The notes below the pieces were generated by a model that saw only the letters and a list, made by a program, of their open reading frames with translations, was not told the origin of the DNA and ran no database searches. The position numbers and the translations under genes were made by a program. 64,000 bases of DNA from Brachionus manjavacas (lineage: Eukaryota > Rotifera > Eurotatoria > Ploima > Brachionidae). Positions 1-64,000 of the stretch are shown in pieces. Positions within the stretch are counted from its first letter, which is position 1. Each line of letters starts with the position of its first letter. The stretch lies in contig JAHQIY010000003.1 of NCBI GenBank assembly GCA_019054805.1, positions 7,874,001 through 7,938,000 of the forward strand. Direction: 5' to 3'.

Positions 1-2746
1 TTAGAAAATAAAAATGCTATCTTTGCCTCTAAATTCCTAAAATTTCAAAATTTTACAACTTTTTTTATTTTAAGATTAGAAATTTCTACACCTTTGAGTG
101 GCTTTAAACACTCAAAGGTATTCGTTTAATATTTTCTAGCAAAATTTTCAACGCCAAAAAACAACTTGAAGATTTATTGTTAGAAGAAAATATTTTTCTG
201 AATTATTTTTATAAACCTTCACATTTCAAAGATAAAAATAACTTGTTAACAATTTTGCCAAGCACTTTAGCTTTATCCTAGCAGCAATCTAAACTTTTTT
301 GTTTTCTATTTTTCAAATTGAAAAAAATGCAAAAAAAAAAAGATTTTATTTGATTTTATATTTAATTAAGGACTTAAGTAAATATACCTTAAATTTTTTT
401 TATATGAATTCTAAGACTTAGATGAATTTAATTCAATCATCATACACCAAGTTGGTTTAAATCTAAAATGATTAAATATGAAATGCTGATTTTTTTTCAT
501 TAGCCACGCTTGGATCTCTGACTAGATTGATTCACCATTTTCAATTAAAATATCTTGCTAAAACAAATCCATTTAACTTCAATTAATGCAATTTTCTTCA
601 TTAAGTATATAGAATTTTTTTAGTGAATCGTGGCTAATTGAAGTCATGCGGGTTTTGGAATATCTAAAAAATTCGAGCCCAATTTATACTATCAAATATT
701 ATTCTTACAAATCTTAAAAATATAGTTAGGTTGAATAACCTTAATTAAAGTAAATATTTATGATTAAACGTAAAGCTCGGTGTAGGCAAAATCTTTCAGG
801 GATTGGGATAACACAACTTAATCAAAATTTTCTTATTAAATATTTGAATTTTTAATCTTTTTATTTCTCTAGAATATACAATAGAAGATTATTTAAATTA
901 TTCACCGATATGTAGGCCTCTTATTTATCTCTGCCTAAATATGCCATTCGAGATAAAAATTTAATTGAAAAAGCAACAAATTTATTCTTTCAATTTTCAG
1001 CTAAACTGTTTTTAATTTCAAAAACTAGAATCTAAAATTTCTTTATTTTGCCTAAAATCTTTTTCAGGTATGGCGAAAGTTACACATTTAAAAAAAAACA
1101 TGCTTGTTCTCGTAATTACTAGAAATCGTTTAATTTTATTTTCATATTTTGTTTATTTTCTATTAAAGAAAAGAAGCAACTTGAAAATAACTAGTGCCTA
1201 GATTTATATTAAGTTAAACTAATTTTAATGCGTTTCCTATCCTGAAAAAAATTGTTATTAATCATTTAAAAAAATGAAAATTTCACTAGCGATGAACATA
1301 TTTTTCTCAACCAAAATGAAGCTTTTTTAACAAGAAAACAAATTCACTCTATGAAAAAATTTTGTATTTTTTAATTTATTATTTATAAAAAAGTAAATTG
1401 AATGTTAAAAATAATCAAAATAAACTTGGCTCCATTAAATTATTGCTGCTCGAAAAAATTCTGTTTTTCTTAGATCATTTATTCAATAGTAACTAGTTTA
1501 AACAAGCAAAACTTGAAAAAATTAAATTTACTAAGTAAAAATACTACTTAGAATCTCTCGCATGATAATTCTTTAAAATTACCTTCCAAAACTAACTTGA
1601 TTTTATTAATTTTTTAAAAAACTTTATTACTTTATGACAATTTGTCAAATTCGAATTAATAAAGAAAAATAAAATTTATTATAATAAAAAGAAATAAAGC
1701 ACTCTGTTATTTTGAATACTATGAGGCTTAATTTAAAAGATAATAAAATTTTAAAGATGTGTTTTTTTCTGTAATTTTATACATGGAAAACATTGAAATT
1801 TTGATTTAGAATACATATTTATTTTAAGGAATTTTTTAATTTATAAATGTGTGTTGGTTTTTATTGACATTTTGTATAATATAGACAAATATTGCCTTTT
1901 AAGTTTTAGGAATTAATGAAAAGTATCAAAATCCCCCTTACTATGCTTAGCTTGCATGATTTAATTAAACCCTAAAATGTCATTTATAAAAATAAAATTG
2001 ATTTTACAAAAAATATGAAACCAAAGATCAAAAATGAATCCGTTTATTTAAACCAAATAGCTAAAATGATTAATTAAAATAGCGATTAGAGAGATCGAGT
2101 AGAAAAAAATTTCAAATCCTAAGTGTTTTATTTTTGATTTAACTAAATCCCAATAAATTCCATTTTGACAATAAGAGCAAAGACTGGATTGACTAGATTT
2201 AATTAATTTTTTCTTAATTGATAAAAAAATTCAAACTCATTTGTTTGTAAAAAATTATAAAACTATTTTTAATGCTACTGTCACGAATTGTACACAATTC
2301 GTTCATTTTGTCAACATTTGTAGTCATTAAAATAATTTGTTCTTTGTTTCAATATACTCAGAAACCTCGATTTACTAAATTTATTGTTTGTCGAAAAATA
2401 CCAAAATTTAAATAGTAATAAAAAAATTACAAATTTGCCTATTTTTCTTTTAGTAGTAAAGATTTGAAAAAAATATTGCTTTTGTCAAAATATAAAGAAA
2501 AAATCATCTTAATTTTTTTGAAATCTGATTTTTAAATAAAAGCTAATTTTTGTTTAATTCAAAAATAGATCTAATTTAATCTATTGACCCTTGATAAATT
2601 AAAATATAAATCTAACTTTGATACATTCATGCCTGTTATTAAAAAAATCTTATTAAAAAATCTTATTAATTAAAATGAAAATGCTTTTATTAAAGTTAGA
2701 TGGATTAAAATATTTTTGGATATTATTAAATAATTTAAATTTTAAG
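1..2746. other. A+T-rich stretch without an identifiable gene
   Basis: I see no convincing exon here on either strand. Short open stretches exist, for example one opening with an ATG near 1072, but they match no family I know and have low-complexity A/T composition. The F-spondin-like gene that begins at 2747 enters through a splice acceptor, so its first exon(s) could lie here unrecognised or upstream of the window. The only structure noted is a short near-perfect palindrome at 2283-2302. Confidence 0.6.
2283..2302. repeat. 20-bp near-perfect palindrome
   Basis: Two 9-bp arms (ACGAATTGT and ACAATTCGT) are exact reverse complements separated by AC. It lies about 450 bp upstream of the first visible F-spondin exon. 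The symmetry could be a dimer-binding site or chance; nothing else supports a function. Confidence 0.35.
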
Positions 2747-5700
2747 TCACATTGGTAGGAGGCTATGACTCTGCTAGGAATTACAATACTGAATTTCGCG
2801 GATTCTTGGTTGTTTCAGTACCTGAAACATGGTACGATGCAATGCCGTTTAACCCTGTGGGCCGTTTTATGGTATTCAGATTTTTAATTTTAAATAAATA
2901 CAAAAATTTCAATTCCTTAAAAGATAAATCCAAATGATCGGGAGATAAAATATACCAGCGGATGTGGCGAGATGATTACCCATAGCAATTTTGAGAGCAA
3001 AAAACGAATTACCTTTTACTGGACTGCACCCAAAGCTCGTACAGGCTGTGTATCTTTAAAGTAGAAATTATTACTACCTAATTACCATAAAACAAAAATA
3101 AAAATTATCAAAAGAGCTTTTGTGATGCAAACAGAAACCTTATGGTTTAAGGATGATGGAGAATTGACGAAAGTTTTATGCGAAGGAGGTAAGCAAACAA
3201 ATGCCTTTCCAAAAAAAATCTACTATTTAAAAATTTTCAATTTTTAAGAAGAGTATCCGGAAACGTCGGAAATCCCAACATGTTGTGCATGCGGTCAAGC
3301 TAAATACAGACTTAACTTTAAAGGCATGTGGACGAAGCACACACATCCGAAAGATTGGCCAACAAACGGTAATTTAATTTTAATTTTCAATGAACTTTTT
3401 AAAAGATCTAAATAAAGAGGGTTTAACACATTGGTCGAACATAATTGGTGCTACACACTCAAGAAATTATTCCGTTTGGGAAATTGGAGGTTATGCATCA
3501 CCTGGTCTAAAGGAACTAGCTGAATTCGGAATTATAAGAAGTCTGGAAGAAGAAATTAAAAATCATGTAATTTTTATAAAAGATTAACCTTTAAAAATAA
3601 ATTTTTTGTTTACAGTCTAATTATGGCGTTGTTCGTAATATTGTTCGAGCAAATGGTCTATGGTTTCCTAATGTTGATAAAGAAACCGAATCAATTTTAA
3701 CTGTATCAAACACACATCACTTATTGTCATTTGCCAGTATGTTCGGACCATCACCAGATTGGATTTCAGGTTTTTAAATGATTAAATTTAAATCTAACAA
3801 ATTATATTTTATTTTAGGTGTATCAAAATTGAATCTTTGTCAACATGATTGCACTTGGGCTGAAGAATATGAAGAAGAATTATTGCCGTTCGATGCTGGA
3901 ACTGACAGTGGAATTTCTTATAATGTAGATAAAAAATTTTTTGACCATATTTATTACTAAATTTCATGAAATTTAAATTAATTTTTATGCTTTTTTTCAT
4001 ATAATATTTTAGTATTATTTAATTTTTAGTCTCCGAATAAACCATCGATTCCCCAAGAGAAAATAAGAAAAATCACCAGTGGATTTCCAAATGATCCTAA
4101 AGCACCATTTTATGATCCAACTGGAAAACCGATACCTACGATGGCGAAGTTAACATTAAAACGAATCGAAACAAATGGCGTTCAATGTCCGCATGGAATT
4201 AGGGAAAAAAGCGGTGAAGTTGAATCAAACACTTTTGATTTAAACGACCTCTCAGATTCCGTCAAACGTTTTCAACTCATAAATGCAGAATCAGTTAGCT
4301 TTGCCAAAAAAAGAACTAAAAATAATGAGATGAAAATTTTGGGTATCTTTTATTATTTTTAATCCGAAAAAAATTAAATGTTACTTTTTTAGAAAATGTC
4401 GACCCTAGATGCATGACTACAGATTGGTCTGAGTGGAGTGAATGCTCTTCTACGTGCGGAAAAGGAATTAGAAAGCGATCACGTCAATACAAAAATTCCG
4501 ATTTGGCTAAAGGATCCTGTAATGAAATCATCAATGATCATGAAATGTGTTTGAGCATCAATGGTGAATGTGAAGATGACGAAGAAGCGACATCAATTGA
4601 AGGATCTGATAAGTAATAGATTAGAAAAAATTATCCAAATTTTAAACAATTCTCGTAGATGTTTGTTAATGACTTCTTGGAGCGAATGGTCACCGTGCTC
4701 AACTACATGTGGAAAAGGTTACACAATAAGATTAAGGAAATATTTGAGAAAAGACTTGGAGAAAAAATGTAAAAGTAGATTACAAGAAAAAAGAACCTGT
4801 ATAATTAATAGTAAATGCATCGACGAGAGTCTATTAAGCGATCAAGAAAGAAAACGTAAAATTTAAAAAATCAAAATTTTAGTTTTTTTTTTAATTTAAA
4901 TTCAAGGAATTTGTAGTCTTGAAAAAAAGCCAGGACCATGTAGAATGGCTATTCAAAATATTAAATATTATTATGATATGAATGCTAAGCGATGCTTGTC
5001 ATTTAATTACGGCGGATGTCGTGGGAATGAAAACAACTTTGAAACTTTGGAAAAATGTGAAAGAATTTGCACGATTATGAATGAAGGTGATTTAATATTT
5101 TAAAATAAAAATAAAAATTAAATTATTTTTTTTAGAAAATGAAATTCATGAATTAAGTGCAAGTATTATCAAAATTTAATCAAGATAGATTTTTTTTTTA
5201 TTTATATCATTTTAAATCTAGTTAAACAATTGACCGAAGAAGAAATTGAAGAAAAGAAGAGTAATTTTATTATTTAATTAATTTATTATTTTTTTAAATT
5301 CCTTTAATAAAGAAACTTGTCTTTTGCCACCCGAAGAAGGCAATTGCTATGAATCTCAGCTCAAATATTATTTCGATCGGACCAAGTCTACTTGTTTACC
5401 TTTTGAGTTTAGCGGTAATGGAAAAATGTCATTTGTTTTTCAAGTAGACAATTCATTTTTTAAGGATGCGGTGGTAATTTAAACAATTTTAAAACAATCG
5501 CTGCCTGTGAATCATATTGTCACCCTATCAAACACTTTATTAAAGATGATTCAAATAGTATGTATTTTATTTTAAAAAATACGAAAATATTAAATAATAT
5601 GAATTAGGAATAATGAATGGCAAAAGATTAACTATACCCGAGAAAAAAAGTATTTCCTTAAAGTTTTTTAAATTCGAAGCATTTTTTTATTTTTTCTCTA

Positions 5701-7616
5701 GGGATATGTATGTCGCCGGCAGAAAAGGGCACATGCTCAGAATCGATTCAAAGATACACCTATAGTGTCAATATGGGAAAATGCTTACTTTTTGATTATA
5801 GTGGTTGTGAAGGAAATTTGAATAATTTCGAAACGATTGAAGAGTGCGAATCTGTTTGTGATATTCTTATTCAGATGGCTCAACAAGCTTCAAGTAAGTT
5901 AAACTAGCTTTTTAAATTGGAAAATATTTTTATGAATTTATAGGAAGTGAATTAGAGGCTAATTTGGAAATTCAAAAAAAAGGTTAAATATTTAAATTTT
6001 TATTTGAAAAAAATTATAATAAAACTAATGAGTAGAAATGTGCATGCTACCAAAAGAAAAAGGACCTTGTTCTAATTACCAGCAGCGATATTTTTTCAAT
6101 TCATTTAAAGGCAAATGTGAACAATTTTTATATGGAGGTAGCTAAATATGAAAAATTTGAAAACTGGAGAATTAATGAGTTCTTTCAGGGTGCAATGGAA
6201 ACAACAATAATTTTGAATCTCTTGATGAATGTGAATCGACATGCTATTCATTAATTGAATTTGCCGAAAATTCACAATCTGTTTCAATTGATTTAAGTAA
6301 GTTTCGAATAAGTCTACGATAAATTTTCAATATTTTTTTGAAAATTTTAAAATACAGAGCCCAAAATGTTGTCTTATGATCAGCGAAAAAGTAATCTCAA
6401 TAAATAAATAAACCAATAAATTATTTATAAGAATTTACTAAACCAATTTTCAGGAATATGCAAATTTCCAGTAAATGAAGGATCATGCAATAGCTATCTT
6501 AAAAGATATTTTTATAATTTTTTCACCAGAAATTGCGAACCTTTTGCTTATACAGGTAATTATCAATTTTATTTTAAAAATATGAGAATTTTTGAATTTT
6601 CCTATAGTTCTTTATATTTTTCTTTTATTAAACTTAGATATTTTCTTCATGTCAAAAGCATTTTACATAAAAACTTAATTCTCACAAAACTAAATAGCGT
6701 AAAAGATTTCTTAAAAAACCTGCGATGATTAAATTTTTGGATTAAATAAGCTAGAAAATAGACCAAGGTATTACCAAACATAACCAAAAGTAAAAAAAAA
6801 ACATTCTAAAAATCAAGTCAAGTGACCTCATGACTTCTATACATCACTGAATCCTACACAAATTTAAGGGCATCTCTTAAATTTTTTTTTCCTTCAATAT
6901 AAATTAAAATAAAAATTGTTAACTAATAAAGATTAAAAAATACTCGACAAAATAATACTCATTCAATTTTTAAGACAGATAATTTTAAAGTTAAAATTAA
7001 AAGGATGTGAAGGCAATGAGAACAACTTTATAACTTTTGACGATTGTATGGAAACATGCTCTAATCTGAACCGTAATTACACCGCTGAAGCTTTAAACAA
7101 GAGCCAAAACTCAAACTTAATGATGTACCCCATTGATTGTCAGCTTTCAGAATGGAATGAATGGTCCGATTGTTCAGGTAATTTAGAAAAAAATCTCTCA
7201 CTTTTGTAACAAGCAGTTAAACTAAAATCAAGCTGATCAATGTAATAAAATTGGATTTTCACTGCGCTCTCGTTTTATTCTATCTCAGTCGAGATTTGGA
7301 GGAAAACCATGTTCATCAAACTTAAATCAAACCAAAATTTGTTTAAAAGAATGTGAAAGTAATTAATTACAATTTCAAAATATTAATTAAAAATGGTGGA
7401 TTTTAATTTTAAGGTAAAGAAGATCACAATGTTGATTGCTCAGTGAGACTATGGAGTCCATGGAGCGAATGTAAAATGGGAAATACATGCAGTGAAGGAT
7501 ACCAGGAAAGAACATCAGTATCTAACAAAGGATGTTCGGTTTTGAGAGAAAGGCGGAAATGCTACTTGGGTCCATGTGATTTAAAAAAAATAATAAATTT
7601 CAAAAATTTAAACTGA
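2747..7616 (+). CDS. SPON1: F-spondin-like secreted protein with five Kunitz domains (5' end missing)
   Basis: Secreted matrix/axon-guidance family. I join 25 exons: 2747-2871, 2924-3060, 3115-3188, 3249-3368, 3418-3566, 3616-3769, 3818-3924, 4030-4342, 4393-4612, 4659-4855, 4907-5086, 5136-5156, 5222-5260, 5313-5414, 5465-5557, 5608-5649, 5702-5893, 5944-5982, 6036-6137, 6189-6296, 6358-6390, 6454-6555, 7004-7177, 7233-7358, 7414-7616. Phases agree throughout and give at least 1049 residues. Domain order: end of a reeler-type domain (FRGF, FYWTAP), spondin-N domain (CCACGQAKYRL, THPKDW, GPSPDW, DAGTDSG, IPQEKIR), two thrombospondin type 1 repeats (WSEWSECSSTCGKG, WSEWSPCSTTCGKG), five six-cysteine Kunitz domains, then two more divergent TSRs (WNEWSDC, WSPWSEC). 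Known F-spondins have several TSRs and at most one or a few Kunitz units, so this array is unusual. The signal peptide and start codon are not seen: the first exon begins at an acceptor in mid-codon. The gene is convergent with TANGO2. Confidence 0.9.
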
Positions 7617-7687
7617 ATGAATTTTTTTATTAAAAACATTAGCTTTTAGATATTAAACTTAAAAATAAATATCATAGACAGAATTTT

Positions 7688-8909
7688 TTATTGTTCATTC
7701 TCTATTGGATCTAAATTGAATTCTATCTTGGTCTCTTCCCAAACCGGATTTTGAGAATCGATTGGAAATTGCATTGTTTTTTCATTTATAGTCACTCGGT
7801 TTGCATGATCAACAAGAATTAAAGTGTGCGTTCGCGTACCATAATTTGGAATATCAATACAAATTTGTTCTCTTGTAAACAAATGCTGATCAATTGAGTC
7901 TCGATATTTACTAGTTAAAAAAAATTTAAGATTTTTTTAAAAATTAAATCATCTTTACTCAGTGCTGAATTTTGCCAAATCGATCAAAGAATCAATAAGC
8001 TGTTCTTTCTTACTCGTGTTATTATATTTAGCTACAATTTCTTTAAACATCTTCTCACCCATTGTTGTTTTCGGATAGATCTTCTTCTTATATTGATGAT
8101 TTGAAATGCTCACATATTCTTAATTAATTTTTATATTTTGTAAGAAAATTTGTGAAAGAGTTTTGAAATAAAAAAAAAAAATAAGATTGATATGCAAAAA
8201 TTCCAGATATCATGATAGAATTAGAAAAAAAAAATTGCCTATTAGCTAACTATTCTTTCTTATCCCTTTTTTGAAATTTACAAAAATACACATATTCAAT
8301 TAAACTATTCTAATTAAAGATCACAAATCGTGACTGGTTTATATATATACCTTCATTAGTTTTTGATAATTCACAGCTTACATTATCGAAAATGCTAGCG
8401 TCCCAATAATCTTTTCTGAAGCTATTTTAAAAAATATAAATAAAATTTTGTCTAAAAATTACTTGTTTCTTTCAAAAAAAACAATATTGAATGGATTGTA
8501 GAGTTGAGCTGTTTCTTTAATTGAATCAACGTAACTTCGGGCATCTAGATCAGTGTGCAAAAAATTGGGTACCAAAAATCCTTTTTAATTAAAAATTGTA
8601 ACAAAATAAAATATCTTTTAAACAAGTATTAAAATTCAAATAACCTCGCCCTTCTTTGCTATCAAGTTCAATACCATAATCAACACTGTTTAAATTTAAA
8701 AGAACTCCAATTTTTCCTAGTCTGCTGGTTCCCAGCCATGTGCCACCTTCTTTACCAGGAGTTAAATCCATTCCATATACACTATGGTCAGTCACATAGC
8801 CTGCTGGTTTACTAGGTCTAAAATGAAACTCGTCTCTATTATTCAATACTATTAGCTTATATTCATTTGGATTGAGCCGTTTAGCAACATATGAAAACAA
8901 AATGCACAT
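7688..8909 (-). CDS. TANGO2: TANGO2 (NRDE family)
   Basis: Five exons on the minus strand: 8909-8645, 8580-8463, 8421-8351, 8118-7959, 7910-7688. Phases agree and give 278 aa, the usual family length. The N-terminus MCILF..., the family signature NNRDEF with RPSKP, and GGTWLG are present. The C-terminal block contains YGTRTHT and ILVD. TANGO2 proteins are linked to Golgi organisation and to mitochondrial/lipid and haem handling; the exact reaction is not settled. The start at 8909 fits because family members begin MCI at the extreme N-terminus. Exon 3 could use an earlier GT (near 8380), but the longer form keeps the phase. It converges with the F-spondin gene, stop codons about 70 bp apart, so their 3' UTRs probably overlap. 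Confidence 0.93.
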
Positions 8910-9413
8910 TTTGATTTGGGTTAAATTTTCTTAAAACTAAATAAATCTTAATTTTATAGCTAATTTGAAATAGCAATTTATTATCTTTTTTAAAATTTTG
9001 AGATTTTTTTTAAAAAAGAGCAAAAATTAATTTCAAAAATTTCTAATTTTAAAAAGGTGCAAGAAATGAATTTGAAAAAAATTATTTTCTTTTTTAAGCT
9101 TAGTCATGATTAATGTTAAAAAAAATTTTAAATCTTTTTTCACTAAATTCTTGAGCTGCTCCTAGTAAAACGCAACTGTTTAAATTGAGTAGGTTTACAC
9201 CCATTGTTCTAACAACATTTAAATAATTGGAATTTTTCTGGTAAGCCCTCACGTGTAATCATGCTTACACATTTGAAAAAAAAAGGATTCAGCACTGAAT
9301 TTTATTTAATTCTTTCATTAAAAATACTGAACAAAAAATTAAAAAATTTTGTGGTTTGATCAGTAAATTACATTAAACTAAATTGAATTTTTTTATAAAA
9401 TTTTTTTATATCT
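8910..9413. other. Intergenic spacer between TANGO2 and eIF6
   Basis: A/T-rich, no ORF or repeat recognised. It must hold the TANGO2 promoter and the 3' UTR of eIF6, since both genes read leftwards. Confidence 0.6.
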
Positions 9414-10263
9414 CTATGTAAGATTTTCAATCAAAGTTTGTTTGTTGGCATGAGAATTTTGAGATCCATGACCAGTGGCATTTAATTTAAATATTCTTTC
9501 AATAATTGATATTTCATGAGCAGTTGTTTCGAAACCGCAAAAAGCGATCCAGTCATTAGCTATTAGTCCAGCTCCGAGTACATCACTACCTCTGTTAACA
9601 GTACTTGTCTATAAAAACAATTAATTTACTCAAGTCATAACTAAATTGGAAAAAAAAACTTACCACCAAAGGCACTTGAAGCAAAGAAGACAGCTCATCT
9701 TGCTCTTGGATGGTTGTTTTCGGATGGACAATACCACCAAGGTTATTGAATACACAAAAACTTCCTACAAGAACATTGTTGGCGATAGTATGTCTAAAAA
9801 TTTCCACATTCAGAACTTCAGCAATTATTTGCTCTGTTTCTTTGTCAAGATCTGGATGAATTATTGCAACATAATCATTACATGCTATCACATTTCCCAA
9901 AGCAGATAGACGTTCTTCGACTCGTCTGACTCTAACCGAGTCCGGCAAACTGTTTCGAATGTGTTGTAACTCTTGATCGGTAGTCGAACTGGGAACCAAG
10001 AGACCATGTCTATTTCCAACTGTTAAACGACCAACAACTCGACACTCGCCAATTGTGGCATGTATTACTGGAATATGATCAGACAATTCTCCCTCGAAAA
10101 CACTTTATTTGGAAAGATAATTTACTTTTTTAATATTAAATGCTTTAAATAAAAACCTGTAGAAATTTTCTGAGGCTCCTATGCCTACAAGACAATATGA
10201 GTTAGTCAATTTGGCAAAACAACCTATATCACTGCTACTCTCGAATAGTGCTCTTACAGCCAT
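9414..10263 (-). CDS. EIF6: Eukaryotic translation initiation factor 6 (intact copy)
   Basis: Ribosome anti-association factor that binds the 60S subunit and acts in its biogenesis in nucleolus and cytoplasm. Three exons: 10263-10157, 10102-9664, 9608-9414. They give 246 aa, against about 245 in animals. Recognisable blocks, in order: [115 protein letters not shown] and a tail ending ENLT. All three exons lie in one frame with phase-compatible junctions. Most of the gene, from 9559 upward, is repeated at 26307-26986, where it is broken. This is therefore the only functional eIF6 in the window. Confidence 0.96.
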
Positions 10264-10599
10264 TTTAAATTAGTCTGAATTATTAAAGAAATACACAAAA
10301 TATTAGACTCAAATTTTAATTTATACCAAGAAAATTAACTTTTAAATTAAATTTTATTCAGAAAAAATTTATTCATTTTAAAATTTCATAACCAAAATTA
10401 TTTTTTAAAATTACATTTTAACCATGCTTGTTCATATTCATAGTTTTAGTCTTTTTTTTATTTTAAATATGCACATCTCTGCACATTAAAGGGTTGAAAA
10501 TTTAAAAAATTATAATTCTTTGCTTTGAACTGCATTTTAACAAGTCTTGTAGATTTGAAATAATGTTAACTTTAAAAATATTTATTGTTAATTTACACA

Positions 10600-11034
10600 A
10601 AAAAAACTACTTTAATTTACATGTAGCTACAATCATTTGGTCTATTAAAAAATCGAATACTTGTTACAGGTAGTCTTTTTTGTCTTATGTCATCATCGAT
10701 CAAAGTGTATTGCAATTGGCAATTTTGTTATTTTAACAACTATAAAGCTTAATTAATAAGAATTAAATTATTTTTTTACAAATCTTACTTTAATTGAGCC
10801 ATCAGAGAGACCGACTGAAAATATTTCACCATTCGGATGAAATTTGCAGCAATGTATGGGATTTTCACAATCTCTATTATGTTTAAAAAATTATTTTTAT
10901 TTTAGTTAAATTGTTAACTTTTACATTATTCCGGCAACTTCTAAATCACCTTGGACTAAATAGTGGTCGGGCGAATGCTCATCTGGTTTAAAGGACAACA
11001 AAGAATCATTTTCTTTTAGCTTCATATTTTTCAT
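10600..11034 (-). pseudogene. Remnant of the WD40-repeat gene (dead copy)
   Basis: Equivalent to the first three exons of the intact WD40 gene at 27337-28809: same ATG context at 11034, same FKPDEHSPDHYLVQGDL stretch, same second exon (HCCRFHPNGEIFSVGLSDGS). The third exon carries an in-frame stop (TTG TTA AAA TAA, where the intact copy has TTG TTC AAA AAA) and lacks a short block including the QDHYKI codons. Everything downstream is gone: the sequence jumps from the third exon to the 3' flank through an A-rich junction at about 10597-10608. The loss of six of nine exons plus the nonsense codon makes it non-functional. Confidence 0.9.
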
Positions 11035-12737
11035 TCCGTACTTAATTTGTTTAAGAAGGCATAAAAAATTATTTAAAAATAAAAATTCAAATTTCGATCA
11101 TTTAATATTTCTATGGAAACAAAATGCAGTTTTTTTTAAAGAAAATTTAAAATCATAATTAAGACAACATTTTCGAAATTTTTAATAATTTTTGATAGTT
11201 TTTATTCAAAAGATATTTCTAATAGTAAAATAACGCATCCTTTTATATAAAAAATATCAGCATGTGTTTTTTTCAAATACTCCTGTGAAAAGAATCATAA
11301 TAATCAGATTCTTGATACCTCACCAAAATATTTATTTCTTGAATATTTACTTAAATTTCAAGAGCTATAATTATTTTGATAATATTAAATATTATTTCAA
11401 AATTTAACTTCATCAATATTAGATAAAATTTATTCTTAATTATCATTTTAATAATTTGTTTTTTGTATCTCTATTATATAACTTTTCTCGTCTTTAAATT
11501 CTTTTCCACAATCTTCTAAATTCCAATTTAATGTATTCTACAATCAAAATATGACAATTCTTTTATAATTTATATAAAACATTAAAATACCAACAATATA
11601 GAATTATTTTTTTAGTTGAGAGAAAGCTAATTTTTACAGAATTTACAGAATTTTTGACAGAATCTATTTATCCCTTTGATTTCAAAAACATCAGAATATC
11701 GAGAATAGTTATAATAAATGAATCTATCAATTGAGTAGTCTAACAAGAATGGTGAAATAGATGAAAAAATTTATGATTTTTTAAATAAAATGGAACAAGA
11801 TGCCTTCAACAAATCCATAACTCTTACTGAAATTTTAAAAACTAAAAAAATTCAATAAAATAGTAGAATAAGGCAACAATAATATTCATTATAAATCGTA
11901 TAAGATCTTTTTGATCTTTCTTATCAAAGTAAAATTACCCAGGGTATATTATTTATATTTTACTTTAATAAACAATAAATTTGAAAGAATGTGAAATAAT
12001 TCAATTATTGATTCAAGACGAAGAGAGTAATTAGGATTAGGGTCTAGTTTTGGTTTCAAAGAAAAGAGTGAATTTGTTTTAAAAAATAAAAAAATAAAAA
12101 ATTAATTTTTCTAATGTTTTATTTTCTTAATTCTTGGTGCTGTGTATGCTAATAAAAATGCATTATAAAAAAATTCTTTTTATTTTTTGTCTTAAATTCA
12201 AGTCTTGATGACCCATTAAATTAAGAACTTCGGTGTTTGATGCGCCCCTTAACCAGTGATAATACTATTAGATCATGCGTTCTTAATCGAAAATGTTTTA
12301 GTATGGGCGAGATTTACTTTAGAGAATAGTCCAAAAGCGTGTCTTAGTTTGTGGTGCAGCACAATTGAACGAGGGAATGCGTTCATTTTATTCAATTAAA
12401 TTTTAAGGTTACCTTTGTTTGAAATCACGAAAAAAATTTATTTTTGCGGCTCATATAGCCTAAACATTATTTAATTTACCGTTATCACCAAATTAAATAA
12501 AAGATTTAATACACAACCAGGCCCCAAATAAGACGCTTTTGTGTATTTTAAAAGTTCAAACTTTAGTTTTCCTCATTTTTAACTTAAATTCATTAATCAA
12601 CAATTATTATTAATTTTATAACCAAAAAATACTCTTGAATATATAATTAATAAATAAAGATGTATTGACGAAAACTAGTATCAATTTATTAGCAAAAAAT
12701 AAAGATAGAAAAAATTAATTTTTTAAATAAGTTAAAT
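11035..12737. other. Non-coding part of duplication copy A
   Basis: Spacer between the WD40 remnant and the sacsin fragment. Parts align with 28810-30124 in copy B. 11450-11840 and 12185-12495 have no counterpart there, and 11905-12105 is not clearly alignable. I recognise no gene. Confidence 0.6.
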
Positions 12738-14831
12738 CTAAACAATAGGCATTGGAAACTCTGATTTATAATTGTTAATAACGTCACTTTGCGAATTATC
12801 ATCATTTATATTCAGCAATTTTATAACTATATAAAAAAATCTATACGACCGCCGACCTAAACAATTTTTTATTGCTTCCATGTTTTTATAAGACTTAAGA
12901 ACAAATAATTTCTTAATTTCGTCGATAATTGCTTCAGCCAAGTAAAAATGAATATCCAGCTCATCATTAAAATCTCCTCGGATCATAAAGTTCATTCCTT
13001 TTCCGTCATCAGCTTTTATTCTGGCTATTTTTACTCTTTTTTCACTATCTTTAAAAAAATTATTTGGGTTGTCAAAATCGTAAAATTGAGTCACTAAATC
13101 ATTCATTCTGTAGACACTGATCGATCTGATACAGTTCTTAATATCTTCATTTAATTGTTTGTCGATGTCAAAAATGTCCTCGTCATTAACTGCTTCAAAG
13201 CACTCAATCAAAGATTCGAAAAATTGATCTGAATGCAACTTTTCCATCAAATTTTCATCCAAGATTCGCTCTCCACCATCTCCCTTTAGTTTTTCAATTA
13301 ACTTGTCCGACAACCGCTTGGGTGCCATTTCTCTGTAAGTTTTAAAATACTCAAAATTTTCAAATATGGACATCCAAGAGACTTGTTTGAACATGATACT
13401 CTTGTATGTGTTACCTTTTTTGCTGCGATTTTGCTCCATATTTTCAGCAGAGTTAGAATGAAAAGTATCGTGATAATGATTGATAAGCTCTTTAATATCA
13501 AACAGAACAATTGACTTTATTTCATTACTATTTTTGATGATAGATTCATAAGATGGTTTGTCCATGTAATAGAGCGTGTTTAGATGCTTCATTTCTCGCC
13601 TCGAATTGGGAAAATAAAGGTCCAATTTTGGCAAATAGTCTTGGTCAATCGAATTTTCTAATATTAAATGTTTAATAACTACCAAAACATTGTTGAATGC
13701 TCCTTTGCTCAGCAAATTTTCTGTCATGTAATAGTGTTGCAGTACTTGTTGGCAAAGAGAAAATGGAACATTTTCATTAGCACCCAATTGATGGAAAAAA
13801 ATCCAATTTTTTGTATATTCTTCCGGAAATTTATAAAAAAAGTCATCTATTTGGTCCGTAAATATCAAATTTTTTATAACTCTATTCGTTCTACATAGTT
13901 CAAAAGATTTATCAGCTTTCCTTACAACTAGGATTAAATTTTTATCTTTCAGCTGATCTAGAACTGTATCATCCTCAATTGATTGAAATTTATCATAATA
14001 TGACATCATTAATCTTTTTAATTCAATCATTTTGTACTGATTCTTATTTTTTAACTTAGAACTATCATTTTCGGACAAAAGAGCTATTAATTGTAAAAAA
14101 TTTTTGACCAAAATCTCATTTGGAAGATCGAAAACAATTCCTGAGTTATTTCCCAAATTGTTGATATAGCGAGGAAGCACCGGTTTAATTAACCAAGAGA
14201 ATTTTTGATTTACACCACAGATCCAGTCGTTTAAACAAATCAAATCGCCATGAATTGAATTCGGACTCTTTATGTATTCCAAAATGCAATCGTCATTTAA
14301 AATAGGAATAAACTTAATGTCTTTAATGTTATTCATAATATCATTGCTTTGAATTTTGTCAATTTCTTTAAAAAAAAGTCTGCAAACATCTTTTAGTTGA
14401 ACTAAATCAAGCTTTTTTTCTAAGTATTTTTGTCTTAGTGTTCGGGCAATTAGAATAAAGTCTTCTGCGGTGCAATTTTGTCTGAGACCCAACTTGTCAA
14501 GTAAAGGTCTCCAGTGGTTTGTATTAAGACTATCCGGAAGAAGAAATTCACTTAATGATTTTCTAAACAGTTCATTTTCGGGATCAAAGACTTGATTAGC
14601 AGAATAAAAAATTTTTTCAATTTTGATAAATTTCATTTCTTCAAGCAAATTCCAGAGATTTTGGTTCTTTTTAAGATTTTCTACACCAAAAGATAACAAG
14701 TTGTCTAAATGATACTCCAACAGCTTGAGGTCAGGTATGCTCAAAACCCATTTGAAAAAAATAAAGTACAAATTTTCAAAATTTGTTTGCTCAATATTAA
14801 AAATGATTTTTTTTTCATATTTTTTTTTCAA
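12738..14831 (-). pseudogene. 3' fragment of a sacsin-like gene (open 697-codon frame)
   Basis: A single uninterrupted reading frame nearly identical to the last ~690 codons of the complete sacsin-like gene at 30125-42257. They differ by scattered substitutions and an extra five-codon block (MIELK) after QYK. It lacks all Hsp90-like ATPase modules and begins just inside the duplication breakpoint near 14862, where the two copies diverge. The first few codons (MKKKYEKK) come from an A-rich tract with small indels, so the ATG is probably fortuitous. No promoter or upstream exon is visible. It is most simply a truncated duplicate. The clean reading frame means either that the duplication is recent or that a C-terminal-only product is kept; the sequence cannot decide. 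Confidence 0.75.
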
Positions 14832-14914
14832 TTATGCGACAATTTTGACGGTGATTTGTTCCCCATCTTTTTAATAAAATCAAATCAATTTTGATTCCAA
14901 AATTCCATTTGAAA

Positions 14915-15257
14915 TTATGGGTAAGAAGTAAAAACGAAAAGTACTGTACCTTCTAAGATCCGGTAATTGTTTGCGTCCTCAAGATAAAAAATTTGTTCCA
15001 TTAATATTGATTGTCCGATTGTAAATATTTTGTGAGTTAAACGCCGAGTTAAATTCGATTATCCATACTTTATTGGGCCAGAAATTGTAAATCGACGTGA
15101 TTGCATTATTTTCGTCTTGGTTTAAGGCGATATCGAACGTACTGAACAGAGTCTTTTTGCTAACTGGTTTGTCTAGCTTCTTCAAGGTTAGCTTGACGGA
15201 ATTCTTGAAAATCCACCGAGCAATTTCGCTTTGATTAGCTAGCGACATTGTTAACAT
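14915..15257 (-). CDS. Unrecognised ORF, possibly a retroelement ORF1 fragment
   Basis: A 92-codon frame runs from ATG at 15257 to a stop at 14979. It is followed, in another frame, by a further open stretch (EDANNYRILEG) that reads on naturally, as if a single frameshift had broken one longer frame. The segment YNFWPNKVWIIEFNSAF followed by INGTNFL resembles the RNA-binding, N-terminal ORF1 proteins of some invertebrate LINEs, but I cannot name the family. It sits just outside copy A of the duplication, on the same strand as the sacsin fragment. Weak call. Confidence 0.3.
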
Positions 15258-16360
15258 TCAAATTTAACGTTTAGATTCGTCACGTGACGACGTTATTATT
15301 TACCAATTTCAATTTTGCTAAGCCAAACGCTTTTTTTTTCTTTTTTTTTGTCAGCGAATTTTTTCAACCAGATTTATTTCAGACCGGATTTTTTTTAACC
15401 AAATCACTGAATTGATACTACATTGACTTTTTATATTTTCAAGATCTTAAAAATAATGTTTTAAGCGATATAATTTGAAATTTAAACTAAAATTTTTATG
15501 AAATTTTTTAAAACTTTTTAAAAATAATTAGATAAATTTGGTTAAAACTTACTTGTTACAATATATTAATTTTTTAAAAACAAAGTTTGTTACATTACAA
15601 ACCAAATCAAAAATACAGTTTAAATTTTCAAAAAAATTAAATAAGTTCATTGTTATTCGCTTCCTTAACTTATCTTCACAAAGCTTACCACGACTTAAAG
15701 TTGAGTTTGGTTTTTTCTCTAATAGTTTGTTTTTGTTTTTTGCACCAGAATTCACCAAAAATCATATTAATAATAATTAATTTCCGAATCATTTAGAAAA
15801 ATTTAATCAAATTCTTGAATATTAAAAATGGTACCGTCTGAAATTCTGTTAGCTTTCAAAAAAGGTGCGACTAAGTATATTGCACTATTTAGCAGTATTT
15901 TTTCTAATATTTTTTATCAACTTTAATTTTAATTTTTCAAAAAATGGATAATTTTTGTTTAATTTGTATTAGAAATTCACAACAACAAAAATTTATCCCT
16001 TAATGGGTTAAATGGGTTAAAGGGTTTAAAATTCTTCCTTTAGGGTTAAATTTCTGGGTAATTATAAACAATTTTAGGCAAAATCAGGTTAACCACTTGA
16101 AGCCCTTTGCATCTCACACAATTAACCGAATGAGATAGAGGTGACAAAAAAATTCGTGGATATTGAGTGAGTATTTTTGAAGTTTCGAATAAAATGGGTG
16201 CGAAATTTGCAATAAAAAAATATGCATCCGTTTAAGCTTGTTTCCTAAAAATCGTCCAAAAATTATTTAATAAAAGTACTAGAATGATAAATAATAATTT
16301 TTAAAAATGTAACTATGTAAAAATGTACTGATTCGGAAAAATCGCCCCTTTTTCATTTTT
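15258..16360. other. A/T-rich spacer
   Basis: No supported gene. An 80-codon frame at 15538-15780 and its antisense partner are both Lys/Asn/Phe-rich and look fortuitous. Around 16001-16060 there are a few loose GGGTTAAA-like units, too irregular to call an array. Confidence 0.5.
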
Positions 16361-16366
16361 TTCAAG

Positions 16367-16821
16367 GCCCAGGAAAAGAGAGTGGGCTAAGGCCTAATAC
16401 AGAAAATACCCCAATGATTGTCGGTCTTGGCAAAGCATGTGAATTGGTAAAAAAGAATTTGGATAAATATTCAAAGCAGATGCAAGAAATGAGAGATTAT
16501 ATGGAAAATTAATTAATTGTATATTTAAGTTTTTTCTATTCATTTTTTTTTTTTTTTTAAAAGGAAGTTTTCGGAGTTGAAAATTTAAGATTTAATGGAA
16601 AATCAGCTGGCATAGAAATATTGCCGAATACGTGTAACGTGTCTTTTATTTCGAGCCCAAAGTTTAAAGGATTTTTGATACTTAAAAATTGTGATTATTT
16701 GGAAGCTAGCACAGGATCGTGCTGTCATTCCGGAGAATTCAGAGCTTCCAAGATATTACTGGCAATGAATATTGATTTAACTGTGGATTTTCAAAATTCT
16801 CTTAAAAAGATTTCAAATTAA
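16367..16821 (+). pseudogene. SCLY: Selenocysteine lyase 3' fragment (broken)
   Basis: Selenocysteine lyase is a PLP enzyme that releases selenium (and alanine) from selenocysteine. Two blocks match its C-terminal half. The first (about 16367-16512) contains RPNTENTPMI, VGLGKACELV and EMRDYMEN. The second (about 16565-16821) contains LPNTCNVSF and STGSCCHSGE, the loop carrying the catalytic cysteine. There is no GT donor between DYMEN and the stop that follows it, so the blocks cannot be joined by a normal intron. The second block stops shortly after NSLKKIS, about 25 residues before the usual C-terminus. No 5' exons carrying the PLP-lysine are seen upstream. A GC-AG intron (GCAAG near 16480) is possible but would remove conserved residues. 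Best read as a decayed partial copy. Confidence 0.75.
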
Positions 16822-17289
16822 TATTAAGTGATTCTTTCTATATAAAAAAAATTATTTTTGTAAAATTTTATTAATTTTTATATTCAAAATAAGCAAAATT
16901 AAGATATGAATTTTAAAAAGTATTGTGAATTTCAATACAAATTGAACAAATAAATTCAGTTTTTAATAAGTTAAAATTAAAGTTAATAAAAATTATTGAA
17001 AAAATGGATGGTTAATTGAATTTTATTTTAATTTATTAAAAAATTAAAATTTTTTTTTCAATTTGTGTTTTAAATTCACAAAACCTTTTAAAAAGTGAAT
17101 AAAAATAATAAAATAAAAATTTTTCGAAAAGAAAATTGATTTAAAAAAAATAATTTTTTATGTCATTGAAATCAAAATACAGTAAAAAATTTAAAATAAA
17201 CATAACCGGCAATATTGAAAGTAAATTTCATTATTTGAACTAAATGATGATTTAATTATATTTAACGAACAAAAGACCGAGTTTAAAAA
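16822..17289. other. A/T-rich spacer
   Basis: Nothing recognised; very A/T-rich with long A and T runs. Confidence 0.5.
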
Positions 17290-17415
17290 ATAACGTATTT
17301 GCTCAATTTTAACGGCATGTCGGTATTTATGGCAATCCAGAATTAACGACAAATTCTTATAACTTTAAAAAGATTATTTAACGGCATGTCGTTAAAATCC
17401 AGCAAATACGTTATC
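17290..17415. repeat. Imperfect inverted repeat (foldback)
   Basis: A left arm of about 36 bp beginning ATAACGTATTTGCT (17290) is matched by the reverse complement of the right arm ending AGCAAATACGTTAT (about 17414), with about five mismatches. Both arms also contain the near-palindrome CGGCATGTCG. The loop is about 55 bp. It could be a tiny foldback transposon remnant or a hairpin; no target duplication was found. Confidence 0.6.
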
Positions 17416-17588
17416 ATAGACAACATTCTGTAAATTATATCCATTTTATTTAATTTATTTGATAAAAGAAATTATTGTTAAATAAAAAAAGATTCTTTTA
17501 AAAAAGGCATAGCTATAATAAAGATGCTTTTAAAACATTCAACAGTATTTTTTTTGAATTTATTAAAAATTCAAAAAAGTTAAATTAA

Positions 17589-17789
17589 TTATTTTATTAT
17601 AAAAAAGTCTACTCATCAACTTCATTCGGGCAATCATCATTTGCTTCAGCTCAACAATACTCTAGTTATGGGTTCAGTCTACAATTTAATCAAACTGCTG
17701 CTTTCTCATCTTCACAACTCAATGCTCCTCAACTGAGTCATCTTTATCAATGTTTTCTGGTAAATCATTTTCTTCGGCCGAAAAAATAA
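17589..17789 (+). CDS. Short Ser/Gln-rich open frame with an FG motif (unrecognised)
   Basis: A short frame reading SSTSFGQSSFASAQQYSSYG and on to a TAA at 17787. Composition (Ser, Gln, Phe-Gly) is unlike the surrounding A/T-rich DNA and would suit a disordered FG-type segment such as a nucleoporin. A GT at about 17761 and an AG at about 17803 would allow a second small exon ending RSLK. No domain is recognisable and it may be a remnant or chance. Confidence 0.2.
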   Translation, partial: LFYYKKVYSSTSFGQSSFASAQQYSSYGFSLQFNQTAAFSSSQLNAPQLSHLYQCFLVNHFLRPKK

Positions 17790-19455
17790 ACCTAATTTAC
17801 TCAAGGTTCGTAACGATTTTAAATCAACATTAACTGACGGAATGATATTTTCTCAAGGAAATCTTGTGCGATCTTTAAAGTAACTAATCTTAATCCGAAG
17901 CCTAATCAGCTAGTAAATTAAAAATTGAAAGTATCAGCATTTTAAATTTTTTTTTGGATAATTTCATAAGTTTGTCTTAAGTCATTATTTTTTGAAAATT
18001 TTAAATTACTTCAAACTTGAATTTGAGGTTAAGGAAGTCGCGAAAAAAAATTAAATTTTAAATTAACAATCTTATAATTCTTAAATGAATATAACATAAA
18101 ACTATTGAGGACAAGCAGATATTGCGGCTCAGGATATTCTCTAATCAAGACGGGTCGAATCCTAATACTCAACGAAGAATACAAATTAAAAGAAAATCCT
18201 TTTTGTTGACAGCCTTTTAAAGAGCTTTTCTGGGCGAAGGGTTTATGTTTCTAAATGAAAAAAATTCTTTTATAAGTATTAATTTATTTATTTAATTTAA
18301 GAAAATTTCAATTTTGAACAAGTATGGTCGATCATATTTGGATTTATTATCCTTGTAAGCATTATTACTACGGATATGTTTGGATTCCGTTTTATTTGAA
18401 TGAGCAATCGGTAGCGCCCGAAAGAACCAAAAAGAAGCTTTTAACACAATTTTTCAAAATAACAGCTTTTATACCTCCATTTAAGATGAAATAAGCAGTC
18501 GAATGGTAAAAAAATTAAATAACAATTACAATAAAGACTAAAAAAATTAAATTATAAAAATAATTTAGAGTTGTTATTGTTGGAGAAAAGACGGGCAAAT
18601 CTGAAGTATCCAATTATAATAGATCTAAATTACTCAACAATTATATTCCTTTTATAATAACATTAGTGGTTAACCCTTCAGTGCCAATAAAATATCTAAA
18701 AAAAAATTTTATTTTTTAATTGACATATGCTCCACTGACTGCACCGTTTGAGCTCGACGGTGGCATGCCTAAATAAAGATCACCGCATGGACAGACACTA
18801 GTAATTTCCATTCTTTTTTTAATTAATTTTGAATTTCAAATAGCTGATTGTGTTGTCCCATTTCGTACACTTAAATAGTAATTTGATTTTTTCTGATATT
18901 GCTTCGAAAAGCCTCACTATTCCGCTTAAAAGGTTGATAACTTAAAATTTATTCGAGAACCGCTTTATTTAAGGATCATGTTCTATATTGCTTAATAACC
19001 ATTTGATTTGAATCTTTGTAGAAGATTTTTGAAAAAATCTTTGGAAATTAAGCTAAATCTTTTGATTTTGTTGAAACATTGTATCAAATTAGTATGTTAG
19101 GTTGAATTTTGACGAAAAAATTTTATTTTTTTTGTTTTAGATCCTTTTTGTATCCAGAAGAAATCACTCAAACGAAAAATCATAATTTATTGAACTTATA
19201 AACTTTTGTTTGTAGATAACTATGTAGAAGTCACGCTTTTGATTAATGCACTTTAATTGAGGTAAGTTCCCGCGATGCAAAACTTCCACAATATCTCCAG
19301 GTTTGGATTTCGACCTCTTTTTTTGATTCTTCGTGTATGAAAACCTAAGTTTAGCCAAAAATTTAGGGGGGGTCAAAAATTTTTTTTTTGGCTAGGAGGG
19401 CCTGAATCTTTACAGCCTTATATAAAGTAAATATTATCATATTTTTTTTAATGTA
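17790..19455. other. Gene-poor spacer with small unassigned frames
   Basis: No supported gene. A 56-codon ATG frame at 18324-18494 (+) is rich in aromatic residues but matches nothing I know. A 70-codon minus-strand frame at 19164-19376 contains KPGDIVEV and may be a retroelement scrap. A short inverted repeat built on GCCAAAAATTT lies at about 19353-19397. Confidence 0.4.
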
Positions 19456-20300
19456 GGTAAAATACTTCCTATATTAAAGAATCAAGATGGATTAAATGAT
19501 GACATAAACAACATTCGTCTAATAACAATATCAGATACTATTACCAGTGTGTTTGAAAAGTATATATTGAGTAGAATCAGCCAGAAACATGAAGATCCTC
19601 AAACACAATTTGGATTCAAAAAAAAAAGTTCCACTAATAATGGTATCTATTGTGTGACTGAAACAATTCAACATTATAAAATGAGAAAGAAGAAACTGTT
19701 TATTTGCGCGATCGATGCAAGTAAAGCATTAGATAAGGTAATTAGAGAAATTATGCTGAAAAATTTGATAGGAAAGTTGGAACCAGAAATATGGAGAATA
19801 TTAAAAAGCTATTACCATGACTCTTTATCAATTGTCCAAAACAAAAATGAAATCTCATCAATTTTCAAGACGACAGTTGGAGTAAAGCAAGGAGGTCCGC
19901 TTTCACCAAAATTGTTCTCAATCTATGTTGAAGATCTGATAAAGGAAATAATGGAAACCGACTTAATAACTGATATTAATGGAATTAAAACAGGCATACT
20001 AATGTATGCTGATGACTTGTTAATAATGACAGAGTCCATTAAAAAAATGGAAAAAGTCCTTAAAATGTGTGAGAACTTTGGACTGCGAACTGGAATAAAA
20101 TTTAACCCGTCTAAAACACAGATTATGCGAATTAACGGATCTAAAAAGGATAATGCTAGACTTGAACTCTGTGGAGAGGAAATTGAATGGGTCGAGAAAA
20201 TCAAATACTTAGGAGTATGGGTTGATGGAAAATGTATATATAATTGCTCAACCTTAACTCAAAGGGATGTACAAAATTTAAAAAGAAAAAAAAATACTTA
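19456..20300 (+). mobile_element. LINE reverse-transcriptase fragment
   Basis: Open frame from about 19456 through at least 20280 with ordered reverse-transcriptase motifs: NIRLITISDTITSVFEKYIL (fingers), FGFKK, AIDASKALDKV (motif A; the usual Phe after the second Ala is Leu here), VGVKQGGPLSP (motif B), MYADDLLIM (catalytic motif C), KTQIM, and KYLGVWVDG (motif E region). This is a non-LTR (LINE) type RT. The endonuclease and the C-terminal part are absent, and after about 20285 the frame runs into A/T-rich sequence, so the element is truncated at both ends. The frame itself is clean, suggesting fairly recent insertion. Confidence 0.85.
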
Positions 20301-20420
20301 CATACGACTTTTTAAAAGGTTTTATCTTTTTTTGTGTATTTCAATATTTGAATATTTAATCAAAAATTAAACTTTTGTTGTATTTATGTAAACATTTATT
20401 TTAATATTTTAATTTCTTAA

Positions 20421-20716
20421 ACATAATCTTAATATTTAAAACCCAAATGTGTGAAAAAAAGTAAAATTTTCATGCATATACTTTCGATAACTAACTTTGA
20501 AAAAAAGTGAAATGTTCATACATATTCTAACGATAACTAACTTTAATATTTAATTATATACTGCTTTAAAAATTGTCTATTTCTAGATTTAATTTAACAT
20601 AATTTTATGCTGCTTTAAAAATTGTCTTATTCTGGATTATCTTTAACATAATCTAAATATTTAAAACCCAAATGTGTGAAAAAAAGTAAAATGTTCATGC
20701 ATATCCTTTCGATAGC
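20421..20716. repeat. Direct repeat, two ~70-bp units
   Basis: The units at about 20421-20490 and 20647-20716 share ATTTAAAACCCAAATGTGTG followed by an A-run and TTTCGATA. A second pair inside (TGCTTTAAAAATTGTCT) repeats between them, so the whole stretch looks like a degraded tandem repeat of roughly 110-230 bp period. It lies just 3' of the LINE fragment and may be its tail. Confidence 0.65.
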
Positions 20717-20916
20717 TTTTTTTAATATTTGAATATAGTGCCTTTAAAATTGTCTTAATCCATTTTTTTAGATTACATAATATATTTTAATTTTTTTGCA
20801 ATCTAAAATTAGATTTTAATTATGTTAAGTTATGAAAAAATTAAGAAAAGAAAAAAACATTCAAACTCATTGAAATTCATTCATTCAAGTTTATCTTACA
20901 AGAAATGTTGTTTGTA

Positions 20917-21209
20917 CAGTATGCCACAAAAAGTTAGAATCAAGTTGAAAAAAATAAAAATTTTGTTTTTTTGCAATTAAAAAAATAGTTAACTATTAAT
21001 TTTTTTCAAATAATAGCTTTTTTAAAGTAAGTCTACCAAAAAATCTAACAAAATAGGGTAAAAATAAAATAACTGATCAACAGAGATGGCAAATTGCGTT
21101 TTTTTTGATAAATCAGACTGAAAGAGAAATAGCCGAGTTAATGAAATAATGAACAAATAAACTATCAGATTAAAAAAAAAGTTTGACTCTAACTTTTTGC
21201 GACATACTG
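20917..21209. mobile_element. Tc1/mariner-type MITE (293 bp)
   Basis: Terminal inverted repeats of about 28 bp: the left end begins CAGTATGCCACAAAAAGTTA, and the reverse complement of the right end begins CAGTATGTCGCAAAAAGTTA. TA dinucleotides flank both ends (20915-20916 and 21210-21211), the target duplication of the Tc1/mariner superfamily. The interior is A/T-rich and encodes nothing, so this is a non-autonomous miniature element. Confidence 0.88.
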
Positions 21210-21506
21210 TACAGAAATATTCATTAAATCATTTAATCAACACTTAAGAAAAAAAAATTTTAAAATCAATTTTTAATTAGAATTCTTCAATATAATAAAT
21301 AAAATAAATCAATCAATTAAATAATCAATACTAATTTATTTTTCATTTAATTTAATTATTCTGGCAGCGGAGCAACAGGTAAAACCTTGTTGTAAATTAA
21401 AAATAGGAAAACTAACAGTACAAAAATCCTTGTATTTAATTTTATTTTATTTTTAACATCACCAAGTCTGGCGTAATTTTATGAATAAATAATAATAATA
21501 ATATTA

Positions 21507-22665
21507 TAGTGATGAAATCGAATAATTTTTTTGGGCATAAATTGAAACTTGAATAAATAAATTTGAACAGACAATTGAATGTGAAATTTTGTCGAATAAA
21601 ATTTTGAATACCAATTAAATTTGAATTTTAATTTGATTCATTTTTACTTTTGAAATTAAATTCGAAAACTGTCTGTTTTTAAATTAAAATTCGAACTAAA
21701 TTTAAATTTGAGAAGCAATTTGAAATTATAATAAAATCAACTAAAAAATATTAAAATTTGAATAAAATATTTGAAAAATTTATAATTTAAATATTTATTT
21801 AAAATTCAGAAAATTTTTATGAATATTTTATCATTTGTTATGTTCTATAAGTTGACTGTTTATTATTTTTTTGAAAACAGATTATCAGTCTAAAAAGCTT
21901 AGATGAAGAGTTAAACAGGCACATTAAAGCAAATAAGTTCTTTAAAAATTGAGGCTGTAAAGTTTAAAAAAATATAAAGTAAATCTGTCTCATTTTTTAT
22001 TATATTTTCATTAGAAGTTGACTTCTCTAATTTTATACTATTTTGAATGACCACCTAAAGATAGATTTTTTTAAAAAATTGCATTCATTACATTTTTATA
22101 TTTTATCTTATTCTCTTTTTTTTCTATAAATATTATTCTGCTTAAATTTAATGGAATAAATAAATAAATCTGAGTTTTTTGTACTCCTTCACTGTCATTT
22201 TCATTAAAAGAAATTTTTTTAAGTCGAGAATTGTGGGCAAGTGCAATCTAAATCAAATAAGTAAAGAAAATTTTTAAAAATTTAGAAAAGTTTTGCTGAC
22301 TTCTCAAAATCTAGCAGAATCTGATATTGATATCCGAATAGCGTCAAAACTCAATTTACTTTTTGAAAATTTTTTTATCAAATTTTTCTTTAAATTTTTT
22401 TGTTTTTCAATTATTTTTTAATTATTTAATTTTTTCAAATAGAAAATCAAATATTTATTATATTCGGTTTTAAATTCAAAATTTTTCTTTTTTCAAATTT
22501 TAATTCGAATGTTTTAGAGATTCAATTTTAAAATTAAAATTATAATTTATTAAATATATTTTTAAATTTTTTTTATATTCAAATATTATATTCGAAGCTG
22601 ATTTCCGTTCGAAAAACTACTTATTCAAATATCGGTTCGAATATGCATATTCGATTTCATCACTA
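21507..22665. mobile_element. hAT-like non-autonomous element (about 1.16 kb)
   Basis: The ends are inverted copies of TAGTGATGAAATCGAATA. The flanking octamers TAATATTA and ATATATTA match at 6 of 8 positions, compatible with an aged 8-bp hAT target duplication. The interior is dominated by AATTCGAATTT-like repeats with no transposase frame. Confidence 0.65.
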
Positions 22666-23094
22666 ATATATTATTTAAGCTTTTTTATCTCAGAATTTAA
22701 TCAATCGAATCTACTCGATCGACACATTTTCTGATAGAGAATTAAATGCTCGATATTCTGAGCTGGTTATCTTGAAAAAAAAAATGAAAATTTTTTCGGA
22801 AAAAAATCGGAAAAATTTTGACATTTTTTAACTTTTTAATTTTTTTTAAACAAAATGAATTCAAAATTTTATAATTATGTAAAAAGATGTCAAAAATTAA
22901 CATTTAATTTCTTAAATTTTAAAAATTTTCTTTTTTTTTCAAAAAATGGACTCTTTTTGAGCGATTATAAAATTTTTTTTAATAAATAAATAAAAAAAGT
23001 AAAACCATCATTTTGTTCAGAATTTTGTCTTGTTTCAGAATTTGTATAAAAATATATAGGTTAAGGGGTTTGCAAAAAAGTAGATCTCGAAAAA
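22666..23094. other. A/T-rich spacer
   Basis: No gene or clear repeat seen; mostly A and T runs. Confidence 0.5.
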
Positions 23095-23740
23095 GTTAAA
23101 ATAAAAAATTAGCAGAATCCAAAAATGAATAATTTTTTTAAATAAATTTTATTTTTAAATTTTAATTTAAGTGCCCATTCAATTTTTATTACAATTGTAT
23201 TGCTAATTTAAATAAGATTAATAAAAATGACACTAAAAACAAAAAAATGCAATTATTATCAACTTCTTCATTAAATTTTTATTTTTCATTTCATTGTTTT
23301 GAAAATTTTTTTGCCTCAACATTAAACTCACCATTCCTTTTTGAACCTTGGTTGAAACTTGATTCTAACCGGGTTGTTTAAAAGTAAAAAATTAAAGCGA
23401 AAGTCATTAAAATTAAAGTCCTGGCTTGGGCTTCACTTATGACTTGTGATTTTTAAAAAACTCTGCATCTACTGCTACAGCTACATTCTTAACAGCTTCC
23501 CTTTTTACTTTTCGATTCAATTGAAATTTAAACTATCTTTTTCTTTTTTTTTCTTTTAATATTAAGTTTGGTGAATGAATAATGAGTGAAGAAAGAATTA
23601 TCTAAAATAGTCCGTAATCTTCTAGATGCTGATATAAACATTAATATAATAGCTAACATCTTGTCTTAATTATAAGCCCGTATTCTTAACATGAACTCAT
23701 GGATATGAATAATGATTCCATTCTCAGTGCTTTAGATTTA
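23095..23740 (+). repeat. Dispersed repeat R1, first copy
   Basis: Shares long matching blocks, in the same orientation, with 43207-44362: one around TTGCCTCAACATTAAACTCA and GAACCTTGGTTGAAACTTGA, another around AATAGCTAACATCTTG and CATGAACTCATGG. The other copy has extra insertions. It encodes nothing recognisable. Confidence 0.85.
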
Positions 23741-24005
23741 TGCAAATTTCCCAAAAATCCTAATGTCAAATCAATACTGTATCTCTTAAAGTAATTAAAT
23801 TTAAAAATACTGATTTTTCCTTAAAATTTATTTATAAAATCAAAACATTGATGCTTAGTCTAACAAAAATGGAAATTTTGAAATTGAAAAGATAAAACTA
23901 TGAAGCTCAGACTAGTGTACCAAATTTAAATTTGCGGCACGATGCAAAGAAATTTTAAATTTTCTAATTTTTATTCGATTGTACAATTGTCGCTTAAAAA
24001 TGAAA
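23741..24005 (+). repeat. Dispersed repeat R2, first copy
   Basis: Matches the reverse complement of about 46497-46762 along its length, for example AATTTCCCAAAAATCCTAAT at one end and GTCGCTTAAAAATGA at the other. It abuts R1 here, whereas the second copies lie 2 kb apart in opposite orientations. Confidence 0.85.
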
Positions 24006-24117
24006 AAAGTTTACGAGAGTAAATTTTACCAAGAGAAAAATGTTATTTAGTGTTAAATTAAAAGGAAAAATATCAATATCCTTAACACATCAATGATTAA
24101 ATGATCATATAAAAATT

Positions 24118-24290
24118 AAACGGTGTTCGGGCCAGAGCTCTCGTTTAGCGATTCGGGTATGTTGCAGATTAGAGAACTAATGGTTAAAATTAAAATTAAT
24201 AATTAAGTTTTGTATTAATTAAAATCTTTTAGTTAATTATCCATATGATGATTTTAATTTTCTTCATTTTAGAATTTAATTATTGATATG
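24118..24290 (+). repeat. Dispersed repeat R3, first copy
   Basis: Matches the reverse complement of 42540-42713; the best block is GATTCGGGTATGTTG followed by AGATTAGAGAACTA. It is notably less A/T-rich than its surroundings at the start. Possibly the end of a transposon; no coding capacity. Confidence 0.8.
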
Positions 24291-24301
24291 ACGGGTAAAT
24301 A

Positions 24302-24806
24302 GGCATGTTGAAGTTTATGATCAAATGCTCAATTAAAAATAAGCATAATAATTTCTTGAATTAACGAAATGATTTTTTTTTATTGGTAATGAATTAACAT
24401 ATTATGCTACAGTCTCAAATTTTTTTTTAAGTTGATCATAAAATAAATGGATTAATAATCGATTTTTAGAATTAAAAAGAGTACCAAATCCGAAAGACAA
24501 AAAACTTAACTTGGCAAAGATAATAAAATTAAAAAACCAAATGATATTTTAAGTTTAGAAAAAGATTTATTTATTTGCATTATTAACTTTACTAAAAAAT
24601 CAAAAATAATCGATCATTTTAGTTAATTTTGAGCATACTATTAATTTAAATTTTTTTTTGTTTTTGAAATTTTAATTTAAAAAACTATGTTAATCAATGT
24701 TACATCAAGAATTTTATAAAATTCTACCTAAATATTCAGGAAATTTATTATTAAATATAAAATGAGCAATTTGATATAAAGTTTTGATCATAAACTTCAA
24801 CATGCA
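24302..24806. mobile_element. Foldback/MITE-like element (about 505 bp)
   Basis: Begins GGCATGTTGAAGTTTATGAT and ends with its reverse complement (ATCATAAACTTCAACATGCA). The same terminal motif (TTGAAGTT-ATGATCA, then ATGCTCAA) occurs in the element at 54262-54640, so the two are one family. No clear target duplication. Confidence 0.7.
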
Positions 24807-25057
24807 TCTTAATTAAAATGTTTTTGTGAATATAAGCAATCGATAATATCTATTTTTCGATACTCTTAAATATCTATTATTTATTTTTAGAAGTCTAAGA
24901 TTTGATTAAAAAAATTTATTTATTTCAAAGATAACTAATTGTAAAAATCAAAGTCTAACAGCTCATTGTTGATTATTATTGTACAAATAACAAAAAAATT
25001 AAAAAAAATGCTTAAAAAAATCGCTTTTTAAAAAATTTGATCAATCCTATGATCCCG

Positions 25058-25795
25058 TTATTTCATATTTCTTCTTCCAATGCGTTGTTTTTCAAATCTT
25101 GCTTCCATTTCTTCCAATACTCTTGGCGTATATCTAACTATCAATTTAACACTTCCCACAGCCGCTTTTAACAATTCCACAGCTCTTTCATGATATTCAT
25201 TTTCAACATTCTTGATTAAATTTTTAAAGAAAATTTAATTTAAAGAAAATTGTGAACTTACCACTCCATTTACTGAGAGAAGTTGATCACCACGTTTGAG
25301 TCCACCGTGCTGATCAGCGACTCCACCAGGTATAATTCGCGAAATGTAAATCGGAGAATGCTGCTCTTTCCCTCCCATCACATTAAAGCCGAGACCTTCT
25401 GCAGTTTTTGGCAGCTCGACAACTCTGGGATGCGGGTGACCTTCGGAGGCAGCAAAAGCTGCAACTGTAGCCTTTATTATTTTGAATTTATTTAATTTGA
25501 AAAGAGACTCTTTTAAATTGAAAAGAAGCAACCTTTGCAGTGGCGCTAGCTCTCAGCTCTGGTGTTCCATTTGAATCAATTGTATGATAGATGTGTTCGT
25601 ACACTTCTCTGACAGCATTGAAAAAATCGCTCTGCAAAACTTTTTGCAATGCGGCTAACTTTTGAGGTGGCACTTCATTAGCTTTAAAAAATACTAAATC
25701 TGATCTAAATTTAACAGATTTTTACTTTTTTGCAACTTTTCCAAGAGCTCAACAGCTCGATTCAAATCTCTTTCTAATGTTAGTTGATCCGACAT
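25058..25795 (-). CDS. LIN7: LIN7 (Veli/MALS) L27-PDZ scaffold
   Basis: Small polarity scaffold that, with CASK/LIN2 and Mint/LIN10, holds receptors and channels at basolateral membranes and synapses. Four exons: 25795-25726, 25681-25533, 25471-25262, 25210-25058. They give 193 aa in one frame. The L27 region starts at the N-terminus ([16 protein letters not shown]) and runs through [14 protein letters not shown] and [11 protein letters not shown] linker [16 protein letters not shown] leads into a PDZ domain: carboxylate-binding loop LGFNVMGG, then [15 protein letters not shown] and [10 protein letters not shown]. The tail has [26 protein letters not shown]. Length and order match animal LIN7; all junctions are canonical. 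The gene is complete and sits between copies A and B of the segmental duplication. Confidence 0.96.
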
Positions 25796-26306
25796 GATAC
25801 TTAAATTGATTTATGTTGTTGTGAATTGCAATTTTATTGATTATCTATTGAGAAATTATTTGGAAAAAAATCAAAATACAAATTGAAATTTAATATTTTC
25901 AATAGACTAATCAATCATTTTTTTATTTAAAAGAATTCTTACATTTTGGTCATACACGGTATTAGTATTTTCTAGATATTCGAGGTAAACATAGGACTTG
26001 AATTAAACAATTATTTGAATATTCTTTTAATTTTAATGATTTTTTTATGATTGATTGAAAATCGAGGCATAATTTGTTACTAAAATTAGGTTAGTTTTAT
26101 TTGTATACCATTTTTAAATGGTGACAATTTGATTGTCTTATCGATCCGGATTTTTTTTTTCTAAATTTTATTCTTTTCTAAAAAAAAAATCAAATCTTTA
26201 ATTACAAATAAAATAAAATTCATTTAAATATATGATTTATGAATTTTAATGAAGAAAAGCGCAATGCAATGACTATCAAAAAAAAACATTTTGATAAAAG
26301 TGGATG
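25796..26306. other. Spacer between LIN7 and duplication copy B
   Basis: Should contain the LIN7 promoter; no motif stands out. The last part (about 26235-26295) resembles 45228-45272 (GAA-GAAAAGCGCAATGCAATG against GAAGAGCAGTGCAAAGCAATGG), part of a LINE fragment, so a LINE scrap may sit next to the duplication breakpoint. Confidence 0.45.
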
Positions 26307-26986
26307 GCTATTAGTCCAGCTCCGAGTACATCACTACCTCTGTTAACAGTACTTGTCTATAAAAACAATTAATTTACTCAAGTCATTACTAAATTGGAAA
26401 AAAAAAATTTACCGCCAAAGGCACTTGAAGCAAAGAAGACAACTCATCTTGCTCTTGGATAGTTGTTTTCGGATGGACAATACCACTAAGGTTATTGAAT
26501 ACACAAAAACTTCCTACAAGAACATTATTGGCAATAGTATGTCTAAAAATTTCCACATTCAGAACTTCAGCAATTATTTGCTCTGTTTCTTTGCAAATCT
26601 TTGCAAAATATCACATTTCCCAAAGCAGATAGACGTTCTTCGACTCGTCTGACTCTAACCGAGTCCGGCAAACTGTTTCGAATGTGTTGTAACTCTTGAA
26701 CGGTAGTCGAACTGGGAACCAAGAGACCATGTCTATTTCCAACTGCTAAACGACCAACAACTCGACACTCGCCAATTGTGGCATGTATTACTGGAATATG
26801 ATCAGACAATTCTCCCTCGAAAACACTTTATTTGGAAAGATAATTTACTTTTTTAATATTAAATGCTTTAAATAAAAACCTGTAGAAATTTTCTGAGGCT
26901 CCTATGCCTACAAGACAATATGAGTTAGTCAATTTGGCAAAACAACCTATATCACTGCTACTCTCGAATAGTGCTCTTACAGCCAT
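26307..26986 (-). pseudogene. eIF6 pseudogene (truncated, frameshifted)
   Basis: Same three-exon layout as the intact eIF6 at 9414-10263, with ATG at 26986. Exon 3 is cut off at the duplication breakpoint, so the last ~50 codons are lost. In exon 2 a block of about 42 bp is replaced by 16 unrelated bases around 26594-26609, a net loss of 26 bp that removes the codons for [13 protein letters not shown] and shifts the frame to an early stop (…[12 protein letters not shown]). It cannot make a normal protein. Confidence 0.92.
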
Positions 26987-27336
26987 TTTAAATTAGTCTG
27001 AATTATTAAAGAAATACACAAAATATTAGACTCAAATTTTAATTTATACCAAGAAAATTAACTTTTAAATTAAATTTTATTCAGTAAAAATTTATTCATT
27101 TTAAAATTTCATAACCAAAATTATTTTTTAAAATTACATTTTAACCATGCTTGTTCATATTCATAGTTTTAGTCTTTTTTTTATTTTAAATATGCACATC
27201 TCTGCACATTAAAAATTTGAAAATTTAAAAAATTACAAGTCTTGTAGGTTTGAAATAATGTTAACTTTAAAAATATTTATTGTTAATTTACACAAAAACG
27301 AATGAAGTACATTTAGTTTTACTACAGTCTTTGACT

Positions 27337-28809
27337 TTATTTAAAACTAGAAATTTTTTTTCTTTTTAAAAGAAATAATCTTTTTAGAGAACAAGCTATT
27401 AGATTTGGTAGGTCGTCAATATGATCGTTATCAATGCATGCAACTCCATGAAGCAATTCAGACAGTCCACCTATAGACTGAATAATTTTTAATAATTTCA
27501 AAATAGATAATTCAATTATTCAATCTACTTTTAATGTTCCTCTGTCGTAAATTTGAGCTGAATTTTTTTCATTTCCACCCACGTAAATGTAGCTCGTGTT
27601 CAACCATTGACAACCATAAATCTAAAAAAATATGCCAAAATAAAGCCATAAAATAATCTAGTAAACACTACCATCATGCTCGACTTGTTCTGAAACACAT
27701 CTCGGATCAGAGAAAAATTCCGCAGATCCCAAATCTAAAAAAGATAAATTTAAATTGATCTAAAAATTTATTTTAATGTTACAAAGATTTTTACTTGAAG
27801 AGTAGAATTCTTTCTCCATGAACCAGTAAGTAAATGGTTATAATTACTATCAATGTCTATGGCATCTCCACAAATATGAGGTCCATATATATAACTTTAA
27901 TCTATCAATATTAAATAATTAAATAATCAATTAAATACTTTTGTGAATGGGAAATGCGATCGTCCCAAATTTGCACCGTATCATCCCAGCCTCCGCTAAA
28001 AATTTGATTATTTTCTATCGGATGATATTTTACACAATATACTCTACTCGAATGACCACTTATAGTTGTTCCATAGTCACTTAGGTTTTTATTAGATAAG
28101 AATAAGTGGAAAATTAGAATAAGTTTACCCGCTCTCTAAACAGTTTATTTGTTTCTTGGTGTCTACATCATAAACTTTAATCTTACTATCATATCCACCA
28201 GCGGTCATTCGTGTAAATGAACTGTTAAATCCAATAGATAAAGGCATCAGCTCTTTGTCAAAAATAGTAAAAATGCAAGATTTAGTTGGATAGTGCCAAT
28301 ATTTTATAAAACCAGAGACATCTATAGTAAAATTTTAATTTTTTTTCAAAAAAAACTACTTTAATTTACATGTAGCTACTAAAATTTTGTAGTGATCTTG
28401 ATTTAAATCATTTGGTCTATTAAAAAATCGGATACTTGTTACAGGTAGTCTTTTTTGTCTTATGTCATCATCAATCAAAGTGTATAGCAATTGGCAATTT
28501 TGTTTTTTGAACAACTGAAAAGCTTAATTAATAAATATTAAATTAAACTTTTTTTAATTTTACTTTAATAGAGCCATCAGAGAGACCGACTGAAAATATT
28601 TCACCATTCGGATGAAATCTGCAGCAATGTATGGGATTTTCACAATCTCTATTATGATTAAAAAATTATTTTTATTTATGTTAAATTGTTAACTTTTACA
28701 TTATTCCGGCAACTTCTAAATCACCTTGGACTAAATAGTGGTCGGGCGAATGCTCATCTGGTTTAAAGGACAACAAAGAATCATTTTCTTTTAGCTTCAT
28801 ATTTTTCAT
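27337..28809 (-). CDS. WD40-repeat protein (356 aa)
   Basis: Nine exons: 28809-28700, 28648-28564, 28514-28370, 28321-28129, 28079-27939, 27894-27795, 27734-27672, 27621-27529, 27477-27337. All are phase-compatible and give 356 aa. WD40-type blades are visible: HCCRFHPNGEIFSVGLSDGS, MTAGGYDSKIKVYDV, GHSSRVYCVKYHP with FSGGWDDTVQIWDDR, GPHICGDAIDID with LLTGSWRKNSTLQIWDLR, and YVGGNEKNSAQIYD. The protein should fold as a beta-propeller and act as a protein-interaction scaffold. I recall similar GPH-CGD / TGSWR proteins in other animals but cannot name the family. The start at 28809 is the first ATG of the open frame after an upstream stop. The copy at 10600-11034 is dead, so this is the functional one. 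Confidence 0.88.
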
Positions 28810-30124
28810 TCCGTACTTAATTTGTTTAAGAAGGCATAAAAAATTATTTAAAAATAAAAATTCAAATTTCGATCATTTAATATTTCTATGGAAACAGAAA
28901 GCTGTTTTTTTAAAGAAAATTTAAAATCATAATTAAAACAACATTTTCGAAATTTTAAATAATTTTTGATAGTTTTTAATTCAAAGATATTTCTAATAGT
29001 AAAATAACGCATCCTTTTATATAAAAAAATATCAGCATGTGTTTTTTTTAAATACTCCTGTTAAAAGAATCATAATAATCAGATTCTTGGTAGCTCACCA
29101 AAATATTTAAATATTTATAAAAATATTTATTTCATGAATGTTTACTTAAATTTCAAGAGCTCTAATTATTTTCACTTCATCAATATTAGATAATATTTAT
29201 TCCAAATTATTATTTTAAAAACTAAAAAAAATTCAATGATATAGCAGGACAAGACAATAATAATATTCATTATAAATCGCTTAAAAGCCTGCCCTTCAAA
29301 ATTTTAACCTTAAGTTTTTTCTTGATAGAAACACTTTACTTGTTTAAGCACAATCAGTGTTCAGAAAAATAGGCATCTTATAGATTAATTATTTAAAATG
29401 ATCCTAAATTTGATTGAAACTTTCAAAAGAAAAAAAGCTTGCTGTTTAAATTTCAAAATTTTTAAAGCTAATAACAGCACCATAATCTAATTCAAAGACG
29501 GAGTTTAAGACTGAGTTGAGTTTCCTATAATAAAGATTTGTGAATTATCCAGCATCACAAAGTAATTGCTGCCTTGTGCTAGACTCTTTTTTTTACACAG
29601 TTATAAGCAAAGTAACATTAAAATTTGTTTCGTCTATCTTTTTTAATCAATTTAAATGATTTTTAGCATTTTTAATTTTAACCATTTTAAATTTAATTTA
29701 ATATTTTGTATTTTCAGTTCTTGATCAGCCCTTGATCAGTCCAAACTTGGACAAAAAAAATTTCCTATATTTTATTTTCTTAGTTGTTGGTGCTGCACCA
29801 AATGCATAAAAAAAAATTCTTTTTATTTTTTTTTAATCCTAAACCTTACCGTTATCAGCTTGTTAAATAAAAGATTAATTTCAATTAAGGTAAATCAGCA
29901 CACAATCAAGCCCCAAATAAAGACGCTTTTGTGTATTTTAAAAGTTCAAACTTTAGTTTTCCTCATTTTTAACTTAAATTCATTAATCAAAAATTATTAT
30001 TTTTATTACCAAAAAATACTCTTGAATAAATAATTAATAAATAAAGATGTATTAACGAAAACTAGTATCAATTTATTAGCAAAAAATAAAGATAGAAAAA
30101 ATTAATTTTTTAAATAAGTTAATT
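28810..30124. other. Non-coding part of duplication copy B
   Basis: Spacer between the WD40 gene and the sacsin stop codon; partly alignable with 11035-12737. It should include the WD40 promoter and the sacsin 3' UTR. No gene seen. Confidence 0.6.
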
Positions 30125-33100
30125 CTAAACAATAGGCATTGGAAACTCTGATTTATAATTGTTAATGACGTCACTTTGCGAATTATCATCATTTATATTC
30201 AGCAATTTTATTACTAAATAAAAAAATCTATACGACCGCCGACCTAAACAATTTTTTATTGCTTCCATGTTTTTATAAGACTTAAGAACAAATAATTTCT
30301 TAATTTCGTCGATAATTGCTTCGGCCAAGTAAAAATGAATATCCAGCTCATCATTAAAATCTTCTCGGATCATAAAGTTCATTCCTTTTCCGTCATCAGC
30401 TTTTATTCTGGCTATTTTTACTCTTTTTTCACTATCTTTAAAAAAATTATTTGGGTTGTCAAAATCGTAAAATTGAGTCACTAAATCATTCATTCTGTAG
30501 ACACTGATCGATCTGATACAGTTCTTAATATCTTCATTTAATTGTTTGTCGATGTCAAAAATTTCCTCGTCATTAACTGCTTCAAAGCACTCAATCAAAG
30601 ATTCGAAAAATTGATCTGAATGCAACTTTTCCATCAAATTTTCATCCAAGATTCGCTCTCCACCATCTCCCTTTAGTTTTTCAATTAACTTGTCCGACAA
30701 CCGCTTGGGTGCCATTTCTCTGTAAGTTTTAAAATACTCAAAATTTTCAAATATGGACATCCAAGAGACTTGTTTGAACATGATACTCTTGTATCTGTTA
30801 CCTTTTTTGCTGCGATTTTGCTCCATATTTTCAGCAGAGTTAGAATGAAAAGTATCGTGATAATGATTGATAAGCTCTTTTATATCAAACAGAACAATTG
30901 ACTTTATTTCATTACTATTTTTGATGATAGATTCATAAGATGGTTTGTCCATGTAATAGAGCGTGTTTAGATGCTTCATTTCTCGCCTCGAATTGGGAAA
31001 ATAAAGGTCCAATTTTGGCAAATAGTCTTGGTCAATCGAATTTTCTAATATTAAATGTTTAATAACTACCAAAACATTGTTGAATGCTCCTTTGCTCAGA
31101 AAATTTTCTGTCATGTAATAGTGTTGCAGTACTTGTTGGCAAAGAGAAAATGGAACATTTTCATTAGCACCCAATTGATGGAAAAAAGTCCAATTTTTTG
31201 TATATTCTTCCGGAAATTTATAAAAAAAGTCATCTATTTGGTCCGTAAATATCAAATTTTTTATAACTCTATTCGTTCTACATAGGTCAAAAGATTTATC
31301 AGCTTTCCTTACAACTAGGATTAAATTTTTATCTTTCAGCTGATCTAGAACTGTATCATCCTCAATTGATTGAAATTTATCATAATATGACATCATTAAT
31401 CTTTTGTACTGATTCTTATTTTTTAACTTAGAACTATCATTTTCGGACAAAAGAGCTATTAATTGTAAAAAATTTTTGACCAAGATCTCATTTGGAAGAT
31501 CGACAACAATTCCTGAGTTATTTCCCAAATTGTTGATATAGCGAGGAAGCACCGGTTTAATTAACCAAGAGAATTTTTGATTTACACCACAGATAGAGTC
31601 GTTCAAACAAATCAAATCGCCATGAATTGAATTCGGACTCTTTATGTAATCCAAAATGCAATCGTCATTTAAAATGGGAATAAACTTAATGTCTTTAATG
31701 TTATTCATAATATCATCGCTTTGAATTTTGTCAATTTCTTCAAAAAAAAGTCTGCAAACATCTTTTAGTTGAACTAAATCAAGCTTTTTTTCTAAGTATT
31801 TTTGTCTTAGTGTTCGGGCAATTAGAATAAAGTCTTCTGCGGTGCAATTTTGTCTGAGACCCAACTTGTCAAGTAAAGGTCTCCAGTGGTTTGTATTAAG
31901 ACTATCCGGAAGAAGAAATTCACTTAATGATTTTCTAAACAGTTCATTTTCGGGATCAAAGACTTGATTAGCAGAATAAAATTTTTTTCCAATTTTGATA
32001 AATTTCATTTCTTCAAGCAAATTCCAGAGATTTTGGTTCTTTTTAAGATTTTCTACACCAAAAGATAACAAGTTGTCTAAATGATACTCCAACAGCTTGA
32101 GGTCAGGTATGCTCAAAACCCATTTGAAAAAAATAAAGTACAAATTTTCAAAACTTGTTTGCTCAATATTTAAAAAATGATATATTTTTTCATATTTTTT
32201 TTCAATTATGCGACAATTTGAACGGTGATTTGCGAAATCTAGAAATTCCGACAAATAGCTATTTTCTGAATTTAAATTTTGGCTAAAAAAATCTCTGATT
32301 TTGCTTCCAAATGGTAAATCAGAAAAATCTAACAAAATAACTTCAGAATTTTCGATTGAATCAACTTTACCGAATATGTCTTCATAGATGGGGAGACTTT
32401 TAAGGAATCTTTTGATAGAAAATTGATTATGAGGGCCTGATTCTTCCAACTTGAATTGATAATTCTTTAATTTAAAGCTATATGTTATATTTGCGTTAAA
32501 TAACTTAAGAAATTCTTCTTTGTTTTCACCAGAGAACATTTTATAATATAGATTTTTCTGGTTCTGTATAAATGTAATTAAGTCATCAATTTTATTTAAA
32601 TCTTGAACAATTTTGTTCAAAAAATTTTTCTCTAAATTTCGATTATCATAGACAGGTAAGTCTATATCTTTGAGTAATAAAATAGAGTAGCCTCTCACAA
32701 TTCTTTGAACTTCTTTAATTGGCATAAAAAATTTTTTGGATTTTTGATTCACCAAAATAATTGCCCAGTCTTCAATTGGTTTTAATTTTTCCAAAATATA
32801 TTCATTGTTCAAATTATCCTTAGTAGCGATTGATTCATCAATCAACATAACAACTTGGTCAACTAATCTCGAATTTCCCACACTTAATTCAGGATATTTC
32901 ATCGATCCCTGAATTAAATAAATATTTTTGTCTAAAATACTTGGAATTAACTCTATTAGATCATAGATATCTATATCTTTGAACCAAATTTTATTATTTG
33001 GAACTACATTATAAAATTCTCTATGCAAAAAAAGATGTCCACAATCTTTAAATTCATTATTTAGACGTTTTATAATTTTTTTTTGAGAGCTGAAGAATGT

Positions 33101-36100
33101 TAAAATTTCGTCTTGTCTAAGTAATAAGGGGCAATTCGTTAAGTCAATATTATTTTCACTCAAACAAAACTCGAGTATTGATTTCAGATTTTGAATGTTT
33201 GAAAAAATCGAATCTTGAATTTTTTTGCCAGCAATATCAGCTCCAAAATTTCTTAGTCCATGAACCAAAATCTTGGGTGTTATTAACTTAAGATCTAAAT
33301 TGGCATTTTGTTTAAAAATTTTGATCAACTTATTTTTTCTACAAATTTTTATATTCGCTTTCCAGACAACATCACATAGATAATCTCTTGGTTGTTCCAA
33401 ACAATTTAAAAATGAAATAAATTTGAAACGATCTTCAAATTTTTCGGAAAAATACAATTCATTGGGCTTAAACCACTTGATTTCGTTTTTAAAAATCGGG
33501 ATAAATTCTTGGTCCCAAATTTTCTGATAAAATTTTGTGCAAAATTTTTCAAAATACGATTTCATAGAATTTGTTAATAGATTTACATCAGGAAAAATTG
33601 AAAAATAAAATTCCAAAAATTTTTCAGGCTTTACATTGTGCATGTTCTTTAATGTTCTGACCATTTCTAAAAATAATGGTAGAATAATCAGATTTACTAG
33701 ACCTAAATTCCAGTTAGTGAGCCATTCAGCAGTTTCTTTTTCTGCATTTTTTGTCCGCATGCCAAAGTCGAATAGACTGGTTCGATTTTCTTCCCTGAGA
33801 GCCCAGTACGCGTTTATGTGACACCTTAGTGGAGATTTTTCACTTTCAAGAGGTAAAAAATTGTAGATACTAAATTTTTTTTCTAAAGTTTCCGCTTTAA
33901 TGAGAGCCGTATCAAACGCCAATGATGCATTTGGAAAATATTTATCTGTTGGTCTGCATTTTAATTTATCTATGTGGCCTTCTTGGTCAAATTCTGGATC
34001 AAAACCAAATTGTTCAAAGACAAGATATTCTTTTTGACAATTAGAGCTTGATATTTTTGTCTTGTAAGAGCAAGTTTTTTTTGGTACTGATTTCAAATGG
34101 AAATATAGATATAAATTTTTTTCTCTTTCAAACTGATCAGTTCGATCATGGCTGATTTTAACCTCGTCCATTTTTTCTAAATTTCCATCTGTATTCGTGA
34201 CATAAAATGAAATTTCTCGGATATTCTTCAAAAACAAAATCACATCATGACAACTAGAATCAATAAATCTTTTGATTAAACTCTTAGCTCTCTGAATGTC
34301 ATAGGTTGATGTTGATATATCAGAGTGGCTTTTTCTTAGCGGAAATCTGAACATGGTAGCGTTCTCAAGATCAAAGCCTTTAAGCTCAAATCCGCTTAAA
34401 ACATCCCTGAACAAATCGTTTTGTAAATTTGTCTTGGCATTTTTGATCTTGATTCCAGGATTAGTCTCATTCAAGCTTTTGTAATGTTTACAGCTTGGAT
34501 CCAATAAAACATAATCACTGAAATTACTAATGAACTGTGGCACATCAGTCAAATGGTATACACTGTTAAAGCCAATTCCAAACTTTCCAATTTTTTCCAT
34601 GCTTTTCTGCTTGCTGCCTTTGCTTAAGCTAATAATACCTTTCAAGTCATCCTCGCTAAAAATGGAATTATTGTAGCAGCATAATGAAGGTCCTTGTAGA
34701 ATTTTCATTTCTTCATAGGGAAGACAACTTGTGCCAAGATTTCGTGTGTCCAAAATAAAGCTGACTTTAGTCGCTTTTGCATCATCAGCATTCTGAATAA
34801 GCTCTTTGAATATAGTTGACTCTGAAGAATATCTGCTTAGAATGTCCCTTATGCGATCGATTAGGCTTTCTTTTTGGCCAAACAATTCCGTGTCAATGCA
34901 TAACTGATTTCCAATTGTTTTTAATACTTTGTCTCTGGAATTTTTGATGCTGAAACTTTTAAATGGAATTTCCGGATGCACTGGATAAATTTTGTGCTCG
35001 GCTAACAATGAACTCAAAGACTTTTCGTAGCACATATCTTCAATGGGTCTTAAAACACAATTCTCATCTGGCAAATAAAATTGTTTGTTCAAAATCATTT
35101 GGTCCAGATATTGTGAATCCTTACGATTTTTATCAATGTATAAAATTTCATTTACTATTTTTAAACAATAGTCCAGTTCTGAATCTCCTAGCGGAGAGTC
35201 TTGGAATTTATTTTTTAAACTTTCTATCCTTGTTCTCAAACTTTCCAAGCTAAAAAAGTCAATTAAACCCATTTGTTTGAAAAAATTTGCTTTTTTGTGG
35301 TCATCTACGAGGTTTTTTGGAAATTGTAAGAGATCAGGCTCGCTCGGATTCTGAACTTGAATAGCAAACGAATCCAAACTCACAAATTTGTTCTTTTGAG
35401 AATTATTTTCACAATATATCCATTTTTTCGGTAGGGATTCCTTAAAAGTTTGTATCTGATTGTCAACTTTTTGTTGTTGATTAATGGAAATTTTTTCCGT
35501 GGAATTGTTTTGTAAATATCGACAAAATTCACTAAAATACTGAGTAAATTTTGATAAAGAATGATCGCTAGATTCGTAGTGATTTTTTAGAAATTTAAAC
35601 TGTTCTATCACCAAATTGAGCAGATTATCTTTATTTAAATTTTTCATAAAACTTGAGTATTTCTGCTTATACAAAGGAGCTATTGAGCCGATCAGATTTT
35701 TTTCTCTGCTATTATAGAGTTCCGAAGGCTTGTATTTTCTATTATTTGACTCGAACCATGGAAAAAGCCAGCTTTCCGGCTTGGCAACCGGAAATAACCA
35801 TTTGACATTATCCAAATTTTCTTTTAAATCATTTAAGTTCCTGTTAATTGATTTCAAGAAATAATCATATAAATATTCACTCAAAATTTCAGATAAATTC
35901 CTAGCCTTGACCAAGTCATTGCAGGATTCGATTTTTTCGGCCAGCTTAATTACAGTCTCATGGTCTAGGAATTGTTTTTTCATACCTAGATTTGCCAATT
36001 TGTTAGAGATTTGATTGTTTTCTATCAATTCGTCGCACGGAAACATATCATCCTCTTCAGAGAACAGAAATTTAAAGTACTGATTTGAATTTGGATCAAT

Positions 36101-39100
36101 TAAATCATTCACTAATTTAAAAGTCCTATTGCATGTTGGTATACACTTTTCGTTCTTAATTAAATTGGCGTACATGGTCATACTGCTCATACTAAAACAC
36201 TTTTCGAGAAGATAAAACTTAAGTAGTTGTATATAGTCATTTAGATCTAAAGAAGACAAATTAGATATCAAAATTTTGAGTAGAGAGAAATCGTTGACAA
36301 ATTTTGAGGCATCAGTTGTTTTGCTTTTTATGATGGCCAAGTACTTTGGCGGCATTACCACTAATGATTTGGACTGATGGATTTTTTTAAGGCAGCACAG
36401 AGCACTGGACTGAATTTTTTCATCATTAAAGTCAAAATCGACAAACAAAGATTGATCAAAGCAGGTGAATTTATTGTTTTGATTCAAAACAGTTGGAAAA
36501 ATGCGGTGGCCATTATTAGGCAGACATATCGTGTCATAAAATTTTTTTTCGAAATCTTTAAAAAAGCTCGTCTTCATTTCCAAAGGCCACATGGTTGATA
36601 AAAACATGGCAACGTTATCCAATTTAACAGTGTTTAGTGAGTGATTTATCATTAAGAGCAAATTTTCCACCAAAGGTTGTACCAAATAACTATTCCATTT
36701 GTGCTTTTCGTCAGACACTTTATCATCTTTTGTATTTTCATTAAAATTTAGTCTATCTCGAGTGATATTAAAAGCTGCGTTAACGTGAAATTTAAGATTT
36801 GAATATATTGGAAGTGGTAAAAAGCAAAAGGTCTGACCCTTTGTGTCCACTGTTGAATAACAATTTTCGAACTTTTCCAATTTGACGGCACAGCCAACAC
36901 AAGGAATAAAATTTTCAAATACAGGATTGTTTTTGATCAAGTATTTAGAAAAGTATGATGAAACTGTGAGCCAATGGTGCTCGCCTGATCGTTTACCAGA
37001 CTTAAATTTTGGGCATAGATAGGAAAAATTTTCATCAAAAAATTCCACTATGCTGCGAAGAATAATTGCTGATTTTAGATCACATTCGGAATTTTTTGAA
37101 CATGCACTAAGAATTTTAGTTTGGCTAGAAAATTCTGACTGTGATTCTTTACAAAAACTGGGGTTGGGAAATTTTTCCAGGTAAAGCTCGGGTTTTTTCT
37201 CAAATTTTAAAAGAAGCTTAGAATCAGGACCAGTGGCTTCACTTGGTATAACATGAAACTCAACTGTGCTAACAGACTGTGTAAATAATAGCAGAGATTC
37301 GGCGTTATTGATAAGTATGCTCAAAAGAGATTCGATCTCAGAGTCTTTGTTATAAATGTGAGAACTTATTTCACTTGGTTCGGTGCGCAGTGGAAGTCTG
37401 ATTAAAGTTCCATTATAGAAAAAATCTTTGTTAAATATGTCACAGCCAAACAAATTTTCATAAGGCTTAAACTGATCACAATAATTAGTTCTTACAAATT
37501 GGTTTACAGATTTTAGATTAATTTTTTTGCCAGGCTCACCCTTGTTTCGAATAATGTTGGTCATAAATTTAACATTAGGATCCAGAAGGACTAGACTATC
37601 GCAGCTTAAAATGCACGGTAAATCGGTCACATTATAAAATGTGTTAAAGCCTAGACCAAATTTTCCCACTTTTTCTTTCAAATTTTTTTTAGTTCCTGCA
37701 CCAAGTCTGATCAAATTTTTAAAATCGCTATCTGTAAAAACAGCATCATTGTAAAAAATTAAACTCTCTCCTTGGCATTTAGCTAGACCCCGATCTAGCA
37801 ATTTGTTAGGATTTTTCCACAAGCTGCTCTTTCGCTTATCATAACAAATTTTGACAATGTTCGCACCGGCATCATCAGCATTCTGTATTGCTTCTTTAAA
37901 GATTGAAATTCCATCTTTGTATCCATCGAGGAGCTCTTTGATGCGATCAGTGATTTTTTCGTACTGACCAAACGACTCCATAGACATATTTTCAACATCC
38001 ATTAATTTTTCAATTGATGAGCTGACTCCTAGTTTTCTTAAAAACTTGGTACTTATTTTTTGATTGCAAATTTTGAACCCTTTTTGATTCAGCAAATCAA
38101 TTTTTTGAGACAAAATTTCATCGTAAAAAACTTCATCCGAGATAAACCCGTCCTGAATATCGGTTTCTACAAGGTAAACACAGTTTTCAATTTTTTCAAA
38201 TTCAAAATTGTTATTTAAATTTATCACTGGCAGTAAAAATTTTGACTTAAAATCTTTGCTTTCAATGAGTTCTTTTTGAAACTTTTGTTCGATTAAATTA
38301 TAAAGTGAGTAGATTAAAATGGAATCTTTGGGATCATCTTTTATTTTTTCCAATAAATCCATCAAAACAACCAAATTTAAATTTTCAACAACACCAAAAA
38401 CTTTTGTATACAAAGACTGAAATTTTTTCAAAAATGTGTTTAGGTTCAGCACAGTAAAATAGGGTGACAGGTCAGCTATCTCCGATTTCCAAATTAAATT
38501 TGACGCATTCTGAAAACTATTAATCCCATCAAAAATAAAGAATTTTGTTCCAAAGTGAGATTGTAATTTTTGCCTTAAATCATCAGCTTGATGCTTTGAA
38601 ATCAAAATTAAATTTTGAAAGTAATTGTAAATAGCCTCTAAATCATTTAAATCAACAGATTCGTGATTAGTGATCATAAAGTCAAGATTACGGATGACAA
38701 CTTCCAAATTTGGACTATACGAGATGATGTTTAATTTTGTTTTAAATTTGGTCGGGATCAATTCTGGAAGGTAAATTGGCTCTACATGTTTTATTAAATT
38801 TTTGAATTTGGAGTCCCACAGCTCAGTACTTTTGTAAAATTTTGCTTGTGACCAGTTTGAACAATTATCACAAGGCAGCCATTGGTACTTGGCCGCCAAA
38901 TTAATTATAGGATTAATTTTTTCATTTTCTAAAGTGTCCATGTAATTAAATACCATTTTGCATCTATCAAAAAATTCCTCTTGAGATAAACAAGTTTTAT
39001 TTGAGTCCAATTGTTGAAAATATTTTTCAAAAACTTTAAATTGTATATTTCGTCTTAAGTGAGGTTGAAAGGTGGGATAAAAAAGATCGTTTAGATAGTC

Positions 39101-42100
39101 CATATTTAATTGAAGCTCATCGGGGACAAAAATTTTAACAAACTTATCTTTAGGATCATAAATGTCCCTTAGAAATTTGGGCTCATTCGAGTTGTCTGTG
39201 AAAATTGGCTTAAGTGCAATTGAACTTTGAAAAAAACTATCTATTGATACATCATCAAATTTTTTGAATCGATTTACCATTATCCATTCAAGAAAAGCAG
39301 TAATAGCTTTAAAATTCTTTTTGGTCAAGTGATAATCAATGCTGATCTCTATTAGATTGTTTATTTTGTACTTTTTCAAGCCAAGTTTTGAAAGCAATTT
39401 TTCTGCATAATTTGCATCAATGATTACCAATTTTGGATCAATTGGTAAATTTTGAATGTCCAGCTGAGCTTTTAGAAAGCTCGATTTGCCATCTTCAATT
39501 GTAAAAAATTCATTATTTTTATTGATAGCTTTAAATATTGGAAGCTTGTGAGCTAAGGATTCAAAATTTTCTCTCGACACATTTTCCACTGAATTTAAAC
39601 AATCAGCAACTATTTCTTTTTGTTCCGAACTCATGTCATTTTTGATCAAATCTTTAATGCTAATCTCTGTTTTTGAGCAGTATCTATCCAAAGCCAGAAG
39701 GCAATCTATTAAACCATCCTTATTGAAATTTGAAAAATAGTTGAATATTTGGGGATGATTTCTCATGGCTTGGGGCAGTCTCTCAAAAAACAAGCATCCA
39801 TTTTTTTCATTTGAGTGGCGCTCAAAAAAATGCTTTAATTTGTTCAAACGCTCGTTTTTTTCATCAATAATAAAATATTTGATATAATTTTTTCTGTCCT
39901 TTAATTTTAAGAAATTAATTTTGCCTTCTTGTTCATGTGGAACGAGTGGCAACTGCTCCAAAGGCACCAATGAATCATAAAATTCAGCCAACACAAACCT
40001 CCAAACTCTTTCAATATCTTCAAAACTGTACTCGCTCTTAAAACTTTTTTCAAAAAGCCTGCCAAACTGATCCCGATCAAAAGAAATAATTCTCTCATCA
40101 TCTTTTTTAAGGAGATTATTAAACAAATGATATTTACTGAGCTTATTTAATTTTTTATCATCCAAAATTAAGTGATCAATTCCTTTAAACATTTCCATAA
40201 GATCTGAATTTTCGAAATAATAAACAGAGTATTCATTAAATCGAGTCCATTTGCCATTTTTTAAAGGTATTAGTTCAATTTTATCAAGCATCTCGATCAT
40301 AGATACTGACTGAATCATATAATTCAGTAGATCAGCCTTTTGCTCACCAGAAATACTCTCATAGTTGAACATTTTTCTCATTTGATTTAAAATCAACTCT
40401 TCAGTGATATAGTTTAAATTATCCAATTTGTTATAGCTTTCAAATATTGCCAATACATGATCCGGAATCGAAATTGCAGACAATTTTTCCGGATCAAAAC
40501 AATTGTAAATTGTGTCCTTAAAACAATTGTTTGATAGCAGGCCATTTTTTTGCCCAAATTCCTCAATTTTGCAGTCCATTTTATTTGTTAAATAAATTTG
40601 GTTAATATTTGACCATTGCCAGCACCGGTTTAGAACAAGGTTATTTTCACCAAGACTATTCAAGAACACTTTCAAATGCTTATCTTTCCAATTAAGGCCA
40701 ATATTGCCAATATCTGGCAAGAGATAGTAGAAATTACTCAAGTCAAAGTCTGAATTTTTATTTTGAATTAAATCTTTGGCATAGTCAATCAACTGAATGA
40801 GGACTTTGTTCAAAACTTCATTCACCATGAGCTCATTCCACTTGGCGGCTTGGTCCTCTTTGGCATCTGAAGAAAGCCATTTAAAATCTCTGCGGTCATC
40901 GCGGAGCCCGAATGAGCCGTGAATGTGCAACGGCAGGCCTGATTTTTCAATAGTTTCCGGCATTGGCAGAAAACAAAAATAGCGACTCTGTTTAAACTTA
41001 TCTTGGAAATTTCTTTCCAATTTGTATGCTGCTGCACATGCTGCAAAATTTGAAGTTTTGTGTGCCAAATTTTTCAAAGCTTCACTGCAAGATTTAAATT
41101 TTACAAAGCTGCTCATCAAGTATTCATCATTTGTGGTTGTATACTCATTTGTATTTCTGTCCAAAATCATTGTTTTGATGGCAATTTTAAAATTGTAAGC
41201 TAAGTCATCTCTGTTAAAGGTTTTTTCATCCATTGTCTTTTCTGGACTTAGTGAAGCAACAAGTTGGTCATAAAATTTCTCACGAATTTGGCGCAAATTT
41301 TGGCTTGAACCATCAAAATCCAGAGCGGTGCTTGCAATGAGGACTTGCTTGCCATTTTTTATCTCAATGATTTCAATAGAATCTATGCGTCTCAGAAAAA
41401 GCAGTATTAAATTAAGATCTTGAAAAAAAGACTCCAAAATGTCTTCATAGATTATCTTGTCTACTTCTTTATAAGTCGAACATAGTTTAGATACTTGAGC
41501 GGCCTCTTTGTTACGAATCGGAAAACGAAATAAACTTCCCTTAAATTCATTTTTAAAGTCTATTTTTTGTCCTGGATTCAGTTCAATGTTTTTATATGGT
41601 TCAAATTGATGGGAATAGTTTTCAAAATAGGCATTCTCTTTGCCAAGTTCATAATGGAATCTCATTGCATTTTTGGCATGATGCTCGCGCAAATATTTCT
41701 CGTGAGGATCGAAAATAATCAAGTCATTACCACTCACCAAAGATGGTAGATCTTTTAGAAATTTTTTTTAATTTTTTTTATGTCAAAAAAATTATTATAC
41801 CTGTCAAGTGATAAACTGATTTAAAGCCGAGACCAAATTTACCGATTTTTAGAGGCTTGTCATTCTTTTGACTTTGTCGTATTGATATAATTGATTTAAA
41901 ATCATTTTCATCAAATTGGGAATTATTGTACACCAAAAGAGCAGGACCCTTATTTTTTTAAAGATTTAATTGACAAATTTTTTAACAATAAATACCTGAA
42001 ATTTGTTTAGTTCAGGATGAAGAAGTGTTTCAGATGGATATTCAGTGAAATCGATGAAAAATTTGACCACATTTGCACCACTATCTTCAGCATTCTGAAG

Positions 42101-42257
42101 CAATTCCTAATTTTAGAAAAATTAAGGAAAAGTAAACTAAAAATTAAGCAATTTTTTGTTGAATTACTTTAAGTATTTGGCCACCGAGAGGATAACTATC
42201 CAATATTGGCTTAAGATGAGCTGTAAGTGGCGGAATTTCAAAGCTAAAATCTGCCAT
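30125..42257 (-). CDS. SACS: Sacsin-like giant protein with three Hsp90-type ATPase modules
   Basis: Chaperone-like family linked to protein quality control and cytoskeletal/mitochondrial upkeep. Four exons: 42257-42168, 42106-41996, 41948-41801, 41751-30125. They give about 3991 aa, with 11.6 kb in the last exon. Each module starts with a GHKL/Hsp90-like nucleotide-binding region. Module 1: ELLQNAEDSGA near residue 31, GKFGLGFKSVYHLT near 104. Module 2: FGQYEKITDRIKELL, EAIQNADDAGA near 1402, GKFGLGFNTFYNVTDLP. Module 3: FGQKESLIDRIRDIL, ELIQNADDAKA near 2433, GKFGIGFNSVYHLTDVP. This fits the SIRPT repeats of sacsin. Vertebrate sacsin (about 4579 aa) also has an N-terminal ubiquitin-like domain and C-terminal J and HEPN domains. 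None is visible here: the first module starts within ~20 residues of the ATG, and the C-terminus ends in unassigned Asn/Asp-rich sequence. The final ~690 codons are duplicated at 12738-14831. Confidence 0.93.
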
Positions 42258-42539
42258 TTTAAAATTCTTAAATAAATTTTTTTTAGATGTTCTTTGGATT
42301 AAATAGTGAATTTAATATAAAATTAGGATGTGAAAGTGAGCGTGGGAATTAAGGATAAGGTCGCATTTTTTCATTTAACTGCAACATGAGCTCCCATTTT
42401 AGATTTATACACGAGCTTATAGCCAAGAGAAAAATTCGATGCTTTTTAAAAAATATTTTAGGTCTTAATATAAGCTCATTCTAATGTTTGAAGCAAAATT
42501 TAATTTGCAATAAATAAAACTATTCTTAAATGAATGCAT

Positions 42540-42713
42540 ATTAACTCATCATATCAATAATTAAATTCTCAAATGAAGATAAATAAAATCATCACATGGA
42601 TAATTAATTTAGAGATTTTAATTCATAAAAAGTTTAATTACTAATTTTAATCAAATAGTTCTCTAATCTACAACATACCCGAATCCCTAAACCAGGTCTT
42701 TAGCCCGGACCCC
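42540..42713 (-). repeat. Dispersed repeat R3, second copy (inverted)
   Basis: Reverse complement matches 24118-24290. The block read on the minus strand is GGGATTCGGGTATGTTG followed by AGATTAGAGAACTA. Confidence 0.8.
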
Positions 42714-43206
42714 GTTTGATTTTTATTTATAATAATAATAATAATAAGAAATAAATAGCTATAATGTGGTTTACCACATGAAATGGAGTTTTAAAATCCA
42801 TTTTAATAGCTTCCTAAATTTAATCTGTCAAGTTTATTTTTAAATTCGTTTATCTCATAAGGCATAAATTTTTTTGTTTTTAGTCTATTAAATTTTTCTG
42901 ACTTTTCAATTTTATCAAATTGCGAATACATTTTATATAAGCTAAATTATCTATTTTGAATAAATAAAGTATTTTTTTCGCAGCTAATTTTTTTTTTAGT
43001 TTACAATTATAGATGTTAAAATACATTAGAATTTAAAATACATTTTTTTTATCACCTTTTTATTGATAGTTAACTCTTTTGAATATTAGCTTAAATTATT
43101 AAGCATTAAGTTGTGAATTTGATGTATTCCAAAATTCGACAAAAATTGTACGATAATTCAAGATAAATAATTTTTCTTAGGATTGGTCATTTATTTAGAT
43201 TAGCTC

Positions 43207-44362
43207 CTTAAAATAAAAAATTAGCGAAACCCAAAAATTAATAATTTTATTTTTAAATTTTAATTTAAGTGCCGATTCAATTTTTAAAAAATAATTTTTT
43301 GGGTTTGTACCCGCTAAGTTATAAATAAACAGATTTGTAAATAAATCTTTTCAGAAAAATGATTTTATTTAGCATTAAAATGAAAAACTTTAAATATAAA
43401 GAACAAGCCTTACAAGTAAAAATGCTATAAAATTTTAAAAATATTGTGGATTATTAAAAAATTAAATAAATATGCATATGACATTAAACGCAGCTGCTAG
43501 AAATACATTTTCCTGTTTAAAGCTGGGTTAAGAAACAAGATAAAACGGTTATAATTTTACAGAAATTTAGTTTGAATATCACTAATTTTTAATAAATAAG
43601 TTTTTTCCTAATTTTATTAAGAAAATAACAAAAAATTACATTTGTATTCGATAATTTACACCAGATTAATTAAAATGACAATAAAAACAAAAAATGCAAC
43701 TTTATTATCAACTTGTTCATTAAATTTTTATTTTTTTATTCATTTTTTTGAAGCTTATTTTTTTGCCTCAACATTAAACTCACTCACCTTTTTGAACCTT
43801 GGTTGAAACTTGATTCTAACCGGGTTTTTTATTCTTAAGAGCTACCAAGAGTTGTTTAAAAGTAACAAATTAAAGCCAAAGTCATTAAAATTAAAGTTCA
43901 AACTTGGATTTCACTTATGACATGTCGCTTTAAAAAAAAACTCTGCAGCTACCGCTACATTCATTACTAACAGCAGCTACATTACAGCTACATTCTTAAC
44001 AGCTAATTATTTTTTTCTTTTAATATTAGTTTTTGTGTATGAATAATGAGTGAAGAAAGAATTATCTAAAATAGTTAATAACGGAATTTAATAATTTAGA
44101 TTAAATTTTTCTTTTGAAAAAATTTTATTCAAATTAAGACATGTTCGTAATACACCTTACGTATCACTTGATCATCAACTTTTAAATTGATGCGCATAGA
44201 TAAAAAAATTATTAAACTTGTCACGTATCTCAGAAAATAGACGCTCCTAGATGCTGATAAAAACATTTATATAATAGCTAACATCTTGATTTAATTATAA
44301 GCCCGTGTTCTTGACATGAACTCATGGGTTTAAATAATGATTCCATTCTAAGTGCTTTAGAG
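43207..44362 (+). repeat. Dispersed repeat R1, second copy
   Basis: Same orientation as 23095-23740, with insertions (for example an extra stretch near 43300-43640 and a duplicated AGCTACATT segment near 43950-44000). Confidence 0.85.
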
Positions 44363-44933
44363 AAATATTTTTAGTTATTTCACTAACTATGCAAATTGTT
44401 AGAGCTCAACAATTAATTAATTAATTAACTTCATTAATTAATAAATATCATTCATTAACCCTCTCTACATGTTTCTTAGTTTAATAAATCGAAGTAAAAG
44501 ATAATATAGTGTAAGCTAATAAAGGTAAAGATCATTTAAAATTACTTAATTTATTTTTTTGTTATTTTATATGTTATTTTTTAATTTTCATTACTGAGTA
44601 AAATCTCTTTCAGGTTTAACAAAAGTTGAATTTTTTAAATAATTTCTATTTCAATCAACAGATTTAATATGTTTTGTCCCTCTTAAAAATTTTCTTTTTC
44701 CCTTTTATTATTTATCATTTAAAAAATGATATAGACAAGTTTAAAAATGTATGACGCTGATTTTTAATAAACAAAAATTGTTTTACCATTATTTGCTTGA
44801 GAAATAGCTTTAAATATAATTAAAAAATTTTTTAGTTTTTCTACTCATTTTTTATTATTTTTTTCTTAATTTTACGGTAAAAAAAAGTATTTTAGGTTTA
44901 ATCACATAATTTTTGTTTATTAATATATAATAA

Positions 44934-45125
44934 TTAAGCCTCATCATAATTTAAATCAAGCTTATCAATTTTGTTTTTAAAAATATTTACTTTATCAGAA
45001 TTAATAACATCTCTGTTAAGTCGATTCCAAACATTGACTACTCTGTTGTTGAAAAAATTAAATCTTTGCTCACAGTTCTTTACTAATTGTCTTTCTAACG
45101 TAAAATCATGACGTCTAGGGATTGG
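44934..45125 (-). mobile_element. LINE C-terminal fragment (CR1/Jockey-like), minus strand
   Basis: On the minus strand the frame reads RRHDFTLERQLVKNCEQRFN, then FFNNRVVNVWNRL and NIFKNKID before a stop at 44934-44936. This R-VVN-WN-L…VN-FK pattern is typical of the extreme C-terminus of CR1/Jockey-type LINE ORF2 proteins. Only about 60 codons survive. Confidence 0.75.
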
Positions 45126-45224
45126 ACGAAACGTATTTTCTCGATTATTCTTGAAGACTTTGAAGACTACATGACCAAATATACATTAAAAGTCTCTAAC
45201 TAGATGTAGAATGGCCAAATATTT

Positions 45225-45760
45225 GATTAATGAATTTAAAGAAGAGCAGTGCAAAGCAATGGCTATCCAAAAGCTATTTTTAAATATGGTAAGCCACTCT
45301 AGAGAACTGATAAAGAACGTGATCTCGGTATTGTCCTTTGTTTAAACTTAAAATGGAGCTAACAAGCGACGTACACTCCAAACAAAGTCTCAACTATCCT
45401 CTGGCAGGTAAACAATAGAAGCTTGGTATCCTCATTCTAAAAATTAAATAAAAATCCTAGAAAAAATATAGATTAGAGCCACTAAGCTTGTTGAGATGAT
45501 AAAAGAACCTTTTTACGAAAAAATGCTAAAAATTTTGGAACTATCAACTCTTCAAGGGAAAAGTTAGAGAGACATTTTAATCGAGTACTTTAAATTTTCG
45601 AAAATATTGAGCATTGTTGACTGGCATTACCCGAACAAGCTCACTAGTTCACTTTCAGTTGAAGGCCCAGTTAGAGGTATACGGGGAGTAAAGTACAGGT
45701 TAGCGAAAAAAATCACAAGGATCAGTAAAAGAATACTCTTTGTCTAATTTCAAATAGGGT
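45225..45760 (+). mobile_element. LINE 3' fragment, plus strand, decayed
   Basis: Broken plus-strand frames read FKEEQCKAMAIQK, then IRATKLVEMIK, MLKILELSTLQGK and RDILIEYFKFSKILS, a LINE ORF2 3' end with several stops. It faces away from the fragment at 44934-45125, so two LINE copies lie back to back. Confidence 0.65.
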
Positions 45761-46496
45761 GGTAGGAAAAAAATTTATAGGAAAAGATTTCGTTGATTTT
45801 TTGTTAAAATGATTCATGAAAATATAATAGAAATTTTAATAAGTAATTCATAGGAAAGACAGCTAATAGGAAAATTAGAAATGTAAAATCATTTTATTCA
45901 AAACATTGTTTATCTTTATCAAGATAAAGTTCCTAAAATAATCAAGATTAAAATAAAATCTAATTTTTTTTATCTGGCCAAAATATGACAACATTTAAAA
46001 TAAAAAATTTTAACTTAAATTTGCACCTCAACTGTTTGTTTGTTTGTTATTTAAATTAAGAAAAAATTAAAACTTAAAGAACAAAAATTTTAAAAATGAA
46101 TGATTCATCAGATAAACAGACAAAAATAAATGAAATCTTTGAATCCAAAGATAACTTAGAAGTTATCTCATGGTTGTAAGATCGCAAGTTGATTTCTAGC
46201 GAACTAAATTGTATTAAATGTTCTAATCGTTTGAAATTGCAACCAAGGAAAGACGTAATTGACAGTTTTGGTAATGAGACTGAAAATAATTGCATAAATC
46301 ATAAAAATTATAACTTAAGGAAAAGAAAAAATTAGATGATTTTATTTGAAATTGGCCATATTTTTTTTTATTTGGACAGGAAATTTTTTTTATTTTTTCA
46401 ATAAATTGGGTTTTTTGGCCACTAATTGACAAAAAGTTAATTGGCCATATAAGCAACAAGACCCGAAACAAATAAGAAATATAGTTAGCGAAGAAT

Positions 46497-46762
46497 ATCA
46501 TTTTTAAGCGACAATTATACAATCAAATAGAAAATAGAAAATTAAAAATTTCTTGGTATCGCAGCGCAAAATTAGATCTGGCACACTTGTCTGAGCTTCA
46601 TATTTTTATCTTTTCAATTTAAAAATTTTCGTTTTTGTTAAACTAAGTATCAGTGTTTTAATTTTATAAATAAATTTGAAGGTAAAATCAGTATTTTTAA
46701 ATTTAATTACTTTGAGAGATACAGTATTGATTTGACATTAGGATTTTTGGGAAATTTGGATA
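46497..46762 (-). repeat. Dispersed repeat R2, second copy (inverted)
   Basis: Reverse complement matches 23741-24005 along its length, including the GTCGCTTAAAAATGA end. Confidence 0.85.
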
Positions 46763-46844
46763 AAAATTCGAAATTTTACGTAAAAATATAAGAAATTTAA
46801 TAGTAATATAAATATAATCTTTATCAAATAGTCAGCTTCCAGTA

Positions 46845-48205
46845 AAAATCAGATCAGCAAATATTTCACCATTGTTTAAAAATGCTAATAAATCAACGGC
46901 CAGAAATTATTGTCCTGTGCAAAATTATATATAACTTCAATTCGGTGCAAAATTATGGAAAGCATAATAAGAACCAAAATGGAAGACTATCTTTATAGGA
47001 ATAATATTATATCTAAAGAACAGCATGAATTTGTCTAGAAAAAGTCATGTACATCTAATCTTCTGGAAACTCTAGATTTCATCTCAATAAGTCTAGACAA
47101 AAGTATTCCTGTTGATGTAATTCTGCTAGATTTTGCGAAAGAATTTGATACTGTTTCGCATAGACGACTTATAGCTATATTGGCTTTGATGGTCTGACAC
47201 TAAAATGGATAGAAGCTTTCTTGAAAAATAGAAGACAACGAGTTGTTCAAGGTGAAATTTTGTCGGATTGGGTTGAGATTTTTATCGATGTACTACAATG
47301 GTCAGTGATTGATCCACTATTGATCGTTTTGTAAATCAATGATCTACCAAAAGGAATAGAGAATGTTGTCAAATGTATGCAGATGATACTAAAATATTCT
47401 GGCAAATGGTATCAAAAATAAGCGTAGTGAAACTACAATCAGATTTTGATTGAATTTTCAAGTGAACTCAAGATTGCCTTATTCTCTTCAGCACATCAAA
47501 TGTGTGGTTATGCATTTTGGTCACAAAAACAAAAAATTCAATTATTTTATTAATGGTAAGCAGTTATCAACGTCAGAATCCGAAAGAGATCTTGGAGTTA
47601 TTTTCAATACAAATCTTAAATGGAAAAATCAAGTGATAGAGGCTGCAAACAAAGCAAATCAAATGTTGGGTCGCATCAGAAAATCATTCGCTAGTTTTGA
47701 TTGTAAGTTATTTAGATCATTTTATTTAGCTTTTTTTCGTACTTTTTTGGAATTTGCTGTGCCTGTATGGTCTCCAATTCTTAAGTCGGACTGTAAGAAT
47801 GTTGAAAGAATTCAACACTGAGCTAAGAAATTTGTTTCTTCAATTAGAAACAAACCGTATGAAAACAGATTGATGGCTTTGAACATTCCAAATATGGTGG
47901 AAATAAGAAAAAGAGGTGATCTAATTCAATTATACAAGTTCATGCATGGAATAGAATTGGTTGAAAAAGCAACAATTTTAATGTCACCAAAATCCAAGGA
48001 AGAGGTCACTCTTTCAAAAATCACAAAGAAATTTCGAGGCTCCAACGAATAGATAACTTTTTATTTCAAAAGAACCGCTAACAGATCGAACTACCTGCCA
48101 AATCAATTAGTTGAAGCCTCCAATGTTAACAGCTTTAAAGCAGGCATTGATTGCTGGATCAGCAGCCAGCTGCAGTCAAAACAACTACTACTACTACTAC
48201 TAATA
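46845..48205 (+). mobile_element. Degenerate CR1/Jockey-like LINE, 3' two thirds
   Basis: Reverse-transcriptase remnants in order: SPLFKN, NYCPV, SKEQHEFV, SVPVD-like DVILLDFAKEFDTVSHRRL (motif A), GLTLKWIEAFLKNRRQRV, DPLLIVL (damaged motif B) and YADDTKIFW (motif C). A 123-codon frame (47450-47821) carries DLGVIFNTNLKWKNQV and FRTFLEFAVPVWSP. A 60-codon frame (47870-48052) continues the 3' end with LMALNIPNMVEIRKRGDLIQ. Several stops and frameshifts separate these, so it is dead. It ends in an (ACT)n tract near 48182-48202, as LINE tails often do. Confidence 0.85.
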
Positions 48206-49175
48206 CCTAATTAATTACTGTGTTTTTTTTTTTCTAAAGAATTAATTAGTCGTCTCATTTTACGTTTCCATAGTACGTTTTTTGTAAATGATTGTTCGTT
48301 GAATTATTTTAAAAATATAATAAATACGAAAATGTATTTATGCTGGAAAATTTTTTTTTTTGAATTTTTAAATAAATATATTTGTGAACAATGGTCGAAT
48401 GAAATCTCTGAAAAATCACTAATTTTAATTTAACATTATAAAAATAAAATCTTTTATAAAACTTTTGTAAAAAAAAAGACTTCACTTTTCTCTTTACTTA
48501 GTACGCCTTGAAAACTGTACTATTTAAAAACGGTATGGTTAAGAAATTAAAGCAAAATTTTTGAATTTTTAAGGGAATACTTTATAGATTTGTTATATCT
48601 AATTCACCAATATATCTTATTATCTTATTATCAATAAAAATCAACAATATTATAACAATATTATACATATAACAAATGACTAAAAATTTATTCTTTAAAA
48701 ACCAAAATAAAGGTTATCTGAAATAATTTTATCATAAAATTCTTATGGCACATTTTTAAAATTTTATTTAACGCTGGTAACCGTATTTGCATAAGACAGA
48801 ATGGTCAAAATTTATGCAAATACTCTTCATAATATGAAAACGTAATATTTAAGAAAATTTTTTCTGTTTCTATTGAGATCGAAAATAAGTTATAATTTTT
48901 AATTTTTTCTAAATATTTTACCTCATTTAATACCGAAAATTATCTTTCAGAATTAGAAATTAAAAATCGGGATTCTAAAAAAATATAAAATATTTGGAAA
49001 ATCCTTATTAATTAGTGCTCAAAAAGGGATTTTTTAATTATTGTAAACGCATTTACTTACTAAATTCAGCAAAATTATTTTCAAAATTTAGAATTCATTT
49101 TATTAAAATTTTTATAGTGTTATTTTCAAATTAAAATTGTCGCCTTTTTTTTAAATTTTAGCAGGTGGATTGATC
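48206..49175. other. A/T-rich spacer
   Basis: No gene. One short perfect inverted repeat at 48783-48823 is listed separately. Confidence 0.5.
48783..48823. repeat. Perfect 12-bp inverted repeat around ATTTGCAT/ATGCAAAT
   Basis: GTATTTGCATAA and TTATGCAAATAC are exact reverse complements 17 bp apart. Each arm holds the octamer ATTTGCAT, the POU-factor consensus. It could be a regulatory site or chance in A/T-rich DNA. Confidence 0.35.
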
Positions 49176-49183
49176 CTCTTAAC

Positions 49184-49641
49184 TAGTATTTGATACGGTC
49201 AAGACAAACCGGTCGATTACACTGACGGTTTTTGGACCGCCAAAAAATAAAAAACGTACGGTCTGAAAAAGGGCCTAAAAAATACGAACGGTCAAAAATA
49301 CGGCCAAATTTCTGCCGGTTAGCCACTTAAATTGATATTTTTTCCGAAAAATGTTTTTAATTTAAAAAAAAATAATTTAAACAATGATTTAAAAAAATTA
49401 AAAAAAAAATTTTTAATTTATTTTAAATTGTTTTTTAAGTTTTTTTTTTATTTTTCCAAGTTTTATAAAATAGTAAGTGACCACCCGCCAAAAAGTTGAT
49501 ACGTTTATTTTCGCGGTCTAAAAAATAGACCGCTCAACTGACCGGCCAAATAACCGCCCGTTTAAAGGTTTCCGGCTAATGCGGACACGGTCACGGTTTC
49601 TGAAAATTTTGGCCGGTCCGCTTGTCCGGATCCCAACACTA
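49184..49641. mobile_element. hAT-type MITE (458 bp) with 8-bp target duplication
   Basis: Perfect 8-bp direct repeats CTCTTAAC flank the element (49176-49183 and 49642-49649), the target duplication size of hAT transposons. The ends are related inverted repeats: TAGTATTTGATACGG on the left and, on the opposite strand, TAGTGTTGGGATCCGG on the right, both continuing into CAAG and ACCGG. The interior is G+C-richer than its surroundings, full of ACCGG/CGGTC-like units, and has no transposase frame. Confidence 0.92.
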
Positions 49642-49649
49642 CTCTTAAC

Positions 49650-52600
49650 CACAATGAAGCCATGCCACTGAATAAAATTCTTTTAATCGAAAAGTTCATA
49701 CCATTTGTTTAGACTTTGTTATTTGAAGATTGTCTGCTAACTAACACTAATTTTGTATGAAATTTTAAATTTTCTCTTAACATTCACTAACTTATTTTAT
49801 TTTTCTGATAAATTTTGGTGAAAAATTAAAAAATCGCCTTAAACAGCTAGACCCTGTATGCCAACAATACATCAGTTTGAAAAAAAATTAAGTATTATAA
49901 TTACTTAATGGAATAATCATAAAAATATTAAATTTCATTGCATAAGAATCAATTTTAGAATTTTACATATTAATAGAATATTTTTAGGTCAGCAGATTTT
50001 TATTAAATTGCTTTCATTATCATATAATATTAAATTTCTTATTTTTTTATTTTCGTTGTTTGAAACTATGAGAATATTTACTTCGAACTGTTAAAAAATT
50101 TACAATTCTGATCGAAAAAACTCATAAAATTTTTTTTCACTTGAACTAAATAGTTTATTTATGTAGACTGAGAGAATTTGAGTCTTTCATTATCGCTCTC
50201 TGCTAGTTTCCAATTCTTTACTTCATTTTTAATTGAAATCTCTATTTTAAGCCAGTATGACTGAACTCAATTACTGAAAACCACATTTTTTTCATTATTT
50301 TTTTTAGAATAAAATAAAGCTACATAGTGATTGATAATTTAATAATATAGACAAATTAGATTTTTTTAGATGCACATTAGCAAAATTATTTAATATTTGA
50401 TTTTCGACCGAGATAATTATTCTCTGGAAGACTTCACACAAGTCATGCTGAGATCGTTGAATAAAAATATCTTTTAAAGTTAAAAAAATTTAATTAATAG
50501 CCCCACATAGCCGGTATTTAAATTCAAACGATCTCAATCTATTGATAAGTTTTCGTTAACTTAAATTAAATTCTCAATTTTCTGCTTCTTTCATCTTGAA
50601 ATATCTTTGGGAATTGCTAGCGCTAGTTTATTTAACACCTTTATTCCAATGATAGAATTAAAATTTTTTTTTTCCAAAATTTTTAATCAAGAATTTATAT
50701 GAAAAATTTTTATTATGATAGTTTTTTCAGTTTTTTTTTCATTTCAATTGAAGCTTATTTATTTAAGGCGAGTGTATTTTTGTATCGTTTAAAACTTCCT
50801 ATTGCAATTAAAAAAGATGCTAACTATTTTTCCCACAAGGGGTTTATAATCAACTAAAAGAAATGAGCTAGAATAAATAAAGTATATTTAAAAAAATAGT
50901 GATATTTTATACATTATATTTTTGTTAAAAGAATTTAGGCCGTTAAAGGAATTTCAGAAGTGTAGATTTTAGTTGAATTTATTATTTTTTGACAATTTAA
51001 TTCAACGTCATCTTTTTCTTAAAATTAAATTTTTAAGTTATGCTGTGTTCGGACAAGAGTCTCAATGAGAAAAAATTATGAGTTTTATCTTAGGTTTTAC
51101 GATTAAATAAACTAAAAATTATAATTGAATTCTTTATTTAAAATAAACCACATTCGTTTAATATTTTTAAATTTGCCAAAATAAAAATTAGACAATTTTT
51201 TTAATCATTAAAACTTTTAATTGTAAAATGTTGTTCTCCCTATCGATTATCTGAATATTTGTTTACAATTTTTTCCAAAAGATAAGATAAAAAGCTTAAA
51301 GTTGTATGCTTTAATTTTAACGCTGATTGTTTTTAAATGACACTTTTAAAGTAGGTTAAGTTTTATAAAAATCTAAAGCTTTAATATTGGATATTTATTC
51401 AAAGCAATAATTTAGAAAAATATCTTTATCTTAACAACATTTTTTTTCTTTTTTCTTAAATTAATGTAGTAAATTATTAAGAAAACAAATATCATTGTTT
51501 TTTTTTAACAGTGATATTAAGACTTGTTATTAAAAAAAAACCAATACGAACATTTATTTTTTAAAGCTAGTAGTCCATAGTATTTTTAATATGATGTATG
51601 TGATAAAATCAAGTCATAAAATTGGCTGGAAGGTGATTTATCACTTCTAAAGAATATTAAATATTTTTTTAAGTTATATTTTTTATAATGATATTGGAGT
51701 GCATTTAAAGTCTAATCATAAATTTTTTTGGTCAAAATATTTTTAAATAGTGACTAAGTTAAGATTTTTAAAGTTAATTAAATTCAGATTTCTTAGAAAA
51801 TTATTTCTAAGTTAAAAAAGTGAATTTTGTATTTTTTGAAGGTTTGCAATGACCGCTGATTTTATTAACATTTTTAGTTTTAATATGATTTATTTTTTAA
51901 GAAAATTATTTGATTTTTTTTTGTTTTATTTGAATCAACTTAAAATTTCGATAACCTCTTTGCTAAAAGAAAGTTTGGATCTTACAAATATATATTAAAT
52001 AAGATTTTCAAGATGCAAAAAAAGTTTAAATTAAAACAACTATCATAGACGAATCTAATCCAAACTCCAAATAAAATTCACTTTACCTAAATCCTTTGTA
52101 GTTACTCCTACTTTATAGATACAACTATTTGTCTGAAGAGTTCTCTTTAACATTAAATAATGCTATGAAACAGTTTCGTTTAATAATAGTTTGCTTAGTA
52201 GTAGAAGTCTTTGTGATTGCTATATAGACTATGACTATAAATATGGTGCTTTATATAAAAAGATTTAGATTTTTTCGATTTACTCAATCCGATCTCTTGT
52301 TGTTTTTCTTTTAATTCTTTGTTTTTGATTTAATAAAGTTATCCTTAGGGATATAATTTATCTTTAGTTTTAATATTCTTGTTGAATATTAGGGTGATGG
52401 CTATAATAACTCTTGTACCTTAACACTTTTTGCACCAATTCGCATTAAATTTTTTCTCGCTGATTTGTAATCAACAGACGATTTTCGGCAAAAAATAGTA
52501 AAAAACAAATTGAGTAAAGATATTATTGACAAAAAAGTCGGTATGTATGTGTATGTTATCAATCAATTTAAAAAAAAAATAATTAAGAGTTTAATTTTTA

Positions 52601-54252
52601 ACTAAAAGGAATTATATTCAATTTATCAAAAATATAAAAATTAAAACTATTCATCTTGCTAAAAACAATCGGAAAAAGAATTAAATAAATTCTTGTTTAT
52701 TTTCTTTTGTTTCTAATAGAATATAAAGGTTTACAAAACTAAGATTTTAATTTTTAAAGGCATAAAAAAACTTCATAGAATTATTATACAAAGGTTCAAA
52801 TTTTGTAGCCAAGTTAAGTTTTAGTAGCCGCATTTAAGATGAGAAAATGAAAAATAAATAATTTTCCAAATTTAATTGTAAAATTAGCTTTTTGAATTTG
52901 AGGTGATTGACTTAATGATTGAGCTTTTTAATTTTCTTCATCAATTGGTCATCAAATTTAATATTTTTGAATTTTTAGATTTTAAATGTTTATGAATTTT
53001 TTGCCAGAATGTACTAAAGTTTGGGCTTGGATCATTTTAACTTAATTGATCACTTACGGTATCAAAAATATTAATCACAAAAAAAATTTTTTCAGAATTC
53101 AATTAAGGAAAATATTATAAATGTTGGGATTATCAATTGAAGGAACACGAAATTAAAAATAAAAAAAGTATTTGAGACACTTGAACTTTTCAAGTTATCA
53201 TTATTTTCAACGATAAGCTTGTTACATTTTTGACTTTATTTTTTTTTCCATTCGAGTTGAATTTTAGTTTACCAAATGTATTGAATTTTTAAAGATTTGC
53301 AATTTTTAATCTTAGTCAAGAGAATTCTCAAATATTAAATTCGATGCTAAAAAATGTTCAGCTAAGTATTTTTTTTGATTTTTTTGAGAAACTGATTTTT
53401 AAAAAGTTAAAATACTTTTTTATAATGAAAATTTAAAGTGATTTAAAAGAAAAAAAAATTATGGGCAAAATATTTGATATTTTGGTCAATAAGTTTTTGT
53501 CTTAAAGAAGTGTTTTTCTTTAAATTTTTTCTTTTAATTTTAAAATAGATATTATTTACGAGATTGAAAGGGATTGTATTTTTCAATCCAATTTTTAATA
53601 TATTTAATTCAGATACTTTATTAAACAATTTAAGGGTGCTTAATAAAAGACTGGAACAATTAATTATAATAAATGCTTATTTTCCTACAGTAAAGGTATT
53701 TTACATGTAAGTTTTATAATAATGATTCCGTAATATCACAAATATTCGATCATTTGATGTGAAAACTTCCATTATTCAATTATCTGATTTTTTTTTTAAA
53801 AGATAACTTCTTTGAGGATCGATCCTTCTTTTACATGAGGTGATAGGATACTAAAATTTTTAATGCTTCATTAATCTGTCATTAAATTAGAAAAATTAAA
53901 TTAAAAATTAACTCTAATTTTATCTTAACTAAACCCTTAAACGCTGTGTCGAAGAGCATATAAAGTTAATGGGAAAGCATTCTATTAATTATCAAAATTT
54001 ATAAAGAAAATGAGACGAAATAATTGTTATTTTTTAATTCCGGTTTAATAGTTTCTCTTTTTACGAATCTTTTATTTTATAATTATCAATCAGTAGACCA
54101 ATTAATATGTAAGTAGAGGATGCAAAAGTTGAAATTGAATTTCTTTTCTTAACAAAATAGCGAAATAAAAGAAAAATTTACAATGAAATTTGGTAATTAC
54201 TATAGTTTTAATTTTTAAAAAATGAAAAATAAATAATGATTAAATATTATGG
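49650..54252. other. Long A/T-rich stretch without recognised genes
   Basis: No supported coding region in 4.6 kb on either strand. The one listed frame of any length (53443-53628, minus) is Lys/Asn/Phe-rich and looks fortuitous. No strong repeat noticed. It may contain distal regulatory DNA or a 5' non-coding exon of dishevelled. Confidence 0.5.
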
Positions 54253-54261
54253 ACTAAATCA

Positions 54262-54640
54262 GGCACTTTGAAGTTAATGATCAATATTTGATGCTCAAAA
54301 TGATCATACTTAGTTTTAATTATGAAATAAATAGTTATTTCTTAATAGAATTAATGCAGAAGTTCATTTTTGGATTTAACATACTTTGTTAAATTTTAAG
54401 CTAAATTCTGAATAATTCTGCAAAATTCTGCAAAAAATTATTCAATTAAAAATAGCATCTTTTAGATGGTGTCACTCTGCAATTTTGTTTGCTGAAGTAA
54501 CCATTAGATTTAACAAAAAAATGTTACATCCAAAAATGAACCTCTGCATTAATTATATTAAGAAATAACAATTCATTCCATAATTAAAACTCAGAATGAT
54601 CATTTTGAGCATCAAAATTGATCATAAACTTCAAAATGAC
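54262..54640. mobile_element. Long-arm foldback element (379 bp) with 9-bp target duplication
   Basis: The two halves are inverted copies of each other over about 145-150 bp (54262-54410 and 54490-54640): both carry GATGCTCAAAATGATCA, TTTTAATTATG and GTTCATTTTTGGAT in mirror order. Direct repeats ACTAAATCA flank it at 54253-54261 and 54641-54649. Termini match the element at 24302-24806. RNA from it would form a long hairpin. Confidence 0.88.
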
Positions 54641-54649
54641 ACTAAATCA

Positions 54650-55494
54650 AGGGTTTAAAATTTAAAAGGCAAATGACCTTTTTTATGTTTTTGGTAGCGA
54701 AACTGATTTTTTCAGCATAAACTTAGTTTTGAAGTCTCCTCGTGAATATGTGACTTTTAAAATAATGAAAATTTTAATTTTTTTCTAAATTTCCAAAAAT
54801 AAAAAAAAAAAACAATTTTAAATACAGTAGGAAGAAATCTAAAAAATTGGTATATACAATGATTTTTTTTTGAAACAAAAGATTCCTAATAATTTTATAA
54901 GTATTAAAAATTTTCCTTTGAGATTACGTTTTAAAGGAAGTCTTTAATTAAATAATTGCTAGTCATTTGAATTTATTATTTTTTAAAAGCGATTTTTTAG
55001 AATAAAAATTTTTTTATTTAAAAAAATTGCTTTTATAATTAAATTCTACGGAAAATTTTATATTTTAACTGACCGTCAAAATTATGAATAATAAATATCT
55101 TTAAATCAGACAAATAGTCAAACATCAAGTATCAATGAATTTAGTTGGATAGGGAGAAAAAAAATTTAAGACATAATCTAATGTTCGTGTATACTCTGAG
55201 TAATAGTCCGATTTAAAATGTTCATCAACCAATTTCCTATACGATTAGTTTAACATACAGAGTTTATACAATTAAATATCGACATATTGCTTGTTCGCTA
55301 ACGACTATAACGATGCATTACAAAACTCACACTTAAATACATTAAATGATTATTAGATTAACAAGTTCAGTAAATGGCTTGTTGATAGATTCTTCCATTC
55401 TAATCTAAATAAACCTTTACTCTTTAGACTACCAAATGAATTGAAGCCTATCCACACACCAAAGCCACAAGCACACATTACCAACCGAATAGAA
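54650..55494. other. Region upstream of dishevelled
   Basis: No ORF. It should contain the dishevelled promoter/5' UTR. Just before the start codon (55441-55494) the sequence becomes clearly less A/T-rich, as expected for transcribed leader or coding-like sequence. Confidence 0.5.
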
Positions 55495-58400
55495 ATGGAA
55501 GCTACCAAAATTATCTACTACACGAACGGTTCAGCAATGCCATATTTGATCACAATAAACGTTGCGCCCGAAAAGGCAAGACTAAAAGATTTCAAGCAAG
55601 CACTGAACGGCGGACTCGCAAACAAAAACACCAAATATTTCTTTCAGGCTATAGTTGATGATTTTGGCACGGTCAAAGAAGAGCTGTCAGACGATGACGC
55701 GGTGCTGCCTTCGGTCAAAGGCCGTGTGGTTGCATGGCTCATCCAAGTCGATGAGAACAAATCGAATAAAAGCTTCGAGAGCAAAAGCCAGGACGAGCAA
55801 TCGAATATTGAAAACTTTGATTTGAACAGACTAAAACCCAAGCGAGACAATCACGACACTTTGAACTCGCGCAAAAACAAGAATTCACGCGCTCAAGTCA
55901 ACCCTTTAAAGTATTGATTAAATTTTCAACTTTTTTATGGATTTCTTATTTGAAAAATAAACAAAATTACCTTTTTCCAGAGACTTGAACCATCATGACG
56001 AAACGAGCACTGAGACCGAGTCACTGATCAACGCATTTGGTGATCTTAAAGTGAAAAAGTCGCACAAACACACTTCCAATCATAAACACGACTCTAAGCC
56101 TCGTTTCAATTCGTTCAGTAAGTAGTTGCTAGTAAAAAGAGCCTAAAATAAATATGTACATTTTTTTTGTCTTATAGGTAACCATGGCAACCATCATGTC
56201 AGACCGGTTAAGCAAAAATTGTCACTAGATAGTCATCATTATCAGCGTGGTCATCATGTCTATCATCATCCGGGTGTGCATCACGTTAAAAAAAGTCAAA
56301 AGCATTCGGACTCATTTAGTGACGAGGACAGCGAGGACGATAGCGAAATTTGCGATTCGAATTTTATGACGCAAACTGCGGCACCGTCCATGCTTAGCAG
56401 TGAGACAGACACGACAACATTTTTTGACTCCGAAAACGATGATGATGATGGCCAATTTTCGTCAATTACCGGCGACACAACAACATCGACTTTTGCGTCC
56501 AGAAAATACGGTCATAACCGTAATAGAAAACGACACAAACACAAAATACCGCATGCCAATTACTTAAAGGGTCCCAACTCACTACATTCGTCCATGTCGA
56601 GTCTAACCGACTCCACAATGTCCTTGAACATCATTACAGTCACTTTAAATATGGACACTGTCAATTTTCTTGGTATCAGCATCGTTGGACAAAGTAATAA
56701 AGGCGGAGAGGGTGGAATATATGTTGGTTCAATAATGAACGGGTATGTTTTATTAAGACAAAATTTTTTTCTTAATTTTTATTTATTTGTTTCAGAGGAG
56801 CGGTTGCACACGACGGCCGTATTGAGCCTGGGGATATGATTTTACAGGTTAATGATATTAGCTTTGAAAATATGTCCAATGATGATGCTGTAAAAGTCCT
56901 TCGCGAAGCTGTAATGAAACCTGGGTATGTAAATTTTTAATTTTTTTGGTCAAAAATAAATATTTCAGTTATAATAATTTTCCAGCTTTATTTCTCAATA
57001 TTTAATCTAATTAAAAAAGTCTTTTCTTTAATAACGAAACTACACACAGAAGAAAAAAAATTATATTGAGACTTAAAAGAAGATTTAAGAAATCTATTAG
57101 GAACAGATGCTCTAGATCTAGATATATTAGATACAGAAATTTACCGATTTTTTTTTGGTAAACGTTCAATCTGAAATATTTAAAATAAGATTTAAAATAG
57201 AATTAATACTTCAATGAAAATTTATGATAGTATTTTTCTATGGAATATTAATATGCGATAGTGTTCATTTGTAGAAAAAAAATTATAAATTTTCTTGCTA
57301 TCAAAAAAAATTTTAATTGTAATAGTTTTAAAAAATGCTTAACAATTTCTATGAAAAAAATATCCATTAAAATATTCACATAAATTTCAGACAAAAGACT
57401 GTTTCTGTTTTTATTTTGGGAATTCAAACATCATCATATTTTTTAAATCTAAAGAAAAAAATTAATAAATAATTTCACTTAAAATTATTCGGATCCAAGC
57501 AATTTATTTGATATTTTAATTCAAAAATATTTTTCGACCTATTCGGAAATGATAATTTGTTAATTTTTTTAACTCTGTTCTGTAATATTTAAATTTAAAA
57601 CACGGTTTTTATATCTTTTTTATCACCAAAAAAATACACAACTAAGCAAAAAATATTCATTTTTTGGAAAAATTTTGTTTGAAATAATCGAAAAACTTGT
57701 GAAAATTAAAAAAAAAATTTTGTAAAAAGTTATGTTTACTTAGATCAATAATAACAAACAGAAATAGACAAGCAAATTTATTTAAATTTAAAAAATAAAT
57801 TTATAAAAATTTTTAAATCTTTTTTTTGTTTATATAAATGATTAGGACGTAGAATTGAGTAAACAAGCATTTTTTATTTCGAAATTTTAAATTGGTTTTT
57901 AAATAATAAAAGTTAAGAGCACTGTTTTCAATCATTCTTTTACAATACCATCAATCAAACGACCCCAAAAAAATCTGACAAACAAACAGCTCTCTTCTTA
58001 TTTCCACAAATAATTTTACTTTTTCATTTACTTATAAATTCCAGACAGCAAATAAAAAAAATCAAAACTCAAGGGTTTAGGGTTAGCATTATTAAAATTA
58101 TAGGCAAAAAATAAAAAGAAGAATTTCGAGATTCAAAATTAAAAAATTGTTTCTTAGTAATTAGGACAAAAAAATTTGATAAAAATTTTTTTCTAATGAC
58201 GTTTTTATCATTTTTGAGTTTTTTAAGGCCAGTTAAACTAGTAGTGGCAAAATGTTGGGATCCCAATCCGAAAGGTTACTTCACAGTCTCAAAACAAGAA
58301 CCAGTGCGTCCAATAGACCCATCGACTTGGGTAGCACATACCCAAGCGCACACTGGCATCGGTCAATCAAACTACATGAACTCAAATGCCATTTATCCAA

Positions 58401-61400
58401 ACGGAGGCCTCAAGACACATCAACACCGGCTAAACCACTCCATATCCTCATTCGGTTCTACATCATCACTGACAACATCAATTGCAGATACAACACTCAC
58501 CAATTCATTTAATGTCCAAGGCCACCACAACTATGGAAATGGTTTTATGGGAACAACGACTACGACAATGAACGGTGGAGATTCAACCCGGTACGGAGGC
58601 AACGAACAGCTAAATTTAACTACCAACACGGACATGGAAGTTGTGGTTAGATCTATGGCAGCACCCGACTCCGGTCTGGACATTCGGGACCGTAACTGGC
58701 TCAAAATAACCATACCAATGGCATTTATCGGCTCGGATGTAGTCGACTGGCTCTTGTACCATGTTGAAGGCTTTCCGGACCGACGAGATGCCCGAAAATA
58801 CGCGTGCAACCTTTTAAAACACGGCTACATCAGACACGCGGTCAATAAGATGAGATTTTCCGAGCAGTGCTATTATGTCTTTGGCGATTTCAATCAAACT
58901 AGTCAGTTTCAAAATGGACAAACCTTGTTCACTTTGAACGAAGAGAGCGAGGCTGATTTTGACTCAGTGTCCGAATTTGAACGAGACACGCTCTATGCTC
59001 ATATGACTTTTCCGCCACCAGGTTCCTACAATACAAACATTTACCAACAAAACCATCCTAAAATATATTCGAATTTAAATGGCATTGGTGGGCCACCACC
59101 ACCTTTAAGCTACATGTCCAGTTCATCTTCCAATGCTACATCTAATTCCACATCCACCACCTCAAATAACACCACCTCACAAACAATGGCCACTTCTCAG
59201 GCAAACGCGAGCATTAACTCAACCACAAATCAAATGAACTCGCAGAACTCGTGCCAATTTTACATACCAGCTCCGTCTCTGCTGCAGATGACTTCGTTCA
59301 ACAATACAGCCAATTCGACCAATGTATCATCGTCTTCCATGCTGTTCAAGCAAAATACATTCGATAACCACGATGAAATAAGCGGAAATCCTGGTAATAA
59401 TTACGCATTTGACAACACCAACCCGCCCAATTCAATCATGTCTCAATCGCAGTTTAGCAATGCTAATACAACAGGCAATGCAACCCAAAATGGTCTCAAG
59501 AATAATAATTTTAATTTGTATCAACAAAATGCCTACAATTGCTCAGGTAGATTCATATAAATTTATTTTGTCATATAAAGTTTTTTGTTTCATCTTTTAG
59601 TTTGATGATAAAATTTTTAAATAATTTCAGCTTGTCTTAATTTGATTGATTTGTAAGGCATTCTTGTGTATTACCTTTTAATATAATAAATTTTCTTTAA
59701 CATTAATATTTTGATTTAAAAAAAAATCTACTAATCGAGTCGCAAGAGTTTGGACTTGGAAAAAAAATAAATTTTTCATTTATTTTATAGATCAGTCATT
59801 TTAATTAAAAATAAAATAAATAAATTTTTCATTTATTTTATAGATCAGTCATTTTATTAAAAATAAAATAGGTTTTTTTTCTTAAAGACAATATAGAATC
59901 AATGCGAAGCAAAAAAAAAAAATTTTTTTATACAAATCTTGTATTAAAATCACATTTATCAGACAAATAAAAAAGGATTAAAATTCATTTAAAACTGTCA
60001 TTCAGCGATGAAAAGAAACTTTTTTATTCAAAATGATGATATTCGAATAACATAAATTTTTTGAAATATGAAAAGAACATAAAATAATTTACATTATATA
60101 ATTTTGTCAAAATGCAAATCATAAAAAGTTATAGACACATAAATATATTAAGCAAATAATTTAGCATATTTTTTTCCTTTAAAAATTTTGTATTTTAAGT
60201 TTTAAAGCAATTTAAAATTCTGAAAATGTAACTGATAGATGAATTCCGACTATTATTTAACGAATACTTTTTTAAAATTCAATATTATTGAAAAAATAAT
60301 TTGCAATTCGCTTTTATAAAAATATTCAAAAATTAGTTCTGTTTAAAAAATCTTTTTTTTTTACAGCACACTAAAAGTGTCAAATTGACTTTTTTTTGAA
60401 AGACCATATAAAAGTAACTTGGAGAATCCAGCATTATATCAAAAAATTTTCTAATGAACATTTTTTATTTGGCATTGTGAATTTTCTTAAAAATCTTCCA
60501 AAATTACTAAAATAAGATTCTATTTCATTAATTGAAATTACAAATAACAAAAATTGAGCTTTTTAAACTTCAATGATAAGACAACATGAATCAAAAAATA
60601 TGTTTCACTAAATTAAAAAAATAAAAATTAATATTAATTATTAAGAATCTATCAATGATCAAATATTATATCAATATAATGAGATTTATTTTGTTTTGAA
60701 TTAGATGGTTAAAATTTTTAAAATTTAGTTATCAAATTCATAATTACCATGAAATTTGATAAAAATATTATCAATTTATTGGAAAATATTTCTTTAAATA
60801 TTTTCATATTAACTGGACTGTTAAATGAAACAATGTTTGTTTCACCAAAACTAACAGAAAAATCTGTAGTATACTTGTATATGTAACACCTGCTATTGAT
60901 TATTTGAATTTTTCTTATTTAATACTTTTTAAATTATTATTTTTCTTTTTTTACTTTTTTTGATTTTAATCTTTTTTTATTTTCAGTCTGAAGGAGCTTT
61001 AGCTCGTTACAGATAAACAAATAAATGAATAACAAGTTTACTTTTCGAAGTTTTATACCTAGAGTTGTCAACAGTCGTAAATATAGAAAAGTAGAATCTT
61101 AAAGTAGACAAAAATTTTAATTAAAATTTGATCAAATCTGCTCAAAAGTCACTTAGTTGTAACATTTATTTAGAAAAATACTTTTTTGAAAATTAAAAGC
61201 TCATATTTTCGATTTTCTGCTCATTTATGATTTATGATTTTGTCGCAATAAAATTTAAAAAATTTCAATAAAAATTCTGTTTTGATTTATTAAATAAATT
61301 TAAATTGATTATTTAAAGGTTCTGTAAAATATGAAAATCGAAGTGTGCGCTCATCGGATAACTCAAGTTCAGGCAATGGAAGTGATGTTGAGCTGCTGTC

Positions 61401-61656
61401 GTCATCGAAGTCAAAGTCAAAATCAAAATCTTCGTCAATGCATCGTCAGATTCAACAACAACAGTTAAATTCTTACATAAAACAACAACAACAGACTAAC
61501 TATTACGAAATTCAAACTTCATCCAGTATGAAAACGACCAAAATAAGCTCAATGCAGCAAGAGTCAAGGACTCTGGACAAGATACCATCCGAAATGAAGC
61601 TTAGTAAACAAGGTCTAGCCGATGCCGACTCTGACTTATGCGTTCATTTTATGTAA
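55495..61656 (+). CDS. DVL: Dishevelled (DIX-PDZ-DEP Wnt signal transducer)
   Basis: Cytoplasmic hub of canonical Wnt and planar-polarity signalling, acting below Frizzled. Six exons: 55495-55910, 55981-56117, 56178-56742, 56796-56924, 58228-59546, 61319-61656. They give 967 aa in one consistent frame. DIX domain at the N-terminus ([42 protein letters not shown]). A Ser/His/Asp-rich linker with a basic patch (RNRKRHKHK). PDZ from about residue 330 ([43 protein letters not shown]). Then [13 protein letters not shown] and [12 protein letters not shown] from about 555 ([42 protein letters not shown]). A long Asn/Ser/Thr-rich tail ends HFM, like the hydrophobic-Met end of other dishevelleds. I start at the ATG of MEATKIIYY because DIX begins there; the 18 open codons upstream lack an ATG. 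Confidence 0.95.
59767..59872. repeat. Tandem duplication, 53-bp unit x2
   Basis: Two adjacent copies containing TAGATCAGTCATTTTA inside the last intron of dishevelled. The second copy has one base fewer in an A/T run. Simple local duplication. Confidence 0.85.
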
Positions 61657-62392
61657 TTTATAGCTCTAATTCGGCACAATTTTTTTAACCAGTTTCCATT
61701 TTCATCCTTTATTTTCAAAATGCAGAGACCTCGGCTTGTTCCCAATAAAATTTTGTTATATTAAATTGTTTTGAATGAACTGTTTTTATTCTTTGAATTC
61801 TTTTTAATCTTTTATTTAAGATTTGTTGTTGTTTGTAAGTCTGGCCATTTTACATCGCAGCTAATCACGGCCTTGGAAAGTTTAACTTATCCCAGCATTT
61901 ATAATTTAGAGTTTTTTTGTTAATTGTGTTTGCTCACGGATATTTGTAGCTTAACTAAACAGGTTTTTTACAATCATGCTTTTGCTCAACATTTTTATTC
62001 AATTTTAATTTGTAATACTCATTTTTATGGATTATTTTTGCTAAACATTATCTTGTTACACTTGAATAGGAAACGCTTATTAAAATTTAATTAATTCTTT
62101 CTATTTGATTTGGCTTTTTTTTTAAATAAAATTTTTATCAATGTAAATTTGAAAATAAATAATTTTTATAAACATGTTTCAATCAATTTTATTTTTTAAA
62201 TTTTTTAATTAAAAAACCATGCCTTAAAAACGGTTGTCTTTAAATCTTCTTCTTTATAAAAAAAAATTTCAAACCGAATTTCTTAAAATAAATTAAGATT
62301 TAGTTAAGTTTTTTTTCTTGAAGATTACATTTTTTTCGAATAAATAATTAATAAATCAAACTATTGAAAATTCAAAAAATTTTAATTCATAA
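61657..62392. other. Dishevelled 3' UTR and spacer
   Basis: An AATAAA polyadenylation signal lies at 61744-61749, about 90 bp after the dishevelled stop. The rest is spacer and probably the promoter of the next gene, which reads in the same direction. No further gene seen. Confidence 0.65.
61744..61749 (+). terminator. Polyadenylation signal AATAAA for dishevelled
   Basis: Canonical hexamer a typical distance downstream of the stop codon at 61654-61656. A/T richness makes chance hexamers common here, so this rests on position. Confidence 0.5.
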
Positions 62393-64000
62393 ATGAATTG
62401 TGGAGGACTACAGGCTCTGGGAAGCGACTCAGAAATCAGCGAAGAAGAATTGCTAAATGAATCTCTAAATACAAAAAAAATACTAACATCCGATTTAGTA
62501 GCTGAGAAGTCAAGCAAGGAAAATAAAACTGATTTTGAGCTAAGAAAAAAAGTATCAAAACATTTTATCGTAGTTTTTTTTCAAACTTAAACTTCACTGA
62601 AAGGAAACCGAAAATTTGTATGAATTGTATAAAGATGGACTCAAAAATTTGGCAAGCAAGGATTATGATTCAGCTAATAAAATATTCGAGTCAATACTAT
62701 TGAACCCGATAATAGTAATTTTTAACTATTTTATTATTTTTAATTTTGTCTAAATTTAATTCAAGAATACTAAACTTGAAGTGCCAGATGAGATAGAAAA
62801 AGACTTACAAAAACTTAAATACATTTTACTGAAAAATCTCTCTCTAATTCAAAATAAGCAATCACATAATTTTAAATTTGCACTGGAGTATCTAATACAG
62901 GTACCTGTTAAATAAAAGTTTTTTTTTAATAAAACTTTTGAAAAGGCCTCCACTATTGATGGTACGGATATCAATTTGTGGTACGAGATTGGATGTCTTT
63001 CCCTTAAGATTGGAAGATTAATTGTTGCCAAGGTCTCCTTTGAAGAATGTTTAAATATGAACTCTCACCACTGGCCAAGCTTAGATCAATTAATTGTTAT
63101 TTTGTTTTCTCTGGGAAATTTCGCCAGTAATCATTAAACCCATTTAATCATTCAAAATTTTAAATCTTTTATAAGATTCTCTTGAGTTTGTTTTCACTGC
63201 ATTACGAATGGACAAAGCTTACATAAATGGCTTGATAATCCTAAAAAAAATTGAGTTCCTCAATGATTCAGAATTGACAAGCAAGGCCAAAAAATTTATA
63301 CAAAACGAATAGTATTTTTAATTAGATATTAAAAGAGTTTTTAAATGAAATGAAAATTCTAGTACAGATTGTGGTATTGATATTGATGAAATTCTTGACC
63401 AAGCATCAGAGCACTTGTACGATGATTTAATGATCAGAGTTAACGAAATCAAAATTTTCTCAAATGAAAATTTAAATAAAATTAAACTTAGCTCAAATTT
63501 TGAAATTGAATCAGTTATTGAAATGTCTGATGAAATAAACAGGTATTGAATTGTTAACAATTATGGCTTTAGTTTAAATTTTGATTTTAAGTTGGAAGTC
63601 TCTTGGAAGTTTTATATCAATGGTCGTTCATGAAGGAAAATATGTGAATATTTAAAAAAAAATATTTTTTAAAATAACATAATTTTTTTAAGAATTTGCT
63701 TGAGAGATTCAGAATAAAAGTTTCGACCAAAGATAAGGATGGCGAATTTATGGATTCAAATTCGAACGATGGTGAGTAGCATTGAATTGTTATTTTTTAA
63801 TAATATTAAAATTTTAATTCAGGTAAAAAAGAAGAAAATTCGAAAGACGAAAATTTTGTTCCAAATGAAAAGTCAAAAAAACGAAAACAAAAATTTGACT
63901 GTGGCAACATTGAAGACGGATGGTGGAAACGAAGATCTCTTAGAGTTACCATAAAAGATAAAAATTCTCAAAAATTTGACTTAATTTTCTTTTTAGAAAG
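62393..64000 (+). CDS. CABIN1: Cabin-1-like TPR protein (5' part, runs off the window)
   Basis: Cabin-1 proteins inhibit calcineurin and MEF2 and belong to the HIRA histone-chaperone complex in the nucleus. Nine exons read so far: 62393-62551, 62604-62714, 62766-62900, 62946-63126, 63176-63311, 63363-63542, 63592-63643, 63693-63771, and 63823 to at least the window end. Phases agree throughout. TPR-like helices: LYELYKDGLKNLASKDYDSA, then the strongly conserved block TDINLWYEIGCLSLKIGRL, VAKVSFEECLNMN and HHWPSLDQLIVILFSLGNF, then ALRMDKAYINGLIILKKI. Further on, WKSLGSFISMVVH precedes a charged linker ending WWKRRSLRV, which matches the KRRS-RV element that follows the basic linker in vertebrate cabin-1. 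The start at 62393 is the first ATG of the acidic opening exon. Most of this roughly 2000-residue family member lies beyond the window. Confidence 0.88.

Follow-up and report, generated by a model that had tools for sequence, protein, structure and literature searches.

In C. elegans, about half of the young duplicate pairs are described as partial or chimeric, and in yeast, sets of linked duplicates are flanked by loci that are themselves partial or chimeric (both as given in the relevant passages of PMC2728529). Here we analyze a locus of the rotifer Brachionus manjavacas at which a block carrying eIF6, a WD40 gene and sacsin occurs twice, as copies A and B. The window, that is, the whole stretch of DNA analyzed, comprises 64,000 nucleotides (C3:7874001-7938000) of a 114-Mb assembly of 61 contigs; the DNA is AT-rich, with a GC content of 27%, and the values quoted for monogonont rotifers in the part of PMC11954553 that deals with base composition span 24.95-31.14%. 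With a probability that we put at roughly 55%, the best explanation of the locus is a single same-orientation duplication of tandem type, whose ends cut eIF6 and sacsin, followed by ordinary decay.

Comparison of the window with itself by BLAST aligned the two copies in three main pieces on the same strand (9559-10603 with 26307-27298, 10575-11454 with 28329-29221 and 12511-14858 with 29900-32232), at identities of 93.2, 86.5 and 97.6%, respectively, with two further short matches between them. This similarity is far above chance and bears out an earlier sequence-only reading of the same DNA, which had described same-orientation copies of a three-gene block and had placed their boundaries to within a few bases (copy A ends at 14858 rather than 14862, copy B at 32232 rather than 32238). 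The eIF6 part of the alignment differs by substitutions at 1.6% of aligned sites, the surroundings of WD40 at 3.9%, the 3' flank of sacsin at 3.1% and the sacsin frame at 1.35%. As in other multi-gene segmental duplications, the eIF6-WD40-sacsin tract has the same gene order and strand in both copies, and the genes at its ends are incomplete (eIF6 is cut in B, sacsin in A) while the interior WD40 gene is covered whole; WD40 alone falls entirely within the block, eIF6 and sacsin crossing its ends. The sequences that flank A and B are unrelated to each other. A high-copy short repeat, elsewhere often found as neighboring inverted copies (among the best 40 of 214 candidates scored), occupies 12081-12405 in the gap between WD40 and sacsin of copy A; in copy B it is matched over 71 bp, at 75%, at 29761-29831. 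The presence of this repeat in the gap partly explains why A and B fail to align there.

Table 1. Coordinates of the features of the duplicated locus, in positions of the window.
Feature	Position	Strand	Remarks
Copy A of the duplicated block	9559..14858	+	Self-comparison; detectable extent
Copy B of the duplicated block	26307..32232	+	Self-comparison; detectable extent
Copy A eIF6, intact	9414..10263	-	Exon 1 10157-10263, exon 2 9664-10102, exon 3 9414-9608
Copy B eIF6 pseudogene	26307..26986	-	Exon 3 cut, exon 2 frameshifted
Copy A WD40 remnant	10604..11034	-	Retains exons 1-3; exon 3 carries TAA and a 26-bp gap
Deletion junction in copy A WD40	10598..10604	.	From alignment; junction read by eye
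Copy B WD40 gene, intact	27337..28809	-	Nine exons, 356 codons
Copy A sacsin 3' tail	12738..14858	-	Open frame 12738-14831
Copy B sacsin	30125..41767	-	3880-codon stop-to-stop frame; upstream exons, if any, untraced
LINE-like fragment, internally deleted, at A's right edge	14856..15348	-	49-bp interior piece and 5' end of the element
Spacer between the copies	14859..26306	.	11.4 kb: repeats, reverse-transcriptase frame, LIN7
LIN7 gene	25058..25795	-	PDZ by Pfam; L27-like start, exon joins and name by eye
71-bp repeat scrap by B's left edge	26226..26296	+	Reverse-transcriptase-like by eye

The eIF6 gene of copy A translates across its three exons into 241 codons (the final five codons of the gene and the TAG at 9414-9416 were read by eye) and matches residues 1-227 of a solved eIF6 structure (6lqm) with an E value of 5.9e-117. 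Exon 1 of copy B is identical to that of A, its exon 2 measures 413 bases against 439, a net loss of 26 bp that shifts the frame, and its resemblance to A ends at 26307, within exon 3. The intact eIF6 in A and the frameshifted, truncated eIF6 in B claimed by the sequence-only reading are thus both present; the exon-2 replacement that it also proposed is actually a small deletion scar, in which TCTTTGCAAA is present twice as a 10-bp tandem repeat. Frameshift aside, the comparable codons of exons 1 and 2 differ between the copies by five amino-acid and four silent changes, none of them in exon 1. A third eIF6 sequence lies on another contig (C5:979525-980145; L035 5026-5646). Neither intron is present in it, the greater part of exon 2 is missing, and its identity to the coding sequence and to the untranslated flanks on either side is about 86%. 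To judge by these features it is a decayed retrocopy: like a processed pseudogene it is intronless, keeps the untranslated flanks and has suffered internal loss, although no poly(A) tail can be distinguished in its AT-rich surroundings. Its use for polarizing the changes between A and B was given up, the shared part holding by eye one difference (10362), at which C5 agrees with B.

All nine exons of the WD40 gene in copy B have GT/AG borders and form an open frame, and in copy A exons 4-9 have been removed by a 1054-bp deletion (27293-28346 of B is absent from A) with CAAAAA, a microhomology of 6 bp, common to its two sides; the earlier account of a WD40 kept in B and lost from A through a stop codon and six missing exons is exact. 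In Pfam the copy B protein gives general WD40/beta-propeller matches, with none of the full-propeller models above the curated cut-off, and the nearest other place in the genome, on C17, reaches 43% over 88 residues for a query of 269 residues that left out exons 1 and 9.

The long sacsin frame of copy B matches the Pfam model SACS in three stretches (548.8 bits), and the tail in copy A, 697 codons from the 3' end of the gene, has no match in Pfam, in keeping with the claim that the front of sacsin was lost from A and kept in B. Over 682 of 698 codons (the comparison dropped 11 at the divergent end and five in an indel), the two differ with a dS of 0.0215 (8 changes in 378 sites) and a dN of 0.0097 (16 in 1668). 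When neutral change of the copy A tail was simulated, so small a number of amino-acid replacements had a probability of 0.12 and the lack of any stop one of 0.31; the tail is compatible with neutral decay. A function for it was considered and set aside, since an open frame of this length is unremarkable at that stop-free probability. A search for the bdelloid spliced leader with one mismatch allowed returned 0 matches, which is uninformative given that the portion of PMC1925144 concerned with Brachionus plicatilis reports no such leader.

We propose that a single DNA-level event in the same orientation, most likely of tandem type, duplicated some 5-6 kb reaching from eIF6 exon 3 across WD40 to the 3' part of sacsin; the copies are now separated by the spacer with its repeats and LIN7. 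Judging from the geometry, the left copy would have received a whole eIF6 and a beheaded sacsin, the right copy a tailless eIF6 and the long sacsin, and WD40 alone would have been doubled intact. The WD40 of copy A would then have been broken by the in-frame stop, the 26-bp gap and the 1.05-kb deletion with its 6-bp microhomology, and the dead eIF6 of copy B may have acquired its exon-2 scar with a local repeat of 10 bp, as templated-insertion end joining can leave; the lesions themselves are seen in the sequence, and their order and the repair pathway are deduced. A block with its ends inside eIF6 and sacsin would account for A retaining eIF6 and B the long sacsin. If these ends are the original breakpoints, as the sequence-only reading has it, the eIF6 of B and the sacsin of A were dead at birth, WD40 was the only gene with a choice of survivor, and the exon-2 scar reflects no more than the decay of a fragment already dead.

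The shared orientation and the complementary truncation of the end genes, such that the left copy keeps the left gene and the right copy the right one, speak for a duplication of tandem type. Against it stand the non-adjacency of the copies, which are parted by 11.4 kb of repeats and LIN7, a gene whose presence demands a separate insertion, and the truncated repeat pieces that adjoin both inner edges, a trace expected of later deletions. The tandem model is weakest at the spacer with LIN7; adjacency may have been lost later. The reading of LIN7 is open across its exons, and counts of the repeats in the spacer are lower bounds, taken from the best 40 of 810, 40 of 1541 and 40 of 229 candidates scored. 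One dispersed repeat family has pieces in both orientations at 23188-24306 and 42534-46764. Farther along the window, a frame with a DEP domain at 58115-59557 appears by eye to be part of a multi-exon Dishevelled gene.

At the right edge of copy A, both pieces of the LINE-like fragment are matched by six of the six element copies compared (L039-L044, 98-99% alike when measured against L041), the frames of which look by eye like a zinc-knuckle ORF1 and an endonuclease/reverse-transcriptase ORF2. The 5' end of the element lies upstream of the sacsin tail of A, in the same sense. A clean insertion of copy A into such an element was rejected, as a search to the left of A (6500-9558) returned itself and C5 only, with no trace of the rest of the element. 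The 71-bp scrap, 77-80% identical to four other places, ends about 10 bp from the left edge of copy B. Since one edge runs into a LINE-like element's interior and the other adjoins this scrap, either may be the product of a later deletion.

These edges bear on a possible, if rather unlikely, origin by dispersed duplication to a site about 11 kb away, in which the eIF6 of B, or alternatively the front of sacsin in A, was cut by a later edge deletion, the old order being LIN7-eIF6-WD40-sacsin at B or TANGO2-eIF6-WD40-sacsin at A. Such an origin would leave a whole LIN7 between the copies with no separate move, and the two inner edges do resemble deletion joins; its price is that the complementary end truncation becomes a coincidence of two separate deletions, and a search of the window with L041 and L043 turned up no remainder of the LINE-like element apart from a weak 72-base match at 44397-44461. 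Were it true, two genes (eIF6 with WD40, or else WD40 with sacsin) would have been truly redundant and lost from opposite copies. A more specific scenario strikes us as improbable, namely that eIF6 and WD40 were once whole in both copies and lost oppositely, that the sole working eIF6 sits in a new copy A, and that the LINE-like 5' end could drive a transcript of the sacsin tail; it would be a small-scale instance in which a conserved gene relocates through duplication and loss.

The alignment and dating suggested by the sequence-only reading gave a divergence of about 2% for the synonymous sites of sacsin and of 3.8% for non-coding sequence (43 of 1132 aligned sites, with the WD40 exon borders approximate), values that do not differ significantly (P 0.14). 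The divergence is, however, uneven: non-coding differences number 7 in 415 sites on the eIF6 side versus 29 in 493 on the WD40 side (P 0.001), the variance across 200-bp bins was reached by none of 5000 shuffles, and the longest run free of differences extends over 338 aligned sites (P 0.05). The segment 10598-11454, compared with 28329-29221, has diverged more than its neighbors; conversion on the eIF6 side may be responsible, or a faster rate in this segment. Since the unevenness could come from gene conversion or from uneven constraint, a single clock date is unsafe. We consider it very unlikely that the duplication is older than the 2-4% signal implies, with similarity partly maintained by gene conversion; the unevenness and the long identical run would suit this, but coding constraint on one copy and misalignment around AT-rich indels could mimic both.

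A divergence of 2-4% could separate the haplotypes of a diverse species. Across the 114-Mb assembly, the sacsin front matched only itself, the TANGO2 side matched itself and the eIF6 retrocopy on C5, with no second copy of the flank, and the LIN7 side matched itself and eight short scraps of repeats of 48-104 bases, so that none of the three flanks tested occurs twice, as fits paralogues. A very unlikely reading, that A and B are alternative haplotypes joined by the assembler into one contig, would accommodate their divergence but is disfavored by these single-copy flanks, by the different surroundings of A and B with 11.4 kb of other sequence between them, and by its corollary that each allele would bear a broken conserved gene, eIF6 among them.

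The sequence-only reading had interpreted the locus as duplicate resolution by reciprocal gene loss, a label that is only partly earned: the duplication is real and the genes that survive are distributed over the two copies, whereas reciprocal loss, which requires two or more genes to have once been complete in both copies and lost from opposite ones, is only a possible history here. Its statement that each gene survives exactly once holds for the intact copies found, beside which stands the third, decayed and intronless eIF6 on the other contig; its independent hits in opposite copies do correspond to two separate lesions (WD40 in A and eIF6 exon 2 in B), the second of which may be decay after the gene had died. 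Any partial tandem copy of needed genes yields each gene once, so the pattern itself says little, and we lean, if only slightly, toward seeing in it the ordinary decay of a partial duplicate with no special mode of resolution. Survival in opposite copies is, as a caution, what a partial tandem copy would be expected to show and is an insufficient sign of reciprocal resolution. On a small scale, the locus clearly illustrates how cutting the end genes of a duplicated block determines which copy is able to survive, and how rapidly the one redundant gene, WD40, is broken. With a related genome for comparison, it could be turned into a dated instance of relocation, of eIF6 or of LIN7.

Among described systems, the tandem duplication with random loss outlined in PMC5122201 likewise involves the direct copying of a block and the loss of redundant copies from either side. 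That model, as set out there, concerns mitochondrial gene order, whereas the present block is nuclear and has its end genes cut. In the multi-gene tracts described in the corresponding part of PMC2728529, neighbors were likewise copied together, with the interior whole and the ends cut; unlike in those tracts, one of the copies here has gone on to lose the interior gene, and a gene-bearing spacer parts the two. The eIF6-WD40-sacsin locus belongs to this known kind of duplication tract, with a whole interior and partial end genes.
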